A DNA stretch of 64,000 bases from Magnetococcales bacterium (GTDB lineage Bacteria > Pseudomonadota > Magnetococcia > Magnetococcales > JADFYX01), in contig PEAM01000005.1 of assembly GCA_002753565.1 (NCBI GenBank), positions 1 to 64,000 on the forward strand. The letters are read 5' to 3'. A program made the translations under genes and the position numbers. Positions 1 through 64,000 of the stretch are shown in pieces; positions within the stretch are counted from its first letter, which is position 1; each line of letters opens with the position of its first letter. The notes under the pieces were generated by a model. The model did not search any database and was not told the DNA's origin. It saw only the letters and a program-made list of their open reading frames with translations.

Positions 1-554
1 TGGGGCCAGCTTTGGTTGGCAGGAGTAGTCGCCGGTGCTGGAGAACCGCCACCATTAAACCCTTGGTAATCCTTATGGTCTGGGGTTATGGCAAACTTGA
101 TGGCGTTCTTATCCTCGTCGTTCTGATCCTTCTCCACGTCGATCTTGGCCAGGAACTCGATGCCGTCCAGATCGGCCAGTCCGTGAATGCGGCGGGCGTT
201 GGCCGCCTGGGGCGAGGTGTCCTTCTCTGAGATCCCCCGGGAGGAGTTGAGAATGGCCCGGATGAAGGAACGGCCCATGTTGCCCCATTCGGGTCCTTTC
301 TGACTGAAGAGGCCGATCAGGCTCCAAACCTTGCGCCGGGCGTACTGTCCCTCGGTGATGACGAACTCGCAGTTAAGGTAGATCGCGCCGGTTTCAGATT
401 TTCTGGTGGCGTAGCCGCCGGTCCAGCCCCGGTTGGGATCATCGAAACCGCCGGGCTTGATGGTCATGCGCACCGGGGCAATGGTCCCTTTGGGAATCAG
501 GTCGAAAGAGGTCTGGGAATCGGCGTCGTTGAAGTCGGTCCAATTGGCGTTCAT
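1..554 (-). CDS. Phage single-strand DNA-binding-like protein (3' end outside window)
   Basis: An open frame reads leftward off the window edge: 184 codons are visible and no stop is reached. It starts at ATG 554 behind a good ribosome-binding site (AAAGGAG) that lies inside the end of the upstream ATPase gene. The visible part is a compact beta-rich region followed by a Gly/Pro/Ala-rich, low-complexity stretch (GFNGGGSPAPATT), the usual layout of a phage SSB-like protein with a flexible tail. Its place directly downstream of a Sak4-like ATPase supports a role in phage recombination or replication, where such ATPases act with an SSB. The family assignment is by layout and context only; I did not recognise a diagnostic motif. 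Confidence 0.6.
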   Translation of the reverse strand, partial: MNANWTDFNDADSQTSFDLIPKGTIAPVRMTIKPGGFDDPNRGWTGGYATRKSETGAIYLNCEFVITEGQYARRKVWSLIGLFSQKGPEWGNMGRSFIRAILNSSRGISEKDTSPQAANARRIHGLADLDGIEFLAKIDVEKDQNDEDKNAIKFAITPDHKDYQGFNGGGSPAPATTPANQSWP

Positions 555-561
555 GATGATG

Positions 562-1449
562 CTACTCCTTTGAGGTTGCTTGTGTGGTAGCCGGTTTGCC
601 GGTGGCCGGGGAGGACGGATCGCCAAACACGAGCCTCTCCGCAGCCGGTTTTCCGGGTTGATGAATTTTTTCCATGAGACGGCCCAGGTGGGGTTCCTCC
701 ACCATTTCGAGCCGTCCGCTGCGATCCTTGGACGGGTAGCCCCAGGGGTTGAGAGTTTGGCAGACGAAGGCGCGGTAGGATGGGCCTTCTTCCGGCTTGA
801 TTTCAGCCATGGTGATGACTTGGTCGACGATGCCGGGCAGTTCCAGCCCGGTTTTGGAACCCTCGATCTGAGGCGCGAAGAATCGCCGGTTGAAATCGTC
901 GGTTTTTTCGTCGAGGATGCCGACGAACCAGACGTTTTTGCCTCGGGTGTGCTGCAGATGGGTGATCCAGGCGATCATCTCTTGGCCGTGCAGGCCGTAG
1001 GCGCCGCGCAGATCGGGCTTGCCGGTTTTATCCGAAAACGCCTGGGGCTGCCCTTTGCACCACTGAAAGCAGAGCCGTCCGGCCACCGTAATACTGTCGA
1101 CGAAGATGGTGCGGTATTTGGCCAGCGTGCTGGGATCACCATATTTTTTGGTAACGGCGTCAAAATGGGCTTGGCTGAAAGACTGATCATCCCTCAAGGC
1201 CGGGTTCGGCCCTCCGATGAACACCGCAAAATCACGGCATTCATCCCAGGTGCGGGGGCGGATGGTGTCTCCGGGCCACCCCTCGACGGCGAGATCCCCG
1301 GCCTCCAGGTCGAAGAACAGGGTGGTCTCAGGATTGACCGACCACAGCAGCGAGGTCTTGCCGATGCCGCTGGGGCCCAGGATCACCCCCTTGATGCCAC
1401 GTTGTTCCGCAAGCCGCTGGTCAGCGCTGATGATGGGAAGTCCGCTCAT
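562..1449 (-). CDS. Phage AAA ATPase, Sak4-like (AAA_24 family)
   Basis: A 295-residue P-loop ATPase with Walker A GPSGIGKT at residues 25-32 and a Walker B-like strand IFVDS at about 115-119. Size, motif spacing and the N-terminal start of the ATPase core match the AAA_24/Sak4 group, single-domain RecA-like phage proteins that promote single-strand annealing together with a phage SSB. Its ATG overlaps the TGA of the upstream gene (ATGA), so the two are translationally coupled, and the SSB-like gene follows 7 bases downstream. The C-terminal 35 residues are Pro/Ala/Thr-rich and probably disordered. The ATPase call is secure; the recombination role comes from the family. Confidence 0.85.
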   Translation of the reverse strand: MSGLPIISADQRLAEQRGIKGVILGPSGIGKTSLLWSVNPETTLFFDLEAGDLAVEGWPGDTIRPRTWDECRDFAVFIGGPNPALRDDQSFSQAHFDAVTKKYGDPSTLAKYRTIFVDSITVAGRLCFQWCKGQPQAFSDKTGKPDLRGAYGLHGQEMIAWITHLQHTRGKNVWFVGILDEKTDDFNRRFFAPQIEGSKTGLELPGIVDQVITMAEIKPEEGPSYRAFVCQTLNPWGYPSKDRSGRLEMVEEPHLGRLMEKIHQPGKPAAERLVFGDPSSPATGKPATTQATSKE

Positions 1450-1925
1450 GCCACGGTCTCCTGCTCAATGATGGAGAGCTTGAAAGTGGGCTTTCCAGCC
1501 TTGAGGGTGCGGGCCGCATCGAACGCCTCGCGGATATGCTGGGGCCAGGCGGTAAACTTGCGCTCGGCGACCTTGTAGGTGGTCTCCACGTATTCGGCGG
1601 GGTCCTCGCCGGCGTGGCGGATACGCTCGGCGATCTCACTCAGGCGCTTTTGATCCCAGACCGGGCGTTTGGGCAGATCCGCCACCACCTGCACGTTGCA
1701 ATCGTCGAAGCGGACGGATCCGAAATCCTTTCCGTTTTCTTTGCGCAGCAGGTCAGCACGGTCGGCATAGCGGCGGATGAGGACGCCGTCGAGCAGATCC
1801 TTGATGCTCTTGGCATGCTCAAGGGAAGTATTGGCCTGATCCTGTAGATCGGCCAATGTGACCGGGTCCAGGGTGGCAATTTCGCCAACCGGCATGGTTC
1901 GTAGCTCGCTCAATGTAATAGTCAT
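1446..1925 (-). CDS. Conserved phage protein of unknown function
   Basis: A 159-residue protein starting at ATG 1925 with a clear AGGAG ribosome-binding site. The N-terminal part is helical and Leu/Asp/Gln-rich, followed by a conserved-looking segment with Asp-Pro-Ala-Glu-Tyr and a Trp-Pro pair. I see no nucleotide-binding or metal-binding motif. It overlaps the Sak4-like ATPase gene by four bases and is expressed just ahead of it, so a part in the same replication or recombination step is likely. The family was not recognised; the annotation rests on good coding structure and operon context. Confidence 0.75.
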   Translation of the reverse strand: MTITLSELRTMPVGEIATLDPVTLADLQDQANTSLEHAKSIKDLLDGVLIRRYADRADLLRKENGKDFGSVRFDDCNVQVVADLPKRPVWDQKRLSEIAERIRHAGEDPAEYVETTYKVAERKFTAWPQHIREAFDAARTLKAGKPTFKLSIIEQETVA

Positions 1926-1934
1926 GTTGATCTC

Positions 1935-2069
1935 CTATGGCTTGGTGTTATCGCCGATTGGTTCCAGCCGAAGGCGTAGACCTTCCTGCTGTGGGTGATG
2001 CCGGGGCTGGCGCCGTTTCTTGGAGTGATAACGGTGATGGTATTTCCCGGATGGGTCTTTCATTCCCAT
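1935..2069 (-). CDS. Small basic His/Arg-rich protein, coupled to the sigma-like gene
   Basis: A 44-residue frame starts at ATG 2069, sharing bases with the TGA of the sigma-like gene (TGATG), and stops at TAG 1935, ten bases before the next start. The product is strongly basic, rich in His, Arg, Lys and Gln, as in many small phage DNA- or RNA-binding proteins. It would fill the otherwise empty 143 bases between two tightly packed phage genes, and the stop/start overlap is the usual coupling geometry of this block. There is no homology evidence, so it could still be an untranslated spacer. Confidence 0.45.
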   Translation of the reverse strand: MGMKDPSGKYHHRYHSKKRRQPRHHPQQEGLRLRLEPIGDNTKP

Positions 2070-2716
2070 CAGACCCCGGCATCCGTGTCTGCCTGTTTTC
2101 TAAATACCGGGACGGCAGGAAAAACGTCGGTGTTTGGTACCGTTTTTTTCCTGGCCGACTGCCACATGTGGTTGCGGATCCGGGCAACCCGGTCGTGGAG
2201 AGTGGGACGGGGAATACCGGTTTCAGCGGAAATTTCGGAAATCGTCCGGGTTGCCAGTTGCACGGCCAGATCGGCCATTTCCGGCGGCAGGTTGGCCAGA
2301 GCATGCTCCAGATCAAGACGCAGATCGGCCATCTCATCCCAGGATCCGTTCGGGACAGTCCAGAGGGAGCATTGACCATCGATGCAATCGATCAACTCCG
2401 TCGTACTACCCTCATCTTGGTGGATGAGGGTGTGCAGGGAGGTGATGGATTGGCCGCCGCCTCTTTTTGCCGTTTGGGCTGATTCGACCAATGTGTTGCA
2501 ATGGTTGGTGATGATCTGGAATATGAATCCCTCGACCGGGCTGCGCGCCGGATCGTGGTTGTGCCACCGCCTGTGCAGATCCAACATCAGCTCCTGTTCC
2601 AAATCCTCCAACTCCCAGGATTGGAACAAAGATCCGTTGACCAATCTTCTGGCGTGATAGCGGACGGTTTTTTCGGCTTGGGGGTGAATGCCATCGTATC
2701 GGTTTCGTGACTCCAT
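2069..2716 (-). CDS. RNA polymerase sigma-70-like factor of phage origin
   Basis: A 215-residue protein with the layout of a short sigma-70 family factor. An N-terminal region-2-like helix bundle includes a segment reading WELEDLEQELMLDLHRRW. The C-terminal region-4-like helix-turn-helix at about 160-190 (ISEISAETGIPRPTLHDRV) would read the -35 element. Such proteins occur in phage early regions and may redirect host polymerase to phage promoters. It heads the leftward early operon: ATG 2716 is preceded by about 300 bases without a gene on this strand. The last 25 residues are disordered-looking. The HTH is convincing; true sigma activity, rather than a sigma-derived regulator, is inferred. 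Confidence 0.65.
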   Translation of the reverse strand: MESRNRYDGIHPQAEKTVRYHARRLVNGSLFQSWELEDLEQELMLDLHRRWHNHDPARSPVEGFIFQIITNHCNTLVESAQTAKRGGGQSITSLHTLIHQDEGSTTELIDCIDGQCSLWTVPNGSWDEMADLRLDLEHALANLPPEMADLAVQLATRTISEISAETGIPRPTLHDRVARIRNHMWQSARKKTVPNTDVFPAVPVFRKQADTDAGV

Positions 2717-2943
2717 CGTTTTCGCCTCGTGGTTTGGGTGAGGAGGCGTGCGCCTCGATACCCGCCGCTGGCAACGTGTTGATGGAGCGCCTGATTTATT
2801 TTGCCGTCAGGAATTCCGGTCAGAAGTAAATCAAATAGAAACAGAGTGATACGACAGTTCTGATGGAGGGTTTTTTTTCAGTAAAAAGAATTCGCCCCTA
2901 TCAACATGTTGATGACAGAGCCGGTGGAAGGGATGATAAAGAC

Positions 2944-2967
2944 AAAAAAAACCGGGCTTGCGCCCGG
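2944..2967 (-). terminator. Rho-independent terminator of the LexA-headed operon
   Basis: A GC-rich stem (CCGGGC at 2952-2957 and GCCCGG at 2962-2967, loop of 4) is followed on the minus strand by an unbroken run of eight T (2951-2944). It lies about 48 bases past the stop of the 353-residue gene, so it ends the leftward 7149-3015 transcript before the phage early genes. Confidence 0.9.
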
Positions 2968-3014
2968 CGGGAGGAGTTAAGTGAGGATCTGTTTTTGATG
3001 AGGGGGGCTGGCGG

Positions 3015-4076
3015 TCAGGCGTGTTCGATGGGGAAGCGGATGGAATAGACCCGGTGGCTGGGATCCCACAGGATTGCCTCGTCTTCGATGCCGAAAAATT
3101 CGGACAACTGCTGGTTGAGCCGCTTCTTCCGGGTGCTGATTCGGCTGATCTCCTTTTTGGTTGTCACCTCCACGGTTCCATGTCCATCGGCAAATTCGAC
3201 CAACAGTTTCCATTGCACCGTCGGTTCGGCATTTTTGGAGTTGGTCATGCCCATCTGGGTGAAGTTGTATGTTTTCTCCAGATCCCGGCAGAACACGGTG
3301 ACCTTGTGGTTGTCCGGAAACAGCATCCGGAAATCCGACCATGTAGCATCCGGTGGGGTTGGAAACCGTGGGGATGAGGTATTGTCTTCAGTGACGGGGA
3401 AATTATCGGCGTGAAACTCCTCCACGATCGCCTTGGCATGGGTGGAAACGCTGATTTGGCCCTTTCCGCCATCCACCAGCAGATCACCGAGAGGAATCAG
3501 CCGTCCATGGTGGGCGCGGATCAAATCCCTCATGTGCGCCGAAAGCGTTTTTTCGCTTGAAACAACCAGCATGAAAGGAACTGCACTGGCATGGCAGATC
3601 CGTTGAACAGCCTCGGACCGCTGCATTTCCTGATAGGCGAGGAGCAGAAATACCGGGAACCGTTTTCCGGCAAACGGCACGTACTCGCCGATGTGCCACG
3701 TTTCGACGGTCCCGTCCACAGATGTAAAGCTGAGTTTGATTCCAAGGACCTGGGATACCCAGCCGGCCAGTTTCTGCCGATCGAGGCTGTAGACGATGAT
3801 GTCGTCTGGCAACAATGGAACGTCGTTGCAGTTGCGTTCCTCCTGATCACCACATACCGCAACAATTGAGCCGTCCGGATGTTCCACCACTTCCCTGGGA
3901 CATCCCGACCCGCCGGGAGAAGGACAGGGGTAGCTTCTGGATTTTTTGCCGGTGGATTTCAGAAGGGGCTTGGCCAGATCACATTCATCGCCGAGGCGTT
4001 CCCGCCATTCCGCCATGATGCCGGAGAGACCGGGGATGGTATCAATCGATGACCAGAGTTTCAAAGATGCTGGCAA
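3015..4076 (-). CDS. Uncharacterised protein with a putative four-Cys zinc site
   Basis: A 353-residue protein, last gene of the LexA-headed run. The only in-frame start near the preceding stop is TTG 4076, seven bases after the DUF3800 gene, with a weak ribosome-binding site; ATG 4016 (residue 21) is the next option. Residues C51, C59, C75 and C83 form a CPxPxxxxC...C...C pattern that could bind zinc. The middle (about 110-200) is hydrophobic and alpha/beta-like, ending in a segment typical of a Rossmann-like core. The C-terminal third is beta-rich with a basic KKEISRISTRKKRLNQQ stretch. I do not recognise the family. Context suggests it works with the DUF3800 and 399-residue proteins under LexA control. 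Confidence 0.8.
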   Translation of the reverse strand: MPASLKLWSSIDTIPGLSGIMAEWRERLGDECDLAKPLLKSTGKKSRSYPCPSPGGSGCPREVVEHPDGSIVAVCGDQEERNCNDVPLLPDDIIVYSLDRQKLAGWVSQVLGIKLSFTSVDGTVETWHIGEYVPFAGKRFPVFLLLAYQEMQRSEAVQRICHASAVPFMLVVSSEKTLSAHMRDLIRAHHGRLIPLGDLLVDGGKGQISVSTHAKAIVEEFHADNFPVTEDNTSSPRFPTPPDATWSDFRMLFPDNHKVTVFCRDLEKTYNFTQMGMTNSKNAEPTVQWKLLVEFADGHGTVEVTTKKEISRISTRKKRLNQQLSEFFGIEDEAILWDPSHRVYSIRFPIEHA

Positions 4077-4083
4077 TTCCAGT

Positions 4084-5214
4084 TTATCCCATTTCTTTCA
4101 GAGAGATCTGTAGCGCCTTATTGGTCAATCTCTCTTTGAACCTATCTTCTGCCTCGGCAGCAAGACGTTCTGCTTCATGGAGTCGGTCCATAGGAAAATC
4201 GGGACCATAAAGTCGTTGGATCCAGGAATACCGGATCAATTCTGAAGTTGGTCGTGAAATCCAATAAGGTTCTGCCTTCTCTTCTATCCGCTTTTTTACG
4301 GAATCGATCTCCTTTTGGGAGTCCCGTTGCAAAATCCAGAGCAACACATCAACTGCTTGAAGGGCTGGAACATCCTTTGACGACGGCACACTAAATGTTC
4401 CCAAGCCCCAATCAACCATGACAACCTTTGCGGCAATATCAGCAGATTTTGCCTGAACACCAGAAAACCATGTATGCATTTTTCGCATGGTTTTGTTGAA
4501 CTCCGAACTTTGATCGTGGATGAAAGAAACCGGTTTGGCTTCATGTTTCTCGGCAAAATTGTGGACAGAACCGATCAAACAACTGAATGCTGCCATGTTC
4601 GGCGCTTCAAGTTTTCTATACGATTTTCCAGAACTTCCAAAAGACAAATCATCCATATGTTGCAAGGCGTGGTTGAAAGCATCCCTCACCACCGTTTGGA
4701 GGCGTCGGTCGCTGGTGTGTCTGTCCAGGTAGGTCAGTGCATTTCGGATACAGGCTTTTACCTCATCATGATTGCTTTCAAGATATGCCGGCCAAAACCT
4801 CCGTTTGTTCCTCTGGGTCAATACGTCGTCCATCAAACAGCAGAGGCTATGGCGCAAGAATTCGGAGTTGTACCAAAGCCATCGTGCACCATCATTTTCT
4901 CCAGAATCAAAAATGGCATCCACAAATTTTGTAGTTGCCATATAGGGCTTGTGGATTTTTGTATGGTGAAATATCCAGGTGGTTGATGAGTCCAGCACAT
5001 CAAGAATCTCTGATGCGATTGCAGCAACTTTATCAGGCGGTAGTTCATTTGCGTGGATACGTTCCACACCGAGATCATTACAATGACGTCGGATAACAGG
5101 ACTGACAATCGGGTCGACGTCATCCAGGCTCAACAAGCCGCCTTGATGGTACCATTCAGGATCATTGAAAATTTCTTTGCCAGTATTCCCCGATTCATCG
5201 CCGTAAATATACAT
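4084..5214 (-). CDS. DUF3800 domain protein
   Basis: A 376-residue protein that opens with the DUF3800 signature YGDESGNTG (D6, E7). It keeps the other acidic positions of the family: an HDQSSEF segment at about 225 and PALQAVDVLLW near 290. DUF3800 proteins are thought to have an RNase H-like fold and are common in defence and mobile-element loci; their biochemical activity is mostly unproven. The C-terminal 80 residues are helical and Glu/Lys-rich. It is the third gene of the LexA-headed operon, 7 bases ahead of the putative zinc protein. ATG 5214 is preceded by GAGG. A second, shorter DUF3800 protein lies at 47408. Confidence 0.85.
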   Translation of the reverse strand: MYIYGDESGNTGKEIFNDPEWYHQGGLLSLDDVDPIVSPVIRRHCNDLGVERIHANELPPDKVAAIASEILDVLDSSTTWIFHHTKIHKPYMATTKFVDAIFDSGENDGARWLWYNSEFLRHSLCCLMDDVLTQRNKRRFWPAYLESNHDEVKACIRNALTYLDRHTSDRRLQTVVRDAFNHALQHMDDLSFGSSGKSYRKLEAPNMAAFSCLIGSVHNFAEKHEAKPVSFIHDQSSEFNKTMRKMHTWFSGVQAKSADIAAKVVMVDWGLGTFSVPSSKDVPALQAVDVLLWILQRDSQKEIDSVKKRIEEKAEPYWISRPTSELIRYSWIQRLYGPDFPMDRLHEAERLAAEAEDRFKERLTNKALQISLKEMG

Positions 5215-5269
5215 CCTGGAGCCTCATCATGGATCATTGATTTGGAAAGCTGCGTCAATACAGCAAGGC

Positions 5270-6469
5270 TCAAAGGCCGACCACAATCGCTTCAGGCTCC
5301 GCATCGCCCATCTCCTCCTCCTGTTGATTGGAGAGGATGAACCCACGCCGGGTCATCCACTGTTCCACCAACAGGCTATCGTCGTCACGGGAATACATGG
5401 CTTGGTTGGACGGTCGTATGGTCACCGTGCGGGTTTTCCGGGATTCGCTGAATTTCACCTCGAACTTGGCCATGCTCAGACGCAGCTTGAGATGCAGGGT
5501 ATGATTCCGTTCCTCGAAAGCCCCGAACAGATCCTTGGCCTTGCGAACCTCAGTTTCAGAGTGCTTTCCGCCCCGATGGATGGCCAATTCCCGTAACACG
5601 ATCCAGTTGATCCCCTCCACATCGTCGCAGGCAAGAGAGTCGGCGCCATCAGTCAGCAAAGGTTTCAGGGTGTATTTTTCATCACCCGGAAAATGAACAT
5701 CATTCCCAAAAAGATGCCGCCCGACCTGCAACAGGTACATCTCCCGTTCGCCCTTGGATCCGGCCTTGATACAGAGTTCGTTCAGATTCTTGTCATACAC
5801 CAGAACATCATGACATTCCGGGCGGTAGTAGACGCTCCCCGATTTGCCGTCCTGGATGGATCCTTCCCGTTTGAACGGCATGCCGTGACGGATGACCAGA
5901 TTCACCTTTCGACCCTGTTCGAAGACGAACACCCGGCTGCCACGGCCACGGCGTTTTTCTTCGAACCAGTCATCCATGTCCTTTTCCATGGCCTTCAGCG
6001 TTTTCTCGCCGGGGAGAGCAAACTCACCCTGCCAGTCGTCGTGGCCGCAGTAGTAGAGGAAGGACCGGGCCTTGAAAATGAAGGTGTTGGCATGTTGTCG
6101 TTCCAGAAATTCCCGGTTTGTCAGAAACACTTGAATAGCCACATCCGCCGGGCTGGATTCCGGATCCTGTTCGAGAATTACATTTTGCTCCTTGGCCGCC
6201 TCCAGCAAACGATCCATGCCGTCCTCGGTGGCCATTTCGTGAACCAGATAAAGGGCTTCCAGCAACTCCTGAGGGGCATCCAACTCTCGGTTCATCAATA
6301 CTGTCGCCAACCGTTCATAATCCACAGGTGCGCCACCGTTGCCGGACATGGAAATCTCATGTCGTGCCAGAAAGTCGGCATATGGTGTGAGAAAAGCCAC
6401 CAACCGTTCCGGCTTGATGGTTTTCAGTGTATCCGGTTGAGCAAAGCGGCGTGGATTGAATGTGGCCAT
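5270..6469 (-). CDS. Uncharacterised protein, second gene of the LexA operon
   Basis: A 399-residue soluble protein with a strong ribosome-binding site (GGGGGG) before ATG 6469. It begins 26 bases after lexA, so it should be co-transcribed with it. Residues 1-130 are helical; 130-260 contain a mixed region with YYCGHDDW and YYRPECHDVLVYD; the rest alternates charged helices and strands and ends in an acidic tail. No Walker, nuclease or membrane motif is evident. Position directly behind a LexA-family repressor argues for induction by DNA damage or phage infection. Family not recognised. Confidence 0.8.
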   Translation of the reverse strand: MATFNPRRFAQPDTLKTIKPERLVAFLTPYADFLARHEISMSGNGGAPVDYERLATVLMNRELDAPQELLEALYLVHEMATEDGMDRLLEAAKEQNVILEQDPESSPADVAIQVFLTNREFLERQHANTFIFKARSFLYYCGHDDWQGEFALPGEKTLKAMEKDMDDWFEEKRRGRGSRVFVFEQGRKVNLVIRHGMPFKREGSIQDGKSGSVYYRPECHDVLVYDKNLNELCIKAGSKGEREMYLLQVGRHLFGNDVHFPGDEKYTLKPLLTDGADSLACDDVEGINWIVLRELAIHRGGKHSETEVRKAKDLFGAFEERNHTLHLKLRLSMAKFEVKFSESRKTRTVTIRPSNQAMYSRDDDSLLVEQWMTRRGFILSNQQEEEMGDAEPEAIVVGL

Positions 6470-6495
6470 GCGATATTCCCCCCAAGGAAAATGGA

Positions 6496-7149
6496 TTATT
6501 CAGCAGGATCCAACCTGCGTACAGTCAAAACCTTTCCAACTATTTTCAGTTCATCCTCCGGAGCGATGCGGATTACCGGATAGGCCGGATTGGCCGGTCT
6601 CAATTCGATACGGTCCTCGGAGATGAAAAGCCGTTTGACCGTGGCCTCGTCCTCAATGAGGGCCACGACGATATCGCCGTTTTCCGCCAGAGGTTGCTGA
6701 CGGACGATCAGATAATCCCCCTCATGGATGTCCGCTTCGATCATGCTTTCGCCTTCAACCTCCAAGGCGAAACAGCGCCCCCGAACCAAGTTGGCCTCCA
6801 CCATGATCTCTCCCAACCGGTTTTCTACGGCCCAGATGGGCAATCCGGCTGCAACCCGGCCAACGATGGAGACCGGAACCTTTTCGGATACCGGCGGTGG
6901 CTGCTCGACAATTTCAAGAGAACGGGCCTTGCGGGGTGTGCGCCGGATGTATCCCTTGCTGGTCAGATTCCCGAGCTGTTCATGAACACTGGCCCCTTTG
7001 ATTTTCAGAATGTCCGCCAACTCCTGGACCGTAGGGGGCAGGTCGTTCTCGGCAATAAAGGTTCGGATCGCCTCCAACAGCCGTTCCTGTGATGGTGTCA
7101 ATCCTTCTTTTGGTCCGATGCCCGGCAGTTTTTGATTATCTGGATGCAT
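6496..7149 (-). CDS. lexA: LexA-type SOS repressor
   Basis: A 217-residue LexA-family protein. Residues 18-80 form the winged helix-turn-helix (PPTVQELADIL ... GYIRRTPRKARSLEI). The self-cleavage bond is the Ala-Gly at 101-102 (VAAGLP), and the catalytic dyad is Ser135 (GESMIEADI) and Lys172 (EATVKRLF). It should repress genes with its operator until RecA filaments trigger autocleavage. It heads the leftward operon 7149-3015, whose other three genes are not standard SOS genes, so this may be an element-borne LexA rather than the host master copy. I see no LexA box in the 30 bases between its start and the MITE immediately upstream. Confidence 0.92.
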   Translation of the reverse strand: MHPDNQKLPGIGPKEGLTPSQERLLEAIRTFIAENDLPPTVQELADILKIKGASVHEQLGNLTSKGYIRRTPRKARSLEIVEQPPPVSEKVPVSIVGRVAAGLPIWAVENRLGEIMVEANLVRGRCFALEVEGESMIEADIHEGDYLIVRQQPLAENGDIVVALIEDEATVKRLFISEDRIELRPANPAYPVIRIAPEDELKIVGKVLTVRRLDPAE

Positions 7150-7179
7150 TCATCTTCCCTTGCAAAACTCACTGCTACC

Positions 7180-7397
7180 TAGGGCCTGTTAACGCTAATA
7201 ACTTAACGACGACGGGAGCCATTTTTTCCCAGGACAAGGCATCAGGAGCGAAGTGTACTTGACGTACATGAGCGACAGATAACGCAGTCATGGGTAAAAA
7301 TGGCCCCGTCCCGAAGGGTTTCTGACCAAAAATACCTTGGCCCAATCTCCAATTTTGGTCAGAAACGGCGTTAAGTTGTTAGTGTTAACAGGCCCTA
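7180..7397. mobile_element. MITE-like element with terminal and nested inverted repeats
   Basis: A 218-bp non-coding segment bounded by 29-bp inverted repeats (7180-7208 and 7369-7397) differing at two positions, each ending in TA next to GGGCCTG. This fits a TA target duplication. Inside are a second perfect 13-bp inverted pair (7319-7331 with 7353-7365), a longer imperfect pair (7207-7230 with 7291-7313) and a central GTAC...GTAC hairpin, so the whole element can fold on itself. There is no transposase frame. It lies 31 bases upstream of lexA and must separate or replace part of its promoter. Confidence 0.8.
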
Positions 7398-7533
7398 ATT
7401 TAAATCAGGCAACCAGTATTATACAACTCCAAAAATCGAACTCATTGAAAGTTTTCCGACGTTTTCCTGCCAATTCCGGTATTTGGATGGAAAGGAGATG
7501 AAATTCGAGTCGCTTTTGGAAAAGGAAGATGGC

Positions 7534-7722
7534 ATGTGCAATGGAGTTGATCCCGAACTGTTGACCGCAACCGAACGCCTTGAGGAGGTCGCCGCCATCC
7601 TGGCTGCCGGGTTTCTCAGGTTGCAGTTGAAAAGTGAAAGAAAAACAGGCGCTTCAGAGAATTTTTTCCTGGATAACCCGCCCAACCAATGCCCTCATGT
7701 GTCTGAAACAATTGAAAAATAA
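7534..7722 (+). CDS. Small protein of the serine-recombinase module
   Basis: A 62-residue protein. I chose ATG 7534 because AAAAGGAAG sits at the proper distance; the in-frame ATG 7498 has its purine run abutting the start codon. The segment DPELLTATERLEEVAAILAAGFLRLQLK is an amphipathic helix typical of short proteins that precede DUF2924 and large serine recombinase genes in proteobacterial mobile elements. Its function is unknown; it may be a regulator or accessory subunit. It is 11 bases ahead of the DUF2924 gene with an excellent shared ribosome-binding region. Confidence 0.65.
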   Translation: MCNGVDPELLTATERLEEVAAILAAGFLRLQLKSERKTGASENFFLDNPPNQCPHVSETIEK

Positions 7723-7733
7723 GGAGGTGGACC

Positions 7734-8180
7734 ATGAAGGCAAAAATGGATGTGATCAAACGGGTGGCGGCATTGCCCGACATGCCGACGCCGAAATTGA
7801 AGGAGATGTGGGTGGAGCTTTTCGACGCCGACCCACCGCCCTACGACAAGCGGTTTCTGGTCAAAAGGCTGGCGTACCGGCTTCAGGAGCTGGCCTATGG
7901 CGGGTTGTCGGAACGGACGGAGGAGCGGCTGAAGACCCTGGCAAAGGACGAATCGTTGATCGGTCGGGCACAATCCGCCGGAAACGGCAGACCTGTGGTG
8001 GGCACACGCCTGATCAGGGAATGGAAGGGAATCGATCACTGTGTAACGGTGTTGGCCGATGGCTTTGAATATCAGGGGCGGCCATTCCGAAGTCTGTCGG
8101 CGGTGGCCCGGGCCATCACCGGAACGCGATGGAACGGCTGGACATTTTTTGGCGTCCGCCGCAACGGAGGCGGACAATGA
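7734..8180 (+). CDS. DUF2924 protein of the recombinase module
   Basis: A 148-residue protein starting at ATG 7734 behind a near-perfect ribosome-binding site (AAGGAGGTGG). It has the DUF2924 pattern: an N-terminal helical segment ending PPYDKRFLVKRLAYRLQELAYGG at about 40-62, then GTRLIREWKGIDHCVTVLADGFEYQGRPFRSLSAVARAITG and WNGWTFFG near the C terminus. DUF2924 genes almost always sit just upstream of a large serine recombinase, as here with a four-base overlap, and probably assist DNA binding or directionality, though this is not proven. Confidence 0.88.
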   Translation: MKAKMDVIKRVAALPDMPTPKLKEMWVELFDADPPPYDKRFLVKRLAYRLQELAYGGLSERTEERLKTLAKDESLIGRAQSAGNGRPVVGTRLIREWKGIDHCVTVLADGFEYQGRPFRSLSAVARAITGTRWNGWTFFGVRRNGGGQ

Positions 8181-9517
8181 AAAAACGGCAGGTAACCCCG
8201 AAAATACGCTGTGCCATCTACACTCGCAAGAGTACCGACGAGGGGCTGGACATGGATTTCAATACCCTCGACGCCCAGCGGGAGGCCTGCGAAAACTACA
8301 TCGCCTCCCAGAAGGCGGAGGGGTGGCTGCCGGTACCGGACCGTTATGACGACGGCGGTTTCTCCGGGGGGAACCTGGAACGGCCCGCCTTGAAGCGGCT
8401 CCTGGTGGACATCGAAGGCGGGCGCATCGACTGTGTGGTGGTCTACAAGATCGACCGTTTGACCCGTTCCCTGATGGATTTCTCTAAACTGGTGGAGATT
8501 TTCGAGCGGGGCAAGGTCACCTTTGTCAGTGTGACCCAGCACTTCAACACCACCAGTTCCATGGGGAGGTTGACCCTCAACATATTGCTATCGTTCTCGC
8601 AGTTCGAAAGAGAGCTTGCTGCCGAGAGGATCCGGGACAAGTTTGCCGCCTCCCGGAAACGGGGCATCTGGATGGGTGGCCACCCGCCGCTGGGGTACGA
8701 TGTCCAGGACCGGCGGCTGGTGATCAACGACACCGAGGCGGATCTGGTCCGGCATATTTTCAAACACTACATCAAAATCGGTTCTACCACCACCCTGACG
8801 CAGGAATTGGCGGAATCCGGCCATCACAGCAAGGCCTGGGTCACAACTTCAGGAAAAACACGGGGAGGCAAGCCCTTCAACAAGGGAACCCTGCTCAAGA
8901 TCCTGGGCAACCGGGTCTATATCGGCGAGGCGGTCCATAAGACAAAATCATATCCCGGAGAGCACGAGGCGATCATCACCCAGGCCGATTGGGACAAAGT
9001 GCAGTCAATACTGGCCAGCAACGCGCCGAAACGTGCCAACCGCACCCGGGCCCAGACCGCCGCTCCCCTCAAAGGAATCCTGCGCTGCGGCACCTGCGGA
9101 CGGGCCATGAAGCCCAGCCACACCCGGAAAGGTGGGAGACTTTACCGCTACTACACCTGCCAGAATGCCCTCAAGAATGGCCACGACGCATGCCCATTGC
9201 GGACGGTGGCGGCGCGGGAGATAGAAGGGATCGTGCTCGGCCAGCTTCAGTCCCTGGTCCAGACGCCTGAGATGATAGCCCGGGTCTGGAAAACCACCTG
9301 CGAGGATGACGACACCATCACTGAACGGGATATCACCGAAGCCCTGAAAAGCCTGGAGCCGGTTTGGGAAGAACTCTTCCCCGGCGAACAACACCGGCTC
9401 ATCCAACTCCTGGTGGAAAGGGTAACAGTCCACCTGAACGAAATCGAGGTCCGCCTGCGGAGCGAAGGACTAGAAACCCTGGCCAGAGACCTGGGCAACG
9501 AGGAGAAAGCCGCATGA
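8177..9517 (+). CDS. Large serine recombinase
   Basis: A 446-residue recombinase. I chose ATG 8177 (GGAGG upstream, overlapping the DUF2924 stop). Residues 10-150 are the resolvase catalytic domain, with nucleophile Ser19 in YTRKSTDEG and a YKIDRLTRS arginine motif near 95. A recombinase domain follows at about 165-270 (GHPPLGYD, LVRHIFKHY). A zinc ribbon at about 298-335 has paired CGTC and a later YYTC...C, and the C-terminal helices would form the coiled coil that controls directionality. Such enzymes integrate and excise phages and islands at att sites. It is the only integrase-type gene in the window and so the best candidate for mobilising the defence cargo. Slightly shorter than phiC31-type integrases. 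Confidence 0.92.
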   Translation: MKKRQVTPKIRCAIYTRKSTDEGLDMDFNTLDAQREACENYIASQKAEGWLPVPDRYDDGGFSGGNLERPALKRLLVDIEGGRIDCVVVYKIDRLTRSLMDFSKLVEIFERGKVTFVSVTQHFNTTSSMGRLTLNILLSFSQFERELAAERIRDKFAASRKRGIWMGGHPPLGYDVQDRRLVINDTEADLVRHIFKHYIKIGSTTTLTQELAESGHHSKAWVTTSGKTRGGKPFNKGTLLKILGNRVYIGEAVHKTKSYPGEHEAIITQADWDKVQSILASNAPKRANRTRAQTAAPLKGILRCGTCGRAMKPSHTRKGGRLYRYYTCQNALKNGHDACPLRTVAAREIEGIVLGQLQSLVQTPEMIARVWKTTCEDDDTITERDITEALKSLEPVWEELFPGEQHRLIQLLVERVTVHLNEIEVRLRSEGLETLARDLGNEEKAA

Positions 9518-9927
9518 ACATGAAACTCGCAAACGATGGAAAAACCATCGTCATCCGTATCCCTTACCGCTTCCGCCGCACCGGCGGCCGCAAGGAGATC
9601 ATCGCTCCAGAGGGAACCGAATCCGCCTTTCTGCCGCCGACCCGGCCCGATGAGGCGCTGATCCGCGCCCTGGTCCGTGCCTTTCGCTGGCGCGACATGA
9701 TGGAGAGCGGACAGGCGGCGTCGGTGAAGGATCTGGCTATCCGGGAGAAGATCGATCCTTCCTACGTGGCCCGTACCCTGCGCCTGACCCTGTTAGCCCC
9801 GGACATCGTCGAGGCGATCCTGGAGGGGCGGCAGTCAGAATCCATGTCGGTGGAAAAGCTGCGGAAACCGTTTCCTGATTCCTGGGAGGAGCAACGTACC
9901 CATTGGAATCTGGGGGAACCCAAGTAG
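9514..9927 (+). CDS. Recombinase-associated helix-turn-helix protein
   Basis: A 137-residue basic protein starting at ATG 9514, overlapping the recombinase stop (ATGA). The N terminus is a beta-like strand region rich in Arg (IRIPYRFRRTGGRKEI). Residues 65-105 look like a helix-turn-helix (VKDLAIREKIDPSYVARTLRLTLLAPDIVEAIL), reminiscent of ParB/KorB-like folds. Genes of this type commonly follow the DUF2924-recombinase pair. It may act as a directionality factor or local repressor; that role is inferred from position. It ends the module; the next gene starts 109 bases later. Confidence 0.7.
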   Translation: MNMKLANDGKTIVIRIPYRFRRTGGRKEIIAPEGTESAFLPPTRPDEALIRALVRAFRWRDMMESGQAASVKDLAIREKIDPSYVARTLRLTLLAPDIVEAILEGRQSESMSVEKLRKPFPDSWEEQRTHWNLGEPK

Positions 9928-10002
9928 GAGGCCAAATTATCCGTCGCTGTGTGATGTCGTATATTTTTCAGTGTAACGAGACCGAAATTAAGGTAAATTA
10001 TC

Positions 10003-10018
10003 TATGTTATGTAACATA
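10003..10018. promoter_or_regulatory. Palindrome upstream of the RHH-like gene, candidate operator
   Basis: A 16-bp dyad, TATGTTA-TG-TAACATA, lies 18 bases before the start of the first gene of the phosphorothioation-type operon. Seven-base arms around a two-base centre are a plausible size for a ribbon-helix-helix dimer site, and the adjacent gene encodes such a small protein. Autoregulation is an inference. Confidence 0.4.
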
Positions 10019-10036
10019 AAAATTGAGAGAGAACCT

Positions 10037-10240
10037 ATGCCTAGAGGAAACAGTGGCAGAGTAGTCATTGAGCTTGATCCAGACATAAAATCACAACTTT
10101 ATCAGGCTCTTAAAGGTGAGAAATTGACTCTGAAAGAGTGGTTTCTCCTTAGAACTCGCGAATATTTAGATCGAAATGATCCCCAGTTAGTTCTGGAACT
10201 TCAGGATACCGCGCCAAGTCAAGAGGGAAGCGAGAAATGA
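10037..10240 (+). CDS. Small ribbon-helix-helix-like protein, first gene of the defence operon
   Basis: A 67-residue protein starting at ATG 10037 behind GAGAGAG. The sequence RVVIELDPDIKSQLYQALKGEKLTLKEWFLLRTREYL has the strand-helix-helix spacing of RHH (Arc/CopG-like) DNA-binding proteins: a short beta strand followed by two amphipathic helices. It overlaps the DUF4007 gene by four bases. It probably represses the operon through the palindrome just upstream; an antitoxin-like or structural role is also possible. The fold call is by pattern; no experimental homologue is known to me. Confidence 0.6.
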   Translation: MPRGNSGRVVIELDPDIKSQLYQALKGEKLTLKEWFLLRTREYLDRNDPQLVLELQDTAPSQEGSEK

Positions 10241-11175
10241 ACAGTACTACCAATCTCGTTACCGTCTTTGAACCTTCCAAGGTTGCTTTTGGTCGTCATG
10301 AAACATTCCCTCTACGCTATAGCTGGCTGACCAAGGGATTCATGGCATTACAGAAGAACCAAGATATTTTTTCATCCGATCAGGCCACGGTAGCTTTGGG
10401 GGTTGGAAAAAATATGGTGAACTCAATCCGCTATTGGCTGCGTGCCATGCGGATGATCGATACAAAGGACACCACGCCAACGGAACTCGGACAGATGCTG
10501 CTGTCCGAGGATGGTTTTGACCCCTATCTGGAAGATGAAGCAACCATTTGGCTACTCCACTGGCTGCATGCGACTAATCCCGAACAGGCCACCACCGCAT
10601 ACTGGCTTTTCAACCGCTATCACAAGCCCGAATTTACCGCTGAAGAAATGGTTAACGCGCTACTCTCTTTTGCGAAAGAGCACATTACCGGCAAATACTC
10701 GGTCAATACGGTCAAACAGGATGCGGCTGTAATTCTGCGTATGTATGCGCCAAGTCGGAAAGCATCCAAAATCCCGCTGGAGGATATGCTGGATTCACCT
10801 CTATCCACTTTAGGTTTGCTTTCCGTGCAAGAAACTAAAAGAGGATATGCCACATTCCCAGAAAGTCGTCCTGGGTTGCCTGTTGAGGTCGTCGCTTTTG
10901 CACTTACGGAATTGCTTGCCTTTCATGATACAAATACAATGATGTTTCAAGAGCTTATGTATGGTCGGCTTGGGCAATCAGCATTAGCCAGTATTTTTCG
11001 CCTTAGCGAAACTGCCTTGCTGACTATTATCGAGCAGATTGTTATACGGTATCCTGATTTATATGAAATCCGTGAAACAGCCGGGGTACATCAAATTTAC
11101 CAGTTGCGAGATATTGGTTCCTTCACATTCTTGAAAAGCTATTATGAGCCTCATGTAGCAGGGGTGGCCGCATGA
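10237..11175 (+). CDS. DUF4007 protein of the phosphorothioation-type system
   Basis: A 312-residue protein matching the DUF4007 pattern. It opens with FEPSKVAFGRHETFPLRYSWLTKGF, followed by a winged-helix-like segment FSSDQATVALGVGKNMVNSIRYWLRAMRMI at about 46-75 and an aromatic stretch DEATIWLLHWLHATNPEQATTAYWLFNRY at about 100-130. DUF4007 genes typically neighbour PAPS-reductase-family genes in defence islands, as here. The likely job is sequence recognition or assembly of the modification complex. It is coupled by four-base overlaps on both sides, to the RHH-like gene and to the large ATPase. Family call is firm; function is not established. Confidence 0.85.
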   Translation: MNSTTNLVTVFEPSKVAFGRHETFPLRYSWLTKGFMALQKNQDIFSSDQATVALGVGKNMVNSIRYWLRAMRMIDTKDTTPTELGQMLLSEDGFDPYLEDEATIWLLHWLHATNPEQATTAYWLFNRYHKPEFTAEEMVNALLSFAKEHITGKYSVNTVKQDAAVILRMYAPSRKASKIPLEDMLDSPLSTLGLLSVQETKRGYATFPESRPGLPVEVVAFALTELLAFHDTNTMMFQELMYGRLGQSALASIFRLSETALLTIIEQIVIRYPDLYEIRETAGVHQIYQLRDIGSFTFLKSYYEPHVAGVAA

Positions 11176-14100
11176 GTATCTCGAATGTAGTCCGAATTGA
11201 TACACATTATACTCGTTCAATTAATATTGAACGCGATATGTATTCACCGGAGACGGTTGACTCATATATCCCAACATCACGCGCTAAACAGACCTTGGAA
11301 CGGATTGAGTTAGCCTTATCCGATGGCAAAGCCCAACGTGCTTGGGCATTGACTGGCCCCTATGGGTCTGGGAAATCGATTTTTGCTGTCTTCTGCGCTC
11401 ATCTACTTGGTGATCCTGGCCTGGGAACCACACAAACGGCTTTTGATGTTCTAGAAAGTGAGCCAGATCTCGCCGATAGATTCCGTAAGCATTCCCTGTC
11501 AAGTAAAGGATTCTGCCCGGTTTTGATCACCGGCACACCAGAGCCTCTTGGTCGTCGCTACCTTATGGCTCTTGCGTCATCTGCCGAACAGTATTGGAGT
11601 ACTCGCAAGGGACGCTCGCCTCGGATTGTAGAAGAACTGAAAGACCTGGTTTCTGGCATTGATAAAATAGGCGTCAATCAGCTCGTCACGTTGACTTCTA
11701 AGCTACAAGAGGCCGTGGTAAAAAGTGGTGGCAATGGCGTGCTTGTTGTATTCGATGAACTTGGCAAATTCCTCGAGTATGAAGCACGGCACTACGGCGC
11801 AAATGATATTTTCCTTTTACAGTCATTAGCAGAGCATGCATATGCGGGAGGAAAAGGAAAACTACTAGTTCTGGCGCTGTTGCATCAGGCGTTTGATCAG
11901 TATGCGCGTGGCCTTGGTGAGAAGCTCCGCAATGAGTGGGCTAAAATCCAAGGGCGGTATGAAAACATTCCATTCTTGGAGTCCGCTGAGCAAGTCTTGC
12001 GAGTGGTGGCGCTAGCGTTTGATCCCGCTTTAAACAATTCTGACAAGAAGGTTGTAGGTCGAAAGGTAAAAGCCTTCGTAGAGTCTGTCGTCGAAGAGAA
12101 AAGTCTGCCTGGCGGTGTCAGAAAGCAGGAAGCGAAAGCTTTATTTTCGCGTTGCTACCCACTGCATCCACTCGCATTGATGCTGTTGCCTAAGCTGTGC
12201 CAGAAGGTCGCACAGAATGAGCGTACTCTGTTCAGTTACCTCGGAAGCCAAGAACCACACGGTTTCCGAGACAGTTTGGAGCACATCGGTTCTATCGGTG
12301 AGTGGATCTACCCATCGGAAGTTTACGACTATTTTATCCTGAACCAGTCTTCCTCACTATTCGATCACATAACCTCCCGGCGTTGGGCTGAAGTTGTGAC
12401 AGCACTGGATCGTCTGGGTGATGCTCCCAAGGACGAAATACAGCTTCTCAAGACCATCGGGCTGCTTAATATTATTGGAGCGCAAGGTGCCATAAAGGCT
12501 TCCAAGAGTTTGCTTTTGCATTGTTTGCCGACTTCCATACGTGCTGAGAGGGCGCTTTCCGAGTTGGTGGAAAAATCAGTCGTACAGTTTCGCCGTTATA
12601 GCGGTGAATACCGTGTCTGGCAGGGTAGTGATTTTGATCTCGAAGAAGCACTTGCAGAGGCCCGTAATCAAATCGGATATGTCGCCCTCGCGGAATCGCT
12701 GAACAAACGCACATCTATTACTCCTGTGATTGCCAGACGGCACACTATACAGACTGGCACGGTGCGCTATTTTCAACCAATTTTCGTGGATGATGAGTCA
12801 TTTCGCTCATACCCTCCGCAGGGGGATATACCCCGAATTATATTCTACCTGTCGGAAGGTGCAGAGTTTGACACCTCTCAGGAAAGAGAAATAGCCCGAT
12901 TCTTTTCCAAACAGGACTTGGTCGCGATCTGTCCAATTGGTAGTCAACTGCGTGAGACCGTCACGGATGCAACCGCTTTGGAACGGGTGCGTTCAGGTCG
13001 TCAAGAACTCAACTCTGATCCGGTTGCAAGCCGTGAGGTAAGGGACGCACTTGCTACGGCCCAAAGAATGGAAAAGAGGTTGGTAGATTCGCTGTTGGAG
13101 AGTCCTGCGGATAGCCGCTGGTTTTGGGCTGGTGAGATACAAGAGATTACCGATAAGCGTGGATTACAACAGAGTCTCTCCGCTGTGATGAGCGAGCTCT
13201 ATCATGCCGCGCCTGAGATCAAAAACGAGCTGATCAATCGAGATAAATTATCAAGCCAAGCTGCGGCGGCGCGGAATAAGCTGCTTGGAGGGTTACTTCA
13301 CCACACAGATCAGAAAGACCTTGGTATTGGAAAATACCCGCCTGAGAAAGCGATTTATCGATCTTTGTTTTGGGCGTCTGGAATGCATGTGTTGGGCAAT
13401 GATAGTAAATGGCATCTGATTTCACCTTCAGAGGGTGCAGACCCATTGCATTTTAGGCCGCTATGGAGGCGTATCGAGGATTTTTTTTCTGAGAGCGAAA
13501 CCAAGCCCAAATCATTGGGTGAACTTGGTGAGATTCTTGTTGCCCCACCGTTTGGTCTCAAAGAGGGAGTGCTGCCAGTCATCTTTATTGCGGCTTACCT
13601 AATCCGACAAGATGAAATCGCTCTATATGAGGACCGTGAATACATCCCTGTTCTTACCGATGAATTGCTTGACAGGTTCGTGCGACGACCAGAAGCTTTT
13701 CGGATCCAACTATTCCGAATCAGTGGAATGCGTGCTTCCATCTATAAAGAGTACGGAAAAGCACTGTGGGATAAAGTTGAGCATGAACAATCCATACTCG
13801 CAATTGCCAAACCACTAATACGATTTATACGAGAGTTGCCAGCATGTGCTATGGCAACTAAAAGGATATCTGATGTTTCTCAAAAGGTCCGGCAAGCATT
13901 CAATTTATCAAGTTCACCTGAACAGCTGCTTTTTGACCTTTTGCCGCAAGCGTGCGGCTACCCCCCTCTTGATCCGAATGATGACACCAAGCCTGATCAG
14001 CTTTCAGGATTTGCCGAAACTCTAACAGGAGCTTTCCGTGAACTTAAAAGTGTCTTTCCAAACCTCTTAGAGGAACAGCGTCTCTTGCTGGCCAACGCTT

Positions 14101-14669
14101 TTCATGTCAATAAGGATCATGACCTTGAAACTCTACGCACAATGCTTCGGGGGCGTAGTGACAGGCTGGAAAAATTCACAGTTGACGTTGATGGTTTGCG
14201 GGCCTTTATCATGCGTTTGAGTTCGCGTGATGGAAATGCAAAAGCCTGGTTGAAGGGGCTGATGTTGTTTCTTGGTCGCAAACCAGTGGATAAGTGGACC
14301 GACGCAGATCGGACCGCTGCCGAATATCGACTCAGTGAATATAGCCATCGCTGGCGTGACCTTGAAACTCTCCGTGTGCAATTTGATAAGCATAGCCAGA
14401 GAAATAAAGGGGATTTCGATGTGGCGTTGTTGCGATTGGTACGGCAAGGCCATGGGGAACAAGATAGAGTAGTTGTGGTTGACGCCAAGTCCGCTGCGGC
14501 AACAAAAAACGCAAAATACCAACTTGAAAGCGTTCTGGATGAACTTGGCTCGAAGGAATTACGACTCATTGTCCTGTCAGAGCTGCTAAAATCAGAACTT
14601 TTTGCGTCTGACGAAAATAGTGATATGATGGGTGTCACATCAAAACCCAAAACAACCAAGACTGGATGA
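11172..14669 (+). CDS. Large P-loop ATPase, BrxC/PglY-like, of the modification module
   Basis: A 1165-residue protein. Walker A GPYGSGKS lies at residues 62-69 and Walker B LVVFDELGK at 191-199, followed by a conserved-looking FLEYEA. About 950 mostly helical residues follow. Size and motif placement (early P-loop, long C-terminal region) resemble BrxC/PglY ATPases of BREX systems rather than the SMC-like DndD of Dnd systems. Next to a PAPS-reductase-family enzyme this recalls type 4 BREX, which pairs BrxP with BrxC, yet no PglZ or BrxL gene is present. It probably drives ATP-dependent loading of the modification complex on DNA. The ATPase call is certain; the BrxC relationship needs a profile search. 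Confidence 0.8.
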   Translation: MSISNVVRIDTHYTRSINIERDMYSPETVDSYIPTSRAKQTLERIELALSDGKAQRAWALTGPYGSGKSIFAVFCAHLLGDPGLGTTQTAFDVLESEPDLADRFRKHSLSSKGFCPVLITGTPEPLGRRYLMALASSAEQYWSTRKGRSPRIVEELKDLVSGIDKIGVNQLVTLTSKLQEAVVKSGGNGVLVVFDELGKFLEYEARHYGANDIFLLQSLAEHAYAGGKGKLLVLALLHQAFDQYARGLGEKLRNEWAKIQGRYENIPFLESAEQVLRVVALAFDPALNNSDKKVVGRKVKAFVESVVEEKSLPGGVRKQEAKALFSRCYPLHPLALMLLPKLCQKVAQNERTLFSYLGSQEPHGFRDSLEHIGSIGEWIYPSEVYDYFILNQSSSLFDHITSRRWAEVVTALDRLGDAPKDEIQLLKTIGLLNIIGAQGAIKASKSLLLHCLPTSIRAERALSELVEKSVVQFRRYSGEYRVWQGSDFDLEEALAEARNQIGYVALAESLNKRTSITPVIARRHTIQTGTVRYFQPIFVDDESFRSYPPQGDIPRIIFYLSEGAEFDTSQEREIARFFSKQDLVAICPIGSQLRETVTDATALERVRSGRQELNSDPVASREVRDALATAQRMEKRLVDSLLESPADSRWFWAGEIQEITDKRGLQQSLSAVMSELYHAAPEIKNELINRDKLSSQAAAARNKLLGGLLHHTDQKDLGIGKYPPEKAIYRSLFWASGMHVLGNDSKWHLISPSEGADPLHFRPLWRRIEDFFSESETKPKSLGELGEILVAPPFGLKEGVLPVIFIAAYLIRQDEIALYEDREYIPVLTDELLDRFVRRPEAFRIQLFRISGMRASIYKEYGKALWDKVEHEQSILAIAKPLIRFIRELPACAMATKRISDVSQKVRQAFNLSSSPEQLLFDLLPQACGYPPLDPNDDTKPDQLSGFAETLTGAFRELKSVFPNLLEEQRLLLANAFHVNKDHDLETLRTMLRGRSDRLEKFTVDVDGLRAFIMRLSSRDGNAKAWLKGLMLFLGRKPVDKWTDADRTAAEYRLSEYSHRWRDLETLRVQFDKHSQRNKGDFDVALLRLVRQGHGEQDRVVVVDAKSAAATKNAKYQLESVLDELGSKELRLIVLSELLKSELFASDENSDMMGVTSKPKTTKTG

Positions 14670-14678
14670 TAAATTACT

Positions 14679-15440
14679 ATGAGACATGTTCTTGGCATAT
14701 CAGGTGGCAAGGATAGTGCCGCCCTGGCGATTTACCTCAAGGAACAGGGGCGAGCGCCGGATATAGAGTATTTTTTTACCGATACCGGTGCTGAGCTACA
14801 GGAAGTCTATGATTTTGTTGACAGACTGGAAGCTTACCTTGGAAAGGAAATTAAGCGGCTCAACAGCGGTGCTGATTTTGACCATCATCTAGTAAGGTTC
14901 AATGGTTTTTTGCCGTCTGCACGACAGCGCTGGTGTACACGGGTCATGAAACTTGAGCCGTTTGAGAAGTTTGTTGGGGATGATCCAGTTATTTCCTATA
15001 TAGGCATTCGTGCAGATGAAGACCGCGAAGGCTACCTCAGCCATAAACCCAACATTAAAGCGGTATTCCCGTTTGTTGAGGATGGTCTTGTACGCGAGGA
15101 TGTGTTTCGAATTCTAAAAGAGACGGTAGGTATTCCAAAATATTACCAGTGGCGCAGTCGTTCAGGCTGCTATTTCTGCTTCTTTCAACGACGCGATGAA
15201 TGGGTTGGATTGCACGACAGGCATCCAGAGCTGTTTCGCCAAGCAATGGAGTACGAAAAATTTAACGACCTTACCGGGGAACGATATACTTGGATTCAAG
15301 GGATTTCCTTGGAAGAGCTTATTGAAAGACGATCCAGCATCTCCTCTAAAGCAAACTGTCGGACAACCAGGACCTGGGAAGATCGGTTGTTTGATGTGGA
15401 TGATGAGGAAGATCAAGCATGTCTGATTTGTTCACTATAG
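14679..15440 (+). CDS. PAPS-reductase-family sulfurtransferase (DndC/BrxP-like)
   Basis: A 253-residue adenine-nucleotide alpha hydrolase with the PP-loop SGGKDS at residues 8-13. Conserved cysteines occur at CTRVMK near 89, SGCYFCFFQ near 165-170 and a terminal CLICS; several could hold an iron-sulfur cluster. In Dnd and Ssp systems the family member DndC/SspD activates the DNA backbone for sulfur insertion, and BrxP is the related enzyme of type 4 BREX. This copy is short, about half of DndC, and closer to CysH size. It follows the ATPase by nine bases. No cysteine desulfurase (DndA) is in the window, so the host IscS would have to supply sulfur. A role in assimilatory sulfate reduction is unlikely in this setting. 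Confidence 0.88.
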   Translation: MRHVLGISGGKDSAALAIYLKEQGRAPDIEYFFTDTGAELQEVYDFVDRLEAYLGKEIKRLNSGADFDHHLVRFNGFLPSARQRWCTRVMKLEPFEKFVGDDPVISYIGIRADEDREGYLSHKPNIKAVFPFVEDGLVREDVFRILKETVGIPKYYQWRSRSGCYFCFFQRRDEWVGLHDRHPELFRQAMEYEKFNDLTGERYTWIQGISLEELIERRSSISSKANCRTTRTWEDRLFDVDDEEDQACLICSL

Positions 15441-15629
15441 AGTCGATGTAAGAAACTTTTTATGATTGCGTCCAGCAGCCCTGAGTGTCATTAAAATCGA
15501 CCCAATATGCTCATGTACTTTCTGTTCACTGCGCTTTTTCGTCGACATGAGCTTTGCAATGAACCAACTGCCACAATCACATAACAGCTTCTTAGATAGA
15601 TCTACACAAGATTGTCAACGAGAACCTCA
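15441..15629 (+). promoter_or_regulatory. Gap between modification and restriction genes, with inverted repeat
   Basis: This is the only sizeable non-coding gap in the plus-strand system, and it separates the sulfur-modification half from the DptFGH-like half. It holds a perfect 8-bp inverted repeat, GCTCATGT at 15509-15516 and ACATGAGC at 15545-15552, and AT-rich sequence downstream that could form a promoter, though no strong -35/-10 pair stands out. Independent control of the restriction genes is the likely purpose, because nuclease must not precede modification. Confidence 0.4.
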
Positions 15630-17519
15630 ATGACTGATTGTACCGAGACTAAAGCTCCGAGAAGTGCAACTCCGCCAGCAGCAGCGTGGGTGCGTTTTCT
15701 ACGTTCTTATGGACCGACTCCAAACGACTTGAACCTGTTTGATGAATACGTCACCCGTGCCATCAAACGAGCGAAGGTTCCTCCCATCATTTTAGCCAGT
15801 CCACAACTTGAGAAAATGTGGCAAAGGATCGAGTCTGGCACGCCAGGATCGATCCTTGTCGCGGGCACCGCTGGTGATGGTAAGACCTATCATTGCAGAA
15901 GTCTGTGGGCAAAATGTGGAGGAAGTACCGAGGAATGGTCCGGTACTGACCCGATCAAAAAATTGAGGCTTACCGACGGTCGAACGGCTGTGTTCGTCAA
16001 GGATTTGAGCGAAATCAGTGACCAGGTGCAAAGTGATGAGGCCCTTAAAATACTCGAACAGACGGTTCTGGGTGGCGACGATTCGACTGTACTTATAGTA
16101 GCTACAAATCATGGTCAAATCCTCGAAAGGCTGCGTGACCTTGGTGAGCGACAAAGCCGTATTCATCCACTCCGCAAACCAATTCAAGACGCTTTCTTAT
16201 TGGCAGGACCTTACCCTGAGCGACTTGCCATATTTGACCTGAGTCGTACAGCTCGCCGCCACTCACTCGAGGAGGTTATCGGAGCTATAGCCGGTCATCC
16301 CGAGTGGGGGAAATGTGCTGAATGTCAACGTCGGTCAGGAGGCAATATTTGCCCAATCTTTGAGAATAAAGAACGTCTCATTGCTGCTGACAACAACTCA
16401 AGCTTCGTTAAGAGATTGGGCGATCTCGTGGAGGTATCAAGACATAATGGATGGCACCTGCCAGTGCGCGATTTGCTGGCCTTGGTAGCCAACATGGTTC
16501 TTGGTCATAAAGACGCAAAAGAAGGACTGCTTACGTGTCATGCAGTGGCGAAAATCCAAGAGACCGGTAATATTGAACATGGTAATATTTACGATAACGT
16601 ATTCGGTAAAAACCTTCCAAGAAGGAGAGCCAACGATAAGCAAGTGTTCCGAGCATTGGCTGCATTCGGTATCGGTGAAGAGACATCAAACGGTTCTGAT
16701 GGACTTCTTGTCTATGGGGCTGATGACTCCAAACTATTGGACGCTTTTGAACGTTTGGTAAAAATAGATCAGATTTACGGCGCAACAGACTCTTTTCTTG
16801 CAGCACAAACCCATTATCTTGAAGGAAACGAAGACGCTCGCCTTGATGAAGGAGCATCCGAGTTCCTCCACCTACTTGGAACGCAAAGGCGGCGACTTTT
16901 CTTCACCCTACCAGAGAATGAGCCAGACTATCCTTTTTGGGAAATGACTGCATTCAGATTCGCTGGAGACTACCTCGAGCTGATGGCAACTCTAGCAGAG
17001 AGTCGACCAATAGATGAGACCGTTCGTTTAAGGTTAGCCAAGGGGCTCAATAGGGTGATGACCGGCCTACTACTTGAAAACTCCGACCGGATATTTATTG
17101 CGAGCTCTGGTGGGTTCACACAGTCAAGGATCAGCGTTTTGTGTGATACTGAAGTCCCAACCCGGCGATCCCGTGGAGTCGGAATGAAGATTTGCCTCGA
17201 TCCAAGAACAGAGCGGCCATCTATCGATATGGCTTTAGGAGCTTTTTTTGATGAACCGGTTGTTTTGAACCTTACTCCTGTTCGGTTTGAGTTCTTGTGT
17301 CGTGTTGCAGAAGGCTCGCTACCAGGAAGTTTCTCTAATGAGTGCCTCGAGGACATGCTTGCATTTAAGGCAAAACTTTTGCGAAAAGCCGAACTCTTTC
17401 GAGCGATGCCAGATGACGATGATGTGGGGGATGTCGAAGCACTCACTTTAGACTTCATCGAAATCGAACAAAATGGTCATGGGTTCTCCCTACCAATCAC
17501 TGTGAGGATTAAAACGTGA
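15630..17519 (+). CDS. DptF-like ATPase of phosphorothioation-dependent restriction
   Basis: A 629-residue protein from ATG 15630; an upstream TTG at 15612 is the alternative start. Walker A GTAGDGKT is at residues 79-86 and a sensor-like VATNHG at 157-162. A cysteine cluster C229, C232, C241 (CAEC...CPIFEN) may bind metal. The GDGK-type P-loop, cysteine cluster, length and position first in a three-gene set ending with a giant FtsK-like protein all fit DptF (DndF). DptF acts with DptG and DptH to attack DNA that lacks phosphorothioates. Its stop overlaps the next gene by four bases (GTGA). The family call rests on motif and context rather than alignment. Confidence 0.7.
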   Translation: MTDCTETKAPRSATPPAAAWVRFLRSYGPTPNDLNLFDEYVTRAIKRAKVPPIILASPQLEKMWQRIESGTPGSILVAGTAGDGKTYHCRSLWAKCGGSTEEWSGTDPIKKLRLTDGRTAVFVKDLSEISDQVQSDEALKILEQTVLGGDDSTVLIVATNHGQILERLRDLGERQSRIHPLRKPIQDAFLLAGPYPERLAIFDLSRTARRHSLEEVIGAIAGHPEWGKCAECQRRSGGNICPIFENKERLIAADNNSSFVKRLGDLVEVSRHNGWHLPVRDLLALVANMVLGHKDAKEGLLTCHAVAKIQETGNIEHGNIYDNVFGKNLPRRRANDKQVFRALAAFGIGEETSNGSDGLLVYGADDSKLLDAFERLVKIDQIYGATDSFLAAQTHYLEGNEDARLDEGASEFLHLLGTQRRRLFFTLPENEPDYPFWEMTAFRFAGDYLELMATLAESRPIDETVRLRLAKGLNRVMTGLLLENSDRIFIASSGGFTQSRISVLCDTEVPTRRSRGVGMKICLDPRTERPSIDMALGAFFDEPVVLNLTPVRFEFLCRVAEGSLPGSFSNECLEDMLAFKAKLLRKAELFRAMPDDDDVGDVEALTLDFIEIEQNGHGFSLPITVRIKT

Positions 17520-19045
17520 CGCAAAAGATCGACGGAGTCGACTTTGCCGTCGACGAGCATATCTGGGGGCACCGTCTTTACGACGAACAACTTCCACATC
17601 TAACTATTCTTGAATTCCTTTGCGTGCTGGGATCGAACATCGACAGCCCACTTCAGGAGGACGCTGATGGTCGGGTGCAATACAAACCGCAACGGCAATA
17701 TCGTCTTCGTTCATTGTTGTTCAACAATCCTTTCGTAGAGGCTATCCGCGCAAAGTCACTTTCTGATGCAGATAAATGGACCATGTGGAATGAATATTTC
17801 TCTGCTGAAGCCACTGGATTCGAAGCCAGTGACATGTCCTACTTGCGATCTTCTTTCGCTAACTTCGACGATTTTTCCAAAGTTATCACACTTCTCCGGT
17901 CATCCGCCTTCGAGGTTCATAGTAATAAACGCTGGAGCTCTAAATTCGTATTTCCTTTCGGTCCCGACGCATTATACGAGGATCTTCGTTTCACCTCAAA
18001 AGGTGTATCAAATGATCGTCGGTTCTTTGCTCGTACAGGAGAACTCCTCTATTTAATGCTTTGCAGGGCCAAAGGTGGGGCCGATCTCGGCAAGGTTCTA
18101 GTTGAACGTTTGTTTGATCGGGAAACTCCCATGAATCGTTTGGTGCGGGTTCTTCAAGGAGAACCTCAGTTGGCTGATACATTCAGGGATGGCGGATATC
18201 TCCCTCTCGCTGAGCATCCCCGCTTTGACAGGCTTTGCTCAGACTGGACAGCTATCCTTTCCAGGGATATGCCTGTTTACGATGCTCTCGAACACTTGAT
18301 CACAAATGCTGGGCTGAACCTGCTGCTTTATTTCCTTGAACGCGGCAAAGAAGTAGCAGGTGACTCAGAACCAATAGAGATAATTTGCGAAGTAGTCTCA
18401 TATGAAAGGACTAAAGTAAGAGCCCTGTCAGGAGAGTCCTATCAAGCCAACCAAGCCCTATCCTTTCGGGCGATCAGGGCGAATATCGAAAGTGTTCGCC
18501 TCAAAGAAGAGTGGTTAAAAGCACTTGCTTCAGATGATCCTCATGTGGAGTGTGCCAGGGTTATGAGTGCGCATTTTCAGTGGCCATCAACTACCATAGA
18601 TGATGATGAACTGGACGCCATGCAAAAAACCGGTGATGAACTTGTCCAAGAGCTCACTGAAATAGCTGAACTCCGCCACAAACAACATTTTGGTAAGATT
18701 CACGCGACGTGGTCCCGAGCGATTGGGTTGAGTTCAAGAAGGCTCTCTCGAAGGACACGCTACGCTCCTAACGATCGCTTGCTAAAAACTCTTGTCGTCT
18801 CGGTCGTTGAGGACCGTATGCAGTTTGATGAATTTCTACGCGAGTTAAGAACTCGATACGGGCTGGTAGTTGGTGACTCTGAAGGAGCGCATCTAGTCAA
18901 GGATAAACTTGTTGACCAGGAGGCGTTGAGCGAGAACCGTGCGAACCTCGAAGCTCGCCTCGTTGGTCTTGGGCTTGTTCGTAGGCTTTCTGACTCATGT
19001 TCCTTTGTCGAGAATCCATTTATATCAAAAGGGGAAGCAGTATGA
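17516..19045 (+). CDS. DptG-like protein of the restriction module
   Basis: A 509-residue protein with a GTG start overlapping the stop of the DptF-like gene, and its own stop overlapping the start of the giant ATPase (ATGA). No P-loop or nuclease motif is visible. It is mostly helical with a charged central part and ends in a winged-helix-like region (LVSVVEDRMQFDEFLRELRTRYGLVVGDSEGAHLVKDKLVDQEALSENRANL split across about 415-480). DptG is likewise the poorly conserved middle gene between DptF and DptH, so the assignment is mainly positional. Confidence 0.6.
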   Translation: MTQKIDGVDFAVDEHIWGHRLYDEQLPHLTILEFLCVLGSNIDSPLQEDADGRVQYKPQRQYRLRSLLFNNPFVEAIRAKSLSDADKWTMWNEYFSAEATGFEASDMSYLRSSFANFDDFSKVITLLRSSAFEVHSNKRWSSKFVFPFGPDALYEDLRFTSKGVSNDRRFFARTGELLYLMLCRAKGGADLGKVLVERLFDRETPMNRLVRVLQGEPQLADTFRDGGYLPLAEHPRFDRLCSDWTAILSRDMPVYDALEHLITNAGLNLLLYFLERGKEVAGDSEPIEIICEVVSYERTKVRALSGESYQANQALSFRAIRANIESVRLKEEWLKALASDDPHVECARVMSAHFQWPSTTIDDDELDAMQKTGDELVQELTEIAELRHKQHFGKIHATWSRAIGLSSRRLSRRTRYAPNDRLLKTLVVSVVEDRMQFDEFLRELRTRYGLVVGDSEGAHLVKDKLVDQEALSENRANLEARLVGLGLVRRLSDSCSFVENPFISKGEAV

Positions 19046-22000
19046 TTGCCGACCGTATCGTCGGCCGAGTTGGTGCCGAAATCCTGCGACAACGCCTCTC
19101 AGATGCACGTCAAAGCGACGGAATGGCACCTGACTCAGCGGCTATATTTCGTCTCGATAAGCTTGCGTCAGGTCAGATTGCTTCGGTTGTCCGCGAGATT
19201 CTTGCTAGTCCAGATCTGGCTTCAAGTGTAGAAATTAAGATCCCAAAGTCGCTGGTTGAGGGCGAAAATATTTCACCAGATGTTATCACACACCTAAATG
19301 CAGGGGCCATCCGAAACGCTGGAACAAATCGTGAGGTCCTGTTGACAGCTAACGGCAACGAGCACAATTTGTCTGATACTCTCGGACATGTCAGTGCACT
19401 TGGCGCCAAAGAGTTCAGAGTCTACGAAGAAACATGGGTTGAGGCGACGTGTCATGTAGGTGGTATTACACCAACACCAGACGACCGCGCAGTATTCCGG
19501 GCCGCTCTCAAAGGGTTGATGAACTCAACTGATCTTTCTCTCCATCAGCTTGGGCGTTTCTGTGAGATGATAAGTGAAGCGACATCCGCTCGGGGTTTAG
19601 CTATTCGCGATGCATTTGGTTGGTCTCTTCCCTATGTTGGCCTTCCAAGGGACTCTTCTTTGTTTTCAAACCCAAAAACCTATGGTTCGACTGTCGGCGC
19701 ATGGCGAAGAGCTTTCATAAAGCTTTTCTCAAAGCGAGCTCCGCTTCTGTCTAAACTGCGACCGACAGGAAAACCTATCGACCCAGAGGAGCTTTCTCAA
19801 CGGCTTGCTGACAATACAGAAATTCTTCCCGATCACGTTCAGGTCGCCCTGAATGCTTTCATATCGGCACCACCGGGGGAAGAGACTACTAGGTGGGAAA
19901 TTGCCCAACTCGAGTGGGAGATGGATGGAGTTCACCTTGTTTTCGATAAGCCTCGAGCTACCCAGAAGGGGTTAGCTAATGCGACATTATATTTCTTCGA
20001 CAATGATTGTGATGATTCTGACATCCTTGACGCACATTGGCGTAACCACCTTGAAGATCTTCAGGCCCGCGAGAAACGCTCCGATTGGAACGAGGAGGAT
20101 GAAGAGTTTTTTGAGATTTACCGTAATCACATCGAGAAGAATAAACAGCTTCACGCGCGGTGGGAGAAGGTGGTTTTCGGAAAACCAGTTGAGTGTCATG
20201 ACTTCCTGGAGGGTTTCGTCACAACAGCCCATCAACTAACAGTGGGCACTCAGAGCCGTTCTGGTGAGCATGTTCTCCGCTTTACTGTTACCAAGGGTCG
20301 CACAGAATGGCGCGAGCGTTTTAATGGTGACGTTGGTGCGTTCTTTTCAACCATGTATCGTGGACTCAAAGAGTTGATGGGAGCGAGCGTCGAATGGCGT
20401 GTGACAAAGATGGGTGCTGGTAATTTACCTGATCCTCTTTTCGATCATCCAGCCTTTATTACCCGTGAGAAGGAAATTCGGGGTAAAAAATTCAAAGGTT
20501 GCTCATCCCTAGCAAAAAAAGCCATACAAATCAAGTTTGACGTTGCCTTGATTGAGAAATCAGGATCCAACGAGAAACCTCTCAGCAAGACTCAGCTTTT
20601 GTGGAAATTTAGACCCGAATCAATCGGTCTATCCTTGCTCGATGATATGAAACGCCTTCAGGAGAAAGGTGGGGTCGGCTGTACGGAGGTTCCTCGACGC
20701 TTAGTCAGTAAAAAAGGAGGGGTCCAAAGTGTCAACTTACTCAACTCCTCGACGCTTGAGGCGACCTATTCCCGTGATGCAGGATCTCTGGTACCGAAAG
20801 CTAGTAAACTGCTTAGCCTTAGAGCTGGAATCAAACGTTGTATTAATGAGCTGGCTTCAGAGGGAAGAATTGGAGCTGAGCAGAAAACAGAATTACGCGA
20901 CGCTTGGGATGCTTTCGAATCGGAATATGCCAAGGCGCTTGATGACTTTATCAACATCGGTCTCCACGGTGAAGCTGTGAATCATCAGGCCGATTTATTC
21001 GCCTCCTTGCTAAAGTCGCTAGCAGTACACGCACGTGGTGATGTTTGTCGGTCACGCCTTGTTTCTGAGATACTTTCTATTGGTACTGTTCGAATAACCG
21101 GTGGTCAACCTGCACTGATTGTCCCGCCTTGGAATCCTGAAAGAATGAAAGCTCTGGCTGTGAAAATACGCCGAGTTGCCGGGTTAGTCGCTCACATTCT
21201 TGCTGGTAAGAAAGTTCTCTTTGGTGACCCGAGAATTTTCTTTCGTGAATTCTTTGAGGAGCTTGCACACCCGTTTTACCCAGAGATCGCAGTACTCTCA
21301 CGTGGTGGTGCACCGATCCTTGTCAGTGAAAGCAGCACAGTAAATGGTTATAGTCTCTTAGAGCGGCCAGCAAGAGCAGCAGATGATGAGCTTTCGGACT
21401 CCGACCCCTCGTTAGCCGCCAAACAGGCTAAAGATCTCATGGAGCGTTACGTAGGACTCCAACCGCACGAGGCCGCTAATTTGAGCGTACTCCTTTACAA
21501 CGCTGATGCCGCTGAGCTACCACTGGCCATCGTGCGTGAGTTATCAGGTCTGCAAGCGGAAACAGAGTTCCAGTGCAACGTCACCGTACGTCATAGTGAC
21601 CAAGTGAAACTCAGAAGGGTTTATGCTGAGTTGGTCAGTAAGGCTGGTGATGACCCAGATATGCCAATCGTTAGTGAAGTTTCCCAGAACTTTATATCTC
21701 GACTACGCATTTCTGTCGCACCACCTTCGGCAACACCAACCAGGAATGAAGATGGATTTCGTCCTTTCGACGTTGCGTTTCTACACGAAGTTGTGTCGAG
21801 AACCGCTTCTGTAGAATGGGTTCCTGTCGACTGGACCAATGACCTCCCGACATTGGAGCATGCTCCTTCGCGCTGGTCTTATAGGAGTGTTTCTGGTGAG
21901 AATGAACTTAAATCAACGACTTTCTTGACTTGTCCTCGACAGACAGCATCCGGATGGGCATATATCAATTCCGTCGCCTCGGTTGTCCGGCAGACCGATG

Positions 22001-24471
22001 CCAATATTGGGGACCATTTCCTCCCAGCTCGTCGTATCTCACTCCAAAATGAAGGACTTAGGTCAATTCTCGATGACGCTCATGCATTGGCTGAGTGGGT
22101 AGCAAGTTATGATGAATTGCTTGATAAAAGACAGTTGCAGGCAAACGGCGTCACAGTTGTTCGATATCGCAGGGCCTCGACAAATGGGCTAAACACCATT
22201 GTAAGTTCGACCTCAGAACTCCGACTGCTAGGCGTCCTTGTGCTTAAAAGACTTGGTGAATTGGGGCTACCCCTTTCATCAGAACAAATTTCTTCCTTGG
22301 CAGATCGGATGAAGAAGGATGCTATATCCGTCTCCGGAGACATCGTCTTGCGTGCCGCTAAAAGAGGCATTTCTGCTGGTGAAATGATCGGTCTGGTGTT
22401 AAGTCGCCGAATTCTCGAGGAGGAGTTCAACAAGCTTCCTGGCGACAAGAAGCCAGCATTCAGTGTTTTTTTCCTACTTGATGACTATGCGAATTGGCTT
22501 GCACAAAAGGAGAGCCGGATTGCTGACATACTTGGATTGTCTGTCGAAGAGGGGGAAGATGGTCCGCTACTCCATATATCTGTTGTTGAGTCAAAATATG
22601 TTTCACCAGCAGGGACCGCTGAAGCTAGGCGCTCATCGAAGGCACAATTGCTTGCAACTCTCTCCACATTCCGTGCCGCACTTTTTGGTGATCCTGGTCG
22701 CCTTGATCGGGACGTGTGGCTTGCCCGTTTGGCTGACCTGCTGATTGATGCCAACATTCCTCCTGGATGCTCTGATCTTTTGGAGCGAACACGGGCCAAG
22801 CTACGTGATGGTGAGGTAAAGATATCGCTTCGTGGATACTCGCATATTTTTGTGCATTCTGCTGACCCATCAGGTACTACCAATGAATCAGTGAGGATTC
22901 TTGTCGACGAAACAGAAGGAATCGAGGCATGGCAAGAAATTTTCGAGCGACCAGAGGTGCGTCTTCTAGCAGAGTCTTACGCGAACGACACTCCTTGTAT
23001 TCCTATTCGTGAGTCTATTGGATCGACGAAGCCGTGGGATTCATCTTCTCCAAGGTTACCGGCTGCGAGAGTCGTTTGGGGGGCCTTGGTTGGAAAACTT
23101 GAAACTCAGGCTGATGAAGAAATAGAACTGCCTGTTGAGGGGGTTGGAACGGATGAACCTCAGAAAATTCCGGAGTTACCGAAGACAGAGACAACGGTTC
23201 CAGTAACCACTCCAGAGGAATTAATTGCATCTGATGATGCGTCAGTTCCTGCTACCGACTTTTCGGAAGTCGAGTCCAAATTTACCAGCTTAATCGCTTC
23301 CAAAAGCGCATCTATAACAGCTGTGGAGGATGAGCGAACGGCATGGGCTGAGGAGATGACTAAGAAGCTTAAAACTGCTCTCAATAGTTACGGATTTCAG
23401 GCTGCTGTCCTTGGTACTCTCCTGACCCCTAATGGGTGCTTAGTGCGTCTCGCAGGTTCTGACCGCCTACGTGTCGGGGACATTGAGGCCAAACGCACAC
23501 AGTTACTGACTACGCATGCGATCAACCTAGTTACAGTGCAGCCGAAGCCTGGTGAAATCGTTATCACCATTGCAGGAGATAAACAGCAGTCAGTTTCTCT
23601 TTGGGATCTTTGGAGGCAGCGCTCGCTCAACCGAAATGCCGCTAACATCAACACTTCTTTTTTGCTCGGAGTTCAGGAAATTAACGGGAATCCGTTATAT
23701 CTTAACCTTGGTAGCGAGTTCGGGGGGCTGGCATCTCATGAGCCGCATTCTCTTGTGGCCGGTGCGACTGGTAGTGGAAAGTCAGTTTTGATCCAGGCAA
23801 TGCTGTTAGATATTGCTGCGACCAATCCGGTAGAGCTTGCTCGAATAGTTTTGATTGACCCGAAAATGGGTGTCGATTACGCAGCCCTCGAAGATCTACC
23901 GCATATGCATGAGCGGATTATAACTGACAAAGAGCAATCCCAGGGAATCCTTGAAGGGCTTGTTGAGGATATGGAAAACCGCTACCGGCTTTTTGCCTCT
24001 GCACGCGCACGCGATTTATCGACATACAATGCGAAATCACCACCGGAGAACCGTCTACCTATGGTGTTCCTAGTTCATGATGAGTTCGCCGACTGGATGT
24101 TTGACAATGATTATAAGTCGGCAGTTGGTGCAGCCGTCCAGCGACTTGGTGTCAAGGCACGTGCCGCCGGAATTCATCTGATCTTTGCCGCACAGCGACC
24201 TGATAAAGATGTGATGCCAATGCAGCTTCGAGAGAATCTCGGAAATCGGCTAATCCTGAAAGTGGCAAGTGAAGCAACTTCGAAGATCGCCCTCGACCGA
24301 GGGGGAGCCGAACTACTGCTGGGAAAAGGACATTTAGCGGCCAAACTGAATGGAGAGCAGGGTCTTGTTTTCGCTCAGGCACCATTCCTTTCAGACGAAG
24401 ACATTATGCTGGTCGTGGAGGCAATACGGTCAGACAACTCCGAGGCAACCCTTAGGAAAAAGATAGAATGA
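19042..24471 (+). CDS. DptH-like giant protein with C-terminal FtsK/HerA-type ATPase
   Basis: A 1809-residue protein from ATG 19042 (AAAGGGG upstream, overlapping the previous stop). The first 1500 residues have no motif I recognise. The C-terminal quarter is an FtsK/SpoIIIE-type motor: Walker A GATGSGKS at 1574-1581, Walker B FLVHDEF around 1676-1682, then HLIFAAQRPDKDVMP and a GGAELLLGKGHLA segment typical of FtsK-like DNA translocases. Length and C-terminal ATPase match DptH (DndH), the putative translocase of Dnd restriction. An acidic, Pro/Thr-rich linker at about 1355-1400 precedes the motor. Together with its two upstream partners it would discriminate and cleave unmodified DNA. Confidence 0.8.
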   Translation: MIADRIVGRVGAEILRQRLSDARQSDGMAPDSAAIFRLDKLASGQIASVVREILASPDLASSVEIKIPKSLVEGENISPDVITHLNAGAIRNAGTNREVLLTANGNEHNLSDTLGHVSALGAKEFRVYEETWVEATCHVGGITPTPDDRAVFRAALKGLMNSTDLSLHQLGRFCEMISEATSARGLAIRDAFGWSLPYVGLPRDSSLFSNPKTYGSTVGAWRRAFIKLFSKRAPLLSKLRPTGKPIDPEELSQRLADNTEILPDHVQVALNAFISAPPGEETTRWEIAQLEWEMDGVHLVFDKPRATQKGLANATLYFFDNDCDDSDILDAHWRNHLEDLQAREKRSDWNEEDEEFFEIYRNHIEKNKQLHARWEKVVFGKPVECHDFLEGFVTTAHQLTVGTQSRSGEHVLRFTVTKGRTEWRERFNGDVGAFFSTMYRGLKELMGASVEWRVTKMGAGNLPDPLFDHPAFITREKEIRGKKFKGCSSLAKKAIQIKFDVALIEKSGSNEKPLSKTQLLWKFRPESIGLSLLDDMKRLQEKGGVGCTEVPRRLVSKKGGVQSVNLLNSSTLEATYSRDAGSLVPKASKLLSLRAGIKRCINELASEGRIGAEQKTELRDAWDAFESEYAKALDDFINIGLHGEAVNHQADLFASLLKSLAVHARGDVCRSRLVSEILSIGTVRITGGQPALIVPPWNPERMKALAVKIRRVAGLVAHILAGKKVLFGDPRIFFREFFEELAHPFYPEIAVLSRGGAPILVSESSTVNGYSLLERPARAADDELSDSDPSLAAKQAKDLMERYVGLQPHEAANLSVLLYNADAAELPLAIVRELSGLQAETEFQCNVTVRHSDQVKLRRVYAELVSKAGDDPDMPIVSEVSQNFISRLRISVAPPSATPTRNEDGFRPFDVAFLHEVVSRTASVEWVPVDWTNDLPTLEHAPSRWSYRSVSGENELKSTTFLTCPRQTASGWAYINSVASVVRQTDANIGDHFLPARRISLQNEGLRSILDDAHALAEWVASYDELLDKRQLQANGVTVVRYRRASTNGLNTIVSSTSELRLLGVLVLKRLGELGLPLSSEQISSLADRMKKDAISVSGDIVLRAAKRGISAGEMIGLVLSRRILEEEFNKLPGDKKPAFSVFFLLDDYANWLAQKESRIADILGLSVEEGEDGPLLHISVVESKYVSPAGTAEARRSSKAQLLATLSTFRAALFGDPGRLDRDVWLARLADLLIDANIPPGCSDLLERTRAKLRDGEVKISLRGYSHIFVHSADPSGTTNESVRILVDETEGIEAWQEIFERPEVRLLAESYANDTPCIPIRESIGSTKPWDSSSPRLPAARVVWGALVGKLETQADEEIELPVEGVGTDEPQKIPELPKTETTVPVTTPEELIASDDASVPATDFSEVESKFTSLIASKSASITAVEDERTAWAEEMTKKLKTALNSYGFQAAVLGTLLTPNGCLVRLAGSDRLRVGDIEAKRTQLLTTHAINLVTVQPKPGEIVITIAGDKQQSVSLWDLWRQRSLNRNAANINTSFLLGVQEINGNPLYLNLGSEFGGLASHEPHSLVAGATGSGKSVLIQAMLLDIAATNPVELARIVLIDPKMGVDYAALEDLPHMHERIITDKEQSQGILEGLVEDMENRYRLFASARARDLSTYNAKSPPENRLPMVFLVHDEFADWMFDNDYKSAVGAAVQRLGVKARAAGIHLIFAAQRPDKDVMPMQLRENLGNRLILKVASEATSKIALDRGGAELLLGKGHLAAKLNGEQGLVFAQAPFLSDEDIMLVVEAIRSDNSEATLRKKIE

Positions 24472-24581
24472 CGAAAAAATGGACATCAACAACGCATCCG
24501 ATCTCTGACATCAAAGACTGGAATGATGCTGGCACACTGATCCCGCATTTCCCAGATGGAATGCTGATTTGCCGTTCATGA
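24468..24581 (+). pseudogene. DUF262 N-terminal remnant fused to the end of the defence operon
   Basis: A 37-codon frame begins with an ATG overlapping the DptH-like stop (ATGA), so it was once the next gene of the operon. The peptide PISDIKDWNDAGTLIPHF resembles the opening of DUF262 (GmrS-like) proteins, which usually read ISDLL.WY..GEL.L.PDFQR. It stops at TGA 24581 just where the conserved PDFQR segment should follow, and no continuation is seen in any frame downstream. I read it as a gene truncated by deletion. The match is short. Confidence 0.5.
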
Positions 24582-24673
24582 TTGTATGAATTCTTTTAAA
24601 ATCCAATCTGACTTAGAATGTTGGCAAGGCAAGCAGTGGGCCATCCATTTAGTGAAAGGAAAAAGTAGGCCCA

Positions 24674-24780
24674 ATACCATTTCCATTGGATAATGTCCTG
24701 ATGTTCAGCTTGGCAAATGCTGGTATTTATTGAACTTCAACCAATCGACATTAGGCCATTTCCTATTGGAAACGGTATTA
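24674..24780. repeat. Imperfect inverted repeat downstream of the DUF262 remnant
   Basis: The sequence from AATACC at 24674 through ATGTC at 24698 is repeated in inverted, gapped form from GACAT at 24748 to GGTATT at 24780. The arms match imperfectly, with an eight-base insertion in the right arm. It could be a decayed palindromic element or a deletion scar linked to loss of the DUF262 gene. Weak evidence. Confidence 0.3.
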
Positions 24781-24803
24781 GCGCACAAGAGGAAGGAAAT
24801 AAG

Positions 24804-25091
24804 ATGGACTACGATCTCGCTGATGTTGCAAAAGTTGACCTTGAGCGTATTCTCAACCTGCGGGAGCAAATGCCCTCGCCAAAATTTGAACGATTGCAAG
24901 AGGGGCTACTTATCCTTGGATTGATTTCTGTTGATATTGACAACAGGACAAATATAATAAAAAGTTATTGCCTTACTAAACAAGGCATTTCTGCTCTTGA
25001 TTCCGGCAAAGTCACAATTACAGATGGAATGCACGCAAAGCTAGATAAGATTTCAGCGTCGTTTGATGACAACCCCTGGTACCGTACGTAA
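24804..25091 (+). CDS. Small winged-helix-like protein of unknown function
   Basis: A 95-residue protein. I chose ATG 24804 because AGGAAGGAAAT precedes it; upstream in-frame codons extend only into the inverted repeat. The pattern of helices followed by LEGLLILGLISV...YCLTKQGISAL resembles a winged helix in which the last strand-helix pair ends 'LT..G'. It is preceded by the DUF262 scar, so it belongs to a separate unit. It could be a regulator or an incomplete protein. The family was not recognised. Confidence 0.5.
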   Translation: MDYDLADVAKVDLERILNLREQMPSPKFERLQEGLLILGLISVDIDNRTNIIKSYCLTKQGISALDSGKVTITDGMHAKLDKISASFDDNPWYRT

Positions 25092-25184
25092 ACCCATCAT
25101 CCGCAGAAGCGTTGGGTGATCCATGGTTGCAGCATGCCGGTGTGCTAGTTGGAAAACTTCGGATGGAATTGTTGAGGAAATCAA

Positions 25185-25547
25185 ATGGAATACTCAGTAG
25201 AAATAGATGAAGAATCCACGAAATCTCTCCTTGAATGCTTTCATATGGGGCCAATAGTGGATGATTCTGGAATGCGCCTTCTTCTTGAAGAAGAAGTTGA
25301 TAGATTTGGGGGGTTGAAAATTGATGTCTTCAGTAAAGAACACCCCCCACCTCACTTCCGAGTCCTATATCAAGGAGACTCAGAAACTTTTACGATAGAA
25401 GATTGCCGCCCACTTCAGAAAAATGGGGGTCTAAAACCATTTCATCGAAATATAAAGGCATGGTGGAAGAAAAATAAGAGAACACTCATCAAAACATGGG
25501 ATAGAAAACGTCCAACTGACTGTCCTGTCGGAGCATTTAAAGATTGA
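25185..25547 (+). CDS. DUF4160-like protein
   Basis: A 120-residue protein with the core KIDVFSKEHPPPHFRVLYQGDSETFTIEDCRPL, close to the DUF4160 pattern in which a short strand is followed by HxPPHFH-like residues. Here the last histidine is replaced (PPHFRV). The C-terminal stretch NIKAWWKKNKRTLIKTWDRKRPTDCPVG also fits the family, whose members often occur next to DUF2442 genes in toxin-antitoxin-like pairs. No DUF2442 partner is present. ATG 25185 has only a modest ribosome-binding site. Confidence 0.65.
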   Translation: MEYSVEIDEESTKSLLECFHMGPIVDDSGMRLLLEEEVDRFGGLKIDVFSKEHPPPHFRVLYQGDSETFTIEDCRPLQKNGGLKPFHRNIKAWWKKNKRTLIKTWDRKRPTDCPVGAFKD

Positions 25548-25741
25548 GGCTTAGAGTTTGATTGCCCAATATACTGATGTTCTCCCAATTTAGTGGAAAC
25601 GGGTTCAAGTCCGCTTTCGCAGTGTTTCAAAGGCAACCTGACTGAGATAGCTAAGCGTTGGATCATGGCCATTCCCGTCGTTTCACGACTAGTTTGCGAT
25701 GCACTTCTTGATGCGATTGGAGTGGCAGAATAATTTCAGCG

Positions 25742-28321
25742 TTAGCCGGTATCAGCGATATTCATGAAGTCTGCGACTCTTATCACTCTCGGAACCAAGC
25801 GACCAGATTTTCCTGGAAACATCAATACAATCTGACGGTCATGATTTGGGCCATAACTGACATGAAATGATTGATGATCTTTCCCGTAGAAATATAAGCG
25901 ATCAAACGGGGTATTTTGCACCACCCATTGGGCTACCTCCAGCAGGTTTTCATCTTCAACAAAAAAATCACATGCGGCCCCCAAACGCTGACAAATTGGG
26001 TTTCCTAGGCGGTTGAGTTCATGAGCAGCATGTTGATCCCGTTTCGGATCAATCCGTCCTGCAATTTTTTTCGCCAATTCAGGTGAGCAGAAGCCGAAGG
26101 TCAACTGAATCATTCCAAAATAGTCAATCACCGGATCCAATATCTGGACCGTGAGATCATGGAGAGCATTATAGCTTTCTGGTTGTAAGGGAAGGTTTGA
26201 AAGTTTGGTTGCTGCCTGTGTCTCACCACATTCAATAAGATGCCGGAAGGTAAGGAACTGACCGCAGGGCTCATCAAGTTCTGGAATGGTAGGTGATCGT
26301 ACCAACTCAAACCCTTCAATGGTCCAGCGATGGCGCGCCAGTTTATCCAAAAAGATGTCAGGTTCTGGTCCATAACCGGACAGATTAATCACCTTCAGTG
26401 ATTCCAACGCTTCTTCAAATACTTGTTGCTCTGGATAATTGGGAAATTCCTCATTGATATAGCGTGACTTGTGAAATAGGAATGGTGGTGAAAACTTTTC
26501 ACCATAGGAATAATAATCAATATCTTGCTCCCGCAGCTTTATTTTGACCCGTTCTACCATCCGAGGTAGTGGATTGCCCTCAAAATCTTCGTAACGCATA
26601 AGGCTAACCTTACCAGAGCGGATGTGAATTTTTACCAGTTCAGCATTTCGATAGTCGCCGTAGAGTAATGCGGCGCATCCCACATAAACCCGTAATAGGG
26701 GGTGAAGCTGCTCAACCATGCTCACATGGAGTTGTAGTGACTCACCCGGTTCCAACCAACCCAAGCCCCGCTCCGCTGCTTCCAGACACGCCTGAGAGAT
26801 GGCTTTAACATCAGCAATCTGAAATAGTAAGGCTCGTGATTGAGCTTGGGCCGCCCCATAGTCTCCGAAGAACTGTTTGATATCTCGTTGTAATCCGCGT
26901 TCCAGATGTTTGTATGGCCGACGACGTTCAAACTGATTTAAAGCGAAATAAACCTCCAAATCAGCGACGCGCATTTCAGCAGCTCGTTTAATATCAGCAG
27001 GATCTTTCCGTCCTTCCAAAAAGCGTAAGGCTTTTGGAAGAGATCCGAACCCTTCCGTCAGCACCAACAGGTCACCCACCTCCGATTTGTCCGGCTTACG
27101 ACCAAGAGCAAGCCACTGATCCCAGAGACGCTCAAGAGATTCTCGGTGAACTTCATATCGTTCTGTAGCGCGGTCACGTAGCGGTTTCTTTACGGTCTTT
27201 CTCTGTTTATGTGACAGAGATTGAAGGCGATTATGTTTGCTTCGATATCGATCCACTAGAAAGCGCTGTTCAGTATCCTTGTCACGGAATACAAAAAGTA
27301 CTCCAGGTGCTACAGGAATCGGCTCTTCATCAAGAACTTGTTCCAAAAATGCTTTGATCTCTGACTGGGTAAAATATTTCTGGAAGGTCCCGCGTGAAGT
27401 CATTACTCCATCGCGAAACCTCTGACCACGAGTATCGTTCTGATTTGCGAGCATTACAGACACTACAAGAAGACGTTCTGCCAACGACCAAGCCCTGGTC
27501 AGAGCCTCAACACGCTCATCAAAATCCTCAATGACATTGATCACAAAGCCCAAATTAACGATATCCGCTTGAGCTACAGGGTTGTCCGGTGCGTAATAGG
27601 GGTCCCAACCTGTCGCTGATATACTGTTCTCGGTCAACTCGCGAACATCATCTCCACGTCCGCAGCCATAGTCGAACAATCGATGACGGCCATCCAGAAA
27701 ACCATAGCGCGCCAACGACTGTACTGGAGCCGAGAAGCCGTAACGGGTCAGGGCCGTTAGGTGCCGTGATGCCTCCCAGTCAGCATGTAGTGGTGTTGGT
27801 TCTTGTTCACTCCTTTCAATCGACTCATCATTTCCAATTGGAACCAGAGAATGACCTTCAATGCGGAATCCTTTTTCACGTACTAATGCCAACCACTGGC
27901 GCTGGTAACCGATGCGTTTTGGTTCATCGAACAATCCGATAGATTCAGCAGTACTAGTCAACTTCTCATAAATCTTGCGACGCGGATTACCTGGCAGAAG
28001 GAGTAGTTCTTTACGATGCAAAATAGGGGGATTCAGCGAATCGGCATAAGTGCGGTAGCTGATAGCTGAACTTTCTATGTCGATCAACCAACTTTCGCAA
28101 AGCGACGGGAATGGATCATCAAAAAAATTGGGATAGTTGAGTAACGCGATTGAAGACCCGCGATCATCAAATCGTACGAGATTATAATCCGTATCTGGTT
28201 TGATCTGAGCCAACTGCGATGCTCTGTTTATGCGTTTTACCCATTTTTCATCCAACTTGAGGAGTGCGCTAACATGGAAATATGTTTGGGAACCAACTTT
28301 TTTGCACGGAACAGGTTTCAT
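25742..28321 (-). CDS. DNA phosphorothioation-associated putative methyltransferase
   Basis: An 859-residue protein resembling the dnd-associated putative methyltransferase family (dnd_rel_methyl). An N-terminal domain of about 180 residues (VSALLKLDEKWVKRINRAS) precedes a Rossmann SAM-binding core with DYGCGRGDD at 217-225 and NLGFVINVIED near 258. The long C-terminal half is helical. This family is found in dnd neighbourhoods, which independently supports the phosphorothioation assignment of the plus-strand genes. It is convergent with that system, about 195 bases from the DUF4160-like gene, so it has its own promoter near 28330-28400. Whether it methylates DNA is unknown. Confidence 0.85.
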   Translation of the reverse strand: MKPVPCKKVGSQTYFHVSALLKLDEKWVKRINRASQLAQIKPDTDYNLVRFDDRGSSIALLNYPNFFDDPFPSLCESWLIDIESSAISYRTYADSLNPPILHRKELLLLPGNPRRKIYEKLTSTAESIGLFDEPKRIGYQRQWLALVREKGFRIEGHSLVPIGNDESIERSEQEPTPLHADWEASRHLTALTRYGFSAPVQSLARYGFLDGRHRLFDYGCGRGDDVRELTENSISATGWDPYYAPDNPVAQADIVNLGFVINVIEDFDERVEALTRAWSLAERLLVVSVMLANQNDTRGQRFRDGVMTSRGTFQKYFTQSEIKAFLEQVLDEEPIPVAPGVLFVFRDKDTEQRFLVDRYRSKHNRLQSLSHKQRKTVKKPLRDRATERYEVHRESLERLWDQWLALGRKPDKSEVGDLLVLTEGFGSLPKALRFLEGRKDPADIKRAAEMRVADLEVYFALNQFERRRPYKHLERGLQRDIKQFFGDYGAAQAQSRALLFQIADVKAISQACLEAAERGLGWLEPGESLQLHVSMVEQLHPLLRVYVGCAALLYGDYRNAELVKIHIRSGKVSLMRYEDFEGNPLPRMVERVKIKLREQDIDYYSYGEKFSPPFLFHKSRYINEEFPNYPEQQVFEEALESLKVINLSGYGPEPDIFLDKLARHRWTIEGFELVRSPTIPELDEPCGQFLTFRHLIECGETQAATKLSNLPLQPESYNALHDLTVQILDPVIDYFGMIQLTFGFCSPELAKKIAGRIDPKRDQHAAHELNRLGNPICQRLGAACDFFVEDENLLEVAQWVVQNTPFDRLYFYGKDHQSFHVSYGPNHDRQIVLMFPGKSGRLVPRVIRVADFMNIADTG

Positions 28322-29082
28322 TTGACCCTATCTTGTACAGTAAATGTCTTCATTGTCTGTCATTTTAAATTAACAGATTGCAACCAAAAATCTATTGCAA
28401 TATTTTCGACCCCAGTTCCCCTCGCTACCCAATGCAGGAGGTGAACCGGTCAAACGGTCTGATTCTCCAACCTGTTGAAATTGCAGCATTCATGTCGGTC
28501 CGTTTTGGGGGCAAATAACGGACCGCGACCGTTTGCGGGAGAGAAAGAGAGAGGAATGGGCCGGAATAGGGCCAAAGTGGGGGTGTGCAGGTCCGGTTTC
28601 AGGGGTGGCGGTGTTGCGCCACTATCCCCGTAACCATTGGAAACATTGGGGAATTCCGCCCAACAAAAAACCGCCTCGGAGGGCGGTTTTTCATCAGAGA
28701 AAGTATCCCTGGGAATAATTGGTGGACCAAGTTGGGAAACGCAAAACTTTTTCTCTGGAGAATTTTCGCCCCAAGTGGAGAAAGGTTTTTTCCAATTTTG
28801 GTATCAAGGTAGGCCACAGCAAAAACTCACCTTAATGGAATCATGGACTTAACATTTTGGTTGGTCCACAGCTTTCAATCCCGTTACCACACCTTTTTTG
28901 TGTCTAATAATTCACTTGGTTAAATTCATCTGCTCTGTCTCGTTTCATATTTGGAAGTGATGATAAATATGGGAAACAACGTCCCAACTCCATATTTTAA
29001 GGCTATTAAATATGGTCTAATCATTTGTCGACAATCTCCGTGTGTAACATCAAATCGCTCTATCGGGAGGCAGTGTGAATTT
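28322..29082. other. Intergenic region with hairpins, no gene seen
   Basis: About 760 bases without a convincing gene; open frames here have no ribosome-binding site and no coding bias. It contains an 8-bp inverted repeat (28497-28504 with 28517-28524), the terminator listed separately, and the promoter side of the methyltransferase gene. The sequence after 28700 is AT-rich and featureless. Confidence 0.6.
28666..28691. terminator. Bidirectional Rho-independent terminator
   Basis: The perfect stem AAAAACCGCC / GGCGGTTTTT around a six-base loop gives a T run on either strand. It separates the leftward methyltransferase unit from the leftward gene cluster that begins at 34292. Confidence 0.85.
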
Positions 29083-29442
29083 TTACTCTCTGAGAAAATC
29101 TTCCATGGTCTGGATTTCACGCTCAATATGTTTGAGAACCTCCGGTTCCACCTTGGTTTTATCCAGGACACCTTCCACAATGGCCGCTGCGACCCGTATG
29201 GCGAGTTGATTGCTAGATATCTGATATTTAGACCATATTTTCCGGGATGGACCTTGATGATACTCATGGATAGAATAGTTCATGTCGTCTGCTGAAATTT
29301 CCCCATTTTTCCATTCCATGAACTGTTGATCCAATTTTATTAACTCTCGGCTTAACTCTTCGTCGTAAGCTTTTTCTGTTAATTCACGAAGTTGCCTTTT
29401 TATTTTTTTTGGTAGTTCCTTCATACGTAATTGCTTATCCAC
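29083..29442 (-). CDS. Conserved hypothetical protein
   Basis: A 119-residue helical protein. GTG 29442 is chosen because GGAGAGG lies at a good distance; ATG 29424 is the next in-frame choice. The sequence ELPKKIKRQLRELTEKAYDEELSRELIKLDQQFMEWKNGEIS...IHEYHQGPSRKIWSKY has the look of a widespread proteobacterial family of small proteins of unknown function. The final part (about 80-119) is another long helix. It is the last gene of the minus-strand cluster, 88 bases after the SWIM gene. Confidence 0.65.
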   Translation of the reverse strand: MDKQLRMKELPKKIKRQLRELTEKAYDEELSRELIKLDQQFMEWKNGEISADDMNYSIHEYHQGPSRKIWSKYQISSNQLAIRVAAAIVEGVLDKTKVEPEVLKHIEREIQTMEDFLRE

Positions 29443-29530
29443 TACAACCACCTCTCCAACAAACAGCGACATACAGTGCTTGGGGCGGGATAATTTGCGA
29501 AAAAGTCTACTTCGAAGCGCCTCTTCCCGG

Positions 29531-31321
29531 TCACCACTTTTTTTTGTCCAGTAGAGCCATCAGGTTCCGCTTACGTTTGTGCTCGTTCCGTATCTCGGAG
29601 ACGATAACAGGAAAGTCCTGAGTCTTACCCATGGCCCCGAGGAGTTTCTTGATCTTGGCGAGATACTTCACAGCCTCCTCATAATTGCGCTTGTCAGCGT
29701 GTTTTAGTAGATGCCGGATGTGCTCCCGGTAGATCTGCACCGAATTGTGGGGGGCTGTCTTCTCCCGTAATCCGGCTAGTTCCAGCCAGAGCGGACCTGA
29801 GCATCCACCCTCACGGGCCTCACTCCAAGCGGCCTCCATATCCTTCTCCCACAGGAATACCTGGACGAGAATTGAGTGGTCACCGTGAGATGAGTAATCC
29901 CAACCTCGACGTTTGCTCTGTTTCTGTTTGGATGCCGAAATCTGCTCTCTAATGTAGGCCAGCCCCTTTTCTCGCCACTCCGGCCACGTCTTTGCTAGTT
30001 TGGCGTGCTCGGCCAGTGTTTTGAACATATCGAAGGAGATGCGCTCGGAGAATGCGGTCCAGGTCAGTGCCATGGCCTCATCGTGCCGGTCGCGCCGATG
30101 GTAGGCGTGGGAGATGAACTCACGCAGTCGAGCGTCACCCTCTTTCTGTGGAAAGGCTTTCCAGCCCCGTTCGGCCCACTCCAAGGCATCATCGTCCTGA
30201 CCAGCTTTCAGGTAAATCTCAGCGATGACCAGGAAATAGTACTGGTGAGACAGGTCTCTCGACTTGATAGCCACCAGTTCCTCCACGTTGTCAGACGTCT
30301 TGGCCAGGGATTCCATCATGGAGGTAATACGGAACCGCTTGCTGTCGTAGCGGTTGGTGTCCTTTTCTCCAGGTTCCAACGTCTTAATTTTGGCCCAAGC
30401 CTCTTCAGTCAATTTTCGATACCTGGCCAGGCCAACATCTCCCAGTACATCGGCATAGGTTTCGGCAGCATGGTAAAAGGTATCCCAATCGGTGCGCAAC
30501 TCCCAAGCAAAGAGCCGCTCGGCAAGGGGAATGGGGTTCGGTTTGGCTTTCTGACACGCATTGATATGCAACTCTTGTAGCTGCTCCATCAACATGCCCA
30601 TGTTGCCTCCGGAATCATCCACCTGTTCCATGGCGCGTTCCATGACGGCAAGCCCGTGCTCCGTCAATTCAACCACGGCTTCGGCATGTCCCTCGTGGAG
30701 CAGTTCCTCAATGGAGTTGATTACTTCTTGGATGCCATCGGCGTAGTCGTACATGTGCCGGTAGTCGACAAAATCATCTGACCATGTTGCTTCATCCAAC
30801 GCATCCTTCCAAACTGAAAGATCAAGCTTGTCCCGGCTGGTTTTGGCGGTCATGGCCAACAGCCGCCGATTGAGTCGGTCGTCATCCTCGCACTGCTCCA
30901 GGATAATCTCCACCAGGGCCTCTTTGCTTTTGCCCATCAGAAAATCCCGGACGTCTTTCTCGCCAATGGAATCGCTGATCTTTTTGCCACTCTTCGCCAA
31001 AGGTGTTTTCTCGTCCTTCGCCAGCCAGGTCAGCCCGACAGCTACACAATGTTTACAGAACTCGTAATCTTCCCCAAGTGGGCAGGAGCACTTATGTTCC
31101 AGTTCGCCATCCTCCACCCATAACTGGATTGTGTAGGAGTGGGTACCCTGGACTTTGCCCGTGATGACTCCATCGTTCTCCTTCAGGCTAGTGACGGCAC
31201 CGTCCTCAAAATATTCCTCACCACGTCCAAAATAGCGGTTGCCTGCCAGTTCCAGCATGGTAGCAATGGTCAATGTATTTTCTAGTGATTCAGCACTACC
31301 TTTGATTTTTTTTCGTACCAT
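29531..31321 (-). CDS. SWIM zinc-finger protein
   Basis: A 596-residue protein with a SWIM zinc finger at C78, C80, C89, H91 (CSC...CKHC) after an N-terminal strand-rich stretch. The remainder (about 110-590) is a long run of helical hairpins that look like TPR or HEAT repeats, as in SWIM-DUF6880-type proteins. SWIM fingers bind DNA or protein. ATG 31321 is preceded by AGGAC. The gene lies within a set of minus-strand genes of mixed metal-binding and TPR content, none with a known role. It has no nuclease or ATPase motif. Confidence 0.8.
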   Translation of the reverse strand: MVRKKIKGSAESLENTLTIATMLELAGNRYFGRGEEYFEDGAVTSLKENDGVITGKVQGTHSYTIQLWVEDGELEHKCSCPLGEDYEFCKHCVAVGLTWLAKDEKTPLAKSGKKISDSIGEKDVRDFLMGKSKEALVEIILEQCEDDDRLNRRLLAMTAKTSRDKLDLSVWKDALDEATWSDDFVDYRHMYDYADGIQEVINSIEELLHEGHAEAVVELTEHGLAVMERAMEQVDDSGGNMGMLMEQLQELHINACQKAKPNPIPLAERLFAWELRTDWDTFYHAAETYADVLGDVGLARYRKLTEEAWAKIKTLEPGEKDTNRYDSKRFRITSMMESLAKTSDNVEELVAIKSRDLSHQYYFLVIAEIYLKAGQDDDALEWAERGWKAFPQKEGDARLREFISHAYHRRDRHDEAMALTWTAFSERISFDMFKTLAEHAKLAKTWPEWREKGLAYIREQISASKQKQSKRRGWDYSSHGDHSILVQVFLWEKDMEAAWSEAREGGCSGPLWLELAGLREKTAPHNSVQIYREHIRHLLKHADKRNYEEAVKYLAKIKKLLGAMGKTQDFPVIVSEIRNEHKRKRNLMALLDKKKW

Positions 31322-31380
31322 TCATCTTGTCCTGTAGCATCGTTTCTACCTGGAAGCGGCATGATTTATTGCGAGTTGCC

Positions 31381-32022
31381 TTAGAATCCAATATCATCAT
31401 CCTGCTGTGAATTGACGTCTCTATTGATCTCATTGAGAATTTTACCTTTATCAGACCGCTGCTCAAACATGGTCAGCAATTCATGCAGGGCATCATACCC
31501 GTCCGGTTCTGTTTCAAAGTAGAAAAGCTTTGCGATGTCTCCAAAACGATTGGAATCCTGCTCTTCTGCGCAGGCCCGTTTGAATGCTGGAATCAGGGTG
31601 CTGAGAATATTCTTATGATGGTGGAAAAAACAGAGATCGCCCAAAAAAGTAATATCTGTCGGTTGCCTTTTCAACCCGGCCAGCAACAACTCCTTTAATC
31701 GGTCATTCCCCTTTTTGAAGTATTTTCTGATAAGAGGATAGTTCGGCTCATCGGAGTCTCTTTCTGCGATAAACGCATTAAGAATATCCTCTGATAATTC
31801 AATAAATCCATTGAAGTAATAGGCTAACAGAACCTGGCGGTTATTCTTGGCTTTGGCAGTTCTTTCTTCAGTCTCTTCCTCATCACCGTACCCATCATCA
31901 ACCCATGTAAACCCAAGCTCCTCAAGAGAGTTGCTCCAATTATCCGGATCCTTTTTGATGGCTTTGCTGGCAGCGTCAAATTTTACTTCACGACTGAGTT
32001 TATCAAAATCATCATCTTTCAT
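31381..32022 (-). CDS. Hypothetical helical protein
   Basis: A 213-residue acidic, helix-rich protein. Residues 30-60 are very acidic (DDGYGDEEETEERTA), then comes a repeat-like helical region (NRQVLLAYYFNGFIELSEDILNAFIAERDSDEP). No motif for catalysis or nucleic-acid binding is seen. It is about 40 bases from the TPR-like gene upstream and 59 bases before the SWIM gene, so probably one transcript. Confidence 0.65.
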   Translation of the reverse strand: MKDDDFDKLSREVKFDAASKAIKKDPDNWSNSLEELGFTWVDDGYGDEEETEERTAKAKNNRQVLLAYYFNGFIELSEDILNAFIAERDSDEPNYPLIRKYFKKGNDRLKELLLAGLKRQPTDITFLGDLCFFHHHKNILSTLIPAFKRACAEEQDSNRFGDIAKLFYFETEPDGYDALHELLTMFEQRSDKGKILNEINRDVNSQQDDDIGF

Positions 32023-32062
32023 GTCGATAATTCTCGAAACTGTGATGGTAATACTTTGTTAT

Positions 32063-33310
32063 TCATCTGTTTTTGTTTGAACGAACCTTCTGCATGAATT
32101 TTGAAAACAGACCCGGCGACATTTCTTTTTCAACAACCTTCGTGATGCGATGATCTGGATCAATATCCTGCATAATCTTGAAATAGGACTCCGCTTTGTC
32201 AGGCTCGCCTTTTGCGATAAAATATCGGCACATGATAGCAAAGAAACTCATCACCTCACTGATATGGAATTCATCCCTATCGGGATAGAGTGCCTGTAGA
32301 TCATAATGTCCACCAAATATTTCTGGAATTTTTTCGATATCACCATCGCTCAAGCACAATTCCGCATAGTTTAATTTTCCAAACAAATAATCTGGTTCAT
32401 CCTGATGTAGCTGCATGATTACTCTTCGTGAATTTTCATGATCACGAACACCGGAATATGCCATGGCTAAATAATTGCGGAATTGTACAATTCCAGGATG
32501 TTTGTCTACCAGTTCTTCCAGAATAGGTATGGCATTTTTGGATCTATCCCACACCATTTCATATAGTTCCTCAATTTTTTCTTCCAGTTCTTTCGGTATT
32601 CTTCGGGAATATTCATCATCAATAGGCTCGGTGGTTATGGAGTATGAGGAGAGCCTGACGTTCTTCTGATCGACTTCTTCAGTAAATTGATCTTCTCCCA
32701 CCATAAAATGGTAGCCGTCCTCCCCTTGTAATTTTTGTAATTGGTTCATTATTGACCGTTGACGTGATCGACTGTCATTGGGGCCAGAGATATATAGTGG
32801 TTTTCCGTCCTTGCCATATTCGTAGGCAGTAGGGCACAAAGAATGGTCAATGTCACCAAGAATCAATTTGTCTCTTTTAAAATCCTTGTGAGGTTTGAAT
32901 CCAAGGCTGTTGGCGTAATCAACAGCACCTTCAATGAGTTTTCTGGCACAGGCCTGGTGTAACCTTTCGATGACATATTGGTTTTCACTTTTTCTACAAA
33001 AATCATCGTATTCAAATTCTGGTTTTATGCTTAAAAAGCAGTTTTTCACTCCAAGGCAGAAAGTATCCAAAAGGAATACTCCAAAGGCTATCTCTCCATT
33101 TGCCAGCTTTCTACTGATCACAACAGGCCCCATGCCACTTTCGAATATCGCATCTGACATCCAACACTCATGGATAGGAGCCTTGTGGATAGTTGAGAGA
33201 TTGCGTGGAGAAGCAAGCCCAGAGCCTTGATTTTGTCTCTTCTGGGCAGCTTTACGTTTTGCTCTTTTCTGCTCTAAACGTTTCTGTTTGTCCCGCTGAT
33301 TCGTAGCCAT
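32063..33310 (-). CDS. TPR-like protein with basic N terminus
   Basis: A 415-residue protein. The first 30 residues are strongly basic (RDKQKRLEQKRAKRKAAQKR), suggesting nucleic-acid or ribosome contact. A central domain (about 45-215) is alpha/beta with FGVFLLDTFCLGVKNC and HDRSCPTA-like segments. Residues 230-390 are helical pairs with TPR character (AIPILEELVDKHPGIVQFRNYLAMAYSGVRDHENSRRVI). Function unknown. It sits between the SEC-C gene and the 213-residue gene on the same strand. Confidence 0.7.
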   Translation of the reverse strand: MATNQRDKQKRLEQKRAKRKAAQKRQNQGSGLASPRNLSTIHKAPIHECWMSDAIFESGMGPVVISRKLANGEIAFGVFLLDTFCLGVKNCFLSIKPEFEYDDFCRKSENQYVIERLHQACARKLIEGAVDYANSLGFKPHKDFKRDKLILGDIDHSLCPTAYEYGKDGKPLYISGPNDSRSRQRSIMNQLQKLQGEDGYHFMVGEDQFTEEVDQKNVRLSSYSITTEPIDDEYSRRIPKELEEKIEELYEMVWDRSKNAIPILEELVDKHPGIVQFRNYLAMAYSGVRDHENSRRVIMQLHQDEPDYLFGKLNYAELCLSDGDIEKIPEIFGGHYDLQALYPDRDEFHISEVMSFFAIMCRYFIAKGEPDKAESYFKIMQDIDPDHRITKVVEKEMSPGLFSKFMQKVRSNKNR

Positions 33311-33342
33311 GATATACCCGAGTATTTATAGTTGGTTTCTGC

Positions 33343-34074
33343 TCACTGTTTGCTGAGGCAACACCTTTTGAATTTCTTGCCACTCCCGCATGGACATGGT
33401 CGGTTCCTTCCAATTTTTTGTCCTGGTGGTGTCTGCACGTCCTGAGTTGACTTGCCCGGTTTTGTTGGAGGATGAGTCTTGTAAACAATTGATTCCGGCT
33501 CAATCTTTTGGTCTACAATCATCCTTTCTCCGTCAATCTCAATAACCTGTCCCTCAATCAATCCATCATCTTGCACTTGTCCACCTTCGCCATCCACAAC
33601 CTTGAAAAGGAGATTGTAGGGTACTCTCCACTCTGCTCCATCTTTCATGATATGAAGAGTGGCCGTCTTAGGGTTAAGCCGGATTATCTGACCATATTGC
33701 TCACGTTGCTGACGATCACGGTATCCGACTATCTCTCCGACTTTGAGTGTATTGCGGTCTACTTGACATTGGTCAGAATGAATATCAGTATCCACTCCAT
33801 CAATGTTGACCATGTAGAATGGAACTTTCCACTTTTTACCATCCGAAATATTGCGCACCAGCAACCTGGTCCTTTGGAACTCTTCAACTATAGCGGGAAT
33901 CAATCGGTTTTCAGTCTCATCAAAATAGGTAACCTCCATATCGAGACGAAGACGGTTCTTTATTGCTTTGATTCTAGCAGGTTGATCTAACATCTTCCCG
34001 ATACCCACCCGGAGTCGGTAGAGGTCAAACAGGCTGGCTTGTTCAAGTTCGTTGAGTAGTTGGGTATAGTTCAA
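33343..34074 (-). CDS. SEC-C motif protein
   Basis: A 243-residue protein ending in a canonical SEC-C zinc motif (CPCGSGKKFKRCC, residues 227-239), like the C terminus of SecA. The preceding part has a beta-rich region with repeated short strands, possibly a KOW- or SH3-like domain. SEC-C motifs occur on many stand-alone proteins and usually mediate protein-protein contact. Its stop side touches the TPR-like gene (32 bases), and its start overlaps the small upstream gene by four bases. Confidence 0.8.
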   Translation of the reverse strand: MNYTQLLNELEQASLFDLYRLRVGIGKMLDQPARIKAIKNRLRLDMEVTYFDETENRLIPAIVEEFQRTRLLVRNISDGKKWKVPFYMVNIDGVDTDIHSDQCQVDRNTLKVGEIVGYRDRQQREQYGQIIRLNPKTATLHIMKDGAEWRVPYNLLFKVVDGEGGQVQDDGLIEGQVIEIDGERMIVDQKIEPESIVYKTHPPTKPGKSTQDVQTPPGQKIGRNRPCPCGSGKKFKRCCLSKQ

Positions 34075-34292
34075 GGCTCATCTCTTCCGAATTGTTTCAA
34101 ATATATCTTTTCAATAAAGACCGGCAATGGGTCTTTCCACGGCTCCTGTTTGTGATTCGCCAACCCTCCGAGTTTTTTCGGGTTCATCCCCAACTCTTTT
34201 GCCATCTGGATATGTTTACTGGAAAGGCGAAACCGCTTTTTGGCATCAATCCACGCCTTCAGGTTGCTTGACGAACTTTTCTTTTTTGTCAT
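34071..34292 (-). CDS. Small basic protein coupled to the SEC-C gene
   Basis: A 73-residue basic protein (SNLKAWIDAKKRFRLSSKHIQMAKELGMNPKKLGGLANHKQEPWKDPLPVFIEKIYLKQFG). It overlaps the SEC-C gene by four bases and starts the minus-strand cluster. The segment HIQMAKELGMNPKKLGGL looks like a helix-turn-helix, and short proteins of this form accompany SEC-C genes elsewhere. No function is established. Confidence 0.6.
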   Translation of the reverse strand: MTKKKSSSSNLKAWIDAKKRFRLSSKHIQMAKELGMNPKKLGGLANHKQEPWKDPLPVFIEKIYLKQFGRDEP

Positions 34293-34386
34293 TCATCAAC
34301 CTCACAATCTTAAAATAGCTACCGTTTTTTATGGGGTATGATGGGATGATATCCGCAAATTATCATGCACTTCTATCCCTTTCCAT

Positions 34387-37300
34387 TCAGTCCTTACCAT
34401 GCAGTCTAAGGTATGCCTTTAACCGTTGAAAACGATTATTCGTCGCCAATTGAGGTTCTTTTCTCACAATTTTTTCCAGGCAATTCCCCAACTCTGATGG
34501 TGGGTATTGTCTATCATCCTGGATCAACAGGTCCAGAAAGCTCAAGGCTGGTTCTGGAGACTGTATGCAAATTTCGGATTCGTGCAGTCTGTGTACAATA
34601 TAATCTGGGCTATCTAAGGGTTGCAACCAGTGTCGGAGCACTTTCACAGCCTCGGGAAATGCTTCTTGGGCCTCAATGCAGAGCATAGCAAAGCTCTCTG
34701 AAATATTTGACGAAATATTCTCACCTGACCTTGGCCATATTGATCGTAGATAGGGCAGTATCCTGTTCGTCCAATATTCGGATCTTTGGTCACCAGCACT
34801 TTCAAGCGCGCTGACAAGTGCCTCAGCAGCTTCATGTAGTCCTTCAGGTGGCAGCAACCCTGTAGCTGTAGCGAGATCAGCGTTGGAACATATATCGCCT
34901 GGGTTTAGAGCAACATACGCCAGAAATCTTGCATACTGGGTCTTGTAATCATCCAGAGACTCAAAATGGTTCACTGTTTCAAGGAACGGAATTTTGAGGG
35001 CTGCTATTAATGGATGGTACAGGCGTGGCGACCATAGGAAACTTTTCCATGCCGAAAGAGCATCAGCGGGAGAACGTTGCCACTCAAAAAGAGGTAAAAG
35101 GTTTTCTGTTGTCCACTCTTTGTCCACCCGAAACAGGGCAATGACATGTGCAGAGAGCAGTACGCGACCATGACGGAATTTTTCGATATTGGTGTTGCAA
35201 ATTTCTGAAAATATTGGAGTTAGTTCTTCTGGAAGACTTTGTCCATCCTCAGGTGACTTTTTGTACCACCAGTTCAATAGAGCATCGGTGACGATACCAA
35301 CCGGATGGTTTATGGCCCGGCCAACAGGATGATCGATTTCTCCGCTATTTGGATGATCCATTGCAAGAATACGGAGACAAAGGTTCAAAAACTGGGGTTC
35401 ATGAACTGTAATTTTTTTAGAAATATTTTTTAGCCATTGGCTGAGGGAGTGATCCAGAGATTTTAAAAATTCATCTGGAGCATTATCCAGTATGGGAGCC
35501 ATATAGTGCCAGGAGCGCTTGATTCGGGTTTCAGCAGACCAAGAAATTAATCCAGTACTCCAGCGATCAACTGGCCAGATATTTTCCTTCGATAGTGTGC
35601 ATAATGCGTACAGTGTCACACTATATTTTTCTTGACAAAGTTGTCTCCAGTCATCCTGCTTGGACTGTTCAGGTACTGGATATTGACGTAGATACGTCAC
35701 CAACTCATCTCTGCCGCGTGGAATTTGAATAAATTCTTTCCAAGGATCTCTATCTCCGACTCTAACCTCTCCCAACCAGTATGGGAACTCGTCCTTGTCA
35801 TCTTCAGCAATCTGCCATTGAGGATGTTTATTTGATAGTTCTGCCAGCCTCTCTTGAGCCCTGGTTCCCATCTTGCGGTCGACCGCAGCCATTTTTGCCA
35901 GTCTCAGCCATACTTCTTTTTCCATCCTCAGGGTCCATTGCTCTGGTTTAAGTTCACTTTTGTACATTTCCCGTGGGGGCCCGTTCAGAATGACTTTTTC
36001 CAATCTGGAGATTCCCTCTGGGTTGAGGTTTGTCGCTAGGTTTACCAGAAGGCGTATAGCCTCACGCTTCGTTTCACTTGTCCATACCCACCAACTGTCA
36101 TCAGCTAGAAACCACTCCAAGGCTTTTGTGGGCGGGATGATTTGGTTATGAGTGGCTGCAAAAAAAGAGAGTCTTTTGAATAGAGGAGAAGGTGTCTGCC
36201 ACCAGTTCTCGGCAGTCAAATGTGCTCTCAAAGGATTGATTTTGGCCGTTGCAAGCCATGCATCACGAGCCAAATCAATGAGAGCGGTCCGCTCATGGAA
36301 TTTATTGTTTTGTGGATGGTGGCTGATTGATGGTTGGTCCCAGTAGGATCGATCACTTTTTTCGTCTATTCCATCAAGCTGGTGCATCAGTTCCAGCATG
36401 TCTTTTAAAAGCATACTGAAATCAGATAATAGATCTGGAAGTGCTTCTTGCCATTGTTGGTTTTCTGATAGATTTTCCAAAGCGTGGTGAACGTTATCTG
36501 TTGTCAGAACGATCTCCAAATCAACAAGATCATTTGGCCGTTCCGGCTCTTTGGTTTCGACCTGTTCCTCATGCCAACGGTAGGGTTCGCGCAAGGAGAT
36601 ACGCGGAGTCAACATTTCGCGCAACTCCAACCGCACGGTCGGAGTTAGTCCGTTTTGATTGAAGTGATTGATCCAGTTGAACAGGTGCAATTGACGGTGA
36701 TGCAGGGATTTTACACGTCCGGTAAGAATAAATTGCCAGAGAGTGCGCATCGCTGGACGGGGAATAGCGTTCGGCGCATTGAGTCTGATTTTTTTCAACT
36801 CTTCCTGTTTGCTATCTCGTTCCAGCTTGTCAATTTCTCTAAGTTGATTTTCTATCTGCAATACAAACTCGTCATGAAGTTGCGCGCCGTGTTTGACAAC
36901 CCATAGTAACAGCGCAGGATCATCAAGATGGCGTGTCAACCAGCGAACCAAATGGGACATGACGGGATCAAATCGACTTCTGGTAAAACCCGCATCTACC
37001 GGAGTCATCCACTTAGCGAGATCATATGGAGCAGGTCTCCGCAGTAGGCTGAAAATCAAATCAGCATCTTTTTTTGGTTTTGGGGATATACCGAATCGTT
37101 CCAGGTCATCGTGACGGTAGCGTTCGTTGCAGAGTGTTTCCAACCAATCCAATGAGGGCACTGGATTAAAATCGGCAAATCGTTTGGCCGGTAGACCTTG
37201 AGGATCACTCAAGGCCCAAAGCAGACGGCCTACATAATCATCCTGCTTTGTGCTTGCCATGGGGCGGGCCAAGGCATAGTCAACGACAATCCGTTCTTTA

Positions 37301-38187
37301 CCGCTGATCCCATCGCGGTAGGTCTCCGCCCATACACGCAACGTCTTATGTAGATAGTAGTGGTGCCTATGTTCTTTATAGAGTATGGGCGTGACACTTT
37401 TTGTCTGCCATTCATTAGCCTGCTCTTTTTCTTGACCTTTTCTAAAACTACCAAAGGCGAACATCTCCGGCATAGACTCTCCCAGTAGACGGTCGGCGGC
37501 CAGGGCATCCATCATATAACGCAACACTTGGTCGTTAATGCTGTAACCGACAAAGCAGACCGTATAATTTCTCAGTAGTTCGCTTACAAAACGGGCTGCC
37601 CAGCGTTCTGTAAGGTAGGCCAGCCCAAAGTCTCCACTGGATGCCACCAGATGATCCAATTCATTTGGTGTGGGGTTCTCTGATAGCAGGCCATGTAAGT
37701 ATATCAGACCATCCCAACGGTTTTTGGGTACGGGCAGAAGCGGAGCGGAATAGTGTTTAACGCCAATAGATTTCCTGTTTATCACCTCTTCAAAGAGACG
37801 GTCAAAGTTGGTAGTGATCAGGCGAGTTCGGTTGTCTCGCGTTTTACCCAGGGTCAACAATGCCTTATGAGTGGCCATTGCATTGGTTAAACTAAGGTCT
37901 GGTTTGAGAATGGCTGGGAGTGTCTGACGGACGGTTTCACGTCCCCCGGCGATTCTTGCTTCCAGCAGGCCGATGGCTGTGTCGAACTGCTGGGCTTTGA
38001 TCGCGGATTTTTCAACGTCATTCTGGACTATACCCAATTCAGTAAAAATTCTATCCACCAACTTGCCAAAACCCGGCAGCCCGGCCGGGTAGGAGATGCC
38101 GGCACCGCAGAAAAACACAACACGCCCTTCTTCGTGTTGCTGAAGTAGGCGCTCTGGAATATCAGGTCCGCTTTTAATGAACTGCAT
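34387..38187 (-). CDS. SIR2-family defence protein with long C-terminal region (DUF4020-like)
   Basis: A 1266-residue protein. The N terminus is a SIR2-like NAD-binding domain: GAGIS at 28-32, TTNFDRLF at 125-132, the catalytic-type histidine in LHG (H165) and FVGYSIND at 212-219. About 900 helical residues follow, similar in size and layout to SIR2-DUF4020 proteins. Defence sirtuins of this kind deplete NAD after sensing phage, causing abortive infection; whether this one does so is inferred. It is divergent from hsdM across a 219-bp gap, so it is an independent unit next to the type I operon. Confidence 0.8.
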   Translation of the reverse strand: MQFIKSGPDIPERLLQQHEEGRVVFFCGAGISYPAGLPGFGKLVDRIFTELGIVQNDVEKSAIKAQQFDTAIGLLEARIAGGRETVRQTLPAILKPDLSLTNAMATHKALLTLGKTRDNRTRLITTNFDRLFEEVINRKSIGVKHYSAPLLPVPKNRWDGLIYLHGLLSENPTPNELDHLVASSGDFGLAYLTERWAARFVSELLRNYTVCFVGYSINDQVLRYMMDALAADRLLGESMPEMFAFGSFRKGQEKEQANEWQTKSVTPILYKEHRHHYYLHKTLRVWAETYRDGISGKERIVVDYALARPMASTKQDDYVGRLLWALSDPQGLPAKRFADFNPVPSLDWLETLCNERYRHDDLERFGISPKPKKDADLIFSLLRRPAPYDLAKWMTPVDAGFTRSRFDPVMSHLVRWLTRHLDDPALLLWVVKHGAQLHDEFVLQIENQLREIDKLERDSKQEELKKIRLNAPNAIPRPAMRTLWQFILTGRVKSLHHRQLHLFNWINHFNQNGLTPTVRLELREMLTPRISLREPYRWHEEQVETKEPERPNDLVDLEIVLTTDNVHHALENLSENQQWQEALPDLLSDFSMLLKDMLELMHQLDGIDEKSDRSYWDQPSISHHPQNNKFHERTALIDLARDAWLATAKINPLRAHLTAENWWQTPSPLFKRLSFFAATHNQIIPPTKALEWFLADDSWWVWTSETKREAIRLLVNLATNLNPEGISRLEKVILNGPPREMYKSELKPEQWTLRMEKEVWLRLAKMAAVDRKMGTRAQERLAELSNKHPQWQIAEDDKDEFPYWLGEVRVGDRDPWKEFIQIPRGRDELVTYLRQYPVPEQSKQDDWRQLCQEKYSVTLYALCTLSKENIWPVDRWSTGLISWSAETRIKRSWHYMAPILDNAPDEFLKSLDHSLSQWLKNISKKITVHEPQFLNLCLRILAMDHPNSGEIDHPVGRAINHPVGIVTDALLNWWYKKSPEDGQSLPEELTPIFSEICNTNIEKFRHGRVLLSAHVIALFRVDKEWTTENLLPLFEWQRSPADALSAWKSFLWSPRLYHPLIAALKIPFLETVNHFESLDDYKTQYARFLAYVALNPGDICSNADLATATGLLPPEGLHEAAEALVSALESAGDQRSEYWTNRILPYLRSIWPRSGENISSNISESFAMLCIEAQEAFPEAVKVLRHWLQPLDSPDYIVHRLHESEICIQSPEPALSFLDLLIQDDRQYPPSELGNCLEKIVRKEPQLATNNRFQRLKAYLRLHGKD

Positions 38188-38406
38188 CGTTTATGAATCC
38201 GTAAAAACAAAGTATTGGCTGATTTCCTAGAACAATATTGGCACACTGCTAAACTTTTATCTTTTTATGTTCGATCAAGAGCTTTAAAACATGATTCAAG
38301 TTTAAGATGTTGTGATAATAACAGGAACATGGTTTGACGCACCATAGCAAATCCGCATAAGATAACCGATAGAAAAAAGTAATCCCATCAAGGGGGAAAG
38401 CAACAG
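38188..38406. promoter_or_regulatory. Divergent promoter region between SIR2 gene and hsdM
   Basis: This is the only non-coding space between the divergent SIR2-DUF4020-like gene and the type I operon, so it must contain both promoters. It is AT-rich on both sides. Directly before hsdM is the ribosome-binding site AAGGGGGAAAG. No clear -35/-10 pair could be fixed by eye. Confidence 0.5.
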
Positions 38407-40071
38407 ATGAAAAGTGGTGAGCAGAAATTTTTAAACGATCTGGACAAGAAGCTCTGGAATGCGGCGGATCGGTTGCGTTCCAGCCTGGATGCGGCAGTTT
38501 ATAAACATGCGGTGTTGGGGTTGATTTTTCTGAAATACGTCAGTGACTCCTTTGATGAGCGGCGGGAGGAGTTGCGGCGTCAGTTCCAGGAGCCTGATCA
38601 TGAATATTACCTGGACCCTGACGATTTCGACAGTGAGGAGATGCGCATTGAGGAGATTGAAAGCGAACTGGAGGTGCGGGACTATTACACCGAGAAAAAT
38701 GTCTTCTGGGTACCGCATCAAGCCCGTTGGCAAACGCTGCAAAATTTAGCGGCCCTCCCTCCTGGCGCAGAGCTGCCCTGGATCAACGGTAACGGCAATC
38801 CGGCCCGGATGAAAACCCTGGGCCGTTTGATTGATGATGCCTTGGAAGTCATCGAGAAGGATAACCCCAAGCTCAAGGGAATTCTCAACCGTAACTATGC
38901 CTCGTTGCAATTGGAGCAGGACAAACTTCTGGCTCTTATCAACGAGGTGATCGGTACCATTCCGTTTAAGCATGAATCCCTCCATTCCAAAGATATCCTG
39001 GGCCATGTCTACGAATATTTTCTTGGCCAATTTGCCCTGGCAGAGGGGAAAAAGGGTGGGCAGTTTTTCACTCCTAAGTCCATCGTGACGCTCATCGTCG
39101 AGATGCTCCAACCCTATCAGGGGCGGGTCTATGATCCGGCTATGGGCTCTGGGGGGTTTTTCGTGCAGAGCGAGCGGTTTATCAAGGAGCGAGGCGGCAA
39201 GTTGGGCAATCTATCCGTCTATGGGCAGGAGTCCAACCCCACCACTTGGCGTTTGGCGGCTATGAATATGGTCATTCGGGGCATCGACTTTAATTTTGGT
39301 CGGGCTCCGGCGGACTCTTTTACCAGTGATCAACACCCGGATTTGCGGGCTGATACGGTGATGGCCAATCCCCCCTTCAACATGAATGAGTGGTGGAACG
39401 AAAAGCTGGCCGATGATCCCCGCTGGGATATTGCCGGAACGCCCCCCCAGGGCAACTCCAACTTTGCCTGGCTTCAGCACATGCTCTATCACTTGGCCCC
39501 CAACGGTTCTCTGGGGCTGCTCTTGGCCAACGGTTCCATGAGCTCCAACACCAATAATGAGGGGACCATTCGAAAGAACCTTATCGAAAAGGATCTGGTG
39601 GAGTGTATGGTGGCCCTGCCTGGGCAGTTGTTCACCAATACCCAGATTCCCGCCTGTATCTGGTTTTTAACCCGCAATAAAAAGTCCCATGCCGGTAAAC
39701 GAGACCGCAGCCAGAAGTTCCTGTTTATCGATGCCCGCCAGTTGGGCTACATGAAAGACCGGGTTCTTCGGGATTTCAAGCCGAAGGATATCAAGGATAT
39801 TGCCGACTCCTTCCATGCCTGGCAGAAGGGCGAAGATTACGAGGACAAACCCGGCTTCTGTGCTTCAGTGAATCTTGAGGATATCCGCAAACATGACCAT
39901 GTGCTTACGCCAGGGCGTTATGTGGGGGCTGCGGAAGAAGAAGATGACGGGGAGCCCTTCCCGGAGAAGATGCAGCGTTTGACTGGGCAATTAAAGGAAC
40001 AGCTTACCCAGAGTGCAGAGTTGGAGAAGGCGATCCGAAAAAATCTGGGGGGGCTAGGTTATGACCTATAG
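38407..40071 (+). CDS. hsdM: Type I restriction-modification DNA methyltransferase subunit HsdM
   Basis: A 554-residue N6-adenine methyltransferase. The N-terminal helical domain starts FLNDLDKKLWNAADRLRSSLD. The SAM-binding motif DPAMGSGGF is at 243-251 and the catalytic NPPF at 321-324. With HsdS it methylates host target sites and, with HsdR, forms the restriction complex. Its start is backed by AAGGGGGAAAG. Its last 11 bases overlap the start of the TIGR02391 gene. The C-terminal 35 residues (MQRLTGQLKEQL...AIRKNLGGLGY) recur as a separate frame before hsdS, showing that this hsdM and its downstream gene were brought in by recombination. Confidence 0.95.
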   Translation: MKSGEQKFLNDLDKKLWNAADRLRSSLDAAVYKHAVLGLIFLKYVSDSFDERREELRRQFQEPDHEYYLDPDDFDSEEMRIEEIESELEVRDYYTEKNVFWVPHQARWQTLQNLAALPPGAELPWINGNGNPARMKTLGRLIDDALEVIEKDNPKLKGILNRNYASLQLEQDKLLALINEVIGTIPFKHESLHSKDILGHVYEYFLGQFALAEGKKGGQFFTPKSIVTLIVEMLQPYQGRVYDPAMGSGGFFVQSERFIKERGGKLGNLSVYGQESNPTTWRLAAMNMVIRGIDFNFGRAPADSFTSDQHPDLRADTVMANPPFNMNEWWNEKLADDPRWDIAGTPPQGNSNFAWLQHMLYHLAPNGSLGLLLANGSMSSNTNNEGTIRKNLIEKDLVECMVALPGQLFTNTQIPACIWFLTRNKKSHAGKRDRSQKFLFIDARQLGYMKDRVLRDFKPKDIKDIADSFHAWQKGEDYEDKPGFCASVNLEDIRKHDHVLTPGRYVGAAEEEDDGEPFPEKMQRLTGQLKEQLTQSAELEKAIRKNLGGLGYDL

Positions 40072-40684
40072 TGTGGATATCAATATCCAGATCTCAGACG
40101 ATGCCGCCAAGGCTATTGTAGCGGGAGCCTGTTTTCTGGGGGCTTGTTGGCTTGCATATAAATACTTTGAAAATCTGGATGAAAAAGCCATTCCGCTACC
40201 CAAACAGGCTAAAGGGTATTCTGAACTCCCAGAATTATCTCCTCAAACCTTTGATGAGCTTGGATTTCACCCCCTTGTAAAAAAGCGGGCTGCGAAATCA
40301 TTTCACGCGGGTGACTTTGTCTCTTCGGTACGCACGGCTTCTATTGCTCTATTCGATCTTATTCGGATCAAGAGCGGTATTGATTCCGCCGATGCGACAC
40401 GACTTATTCAACTTGCTTTTCGGGGGGAACCGAAAAAAGGGGTGTCAGCGCGTCTATCCTTTCAAAATCTTGCCCCCAATCATGTCACCAATATGGGTGA
40501 CGGTTATATTCAGATGTTCGAAGGGTTTGCCAAAACCATTCGCAAGGTCCACATGCATGCCCAAATCACCATCACCAAAGCGCGTGCACTGAAAGAGATT
40601 AGTTTAGCCTGTTATTTGGCAGAAGTGATTGAAGAAAATACCGTTCTTGCCATTGAAGATGGAGGGGAAGGTGATGAAGTTTAA
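40061..40684 (+). CDS. TIGR02391-family protein inserted between hsdM and hsdS
   Basis: A 207-residue protein with an N-terminal hydrophobic helix (AAKAIVAGACFLGACWLAYKYF, residues 14-35) that may anchor it in the membrane. A TIGR02391-type helical domain follows (LGFHPLVKKRAAKSFHAGDFVSSVRTASIALFDLIRIKSG, about 68-107). This family occurs in Abi-like and HEPN-associated settings; its activity is unproven. It starts 11 bases inside hsdM and its own end overlaps the duplicated hsdM tail by 11 bases. The locus was therefore rebuilt around it, and co-translation with the restriction genes is kept. Confidence 0.75.
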   Translation: MTYSVDINIQISDDAAKAIVAGACFLGACWLAYKYFENLDEKAIPLPKQAKGYSELPELSPQTFDELGFHPLVKKRAAKSFHAGDFVSSVRTASIALFDLIRIKSGIDSADATRLIQLAFRGEPKKGVSARLSFQNLAPNHVTNMGDGYIQMFEGFAKTIRKVHMHAQITITKARALKEISLACYLAEVIEENTVLAIEDGGEGDEV

Positions 40685-40808
40685 GAGTCAGAAAATCCAC
40701 CCAGTTGAGCAATGGCAGCGGTTTACTGGCCAGTTAAAGGATCAGCTTGCCCATAGCGCAGAGTTGGAAAAGGTAATCCGAAATAAATCTAGAGGGGCTG
40801 GGGTATGA
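40674..40808 (+). pseudogene. Duplicate of the hsdM 3' end, before hsdS
   Basis: A 43-codon frame whose product (WQRFTGQLKDQLAHSAELE...VIR) matches the last part of HsdM (MQRLTGQLKEQLTQSAELE...AIR). It ends in GTATGAG, overlapping the hsdS start by four bases, just as an ancestral hsdM would have overlapped hsdS. The DNA copies are clearly homologous but diverged, so this is the leftover tail of a former hsdM rather than a fresh duplication. It may still serve translational coupling to hsdS. Confidence 0.8.
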
Positions 40809-42199
40809 GTGTTGAGTGGACCTTGGTTTCATTGGCAGAGCTATATGATATTCGCTCTGGTCTTTCGAAACCAGCAAAGGATTTTGGCTCCGGATACCCG
40901 TTTCTCTCATTTAAGGACGTGTTTTACAATTACTTTGTCCCTGAAAATCTTACAGAATTAGTGCAAACGAGTGAGCGAGAGCGGGAGTCATGTTCGGTCA
41001 GGAGGGGGGATGTCTTTTTAACTCGAACAAGCGAGACTGTGAACGAACTTGGCATGAGCTCAGTTGCATTAAAAGATTATGAACAGGCAACTTTCAATGG
41101 ATTTTCAAAACGTTTGAGGCCAAAGGCTGGCACATCTTTGCTACCGGAGTATGTGGGGTACTATTTGAGAAGCTTATTTTTCAGAAAAGAAATGATGGCT
41201 TTCTCGAATATGATGTCAACCCGAGCCAGCCTTAACAATGAGATGATCGGGAGGTTAAGGTTGCTGGTTCCTCCACCTGATAAACAGGAATCCATAGCCC
41301 GCATACTCAAAAGTCTTGACGACAAAATTACCCTAAACCGCCAGATCAACCAAACCCTGGAGGAGATGGCTCGGACGATTTTCAAGAGTTGGTTTGTGGA
41401 TTTCGACCAGGTGAAGGCCAAGGTTGCCGCCCGTGAGGCTGGAGAAGACCTGGAGCGAGCTGCCATGGTCGCCATCAGCGGTAAATCCCCCGACGAACTG
41501 GGGCAGATGCCCGCCGATAAATTCTCCGAACTGACCGCCACTGCCGCTCTTTTTCCTGATGAATTGGTGGAGTCGGAGTTGGGGATGATTCCGAGGGGGT
41601 GGAGAGTAAGCACGATTGGAGACGAGGTCAGCATTTTCGGGGGAGCCACACCAAGCACTAAAAATGGCGCGTTCTGGAAGGGAGGGACTTTTTTCTGGGC
41701 AACCCCGAAAGACTTGTCTGGGATGCAAGCCCCAATTCTCTACAAAACACAACGCCAGATTACCAAGCTTGGAGTGGACAAAATCAGCAGTGGGCAATTG
41801 CCTTCTGGCACGGTACTGATGTCGTCAAGGGCTCCTGTAGGCTATCTAGCTATATCGGCTGTCGAAATTTCTGTGAACCAAGGATTTATTGCAATGTTTT
41901 GCGACAAGTCGCTCCCCAATCATTGGGTGTATCAGTGGCTTGCATCCAGCATGGATCAAATTAAGCTCAGAGCGAGTGGTACAACATTTTCTGAGATCAG
42001 CAAAAAGAACTTTAAACCAATACCAGTCATAGTGCCTACACAAAATATTCTCGCACAGTATGAAGAATCTGCGCACCCACTTTTTTCTGAAATTGAGGCT
42101 CTCTCAAAAGAGACTGAAAATTTGGAAGAAACCAGAGACACCCTCCTGCCAAGACTTCTTTCAGGAGAAATCGATCTGAATGCTGTCATGAAAGAGTGA
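40805..42199 (+). CDS. hsdS: Type I restriction specificity subunit HsdS
   Basis: A 464-residue specificity subunit with two target-recognition domains (about 1-165 and 265-430). They are separated by a conserved helical spacer (LDDKITLNRQINQTLEEMARTIFKSWFVDFDQV, from about 175) and followed by the C-terminal repeat ending LLPRLLSGEIDL. HsdS sets the bipartite DNA sequence that the complex recognises. The start overlaps the hsdM-tail remnant by four bases. The next gene begins 8 bases downstream with its own GAGGGG site. Confidence 0.93.
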   Translation: MSVEWTLVSLAELYDIRSGLSKPAKDFGSGYPFLSFKDVFYNYFVPENLTELVQTSERERESCSVRRGDVFLTRTSETVNELGMSSVALKDYEQATFNGFSKRLRPKAGTSLLPEYVGYYLRSLFFRKEMMAFSNMMSTRASLNNEMIGRLRLLVPPPDKQESIARILKSLDDKITLNRQINQTLEEMARTIFKSWFVDFDQVKAKVAAREAGEDLERAAMVAISGKSPDELGQMPADKFSELTATAALFPDELVESELGMIPRGWRVSTIGDEVSIFGGATPSTKNGAFWKGGTFFWATPKDLSGMQAPILYKTQRQITKLGVDKISSGQLPSGTVLMSSRAPVGYLAISAVEISVNQGFIAMFCDKSLPNHWVYQWLASSMDQIKLRASGTTFSEISKKNFKPIPVIVPTQNILAQYEESAHPLFSEIEALSKETENLEETRDTLLPRLLSGEIDLNAVMKE

Positions 42200-42207
42200 G
42201 GGGAAAT

Positions 42208-43365
42208 ATGTCAACAGAACAGGACAAGCAACAGAGCAAAGAAGCAATCTCCATGATTGAAGGGCTTCTTCAGGAAAAATTCAGAAACAAATCAGAATTT
42301 AATTCTTATTATGACAAAGATGGAGCCGTTACAATAAAGAGTTTGGCTAACAGCGATGATTCAACAGTTGTTGTTCATACGTATAATCCAAGCGAGGTTC
42401 TTTGGTGGGTAGACCGAAAAACTTACCAGGATGAGTATGATGATTGGGAAAATAAAAGCATTGGGACCTATTATCAAGATATACTTGAGTTTTTTGTAGA
42501 AACAGATCAATTAGACGCTATACGCGGGTTGGTAGAAGCTGTCAGGATGAGACGTATGGTGCCATTTGTTGGTGCTGGTATATCAAAAGATTACAACAAA
42601 GAATACTTACTGTGGGGGCAAGCTTTAACAAAAATTGGCAAAAAGCTTGCTCTTTCGTCAGAAGTGGAAAAAATACTTGGACAGGGTAATTTCCTAGAGG
42701 CTGCACAGCTACTATTTGATAAAGACAGCATTCAGTTTATTAACTTTATACAAACTCGTTTTTCTACAAAACAAGCTGATAACAACGATGCAAAGGCTGT
42801 TTCCTTATTGCCTGAAATTTCACATGGGTGTGTGGTTACCACGAACCTTGACGATGTCCTTGAGCAAGTCTTTAGCGAGAGGAATATGCACTTTATCGGT
42901 TATATGCATGGTACTCAGGCCGGAGGCTCTTTTGTTTCTAATCTGACGAGAGGAAAGCGTTGTATTTTAAAGCTCCATGGGCATGCCAATGATCAACATA
43001 CTCACATTTTTACAGAAGGCCAATACAACTGTGCATATGGTAACCCAGTAAATTTTTCAGAAGATTTGCCAAAAACTCTGCGTCAAATTTATATTTCCCA
43101 GACTCTACTTTTCCTTGGTTGTTCAATGACCAAGGACAAAACTCTAGATCTGTTTCAAAACGTTTGCAGTGATAATCACTTCATTGTTCCTCAGCACTTC
43201 GCTCTTTTGGAGCAACCAAAACTTGCTGATATTACAAGTAAAACTGAAAGCAGACTTCTTCAGCTAAACATCCAGCCGATTTGGTATCCTAATGAACATC
43301 ATGAAAATGTTTTAAGATTTCTTGAGCTCATTAGAGATGCATCATCAGGAAAGGTGACGATATGA
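42208..43365 (+). CDS. SIR2-like protein embedded between hsdS and hsdR
   Basis: A 385-residue protein from ATG 42208 (GAGGGGAA upstream). An N-terminal stretch of about 115 residues precedes a SIR2-like domain: VGAGIS at 121-126, TTNLDD at 211-216, LHG with H257 (KLHGHA), and FLGCSMTKD near 310. The probable activity is NAD hydrolysis or binding. It lies exactly between hsdS and hsdR, the place held by prrC in the EcoprrI locus, and overlaps hsdR by four bases. A toxin silenced by the restriction complex is a plausible role. Its composition is more AT-rich than hsdR, suggesting a separate origin. Confidence 0.8.
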   Translation: MSTEQDKQQSKEAISMIEGLLQEKFRNKSEFNSYYDKDGAVTIKSLANSDDSTVVVHTYNPSEVLWWVDRKTYQDEYDDWENKSIGTYYQDILEFFVETDQLDAIRGLVEAVRMRRMVPFVGAGISKDYNKEYLLWGQALTKIGKKLALSSEVEKILGQGNFLEAAQLLFDKDSIQFINFIQTRFSTKQADNNDAKAVSLLPEISHGCVVTTNLDDVLEQVFSERNMHFIGYMHGTQAGGSFVSNLTRGKRCILKLHGHANDQHTHIFTEGQYNCAYGNPVNFSEDLPKTLRQIYISQTLLFLGCSMTKDKTLDLFQNVCSDNHFIVPQHFALLEQPKLADITSKTESRLLQLNIQPIWYPNEHHENVLRFLELIRDASSGKVTI

Positions 43366-46300
43366 AAAACAAGCCGCTTCTTGATGAAGAAACACTAGAG
43401 AATCAGGCAATTTACTGGTTTGAAGAGGGTGGCTACCAATACCTCCATGGCCCGGATATCTCCCCCGACGGCCCATCCTCCGAACGAGTCGACTACCAAC
43501 AGGTGGTGTTAATAGGCCGCCTTCTGGATGCCCTAAGCCGGATCAATCCCCATATCCCCACATCCGCTCTAGATGAGGCGGTTCACCTCATCACCACCCC
43601 CGACCATCCCGACCTGATGCGCAACAACCGCGCTTTCCACCAGTTGATGTTGGAAGGGGTGCAGGTAGAGTTCAAGCAGGATGATGAGAACCAGGATGAC
43701 CATGTTCGTCTCATAGATTTTGAACAGCCGGGAAATAACGACTTTTTGGTAGTCAACCAGTTTACCATCCAAGGCACCAAACAGAACCGCCGTCCTGATC
43801 TGGTAGTATTCATAAACGGTCTACCCATTGCGGTCATTGAGCTGAAAAATCCCGCCGATGAGAACGCCGACATATGGGATGCCTATAACCAGTTGCAGAC
43901 CTATAAAGAAGAGATTTCTGACCTGTTTATTGCCAACGCAGCTTTGGTGGTCAGTGATGGGCTGATGGCTCGGGTGGGTTCATTGACCGCCAGCACTGAA
44001 CGGTTCATGCCATGGCGTACCATTGCCAATGAGAAGGACAAACCCATGCTCCAGTTTGAACTGGAGACCATGGTGAAGGGTTTTTTCAATCAAGAGTTGC
44101 TGCTTGACTATCTGCGCCATTTTATCCTGTTTGAAAACGATGGCGACCAGGTTGTCAAGAAAATTGCCGGATATCATCAGTTCCACGCCGTCCGGGAGGC
44201 GGTGCGGGCTACCGTTTTCGCTGCCTGTGATAGGCCGGAGCAGGTAACCCGTTTGAAACCGGCCTATGCCGAGTTGGAAAACCTGGGCAAGCGCAAAGGG
44301 GGTGTGGTCTGGCATACCCAGGGATCGGGCAAGAGCATCTCCATGTCATGTTTTGCGGGTAAACTACTGCAACAACCGGAGATGAACAATCCGACCCTGG
44401 TGGTGGTGACCGATCGAAATGATCTGGACGGTCAACTGTTCCAAACCTTCAGCAACGCCAAGGAGTCCTTGCGGCAGACACCACAGCAAGCCGACAGTCG
44501 GGATACCTTGCGGGATTTGCTCAATAATCGCCAATCCGGCGGTATCCTCTTCACTACGGTGCAAAAATTCTCCGTGCTGGAGGGTGAAGCGAGCCACCCG
44601 ATATTAAGCGATCGTAGCAATATTGTGGTGATCTCCGACGAGGCCCACCGCAGCCAATATGGACTCAAAGCCTCCCTCAACCAAAAGACCGGCCAGTACC
44701 AGTTCGGCTACGCCAAGCATATGCGCGATGCGTTGCCTAATGCCTCATTCATCGGTTTTACCGGCACGCCCATCTCACAGGAAGATAAAGACACCCGTGC
44801 CGTATTCGGTAATTACGTCAGTATCTATGATATTCAGGATGCGGTGGATGACAAGGCCACGGTACCCATCTTCTACGAAAGCCGTTTGGCCAAGTTGGAT
44901 ATCAACCAAGAAAAGATCGAGGAGTTGAACGACGAGGTGGAGGAAGTGGTGGAAGATGAAGAGGATCTCTCCACCCGTGAGAAGACCAAGGGCAAATGGG
45001 CCGCCCTGGAAAAACTGGTGGGGTCCGACCCGCGCATTAAAGAGGTGGCAGAGGATCTGGTCAACCATTTTGAAGAGCGCACCGCTACCCTGGACGGCAA
45101 AGCGATGATCGTCTGCATGAGCCGGGAAATCTGCGTCCATATGTACGATGCCATTACCGGTCTACGCCGTGACTGGCATTCGGAGGATTCTGAAAAAGGG
45201 GAAATCAAAATCGTCATGACCGGCTCGGCATCCGATCGAGAGTTGCTCAGGCCGCATATCCACAACAAGCTGGTAAAAAAACGGTTTGAAAAACGGTTCA
45301 AGGATCCGGCGGATTCGCTCAAACTGGTGATTGTCCGGGATATGTGGCTCACCGGCTTTGATGCTCCCAGTTGCCACACCATGTATGTCGATAAACCCAT
45401 GAAGGGCCACAACCTGATGCAGGCCATCGCACGGGTCAACCGGGTGTTCAAGGATAAGCCCGGCGGGCTGGTGGTAGATTACATCGGTATTGCCAATGAG
45501 CTGAAACAGGCACTGAAAACCTATACGGAATCAAAAGGAAAGGGAGAACCGGCGCAAATATCCGCAGAAGCTTTTGCGGTATTGCAAGAGAAGATGGAGG
45601 TGTGCCGGGCCATGTTCAATGGTTTTGACTACAGAACCTATGAGACCAACGCAACCGCTCTGCTGGTTCCGGCCGCCAATCATATTCTAGGATTGGAAGA
45701 CGGTAAAAAACGTTTTTTAGATGTGGTGCTGGCCATTACCAAAGCATTTTCGCTTTGTGGAACCTTGGATGAGGCCAAGCCACTGCGCATAGAGATTGCC
45801 TTTTTCTCCGCCGTGAAGGCAGCTATCAGCAAATTTACCCGAGTGGATAAGAAACACACCCAAGAGAGCAAAAATAGTGCGCTCAAGCAGATTTTGGATA
45901 ATGCCGTGGTAGCAGAGGGGGTAGCGGATGTGTTTGAGCTAGCTGGGTTGGAAAAGCCCAACATCGGTCTATTGTCCGATGAGTTTTTGGACGATGTGCG
46001 CAACATGCCGAGCCGTAATATTGCAGTAGAGTTGCTGGCCAAGCTGCTGGAGGATGGCATCAAGGCAAAATCCCGAAACAATGTGGTCCAGGAGAAAAAA
46101 TATGGTGATCGCCTACTGGATACACTGAGAAAATACCGTAATCGCGGCATCGAGACCGCCCAGGTGATCGAAGAGCTGATTGAAATGGCCAAGGCGTTTC
46201 AGGAGGCACTGAAACGGGACGAGGAATTGGGTTTGAATCCAGATGAGGTGGCCTTTTACGATGCCCTGGCCAACAACGAAAGCGCGGTCCGGGAACTTGG

Positions 46301-46520
46301 AGATAAGATTCTTAAAAAAATTGCCGTGGAACTCACCGAAAAACTGCGTAAAAGCACTACGGTGGATTGGCAGGTACGGGATAGTGTGCGCGCCAAATTG
46401 CGGAATCTGGTTCGCCGAACTCTGAAAAAATGGAAATATCCACCGGACAAGCAACTGGAAGCCATTGAATTGATTTTGAAACAGGCTGAATCTTTGTCGG
46501 ATCAATGGTCGGCAGCCTAA
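43362..46520 (+). CDS. hsdR: Type I restriction endonuclease subunit HsdR
   Basis: A 1052-residue motor-nuclease. The N-terminal PD-(D/E)XK nuclease has D146 and E160-L-K162 (RPDLVVF...VIELK). The SF2 helicase core carries Walker A TQGSGKS at 319-325 and the DEAH box near 425-428 (ISDEAHRS), then SFIGFTGTP and a later helicase motif VIVRDMWLTGFDAP. A helical C-terminal domain of about 200 residues follows. With HsdM and HsdS it translocates unmethylated DNA and cleaves it at distance. All key motifs are intact, so the enzyme should be active. It ends the core operon. Confidence 0.95.
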   Translation: MKNKPLLDEETLENQAIYWFEEGGYQYLHGPDISPDGPSSERVDYQQVVLIGRLLDALSRINPHIPTSALDEAVHLITTPDHPDLMRNNRAFHQLMLEGVQVEFKQDDENQDDHVRLIDFEQPGNNDFLVVNQFTIQGTKQNRRPDLVVFINGLPIAVIELKNPADENADIWDAYNQLQTYKEEISDLFIANAALVVSDGLMARVGSLTASTERFMPWRTIANEKDKPMLQFELETMVKGFFNQELLLDYLRHFILFENDGDQVVKKIAGYHQFHAVREAVRATVFAACDRPEQVTRLKPAYAELENLGKRKGGVVWHTQGSGKSISMSCFAGKLLQQPEMNNPTLVVVTDRNDLDGQLFQTFSNAKESLRQTPQQADSRDTLRDLLNNRQSGGILFTTVQKFSVLEGEASHPILSDRSNIVVISDEAHRSQYGLKASLNQKTGQYQFGYAKHMRDALPNASFIGFTGTPISQEDKDTRAVFGNYVSIYDIQDAVDDKATVPIFYESRLAKLDINQEKIEELNDEVEEVVEDEEDLSTREKTKGKWAALEKLVGSDPRIKEVAEDLVNHFEERTATLDGKAMIVCMSREICVHMYDAITGLRRDWHSEDSEKGEIKIVMTGSASDRELLRPHIHNKLVKKRFEKRFKDPADSLKLVIVRDMWLTGFDAPSCHTMYVDKPMKGHNLMQAIARVNRVFKDKPGGLVVDYIGIANELKQALKTYTESKGKGEPAQISAEAFAVLQEKMEVCRAMFNGFDYRTYETNATALLVPAANHILGLEDGKKRFLDVVLAITKAFSLCGTLDEAKPLRIEIAFFSAVKAAISKFTRVDKKHTQESKNSALKQILDNAVVAEGVADVFELAGLEKPNIGLLSDEFLDDVRNMPSRNIAVELLAKLLEDGIKAKSRNNVVQEKKYGDRLLDTLRKYRNRGIETAQVIEELIEMAKAFQEALKRDEELGLNPDEVAFYDALANNESAVRELGDKILKKIAVELTEKLRKSTTVDWQVRDSVRAKLRNLVRRTLKKWKYPPDKQLEAIELILKQAESLSDQWSAA

Positions 46521-46591
46521 TGGAATCTCTGAACACTATTTCTCCCTGCGTTGGAGCAGTTTAATATGAAAAACTTGATGGGGGGGATGGT

Positions 46592-47404
46592 ATGAACTTG
46601 TCTGAGCGTTCTAAGTTGTCTTTATGCCAATTCTTATGCCTGTTGCCACAGGAAGAGTTGCTTACCATGTTGATGAAACACGGTTCTCAGCAGGAAGAGT
46701 TGCTTACCATATTGATGGAACACGGTTCTCAGCCAGTCGCATTGGCAGGTCCAGTCCGGCAGTATGTTTTGGCCGCATCAGCGAGCGAGATTGCTTCCCT
46801 GTTCGATGAACTTCTGCGGACAGCATCAACTGTTCGGAATTCCATACCATCGCCAAAGTACTGCTATGATGAACGATGGGGTGATCTAATGGGCTGTCTT
46901 GAGATTGACGGCTATGTTCAGGAAAAAGATGAATATGATCGTTTGATTCCTAAACTCGTCCCCATAGACCCCACCATTGATGGGCAGGAACCATTGGAGG
47001 ATGATTTAACAAAGGAACTCAAGGCATCAGGGTTACCAACCATAGATGGTATCCTGCGTTGCCTGGAGAATTCGACCAACGCATTCCGCAGCACACAGAA
47101 TCCCGATTTTAATGGTTCTCTCAACAACTCCCGGGTTGCAATGGAATCCATTGCCAGGGATATCGCCGGGTTGGCAATAAATGGTAACGAGTACGATCCC
47201 AGTAAATGGGGTAAAATTTTGGCTGCCCTGAAAAAGAACGAACTCTTGACAAAGGACCAGGAAGAGGGGTTGGCCGGTGTCTATCGCTTTCTCAGCCCCG
47301 GATGCCACCGGCCCCAGGCCATGACTGAACGGGAATATGTCCGTCTGGCGAGGCATTTGACGGTATCCATGGCATTTTTTCTTCTCCGAACAAGGGGCAG
47401 GTAA
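46592..47404 (+). CDS. Abi-like protein with N-terminal tandem repeat
   Basis: A 270-residue protein. Near its N terminus the sequence EELLTMLMKHGSQ is repeated directly (EELLTILMEHGSQ), encoded by two 42-bp copies. The C-terminal half contains LPTIDGILRCLENSTNAFRSTQNPDFNGSLNNSRVAMESIARDIAG, close to the C-terminal domain pattern of abortive-infection proteins. It follows hsdR by 71 bases and precedes a DUF3800 gene by three. A defence role is inferred from pattern and place. Confidence 0.65.
   Translation: MNLSERSKLSLCQFLCLLPQEELLTMLMKHGSQQEELLTILMEHGSQPVALAGPVRQYVLAASASEIASLFDELLRTASTVRNSIPSPKYCYDERWGDLMGCLEIDGYVQEKDEYDRLIPKLVPIDPTIDGQEPLEDDLTKELKASGLPTIDGILRCLENSTNAFRSTQNPDFNGSLNNSRVAMESIARDIAGLAINGNEYDPSKWGKILAALKKNELLTKDQEEGLAGVYRFLSPGCHRPQAMTEREYVRLARHLTVSMAFFLLRTRGR
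46649..46732 (+). repeat. 42-bp in-frame tandem duplication
   Basis: Two copies, 46649-46690 and 46691-46732, differ at two bases only. They give a 14-residue repeat with conservative changes (Met to Ile, Lys to Glu), so the duplication is recent and keeps the frame. Confidence 0.9.
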
Positions 47405-47407
47405 CCA

Positions 47408-48106
47408 ATGGACTTTGATGTATATTGCGACGAAAGTTGCCCAGACTTGCTGACATCTACCAACCCGCATGGCAAGTATGTTGTCATCGGAAGCCTATGG
47501 TTAGAGTCATCGCAAAGACAGGAGTGTAAACAAGCCATCCATGCTCTTCGAGACGCCCATTTGATCGGTGGTGAATTCAAATGGCAGAAGGTATCTCCTT
47601 CTCGCATCGAGTTCTACAAGGCACTTATGGATTGGTTCATCGACCAAGGGCTTTCTGTCAGATTTCGTTGCATATTAATTCCTCATAATCAAGTAGACTG
47701 GCGTCTTCATTCTGAGGACCGGGAGCTTGGATTCTACAAATTTTACTATCAAATGCTCCATCACTGGATATTTGACTTCAATCGCTATGCCGTATTCTGC
47801 GACTACAAAAGCAATCGTGTCATGACACGCCCAGAGACTCTTAGAAGTTGCCTATCTGCCGCAAACCTTTCCTCGGAGATTCTGCGTGTTCAAGCTGTGC
47901 GCTCTGAGGAGTCGGTTTTAATCCAAGCGGCCGATGTGCTCACGGGTGCTGTCAGCGCCAAGTTTAACGGTGCTTTGATAGATGGTAGTGCTAAATCCCA
48001 GCTAGTAGGACACATGGAGACTCGACTAGGTAGACCACTGACTTCTACCAGTCTTGGTGAGCAAAAGGTCAATGTTTTTGCCATCCAACTAGGCGGGGGT
48101 TGGTAG
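47408..48106 (+). CDS. DUF3800 domain protein, short form
   Basis: A 232-residue protein with the DUF3800 start YCDES (D8, E9) and the late motif VLIQAADVLTGAV. It has the probable RNase H-like core of the family without the C-terminal extension of the copy at 4084. It begins 3 bases after the Abi-like gene and ends 1 base before the small nuclease-like gene, so the three are one transcript. The start ATG 47408 follows GGGCAGGTAA. Role unknown; association with a restriction locus is common. Confidence 0.85.
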   Translation: MDFDVYCDESCPDLLTSTNPHGKYVVIGSLWLESSQRQECKQAIHALRDAHLIGGEFKWQKVSPSRIEFYKALMDWFIDQGLSVRFRCILIPHNQVDWRLHSEDRELGFYKFYYQMLHHWIFDFNRYAVFCDYKSNRVMTRPETLRSCLSAANLSSEILRVQAVRSEESVLIQAADVLTGAVSAKFNGALIDGSAKSQLVGHMETRLGRPLTSTSLGEQKVNVFAIQLGGGW

Positions 48107-48107
48107 C

Positions 48108-48536
48108 GTGGAGTATCCGGCACTGCTCAAACTACCTACTATGAATTCGTATCGGCAGCACTTTGAATTAACGTATTGTCGAGGGCCGGTGTTTACCTTC
48201 GATAATATTGCAGTGCGCTTTCGAAAGTCTGATTTTTATCATTGTTGCTTTGAGTCCAGCCAACGAAACACCGTCAAAGACACGTTTTCACAACCAAGGG
48301 CGGAGAGGCTGGAGTGGATCAGAAAAGCACTGCAGGACCCTTCCAGTGATAGGTTTGCCGGATGGAATCGTAGGAACAAACGGCATGATCACAATAGGCG
48401 GGTGACGCTTGTGATGGGGAATTACGTCGTTATAATTGCACTGATGGGCCCACAAAAGGCGAGGTTTATAACTGCCTATGTGGCCGATACTCCAGCCAGT
48501 TTGGCTAAAATTAAAGCCAGTCCACGCTGGGCATAA
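48108..48536 (+). CDS. Possible RelE/PBECR-like nuclease toxin
   Basis: A 142-residue basic protein with a GTG start at 48108, right after the DUF3800 stop. The strand pattern RRVTLVMGNYVVIIALMGPQKARFITAYVAD, after FTFDNIAVRFRKSDFYHCCFE, resembles the beta-sheet core of phage barnase-EndoU-ColicinE5/D-RelE-like (PBECR) nucleases. The long basic middle (RNKRHDHNRR) could bind RNA. No antitoxin-sized partner is adjacent. The fold call is tentative; it could be a different small enzyme. Confidence 0.4.
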   Translation: MEYPALLKLPTMNSYRQHFELTYCRGPVFTFDNIAVRFRKSDFYHCCFESSQRNTVKDTFSQPRAERLEWIRKALQDPSSDRFAGWNRRNKRHDHNRRVTLVMGNYVVIIALMGPQKARFITAYVADTPASLAKIKASPRWA

Positions 48537-48541
48537 AAAAA

Positions 48542-48579
48542 CCGCTGATTTGCCAGGCTGGCTCAGCGGAGGCCTTTTT
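48542..48579 (+). terminator. Rho-independent terminator after the hsd-linked genes
   Basis: CCGCTGA (48542-48548) pairs with TCAGCGG (48563-48569), with an inner GCCA/TGGC stem, followed on the plus strand by CCTTTTT. It closes the plus-strand transcript and sits at the right edge of the defence island. Confidence 0.85.
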
Positions 48580-49066
48580 AGATTCAACTGCCACTGGCAG
48601 AGAACGGTTCCATTGTCAGCAAAATTGTAGATAAAGTCAATTAAATTCCTGTCCCTGCCGTTTATTGCGTCTGACATGATTTTGCAAGATTTTTTGTTCT
48701 GGCAAAGGTTTTTGTATCCAAAAAACGGGCATAAATCAAGAGTTTTCTGTTGAAAACATGAATGAAAAATTCATTATGATCTTGTCAGAGTCGGTTAATA
48801 TTTTGAAGCAGTGCAATCAAAATATCTTTGCCGAGCGTCTGGTAAAGAAATATGCTGGGGCAGTCAAACGGGCTACGGGCTCCCGTGAAATGTCTCGGAC
48901 ACCCGGATACGGACGCATGGAACGCGAATCGATGGGAGGGCGGTAACGGCGACGATCTCGTCTGAGACCGCCATTGAAGTTGAGGCGTGCCGGATTCCCT
49001 ATGAGGGTTGAGTCCGGTACGCCACCTTCGATGATCTGTCATCATTGTTTTTACGTGTTTTTTTTC
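48580..49066. other. Junction between defence island and phage tail module, no gene seen
   Basis: About 490 bases without a supported gene. It is AT-rich in the first half, then has an 11-bp inverted repeat, 48984-48994 with 49013-49023 (one G-T mismatch), without a T run. A smaller ATGA-TCTG-TCAT hairpin lies just to its right. This is the likely boundary between plus-strand cargo and minus-strand phage genes, and a place to look for an attachment site. Confidence 0.6.
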
Positions 49067-49288
49067 TTAAACCAAGAATACCTGTGTATCACCATTTCGT
49101 TGTTTTTTTGTGGCCCGGCCAGCTTCCACTGTCACCAAATCTCCAGTGCGAAGCTCTCCATTTTTCGATACCTCCATATGGCCGTAAGCAGTCGAAACCA
49201 CCACATTGGTACCAGAAACCGAGATTACCCGGCCAGAAATTGAGCTATCGTTTTGAATCAGCCTTTGTAAATCTTTAACCAATGACAT
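49067..49288 (-). CDS. Small beta-rich phage tail-region protein
   Basis: A 73-residue protein, last gene of the tail operon. Alternating short strands (GRVISVSGTNVVVSTAYGHMEVS ... GDLVTVEAGRA) suggest an OB- or SH3-like barrel. It overlaps the preceding gene by 14 bases. No family was recognised; tail spike or accessory roles are possible. Confidence 0.55.
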   Translation of the reverse strand: MSLVKDLQRLIQNDSSISGRVISVSGTNVVVSTAYGHMEVSKNGELRTGDLVTVEAGRATKKQRNGDTQVFLV

Positions 49289-49739
49289 GGCGCACCAACT
49301 CCAAAGCAGTTGTCAGAACGACCCCATTTACCTCATGACCGACCGAGGTCACCTTACCTCGCCAGGATCGCCCCATGAGAGCATCATGAACCTCGACCAG
49401 ATGACCGGGCATGATTGCTGGAATGAAAATGCAGGTCAGAGAAACCTCTTGGAGGCTTTCTCCGGCATCGATCTCTGCTTGTGCTCTTGATTGTTTGGGG
49501 AGAAGGCCTGCCAACAGAGGGGCGACAATATCCTGGCCAGGGAACTCTCCATTACCACGTTGGAATATGGCTCCTTCTTCACCTTGGGTATCACGGTCTC
49601 CTCCGGTTGCTTTGAGGTGGATGGGGAACGATGTGGTTCCACCCAGGGATGGAGGAGATTGCAGTCGCCATCCTTCAGCCTCTATGGTGAATTTTACCCT
49701 GCCGATCGCCAGCCCGGAAGAGGCTGCCGTGACTGTTTG
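49275..49739 (-). CDS. Tail-region protein with no identifiable start codon
   Basis: An open frame of about 154 codons runs without a stop right after the TGA of the upstream gene and in the same frame. No ATG, GTG or in-frame TTG occurs before codon 76 (TTG 49514); only CTG and ATA codons are available. The product is clearly coding-like: the C-terminal part IMPGHLVEVHDALMGRSWRGKVTSVGHEVNGVVLTTALELVRH looks like a phage tail protein. A 5-bp hairpin (GTGAC/GTCAC) spans the junction. A lost start, a near-cognate start or stop read-through could explain it. Confidence 0.5.
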   Translation of the reverse strand, partial: QTVTAASSGLAIGRVKFTIEAEGWRLQSPPSLGGTTSFPIHLKATGGDRDTQGEEGAIFQRGNGEFPGQDIVAPLLAGLLPKQSRAQAEIDAGESLQEVSLTCIFIPAIMPGHLVEVHDALMGRSWRGKVTSVGHEVNGVVLTTALELVRHVIG

Positions 49740-50177
49740 TCACCAAGAAAAAACAGCAACTGATTCCATTGTTTCCAAGAGCAGAGCTGCGACCTCAGCC
49801 TCATCACTGAGCCCACGGATCAACTCCCGATCGGCATAAACATCCTGCAGAGTAGTCGTGCCGTTCAGAGCATCCCGCTCTTTGGCTCGTTCTACTTTCC
49901 AATCTGTGGCGGCGATCCGCTCAGCAGCCTCGGTCTTGATGTGGCGGACAAGAGCCTGCCGGGCCTTTTCCAGATCGGCCGCCTCCTGTTCGGCAGCTGT
50001 CTGGGCATCGATAGTCTGGACCTCTTCATCGGAGACGCCATCGTATCGGTCCTCGACAATTCCGTCCACCAACCGAAACCGGTGCCCCAGATCAGATTCG
50101 ACAGGGAGATCGTAGTCGCCATCCTCGGAGATGACGCCCCAGTCATTGCTATGGGGAAAACTGATTTTCACGGTCAT
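49740..50177 (-). CDS. Phage tail-fibre assembly-like protein
   Basis: A 145-residue protein. A long central helix rich in Ala/Glu/Gln (QTAAEQEAADLEKARQALVRHIKTEAAERIAATDWKVERAKERDAL) is followed by a short C-terminal stretch ending in SW. This form is common among tail-fibre assembly and chaperone proteins encoded just after fibre genes. The start ATG 50177 is preceded by GGAGGTTCCTG. Family not confirmed. Confidence 0.6.
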   Translation of the reverse strand: MTVKISFPHSNDWGVISEDGDYDLPVESDLGHRFRLVDGIVEDRYDGVSDEEVQTIDAQTAAEQEAADLEKARQALVRHIKTEAAERIAATDWKVERAKERDALNGTTTLQDVYADRELIRGLSDEAEVAALLLETMESVAVFSW

Positions 50178-50178
50178 A

Positions 50179-51522
50179 TCAGGAACCTCCTAAAATCGGA
50201 ACGATGTATGGGTAGTTGGTGGAGTGGTAAGCGGAGTCGAAAAGTTGGTTTCCGAAGCTGGGAACCTTGGAGGACATGTTCCCCATGTCAGCGATATCCC
50301 GGAAGATGAGGGCCGAATCGATCATGGAGGCGTGCATGCCGTTGCCGCTGTCTGAGTTGGAACTCTGGGTCATGAGAAAGCCGTTTTCCCGAATCGGCAC
50401 GAAAGAGCGACCAGGACCGCTATCCTGATGTTGCAGGAAGGCATATTGCCCGTCAGTCACCCGGATCAAAAAGATTTCAGCTCCTGCTCCGTAATAGTAG
50501 TAAGGCTGATAGGTGATGACATATTTGCCGTCATTGGATATCTGAAACCGGACTCCGTACTGAGTGCCTTGCTCTGCCCCATAGGCCGTGGTGGTAGAGA
50601 GGGTGTGGGTGGATTCTTTGGTGAAGCTTTCAGCCCCATCCGGCGTGAACCGATCCAACATGGCGTAGGAACTGGGGGCCATGCGGACCACAATGATTTT
50701 GCCGTCGTCACAGGGGACAATCACACCCCGGTAATAGCTCTCATTGTTTCCGGCATTGTTGGCAGTCCAGTCAAAAGTGGTGTGATTGGCTTCATCGATA
50801 TTGTCGAACCAGTTTCTGCGGTCGTCCGAGTCGGTATTGATGGGATCCACATCGGTGTAGATGTGCAGCCGCATGGAGGTATTGGCGGCCAGGTTCTCAT
50901 TGATTACCATGGTGCGGGTTTTTTCGTTGTAGCCGATCATGCCCCACTTGTTACGGGTGCCGTAGCCGTTCTGGTTGTAGAACTTGGAATTGGTCCAGGC
51001 GATATGGTTGCCCTCGTAGCTCATGGTGTAGTTCATGGCGACCGCACGAGTGGAGATTGCGGCATACTGGTTCTCCATGAACAGGGCCAGATTGCGGTTG
51101 GTGCGGTTGTTGACCCAAACTCCAACATTACGCAGGGCGACACCACCGGCGTTGGGACTCCTGCCAATCATGGTGCCGTCTGGTCCCACACCGACGGCGA
51201 CGTGGCCAATATGGCCGCATTTTGAGGTATGGTTGCCGTAGGTGCTGGCGGTGGTACTGGGAGTGGAGTCGGTCCGGGCCCAATCGTAGAAATTGTTAAA
51301 AAATTCGGTGGTATCGTTGCTTGTCGTCTCCTGATGGTAGGTGTCGGACATGTAGTTTTTGCGGGCCATTTCCTGGAGGTAATGGTTGTAAACTACCGTG
51401 CCCCAGTAGGAGGAGCTTTGCATACTGACGACGGCAAAGGCCGGTTTTTTCCAGGGGTCGAGAAGATCCCGAGCCATGTGGCGGTCGAGTTGCTGGATGG
51501 CGTTGTAGGAGAGAATATCCAC
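50179..51522 (-). CDS. Probable receptor-binding/tail-fibre protein
   Basis: A 447-residue, Asn/Ser/Tyr-rich, beta-rich protein without charged helices, typical of a phage tail-tip or receptor-binding protein. No enzymatic motif is apparent. It follows the repeat-rich fibre gene by three bases and precedes the assembly-like gene. Such proteins evolve quickly, so lack of recognisable family membership is expected. Confidence 0.55.
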   Translation of the reverse strand: MDILSYNAIQQLDRHMARDLLDPWKKPAFAVVSMQSSSYWGTVVYNHYLQEMARKNYMSDTYHQETTSNDTTEFFNNFYDWARTDSTPSTTASTYGNHTSKCGHIGHVAVGVGPDGTMIGRSPNAGGVALRNVGVWVNNRTNRNLALFMENQYAAISTRAVAMNYTMSYEGNHIAWTNSKFYNQNGYGTRNKWGMIGYNEKTRTMVINENLAANTSMRLHIYTDVDPINTDSDDRRNWFDNIDEANHTTFDWTANNAGNNESYYRGVIVPCDDGKIIVVRMAPSSYAMLDRFTPDGAESFTKESTHTLSTTTAYGAEQGTQYGVRFQISNDGKYVITYQPYYYYGAGAEIFLIRVTDGQYAFLQHQDSGPGRSFVPIRENGFLMTQSSNSDSGNGMHASMIDSALIFRDIADMGNMSSKVPSFGNQLFDSAYHSTNYPYIVPILGGS

Positions 51523-51525
51523 GGT

Positions 51526-52152
51526 TTAAACCTCCGAAATGGACGCGATGCGCCCCTGGTCATCATAGGTGAATGCATAGTTGCGGCTGTAGGTGACGCC
51601 ATTCAAAACCAACTCCTCGCTGAAAGAGGCGATGGAACCGTTGGCGTTGAACACTACGTTGTTGATTGTGCGGGGACCGACAGTTATGGCCGTGATCCGC
51701 CCCTCAGAGTCATAGGCGATAGCCTCGGCAGCGATGGCCCCGGTGAACAGCGCATCTGGATAGGCGTCCCCGGCGGTCTGAACGGCGGCCACTTGGGTAG
51801 TGCCTTCTGCCGCCACGTTGCCGACCTGAGTGGTGCCGGTGGCAATGACGGAGCTGACCTGGGTTGCCCCCGTGGTATTCACCGTGTCGACCTGGGAGGC
51901 CCCCTCAGATGAAACGTTGGCTACTTGGGTGTTTCCCTCGGCGGTGACATTGCCAACCTGGGTGGTTCCCTCGGCCTGGATATCGGCGAGGTGCCCCTCG
52001 GCGCTGATCTGCAGATCGAGCACCGTGGTGCGACCACCGATCAGTTCGATGGCTTTGCCGAGATAGGAGAGATCCTGTGGCGTGGCGGTGGCCGCCAACT
52101 CCTGCATTCGGTCGCGCAGGATGGCAACCGCTGCGTCAAGTGAGGTGGGCAT
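51526..52152 (-). CDS. Tail-fibre protein with 11-residue repeats
   Basis: A 208-residue protein. Residues 60-125 are six consecutive 11-residue units of the type AEGxTQVxNVx, probably a trimeric beta-helix or triple beta-spiral shaft. The head part after it (about 135-205) is beta-rich (YDSEGRITAITV, YDDQGRIASIS). This is the usual build of a trimeric fibre. It sits between the 67-residue gene and the 447-residue gene. Confidence 0.7.
   Translation of the reverse strand: MPTSLDAAVAILRDRMQELAATATPQDLSYLGKAIELIGGRTTVLDLQISAEGHLADIQAEGTTQVGNVTAEGNTQVANVSSEGASQVDTVNTTGATQVSSVIATGTTQVGNVAAEGTTQVAAVQTAGDAYPDALFTGAIAAEAIAYDSEGRITAITVGPRTINNVVFNANGSIASFSEELVLNGVTYSRNYAFTYDDQGRIASISEV
51778..51975 (-). 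repeat. Six 33-bp coding repeats of the fibre shaft
   Basis: Six 33-bp units encode AEGTTQVGNVT-like peptides (residues 60-125). Variation between units is spread over positions 1-3 and 8-11, while Gly3 and Gln-Val at 6-7 are constant. Repeat number could change by slippage and alter fibre length. Confidence 0.85.
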
Positions 52153-52158
52153 CGTCGG

Positions 52159-52362
52159 TTACTCCCAAAGTTTGATTTCGAATTCGAAAAGGTGGCGCGA
52201 CACGGTATTGCCAGTCGTGTTTTGATCGTTGTTAAGTGTCTGAATATCACCATCAACCTGGCCCAGTGTTTCCCGGAGCCGCTCCACATCCTCGGCCATC
52301 AGGTTGTTGGGATGGGGCAGCGGATAGTCTCGATTGGGGGTAGTATCGTCATGGGCTGCCAT
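52159..52362 (-). CDS. Small phage tail protein
   Basis: A 67-residue protein with a Pro-rich start (NRDYPLPHPNNLMAEDVERL) and a helix ending in a predicted coil. It is closely packed between the large DUF4815 gene (one-base gap) and the fibre gene (six bases). Short proteins of this type often form the connector at the fibre base; function not known. Confidence 0.6.
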   Translation of the reverse strand: MAAHDDTTPNRDYPLPHPNNLMAEDVERLRETLGQVDGDIQTLNNDQNTTGNTVSRHLFEFEIKLWE

Positions 52363-52363
52363 A

Positions 52364-55300
52364 TCAGGTCACCACCAGACGGAGATTACGGACCCGGGGC
52401 CGGTCCAACGCTGTCCCGGTCAACACCACCTTGGCTCGGGTTTCGGGACTGGTGTGACCGGAGAGAATAAACCGTCTCTCCTCCCAGCCCTCCCCAACCG
52501 GGGAACTGCCGGATAGCGAAGCCGGTACCCAAGAGCCGTCAGCAGCCTGAATGAAGACTGCGATACTGGACTGGCCGGGCAGCAGCGTTTCGCAGGTAAA
52601 AGAGATTGTGCGGTTGGAACCACACGGTATGGCGCGGGAGATGTAGTCGGCACTCTCGGAGAGATCCCCGAGAATGGCCTGAACACCGGGATAAAGAACC
52701 GGTGATCGCCAATCGGAGCCGGAAAGCTGGGCTTTCAGGGCATAATGCCCGGAGAGCCGGTTGGTCAAATTCACCGGCTGCCCGGCCTGAGCCCGGACCG
52801 CCTCGCCATCGCTGTTGCTGAGGGTCAACGTCACCTCGGTTTCGGGGCCGGTCAGCTCTACTCCGGCCAAAGCCAGGAGATCGGAGGCCTGATCGGCGTC
52901 GATCTCGCCCAGTTCAATGATGCGACTGGCCTGGGAGAATTTGGCACCCAAGAGAGTAAAACAGAGATCCATGTCCTGATGCGGTGTCCAGGTGGAGGCG
53001 TTGGAACTGGAGAGCAGCACACCCACCTGATAGGGCTGGCTGGTGATCCAACCGCGCTGGGCGTCGTATTTGCCAAGTTGAGCGATGGCGACGGCGTGGT
53101 CTCCATCGTCGCTGAGGAGAACCAGCGCATATTCCCGGCCACCATCCAGCCAGACCGGATCCCAGGTAATGCGAGTGGTGCCGGTGAGGGTGGCGTCGGA
53201 AGCCTTGATCTCTCCCTCGGCAAGCACCACTTGGTTCGGCATGCCGGTGGTCACCTCCCGGATCTGGGCGCGAACCGGGGCTGTGCCGATGGTTTCAAAC
53301 TGAACATCGACCCCGCCGACATGACGCCCTTCATCCAGCACGAAAGTTTGAGCCAGCGGATCCACTGCCGGTGCGTTCCAGCGCTGGGTGGTGATGGTGG
53401 TAACCCGGCGTAACTCCTGGGTGGTGATTTCACCACGCCCGGTGTAGGTGGCATCACCATAGCTGCCGCCGATTCCAATAAAGGCGACCGCCTTGGATCC
53501 GGTCGGAATATTGGCCGGGACGGTGAACTGCCCGGAGAATGCGCCATCGACATCCGTTTCGGTGATGCTGTCGGGAGTGATTACCTCCCCGTCGAATTGC
53601 AACTCTTCCAGTTCCTCATCCGGCCCAAAGCCGGTTACATCAAACGCCACGGCCCGTTGCCGAAGCTGGGCCGCTGCAACGGTGCGACTGGAGAGCAGCT
53701 CGGTAGAGATGGAACTGCTGGTGCTGGAACGGTTACCGCTGCCGGTAGTGAACGCCCGGGTGATGCCGCTTGCCCAGTTGGTGATGGTCTGGGTCCAACG
53801 ATCCGTTGCCGGGCGCAAGGTGATGCGTGCCGGGATAGGGGCAAACATCTGGTAGGGGTTGATCTTCTTTGCGCCGGTTTTGGCCGGCTGGGTGAGGACC
53901 GGTTCCAGGTCGAAGGCCAGAGTCCAGGCAGATGCCGAAATACCGGCTTCCGCGACACGGGCGGCGATGGGCAACATCAGCTCGCCGTTGACGATGGCAG
54001 CGGTCTGTTCAAGGCCCTGGTCCCGCATGTCGTCATCCAGAAGCGGATCAACGAAGACGCCGTACTTCGCCGCTGGGTCGGCGGCATTGGCATCGTTGCG
54101 CAGCCGCTCGATGCTAATGAGGTCAAACAGGGTGCCGATAGCACCCCGCATCGCCTCAATATCGGCCATGGGGATGACCCGGACGGTGATATCGGCCACC
54201 TGTGGCGCACCCCGCCAATTCTGGGCGAGACTGGCCAATGCAATTTGACCATGGGGCATGGTGGGTCGGGGCGGCGCATAGGCGTGGGAGAGTCCCTCGA
54301 TGCGTCGTACCCGGCCTTCACGATCCAGGGTGATGAGATCGATACGGGGTAGGCGCCACTGATAATCCAGCATCACTAGAGTCCCGGATACCGCTCCGGA
54401 GACGGTCAACCCATCCTCATCAACCAGAGTCGGCGGCACCTGAGTTCGATAGTGATAGACGACCGTGTAGCTTGATCCGGGGGCTGGTTCATCACCGGAG
54501 AGTGACCAATCGACCCGGTCGCCGCTGCGGATATAATCCACCCCCTGCTGATAGGTGGTCTCTCCCTGGGTGACGGAGACGATTTCCAAAACTGCTGCAT
54601 CGGGCAGTTGATCGCTGGCTCCTGTGTAGCCGCCATGGGTGAGGGTCACGGTTTTCTCGGCGGTGATGTCGACGGCTGTGATGGTCTCCACCGGCGTATT
54701 GTTCAGATCAATCCGCATATCGCCGTTACCATCGGGATTGAAATGATGGGGCTCGGAGAGAATGGTGGCAAGCTGTGGGTTGTCGTCCACGGTCAGGCGC
54801 AGAGCCCGGGGCAGTTCCAGCTCGAACCCATCGATATGGGCTTTACCCTCGCCGATGCTCACCACCTGTCGCCCGCCATCACCGGAGATGACACGGACCT
54901 GGAGTCCCTCCACCACATAGGAGCCGTTGGACTCCCGGTCGTAGCGGGCCAGGGCGGTGGTGACGCTGTCCAGTTGCGGCGGCGGGGCTTTGACCACCAG
55001 AGAGCCATCGATCAGGGTGTGAATGGGATAGAAATAACCAGTATGGCCATCCCCCTGAATGCCCCACGTAACGGATGCCTGCAGGCGGGCGGCGCCCGGC
55101 TCCTGATAGTTGCGGGCTCCGACGGCGGGGTCGCGTAGGGTTGAATCTTCCAGTTCGGTGATCACCACCTCATCATAGAAGACACCAATGGCAACGGTTC
55201 CGGTCATGGCGGGGTTGATGACGGCTCCCTCAACCTCATGAGCCCGGCCTCGAAGATAGAGCACACCTTCATCAAGACTGGCGGTTCCAGCATCCCGGTC

Positions 55301-55498
55301 TATAGTACAAACACACCCTTTGAGGATATCCCCATCAGAGAGGAGCGCATCGGCGATGCCTCGGATGTGATGATCGGTGGCGGCCTGCAGCTCGTTCAGT
55401 TCGGCACCCTGCAGGGCGGTGCTGGCGCGGAACAGGTGCTGGATATAGCGTCTGTCCGGATTGAAGCGGTTGTAATAGTCCTGCGGCATGACTGGCAT
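52364..55498 (-). CDS. DUF4815 phage tail protein
   Basis: A 1044-residue protein. The N terminus MPQDYYNRFNPDRRYIQHLFRASTALQGAELNELQA is characteristic of the DUF4815 family, found in large phage tail proteins near baseplate genes. The rest is beta-rich, as in adhesins and fibres, with a C-terminal carbohydrate-binding-like region (about 900-1040). It likely forms part of the baseplate-fibre connection. Encoded between the gpH-like and small fibre genes. Confidence 0.75.
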   Translation of the reverse strand: MPVMPQDYYNRFNPDRRYIQHLFRASTALQGAELNELQAATDHHIRGIADALLSDGDILKGCVCTIDRDAGTASLDEGVLYLRGRAHEVEGAVINPAMTGTVAIGVFYDEVVITELEDSTLRDPAVGARNYQEPGAARLQASVTWGIQGDGHTGYFYPIHTLIDGSLVVKAPPPQLDSVTTALARYDRESNGSYVVEGLQVRVISGDGGRQVVSIGEGKAHIDGFELELPRALRLTVDDNPQLATILSEPHHFNPDGNGDMRIDLNNTPVETITAVDITAEKTVTLTHGGYTGASDQLPDAAVLEIVSVTQGETTYQQGVDYIRSGDRVDWSLSGDEPAPGSSYTVVYHYRTQVPPTLVDEDGLTVSGAVSGTLVMLDYQWRLPRIDLITLDREGRVRRIEGLSHAYAPPRPTMPHGQIALASLAQNWRGAPQVADITVRVIPMADIEAMRGAIGTLFDLISIERLRNDANAADPAAKYGVFVDPLLDDDMRDQGLEQTAAIVNGELMLPIAARVAEAGISASAWTLAFDLEPVLTQPAKTGAKKINPYQMFAPIPARITLRPATDRWTQTITNWASGITRAFTTGSGNRSSTSSSISTELLSSRTVAAAQLRQRAVAFDVTGFGPDEELEELQFDGEVITPDSITETDVDGAFSGQFTVPANIPTGSKAVAFIGIGGSYGDATYTGRGEITTQELRRVTTITTQRWNAPAVDPLAQTFVLDEGRHVGGVDVQFETIGTAPVRAQIREVTTGMPNQVVLAEGEIKASDATLTGTTRITWDPVWLDGGREYALVLLSDDGDHAVAIAQLGKYDAQRGWITSQPYQVGVLLSSSNASTWTPHQDMDLCFTLLGAKFSQASRIIELGEIDADQASDLLALAGVELTGPETEVTLTLSNSDGEAVRAQAGQPVNLTNRLSGHYALKAQLSGSDWRSPVLYPGVQAILGDLSESADYISRAIPCGSNRTISFTCETLLPGQSSIAVFIQAADGSWVPASLSGSSPVGEGWEERRFILSGHTSPETRAKVVLTGTALDRPRVRNLRLVVT

Positions 55499-55522
55499 TT
55501 TTTTTATCCCTTTCCCTCTTGA

Positions 55523-56005
55523 TCAGAAGGTCACGACGAATTCAAATGTCTCGCGGGTTGCAGTGGAACGGTGGATGGGGGCGGTGTTCTCCACCACCAG
55601 CAGCGTGCCAGGATCGGCCACTTGCTCGGGGAGAAAATAGCGTTGTCCCTCCGGAAGCCCATCGACCATCACAGAACCGACGAACACCGCCAACTCCCGG
55701 ATGATATGTTCCGCCCCATCGCCGAAATCATGGCGGAAGGCCAGGTAGAGATTGGATGTAGGTTCGGCGGAACGGCGATAGCGTCCCGTGGGAGTGACGA
55801 TCTCTCCAGCCTCGTCCGGTTCGGCATAGGCGATATCGAAGGCGGTACGCCTGCCCACTTCGTTCAGCAAAACTTCGGATGCCACATCCTCCGCCGGTGG
55901 GGTGTCACCCCAGGCGGTATCACCTGTTCCCCAGGCGAGATGGATGGGCTGCAAGGCGATGGACTCGGCGATGGCGGCCCGGCCTGATCGTGTCAACACG
56001 CTCAT
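55523..56005 (-). CDS. Phage tail-fibre/collar-region protein
   Basis: A 160-residue beta-rich protein starting MSVLTRSGRAAIAESIALQPIHLAWGTGDTAW, similar to N-terminal parts of phage tail-collar or fibre proteins that bind the baseplate. It starts a few bases after the gpI-like gene. Only this attachment part is present, without a long fibre, so it may be a modular adaptor. Confidence 0.6.
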   Translation of the reverse strand: MSVLTRSGRAAIAESIALQPIHLAWGTGDTAWGDTPPAEDVASEVLLNEVGRRTAFDIAYAEPDEAGEIVTPTGRYRRSAEPTSNLYLAFRHDFGDGAEHIIRELAVFVGSVMVDGLPEGQRYFLPEQVADPGTLLVVENTAPIHRSTATRETFEFVVTF

Positions 56006-56008
56006 GAA

Positions 56009-57199
56009 CTATGCACTCCGCTGATGGTTGGATCCGATGATGGTGTTGAGAGTGTTCCAGCTCTGGCCAGTCGGCCATCTGGCATCGAGCCAAGGCTGTT
56101 TTCCGTAGGTGGCGCTCTTGCCCCGCGTGACCCGGCGGTTGTGGTGCACCGGCCACAGGGGCGAATCTCCCGACAGTACCGGCCAGAAACGGCGTCGCCA
56201 GACATGACCGTGACGAGAAGAACGTCCCCAGCCAACGGCGTGGGGTGTTGCATCAAAAATATGAGCTGCATGAATCCGCTCCGGATAGATATCCACCGGT
56301 TGCCACTCAAAGCCGTGGAATGCCTCATCCAGGAGGCTATGGCTCAGCACCATGGGCCCGCCGATCTCCACCCGAATGCGGGGAGAAAACCGTTCGTTGA
56401 GAGATCCCAAAGGATCACCACCGGAGAGCACCACCTGGGCCCGGCTGGTGGTTCGACTCTGTAATTTTGGCGGTGAGGCCAATGATCCCGCCACAAACCC
56501 ACGCAGCACCACATGGGTCATGGGATTGTTGGGCAACGGCTTGTCACCGAAGAAGCTGTGGTCGAGAACAAACCGGTCCCGGTAGATAGCCCGAATGGAG
56601 CGGTTGGAATGTCGAAACAGCACCGGAACGGTCACGGCCCGACTGGCGGTGTTTCGCAAGTTACGGCCAAAACTGAGAATCAACCCGTTGATGGTCATTC
56701 CGGAGTAGTCGGAGAGCAGGTCCCCAAACCGACTCTGATCCAGTATAAAGCGGCGAACATCGTAGCCGTGATGGATGCGGGAGAGCCGGGAGCGGGCCGG
56801 GATGCTCAGTGCCGAGAGCGCCTCGATGGCCCGAATCTCAGCATCAGAGGGAATCCGGCCAGGATCGATCTGGATCTCCGACCAGTGTTTTCCCGGTTCC
56901 TCTTCCTCGATGGAGGGATCGGTAAAAAAAATCCAACCGAGTGCCCGGACGAGGGCGTCCTGGGTGCCGCGCCGCCGCTGCCAGATGAGGCCGTCGGCGA
57001 TGACACGCCGCAGATCACCGATGTAGGGGGCGACTTCAGCCAGCCCATATTCATGAACCAGCCAAGGGAGCAGGATCTCCGGGGCAGCGAACTTGATGCC
57101 GGGGATGGTACCGACCGTTCCCCGCAATTCCGGGGATGCGGTAATGACCGCCTCGATGGCCCGCTCAACGGTTGTCGCGTTGGCGGGAAGCAGGGTCAT
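56009..57199 (-). CDS. P2-like baseplate/tail protein gpI
   Basis: A 396-residue protein with the gpI start LLPANATTVERAIEAVITASPELRG and a region LPWLVHEYGLAEVAPYIGDLRRVIADGLIWQRRRGTQDALVRALGW typical of phage tail protein I. Start at ATG 57199 is preferred because GGGACGGAG precedes it; a GTG at 57208 is an alternative. The C-terminal half is longer than P2 gpI and beta-rich, perhaps a fused fibre-binding domain. Confidence 0.85.
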   Translation of the reverse strand: MTLLPANATTVERAIEAVITASPELRGTVGTIPGIKFAAPEILLPWLVHEYGLAEVAPYIGDLRRVIADGLIWQRRRGTQDALVRALGWIFFTDPSIEEEEPGKHWSEIQIDPGRIPSDAEIRAIEALSALSIPARSRLSRIHHGYDVRRFILDQSRFGDLLSDYSGMTINGLILSFGRNLRNTASRAVTVPVLFRHSNRSIRAIYRDRFVLDHSFFGDKPLPNNPMTHVVLRGFVAGSLASPPKLQSRTTSRAQVVLSGGDPLGSLNERFSPRIRVEIGGPMVLSHSLLDEAFHGFEWQPVDIYPERIHAAHIFDATPHAVGWGRSSRHGHVWRRRFWPVLSGDSPLWPVHHNRRVTRGKSATYGKQPWLDARWPTGQSWNTLNTIIGSNHQRSA

Positions 57200-57201
57200 G
57201 G

Positions 57202-58044
57202 CTACCACTCCGTCCCTTGAGGGATCAGTTCAAATACGGCCAGATCGATGCACTGATCGGAATCGATCTCAATGTCGGTGGTGGGCGAGATCAACTCCAC
57301 CCGTTTGACACCGGTCATATGCAGATTGGCGAGAATCCAACTGCGAGCCAGATTCCAGCCGAGACTGCGCGCCTCATTCAATCGAGCCGGAAAACTACTG
57401 CGCAAAGCTTCCACCACCCCGGGCGGGGCATCGGGTCTGAGCCAGATCTGTGCGGTCACCGCTGTCGGGATCAACTGGGCCGGCACCACTGTGACGCGAT
57501 CGGTCAACAACCGAACAGCGGGGTCGGCAAGGCGATCCTGAACTTTGTTCAACAGGATCTCATCGGCATCCCCTTCAAACAGCACGGCCACCCGTACCAG
57601 TCCTGGGTCGGGACTCGCCGCATAGGCTCCCTGGATGGCGGGGTCCACACTCAGGGCATGGAATCGGTAATAGTCGACACTCCCCGGCGACCACCCACGG
57701 ATGTTGGCCTGAAGGCGATCCCTGAACGGTTCATCGGTTTCACCCTCCAGCCGGTAGAGATCATAGAAGGCGGCCAACTGGTCAAGGTCGTTGCCGGTGG
57801 CGAATGCGAGCAGGTTCGACTTGATCGCATCGTTGACCATCTGCCGGTCATGGATCCGCCAGTAGGCGACCACTTCCAGAAGCTTGGATAACGGTTCACT
57901 CTCCAGATCCAGTGCGTCGGCCAGTTCAGGAGCTTGGATGAGAAGATCCTGCTTCATCTCGGCGAGCAACGCTTCAAAATCCACTGTCTGCAGGACATCC
58001 GGGGGCGGCAAGGTGGCGAGGTCCAATTGGTTTGACGCTGTCAT
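57202..58044 (-). CDS. P2-like baseplate protein gpJ
   Basis: A 280-residue baseplate J protein. It has the J-type N terminus (LPPPDVLQTVDFEALLAEMKQDLLIQAPEL) and a long middle with YRLEGETDEPFRDRLQ, part of the baseplate wedge. It overlaps gpW by four bases and precedes gpI. The family call is firm from size, pattern and gene order. Confidence 0.9.
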   Translation of the reverse strand: MTASNQLDLATLPPPDVLQTVDFEALLAEMKQDLLIQAPELADALDLESEPLSKLLEVVAYWRIHDRQMVNDAIKSNLLAFATGNDLDQLAAFYDLYRLEGETDEPFRDRLQANIRGWSPGSVDYYRFHALSVDPAIQGAYAASPDPGLVRVAVLFEGDADEILLNKVQDRLADPAVRLLTDRVTVVPAQLIPTAVTAQIWLRPDAPPGVVEALRSSFPARLNEARSLGWNLARSWILANLHMTGVKRVELISPTTDIEIDSDQCIDLAVFELIPQGTEW

Positions 58045-58376
58045 ATCACGATTCCATCCAGGGTCACGACCCGGCCTTCGGGCAAATATTCAAAGACGAT
58101 GGTGAGCACAACCTGGCTGCCGTTGACCGATTCCACTCGGGTTCGAATCAGCCGTAATTCAGGCTCCCAGCGATCCAATGCCTCGGCGACTGCTGAATAA
58201 GCTTCTACCAGCCAGCCACTGTTGACCGGTCGATCCACCAGTTCCGGCAGTCGGGATCCGTATTCCCGGCGCATAACCCGTTCGCCGATACGGGTGGTTA
58301 AAATATCGCGGACCCTTATTTTAAGATGAGCAATTCCGCTCAATTTACAGGCAGTGGAGGGGTCGGTCCCAATCAT
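58041..58376 (-). CDS. P2-like baseplate wedge protein gpW (GPW/gp25)
   Basis: A 111-residue protein from ATG 58376, overlapping the stop of the D gene. It has the gpW/gp25 core RVRDILTTRIGERVMRREYGSRLPELVDRP, used in the baseplate wedge of contractile tails. I did not identify a gpV (spike) gene, which usually precedes W in P2. Confidence 0.85.
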   Translation of the reverse strand: MIGTDPSTACKLSGIAHLKIRVRDILTTRIGERVMRREYGSRLPELVDRPVNSGWLVEAYSAVAEALDRWEPELRLIRTRVESVNGSQVVLTIVFEYLPEGRVVTLDGIVI

Positions 58377-59341
58377 GGGAGAGTCTCTGCGCTGAGGGTG
58401 GTGGTAAAGCCTTGACTGCTGATGGTGTGGGTGACCCGGTTTACCAACCACCGGCCATTGATACCGGATCGAAACTCTTTCATCGCAACCACCCCTTCGG
58501 CCATCAGGTTGGGACTCCCTGGCAGTGTTACATCCAGTGACCCCGTCCCTCGGTTGAGCGTGGCCAATTTGGCCTCAGCAGCTGTCTGGGCCTGTGCCGT
58601 ATCAGGGAAAGATCGGCGAAGCTGGAAAACCGGCTCGCCACTGCCGGCCCGTACCGTTTTTCTTTCAGCCGTCACCTTGTCGTGCCACTCGGCGGTGACA
58701 GAGCCGTACCGGCCCCGTTCCGCCAGGGTGGCTTGCCAGGAGGAAATGTCCGCCGCTTTCAAAGTGACCTCTGGAATCGTTTTACCCGATGCCGATTTGG
58801 CCTGACCCCGTTTCACCAGGATCAAGTGATTTCCCATGGGTTTGGCGACCGCATCGAACTGTTGGGCCAGCCGGGTCAAGAGGTGCAGGTCGGACTCCTC
58901 GGTCTGATCCAGATGCGGCAGTGCGATGCCGGCCAACTCCGCGCCGATCCGGGGTGTCAGCCCATGTTCTCCCGCGATGTTGGCCACCAGATCGCCGAGG
59001 GTGACCTCATCCCAGGGCCGGGTTTTGGGAGCCTTGATCGACTGCGGCATGTTGGCCGCCTTACCGCGTATGGTGAGCGTCCGAACCGGGCCGGCAAGCA
59101 CAAGCTCATCGACGATGTAAAGCCCCATGCGAACCAGCCCCGTTTCCCGGTAGCCGATGGAGACCACCAACTCGGCTCCGGTGCGGGGCAGTACGATACC
59201 GTTGTCCCGGTCATCCAGCCGGATCTCCACCGTATCGGACTGGATGCCAGCCTCATCGGTGAGGGTCAACGATAGCAGTCGATCGGCAATCTTCGCGGTG
59301 ATGTCCTGGCTGTCTGCCAAAATTTGATAGACTGGGGTCAT
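58373..59341 (-). CDS. P2-like late control/hub protein gpD
   Basis: A 322-residue protein from ATG 59341, overlapping the gpX stop. It has the gpD pattern (PVYQILADSQDITAKIADRLLSLTLTDEAG ... VEIRLDD ... GYRETGLVRMGLYIVDEL), the baseplate hub of P2-like tails. It binds the tail tube end and carries the spike. All parts look complete. Confidence 0.88.
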   Translation of the reverse strand: MTPVYQILADSQDITAKIADRLLSLTLTDEAGIQSDTVEIRLDDRDNGIVLPRTGAELVVSIGYRETGLVRMGLYIVDELVLAGPVRTLTIRGKAANMPQSIKAPKTRPWDEVTLGDLVANIAGEHGLTPRIGAELAGIALPHLDQTEESDLHLLTRLAQQFDAVAKPMGNHLILVKRGQAKSASGKTIPEVTLKAADISSWQATLAERGRYGSVTAEWHDKVTAERKTVRAGSGEPVFQLRRSFPDTAQAQTAAEAKLATLNRGTGSLDVTLPGSPNLMAEGVVAMKEFRSGINGRWLVNRVTHTISSQGFTTTLSAETLP

Positions 59342-59544
59342 CAGTCCCAAAGCCTCACGGTTTCATCCGCCTGTTGCATGATGAGGGTCGGCAACTCTAT
59401 CAGCAGCCCACCAGGAAGCCTGGGTCCGTGGGCGGCGAGACCGGGATTGGCGGTCAAAACCAACTCGACGGTTCCGGCCTCATGGCCGTAATGCTTCCAA
59501 CAAATCCAATCGAGCATGTCGCCCTCCTTGGTTCGGTATTGCAC
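59341..59544 (-). CDS. P2-like tail protein gpX
   Basis: A 67-residue LysM-like tail protein: YRTKEGDMLDWICWKHYG and NPGLAAHGPRLPGGLLIELP. In P2-like phages it lies between U and D and is thought to help in hub assembly. It overlaps gpU and gpD by one base each. Confidence 0.88.
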   Translation of the reverse strand: MQYRTKEGDMLDWICWKHYGHEAGTVELVLTANPGLAAHGPRLPGGLLIELPTLIMQQADETVRLWD

Positions 59545-59936
59545 TACCGATCATCCCCATAGGCTTGCAATTCCAGGTTGAAAGCGATTTTCTTGGCAAG
59601 ACCAGGGCCGGTAACATCGGACTGATCCTCCTCAATGCGGGTGATGCACCATTTTCCCCAATAGTTGCCGACCCCATCGGTGAGCGGCAGAGGTTTGCCC
59701 TGGCCCGCCATTTTTCGCATCGCCTCCACCTGTCCGAGGCCGCCTTTGAAATGGGGGTGGATGACACCGGCGAGTTGCACGGTTTCGGTACCCGGTCCGG
59801 TGAACTGCATCGCCGGCTCCCGCCCCACCCGGGGTTGGGACGGCCAGCGGTATTCCGCCGCCCGTTTCAGGGACTGATACGCAGCGGTCTGCAAAGAAAA
59901 GCGAAACTCTCCCAAGGCCATGAGAATGTTAATCAT
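59544..59936 (-). CDS. P2-like tail protein gpU
   Basis: A 130-residue protein with the gpU pattern (MALGEFRFSLQTAAYQSLKRAAEYRWPSQPRVGREPAMQFTGPGTETVQLAG). It is at the correct place after the tape measure. It takes part in tail termination or hub assembly. Start at ATG 59936, with ATG 59921 as alternative. Confidence 0.88.
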   Translation of the reverse strand: MINILMALGEFRFSLQTAAYQSLKRAAEYRWPSQPRVGREPAMQFTGPGTETVQLAGVIHPHFKGGLGQVEAMRKMAGQGKPLPLTDGVGNYWGKWCITRIEEDQSDVTGPGLAKKIAFNLELQAYGDDR

Positions 59937-62229
59937 GGAGAGCTCCTCGTTGGGCTTGGGCTTTGAGATTGGCCAGTTCCGTCATCACTCTTTGGACAAT
60001 GACATCCTCATCTTGTCCGGAAGCCCCGTAGACGTTGATGGTGGCGTTGATGGTGGTTTGTCCTGCCATCGGTGTGGATGCCTGATTGGGCGACCCTGCC
60101 ACAGCCACCGGTTGCACGGATGGTTGAATGGAAGCAGGAGTGGTTTGTGCCACTGCAACCGGAGAGATGGCCATACCGGCGGCCACCGCCGTGGTGCGAA
60201 CGGCTTTTCCAATCTGAACAGGCTGTTTCTCAGTCGCATCACTACCGAACAACCCGGAGACCGAGCCCCACATGGATTTTATGGTCTCGATGGGTGAGGA
60301 GATTTTCTCCCAGATCTTGCCCACCCAAGCCGCAAAGGTCTCCCAGTAAGGCCGGATCGGCTCCCAGATCGTGGTGAAGAATGCTTTTACTCGCTCCCAG
60401 TTGCTGATGATGAGCCCAGCGGCCAGAGCCAATCCACCCACCACGAGACCGATGGGATTGCTCATGACGGCCACAGCCAATGCGCGAATGCCGGTAATGA
60501 CGGTGGGGATGGCGCTGGTGCCGAGAACCAACATGCGAGCCCGCATCAGGGCAAGTCCCGCTGTCACCGACTGCCAGGTGGCCACCGTGGAGAGGAACGC
60601 CCCACGAATGAAGGTGAAGCCGTATCCGAGCCCCATGGCGGCGACCTTGGCGGCGATCAACCCACCCACCACCACGGTGATCCCCTTGGTCAGAATAGGA
60701 TGCTCTCGGGTGAAATCGGCCATGGCGGCAGAACCGGTGCGCAGCATCCCAACGACAGCATTCAGCGGCGGCAGCAACACCGACCCCAGATTGATGCCGA
60801 CCTCGATCAACCCATTTTTCAAGAGCACCAGGTTGTTGGCCGTGGTTTGCGATCGGGTCTCGAACTCCCGCTGCATGGAGCCGGCATACTGGGTTTTATC
60901 TGCAGTCAGGGAGAGTGCTTTGCGATAGTTATCCAAAGAGCCAGCCAGGAGGGAGATATCGTCAGAATACTCCATACCAAATAGATCGTTAAGAATTCCC
61001 GCTCGGCTTTTTTCATCAACTCCCTCCAGTGTTTCCAAGAATCCCATCAATGCCCCCTGGGCATCTCCAGCAATAGCATCCTCAAGTTCTTGACCGCTCC
61101 AGCCAATATCGGAGAGGGCGGTTTGGAATTTCTTACCCTGTTTACTGGCAGTTTGTAACTTCACCAACAGGGCGTTGATGGCGGTTCCGGCCACCTCGGG
61201 CGGTTTTCCCAGCGCAATGAAGGAATCGGCCAAGGCGGCCACTTCAACGGCGGAGAGACCAAACTGCTTGGCGGTACCGCCGACCCGTTGCAACACTGGG
61301 ACGATATCCCGGGCCTTGGCGGCGGTATTGTCCGACAGGTGATTGATGGCATCACCCAAGGAGGCCATCTCGGTAATCGGCATCAGGTAGACGTTAGCCA
61401 GCTTCGCCATGGCGTCCCCGGCCTGATCCGGCAGCATGTCGAACGCGGTGGCCATTTTGGCCACCGTCGTGGTGAACGCCGGCAGATCGTTTGCCGAGAT
61501 ACCCAACTGCCCACCTGCCGCCGTAATTTCAGCAAGGCCAGTAGCGGTGATGGGAATCTCGCGGGAAAGCGCCTTCAGCGTATCGCCCATTCGGATCAAA
61601 CCATCGGGCTGATCGAAAGAAACCACCTTGCCGACATCGGCCATAGCCGACTCAAAATCAATGGCGGCCTTGATGGGGGCACCGAGTGCGGCACCAAGTG
61701 CCACGGTATCAAGAATCTGACCACGAAGGGCATCGCGTCTTGCTGTGTTGGCCTGAACTCTTCGCTGTGTTTCTCCCAGTGCCTGGTATCGAGATCGCAG
61801 AGAGGCCAGAGCCGTTCCCAACCGTTGTTGCTGCCCGGTTAAACCACGGGTGCTTTCCCCGACAGCCTCCATCTGGCGGCGGTGGTTTTCCAAAGATTGG
61901 CTGCTGCGCTCCCAGGTGGTTCTGGCCAGATTGGCGGCACGTTCCGCCTGTTGCAAAGCACGAATCTGTGCCTGGGTCGGCGCTTCGGTCCGGGCCATCT
62001 CCCGGTTCAGCCGGGCAACGGTCTGTTGCGCCGTTCTCCATGCGGTTTTGGCGCGATCGGTTTTTTCCTTCAGGGTCTGGAACTGTTCCAACCGCCTGCT
62101 GCGAGCCTCCAAACCCCGAATGGCATTTCCCAACTGGGAAACCTGGGCCGGAGCCCTGCGAAAGGCCGATGTCCAGCCCGCTGAGAGGGAAGCGCCGATC
62201 TCAACGGATACACTGTGTCTACTGCTCAT
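59929..62229 (-). CDS. Phage tail tape measure protein (gpT)
   Basis: A 766-residue protein from ATG 62229. A coiled-coil N terminus (about 20-160) is followed by a TMP core (FESAMADVGKVVSFDQP ... LAEITAAGGQLG) and hydrophobic segments at about 500-620 (GITVVVGGLIAAKVAAMGLGYG; GLVVGGLALAAGLIIS). It sets tail length and is ejected with DNA. It begins eight bases after the E' stop. Length is compatible with a tail of roughly P2 size. Confidence 0.9.
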   Translation of the reverse strand: MSSRHSVSVEIGASLSAGWTSAFRRAPAQVSQLGNAIRGLEARSRRLEQFQTLKEKTDRAKTAWRTAQQTVARLNREMARTEAPTQAQIRALQQAERAANLARTTWERSSQSLENHRRQMEAVGESTRGLTGQQQRLGTALASLRSRYQALGETQRRVQANTARRDALRGQILDTVALGAALGAPIKAAIDFESAMADVGKVVSFDQPDGLIRMGDTLKALSREIPITATGLAEITAAGGQLGISANDLPAFTTTVAKMATAFDMLPDQAGDAMAKLANVYLMPITEMASLGDAINHLSDNTAAKARDIVPVLQRVGGTAKQFGLSAVEVAALADSFIALGKPPEVAGTAINALLVKLQTASKQGKKFQTALSDIGWSGQELEDAIAGDAQGALMGFLETLEGVDEKSRAGILNDLFGMEYSDDISLLAGSLDNYRKALSLTADKTQYAGSMQREFETRSQTTANNLVLLKNGLIEVGINLGSVLLPPLNAVVGMLRTGSAAMADFTREHPILTKGITVVVGGLIAAKVAAMGLGYGFTFIRGAFLSTVATWQSVTAGLALMRARMLVLGTSAIPTVITGIRALAVAVMSNPIGLVVGGLALAAGLIISNWERVKAFFTTIWEPIRPYWETFAAWVGKIWEKISSPIETIKSMWGSVSGLFGSDATEKQPVQIGKAVRTTAVAAGMAISPVAVAQTTPASIQPSVQPVAVAGSPNQASTPMAGQTTINATINVYGASGQDEDVIVQRVMTELANLKAQAQRGALHD

Positions 62230-62236
62230 GACTTTT

Positions 62237-62619
62237 TTACCCGGTCTCACGAGGGATGGTCTGGTGCCAGTCGAGAAGTTCCTCTATATCCATCTCCATC
62301 AGGGTCTCAAACGACCAGTGACTGTAGTGGGCGAGATCCAGAACCAGCTCCTTGAGGTTTGCTGGAGTCAGGACAAAAAACCGGCAAAACCCTCCTGCAG
62401 GGCCTGATAATCCTTCAGGTCCAGATCCTGGATCACCTCCGGGGTCTGTTCGGTGAGGTTGGCGAAAAGCCGGATCTCCCGTTCCATCTCCGACCCACCC
62501 GACTGGGCGGCCAGCTGATCCCGCACCTTGGGCCGGCGCAGAATCAGGGAGCGAACCTCGACACTATTGATGGTGATGGGGAATTGGAGAGAAATGGTTT
62601 TGGTGTGCTCAAGAGTCAT
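62237..62619 (-). CDS. E+E' product by -1 ribosomal frameshift
   Basis: The E frame has a slippery T6G near its end, and a -1 shift reads through into a frame that ends at TAA 62237. The extension (LTPANLKELVLDLAHYSHWSFETLMEMDIEELLDWHQTIPRETG) is a typical GpE' helical sequence. In P2, E+E' forms by -1 frameshifting at a T6G site and helps tail assembly. The second frame has no start of its own. Confidence 0.8.
62368..62619 (-). CDS. P2-like tail assembly protein gpE
   Basis: An 83-residue protein (short E product) lying between FII and the tape measure, with a Leu/Glu-rich C-terminal helix (LTEQTPEVIQDLDLKDYQALQEGFAGFLS). It is the unshifted product of the E/E' gene and a tail assembly chaperone in P2-like phages. 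Start at ATG 62619, with GAGGGG upstream. Confidence 0.85.
   Translation of the reverse strand: MTLEHTKTISLQFPITINSVEVRSLILRRPKVRDQLAAQSGGSEMEREIRLFANLTEQTPEVIQDLDLKDYQALQEGFAGFLS
62374..62380 (-). promoter_or_regulatory. Slippery heptamer TTTTTTG of E/E' frameshift
   Basis: The minus-strand sequence TTTTTTG sits four bases before the E stop TGA. It is the same type of slippery site as that of P2 gene E, and a -1 shift here continues into the E' frame. Confidence 0.85.
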
Positions 62620-62635
62620 GGTTTATACCCCTCAT

Positions 62636-63139
62636 TCAGATGCCGATGGCGTTGCGCACGGATTCCAACTGATCCACCCCGTTGACCTTCTGGATCATGT
62701 TGACCGCATCGATCTCGTGGATCTCCTTGCCATCCATCTCCAGCCGATAGTAACGGCAGGAGACTTTGCATTTCTTCTCGATTTTCGATGCGGCCTGCCA
62801 ACTACCCACATCGATCTCGGTGAAGAGGCCGCGCACCGCGATCAACACGGGGATGTCCTTGCCGCCTTCGTCCCGGATGGCGCCTCGGAAGGTGATCTGC
62901 ACCGCATTGCCGTCGGCGAGACCAAACAGGGCGAAGATCTCCGGGTTGTATTCCGACAGGGTGAACTCGCAGGTCAGCTTTTCCAGCCCCATGTCGATAT
63001 CCACCGGGGCCGCCATGCCGCCGGCACGATACTCCTCGGTCTTGAGGGTAAGCTTGGGCGGCGTCAACTCAGGCACCTTGCCCACATAGCCCCGGCCATC
63101 AACAAAAAGGCTGAATTCCCGCAGGATGGAGTGGCTCAT
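62636..63139 (-). CDS. P2-like tail tube protein FII
   Basis: A 167-residue tail tube protein. It has the FII pattern (ILREFSLFVDGRGYVGKVPELTPPKLTLKTEEYRAGGM ... DMGLEKLTCEFTLSEYNPEI). It forms the inner tube of the contractile tail. Its start overlaps the sheath stop (ATGA). Confidence 0.92.
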   Translation of the reverse strand: MSHSILREFSLFVDGRGYVGKVPELTPPKLTLKTEEYRAGGMAAPVDIDMGLEKLTCEFTLSEYNPEIFALFGLADGNAVQITFRGAIRDEGGKDIPVLIAVRGLFTEIDVGSWQAASKIEKKCKVSCRYYRLEMDGKEIHEIDAVNMIQKVNGVDQLESVRNAIGI

Positions 63140-64000
63140 TTGAACACCTCGGTGATGTAGTCATTGACCAGATGCGAGCGAAATGTGACGTGCTCCGCCG
63201 GATAGGGCGGAGTAAAGTCAAAGTCGAAATAGACCTTGCCGGCGGCAATCTGCTCCGGAGTATTCAACTCCGGATCGGCCCAGACACTACCTCCGAGAAT
63301 CGCCCCGATCGCCTTCAAGTGATCCAGGTAGGCCCGCACCCCTTCGGTCACGTCCGCAACGTAGGTCTTGGAGATGTTGCGATCCACCGCCCAGAGGTGG
63401 GCGCGTTGCAGGGAGTCATGGATCATATCGGCGGTGCGCCGGACCGAAAGCATCGCCCACTTGGGATCACTGGAGCAGGTTCGGTTGCCCCAGAGCCGAT
63501 AGCCATCCTGCTGGATGATGGTGGCGACCTCGTTTTCGTTGAGATGGTTGGCGCGACAGTTGGTATCACCCAGGACAAAATCCACTGGGCGACTGGTGCC
63601 CATGATGCCGTAGACCTCCCGGTTGGAGGGAGACCACCAGAAGCCGCGCTCGTTGTCGGATTTGGCGATCATCCCGGCAACACGGGTAGAGGCCGGTTGG
63701 CTCTCTGCGGTATTGGTCTCCGTATTCCAAACGGAAACCCAGGGATCTACCACATAGACCCGGGCCGAGCCCCAATCCTCTCGATAGCTGATGGCATCGG
63801 TATCGTTGCTGTTGGGACCATCGGCGATTATGATGGCACGCATTCGGTCGGCAATGCCAAGCAGTTCGGCCACCACCGGGTTGGCTCCTCCTTCGGGTTT
63901 TTGATGGGTGAAGCCGGGGGCGCAGAGGATGCGTGGCACCACTTTGACCACCGATTCGGCAGCCAGAAGGGCCTGCACGCCCAGATAGTCCCCAGTGGCC
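63136..64000 (-). CDS. Tail sheath protein FI (5' end outside window)
   Basis: An open frame to the right edge, lacking its start. The visible 287 codons carry tail sheath features (PGFTHQKPEGGANPVVAELLGIADRMRAIIIADGP ... WVSVWNTET ... RGFWWSPSNREVYGIMGTSRPVDF). It would polymerise into the contractile sheath. It overlaps FII by four bases. The rest of the phage head and lysis genes should lie to the right. Confidence 0.92.
   Translation of the reverse strand, partial: ATGDYLGVQALLAAESVVKVVPRILCAPGFTHQKPEGGANPVVAELLGIADRMRAIIIADGPNSNDTDAISYREDWGSARVYVVDPWVSVWNTETNTAESQPASTRVAGMIAKSDNERGFWWSPSNREVYGIMGTSRPVDFVLGDTNCRANHLNENEVATIIQQDGYRLWGNRTCSSDPKWAMLSVRRTADMIHDSLQRAHLWAVDRNISKTYVADVTEGVRAYLDHLKAIGAILGGSVWADPELNTPEQIAAGKVYFDFDFTPPYPAEHVTFRSHLVNDYITEVFK

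Follow-up and report, generated by a model that had tools for sequence, protein, structure and literature searches.

A predicted SspBCD-SspFGH phosphorothioate restriction locus of chimeric ancestry in a Magnetococcales bacterium

Magnetococcales bacterium carries an intact SspBCD-SspFGH locus, which almost certainly represents a phosphorothioate restriction system predicted to be functional with a cysteine desulfurase supplied in trans. The locus lies in the window, i.e., the whole stretch of 64,000 nucleotides that was analysed, and comprises seven ORFs on the plus strand and a convergent methyltransferase gene on the minus strand, all present and intact, with the sizes and order that had been given in an earlier note on this DNA (Table 1). 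Adjoining genes overlap by 4 bp, except at the SspC-SspD junction (9 bp gap) and the SspD-SspF junction (gap of ~190 bp). Since most neighbours overlap in this manner, the layout suggests two coupled transcription units, one comprising the small first gene, SspB, SspC and SspD, and the other SspF, SspG and SspH, and the latter could have a promoter of its own in the ~190 bp behind SspD. A search of a plasmid collection for near-identical copies of the locus yielded none, and no empty insertion site can be demonstrated, since both flanks are missing in genus relatives.

Table 1. Features of the locus, in positions of the window
Feature	Position	Strand	Description
Palindrome ATGTTATGTAACAT	10004..10017		14 bp, 33 bp upstream of the small first gene; predicted operator of this gene
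RHH-like small first gene	10037..10240	+	67 aa; predicted autoregulator
SspB (DUF4007)	10237..11175	+	312 aa; predicted DNA nickase / target recognition
SspC	11172..14669	+	1165 aa; P-loop ATPase
SspD	14679..15440	+	253 aa; ATP-pyrophosphatase / PAPS-reductase-fold, predicted sulfur transfer enzyme
SspF	15630..17519	+	~629-635 aa; P-loop protein, predicted restriction module; alternative TTG start at 15612
SspG	17516..19045	+	509 aa; predicted restriction module
SspH	19042..24471	+	1809 aa; FtsK-like translocase, predicted restriction module; upstream ATG at 18997 gives 1824 aa
TIGR04096 methyltransferase	25742..28321	-	859 aa; DNA phosphorothioation-associated putative methyltransferase, predicted accessory

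Identities of the encoded proteins were obtained from profile searches against PADLOC, NCBIfam and Pfam and from comparison with solved structures. Six separate PADLOC Ssp families are matched in operon order, over most or all of the length of each protein, and chance is excluded because the E-values of these profiles run from 1e-88 to 0. SspB is matched by PADLOC SspB (1.6e-88), by Pfam DUF4007 (4.3e-79), a domain with a single occurrence in this genome, and by the solved SspB structures 6juf/6lb9 (6.8e-34). SspC matches PADLOC SspC over residues 1-1068 (E 0, 1335 bits) and retains an intact Walker A motif, GPYGSGKS, at residue 62. Its second-best likeness is to PADLOC BrxC (1.8e-159), well below the SspC match, and the BrxC/PglY-like character earlier ascribed to this ATPase is hence real though secondary. 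SspD, with SGGKDS at residue 8, two CxxC pairs and a Pfam PAPS_reduct match, is assigned to PADLOC SspD at 3.2e-105 as compared to just 9e-5 for DndC, and a search of the locus for DndD, DndE and DndC likewise led to proteins matching SspB, SspC and SspD. In the restriction half, sspF, sspG and sspH are adjacent and in order. SspF (PADLOC SspF 4.6e-232) contains the Walker A motif GTAGDGKT, SspG matches PADLOC SspG at 5.2e-215 (an AlphaFold model built from four sequences gave a pLDDT of 40 and was set aside), and SspH matches PADLOC SspH (E 0, 2359 bits) and Pfam FtsK_SpoIIIE (7e-32), with FtsK structures aligning to residues 1453-1811 of its 1824-aa form and a Walker A motif, GATGSGKS, at residue 1574 of the 1809-aa form. 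Thus, the division into a phosphorothioation-type modification half and a restriction half proposed in the earlier note holds. The restriction trio had, however, been called DptF-, DptG- and DptH-like, and no locus protein matches DndF, DndG or DndH at 1e-3 in PADLOC or NCBIfam, the very outcome that the earlier note had named as counting against its reading. A true functional analogy, namely a Walker A protein together with an FtsK-like translocase, had been recognised and placed in the wrong family, since SspFGH and DndFGH have these parts in common with no significant sequence identity (PMC8092258).

The convergent 859-aa protein belongs to TIGR04096 (592 bits against an NCBIfam cut-off of 150), as its earlier description as a dnd-associated putative methyltransferase had implied, and has an intact SAM motif, DYGCGRG, at residue 217. 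The nearest SspBCD locus, in genome G012, has an 83-84% identical counterpart in the same relative place. SspC lies within 20 kb in at least 11 of 24 TIGR04096-like plasmid records among the matches listed, the other 13 being outside the 60 SspC matches listed, so the family is associated with Ssp loci and not with Dnd loci alone. The 67-aa product of the small first gene has homologues directly upstream of sspB in G012 (53% identical) and in a further relative, G054 (49%). A palindrome, ATGTTAYRTAACAT, is found 33-37 bp upstream of the small gene in all three loci (at -37 and -34 in the two relatives), with exactly one site in each of the three genomes (the host G000, G012 and G054), none with a reversed-pattern control, and a chance expectation in the window of 0.02 with one mismatch allowed. 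On plasmids, homologues head N-6 DNA methylase operons in Acinetobacter, E. coli and Sphingobium, where a related core, TATGTRACATA, occurs at -34 or -35, and a DUF499 anti-phage operon in Stutzerimonas; this core is not present at the Pseudomonas and Stutzerimonas homologues (results for the small gene, as for the trio described below, come from a few to about 20 loci with relatedness uncorrected). On the simplest reading, the 67-aa protein is probably an autorepressor of DNA-modification operons. The predicted model has two helices (pLDDT 70), and the best PDB folds are omega/Arc/ParD repressors with E-values above 2, which are not significant, hence a ribbon-helix-helix fold is proposed tentatively. 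A reading of this gene as DndE is less favoured, as a regulator better fits a single short unit with a conserved upstream palindrome and homologues heading methylase operons.

The following working scheme is derived from sequence comparison with characterised systems. SspA is not found in the locus, and genome contig C78 has adjacent IscR-, NifS- and IscS-like genes, so that a cysteine desulfurase is available in trans; IscS can stand in for SspA (PMC8092258). A host desulfurase of this kind (IscS/NifS) would supply sulfur, which SspD would activate with ATP, SspB would nick DNA at the target motif with SspC as the motor, and sulfur would replace a non-bridging phosphate oxygen on one strand. 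The single-strand mark at 5'-CCA-3' of SspBCD-SspFGH systems cannot be assumed here, because SspC is distant (25-30%) from all compared SspC proteins except those of G012 and G054. SspFGH, with SspH as its FtsK-like translocase, would damage DNA lacking the mark, thereby blocking phage replication and sparing the host, and the small RHH-like protein would probably act at the palindrome as a repressor of the modification operon it belongs to, with the methyltransferase as an accessory. This is the logic of the SspBCD-SspFGH anti-phage system published in 2021, in which own DNA is marked with sulfur, unmarked DNA is attacked by SspFGH, and unrestrained SspFGH harms cells without the mark (PMC8092258). 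The closest described example is SspABCD-SspFGH of Vibrio anguillarum FF-93, in which sspBCD likewise adjoins sspFGH without SspE, SspF has a Walker A motif, SspH has an FtsK-like C-terminus and the writer works with IscS, the last likeness being presumed for the locus described here (PMC8092258). Unlike the Vibrio locus, the present one has the RHH-like gene and palindrome in front, the TIGR04096 methyltransferase behind, and modification and restriction halves of different lineages. SspABCD-SspE systems have the writer family SspBCD in common with this locus and differ in their effector SspE (DUF262/GmrSD), for which the mark is the activating signal, in contrast to SspFGH, which targets unmarked DNA (PMC8092258); SspE is missing from the whole genome at E 1e-3, which rules it out as a second effector.

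The architecture had been taken for a new type bridging Dnd and type 4 BREX, in which a BrxC-like ATPase and a CysH-like enzyme would be combined with DptFGH-like proteins. Given the profile matches, this reading is refuted at the sequence level and carries hardly any residual probability, even though SspC resembles BrxC and both SspB and SspD weakly match BrxP (~3e-8, PADLOC), since each of the proteins scores far better against its own Ssp family and the architecture is that of the published SspBCD-SspFGH system (PMC8092258). With DndABCDE-DndFGH, the locus shares a phosphorothioate writer, a three-gene restriction module with an FtsK/HerA-type translocase and similar working (PMC8092258), but it has a predicted DUF4007 nickase and an Orc/Cdc6-like ATPase instead of DndE and DndD, and an SspFGH module without sequence match to DndFGH. 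With type 4 BREX, the likeness is one of homology, its BrxC, PAPS-reductase and DUF4007 components corresponding to SspC, SspD and SspB, which is a general and already described kinship of Ssp proteins (PMC12839542); however, SspB and SspD are separate proteins here, PglZ has no match anywhere in the genome at E 1e-3 and no locus protein matches BrxL in PADLOC. Partial similarity extends to the methylation-associated defence system MADS, with the SspG C-terminus weakly matching MAD7 (NCBIfam 1.8e-12) and the SspH C-terminus matching MAD8 (PADLOC 4.4e-21), although MADS works with DNA methylation. Decay or silencing of the locus is as improbable as the bridging type: in a scan of the region for promoters and terminators no promoter prediction stands out and promoter-like sites are fewer than in shuffles, yet the large ORFs are all intact, catalytic motifs are present and gene joins overlap.

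The two halves of the locus have different histories. SspH is 67-69% identical to proteins of Curvibacter, Limnohabitans, a Rhodocyclaceae MAG and Polaromonas, falls in the tree among betaproteobacterial sequences between Polaromonas and Methylibium, and is the only full-length SspH within the class of the host (1 of 48 genomes searched). SspC, by comparison, groups with those of G012 (69%) and G054 (43%) next to cyanobacterial SspC (29-30%), and is 27-28% identical to SspC of the betaproteobacteria carrying the nearest SspH. In other loci with both genes, SspC and SspH trees broadly agree, betaproteobacteria falling together and alphaproteobacteria together. A three-gene SspFGH block adjoins SspBCD in beta- and alphaproteobacteria too, the two being convergent in those other loci and collinear here. 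On the simplest reading of these trees, the locus is a chimera formed by the union of an SspFGH block with an RHH-SspBCD-methyltransferase unit unrelated to it, the unit descending from one lineage and SspFGH from a betaproteobacterial one. As the marking and attacking halves come from different lineages, this suggests that modification and restriction halves are swapped in nature. Such chimerism, the ~190 bp without overlap between SspD and SspF, and the occurrence of the same RHH-SspBCD-methyltransferase unit with other effectors in G012 would also be expected if two independent units merely stood side by side, with the SspFGH cassette in the effector slot and maybe unmatched to the mark. 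This is unlikely, as SspFGH is harmful without the right mark and an intact one would hardly persist beside an incompatible writer, and SspFGH of one Vibrio accepted marks made by divergent SspBCD (PMC8092258).

In G012, the regulator, SspBCD and the methyltransferase are kept and a different trio takes the place of SspFGH between SspD and the methyltransferase, namely an SF2 helicase (556 aa), a GHKL/MzaB-like ATPase (633 aa) and a PLD-type nuclease (304 aa). The same trio is present in G054 (helicase 40%, GHKL 32% and PLD 30% identical). Among 398 genomes of the phylum searched, the GHKL protein has five matches at 1e-40, all in the eight genomes that have SspC and 2.4-7.4 kb from it, and each of the five also has the helicase and PLD genes beside it; the chance that all five fall among those eight is ~7e-10 by a hand calculation that ignores relatedness. 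On plasmids, each of the 12 near-full-length GHKL matches lies within 20 kb of SspC, and close inspection of four such plasmids revealed the helicase in four and the PLD gene in three. In Aminobacter pUSP2, pieces of SspF and SspH occur together with the GHKL protein and a helicase, as though one effector had been replaced. The trio is unnamed by any PADLOC or NCBIfam model and the open-licence literature searched yielded no account of it as an Ssp effector, although combinations of paraMORC, helicase and nuclease genes are a generally known kind of operon in restriction systems (PMC2292703), and in the archaeal Pbe system a PLD domain and a helicase are fused in the protein PbeA (PMC6459918). 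The GHKL protein, close to SspC in each of the five genomes and 12 plasmids, is a candidate further Ssp effector. We lean, by a narrow balance, towards a picture in which RHH-SspBCD would be a deep, separately evolving writer with its own autorepressor and operator, whose effector slot is exchanged between SspFGH and the SF2 helicase-GHKL/paraMORC ATPase-PLD nuclease trio.

The locus itself is one more SspBCD-SspFGH system, valuable for comparison. SspFGH is harmful to cells that lack a matching mark, and its presence beside a writer whose ATPase is only ~27% identical to those of its usual partners therefore constitutes a natural test of mark portability. Among 2,678 sspBCD loci, 2,211 have neither SspFGH nor SspE, the reason for which was left open in 2021 (PMC8092258), and the trio that occupies the effector slot in the closest relatives offers a concrete candidate explanation for them. 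If this is true, the trio would constitute a third Ssp effector type, one that serves many SspBCD loci that have neither SspE nor SspFGH.

A trio of genes encoding an SF2 helicase, a GHKL/paraMORC ATPase and a PLD nuclease is found beside SspBCD in the related genomes G012 and G054 as well as in further loci, including plasmid-borne ones, and is a candidate for an unnamed Ssp effector. The GHKL protein lies near SspC in all five genomes of the phylum that have it, and on plasmids SspC was located within 20 kb of the GHKL protein in each of the 12 near-full-length matches. On the Aminobacter plasmid pUSP2, where the Ssp locus is at present accompanied by GHKL/helicase genes, fragments of SspF and SspH persist near SspBCD and are possibly a relic of effector replacement.

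Coordinates of the features discussed
Feature	Location	Position or remark
Helicase-GHKL-PLD trio	L033:15175-19623 (G012)	adjoins SspBCD
Helicase-GHKL-PLD trio	L036:2813-7210 (G054)	adjoins SspBCD
Trio, further loci	L074, L075, L076; plasmid loci L039-L042	beside SspBCD
SspF and SspH fragments	L042:27547-28720	Aminobacter pUSP2
SspBCD with second DUF4007 gene and BrxL	L030:16622-27591	Pseudanabaena galeata plasmid
194-aa gene	L030:10481-11065	between methyltransferase and SspB
Methyltransferase	window 25742-28321	
SspG and SspH	window 17516-24471	
Small RHH-like gene	window 10037-10240	plasmid counterparts L046, L047, L049, L050
Palindrome	window 10004-10017	similar sites at plasmid N-6 methylase operons
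Two small genes	window 24717-25547	between SspH and methyltransferase genes
Large serine recombinase	window 7734-9927	small gene on each side
596-aa gene	window 29531-31321	copy at G000:C5:43636-45368

The Ssp locus of the Pseudanabaena galeata plasmid looks to adjoin type 4 BREX genes, with a second DUF4007 gene and BrxL next to SspBCD. The product of its separate 194-aa gene is matched by residues 687-831, towards the C-terminus of the methyltransferase in the window, and the two are a fusion/split pair.

Around the window locus, recurrence of the region of the small gene preceding the serine recombinase elsewhere in the host genome (G000:C4 and C10:96647) suggests that a mobile cassette adjoins the Ssp genes, and the copy of the 596-aa gene is 81% identical in DNA. 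The second of the two small genes following SspH encodes a DUF4160 protein weakly resembling the toxin DhiT; no homologues of this pair were found in related Ssp loci. The small RHH-like gene, together with a TATGTRACATA-type palindrome, also heads plasmid N-6 methylase operons, and an RHH homologue precedes a DUF499 operon without a palindrome of the same type; the protein may be a regulator that modification operons share.

At their C-termini SspG matches MAD7 and SspH matches MAD8, both from MADS, a defence system associated with methylation, which suggests that an effector core is common to phosphorothioate- and methylation-based defence.
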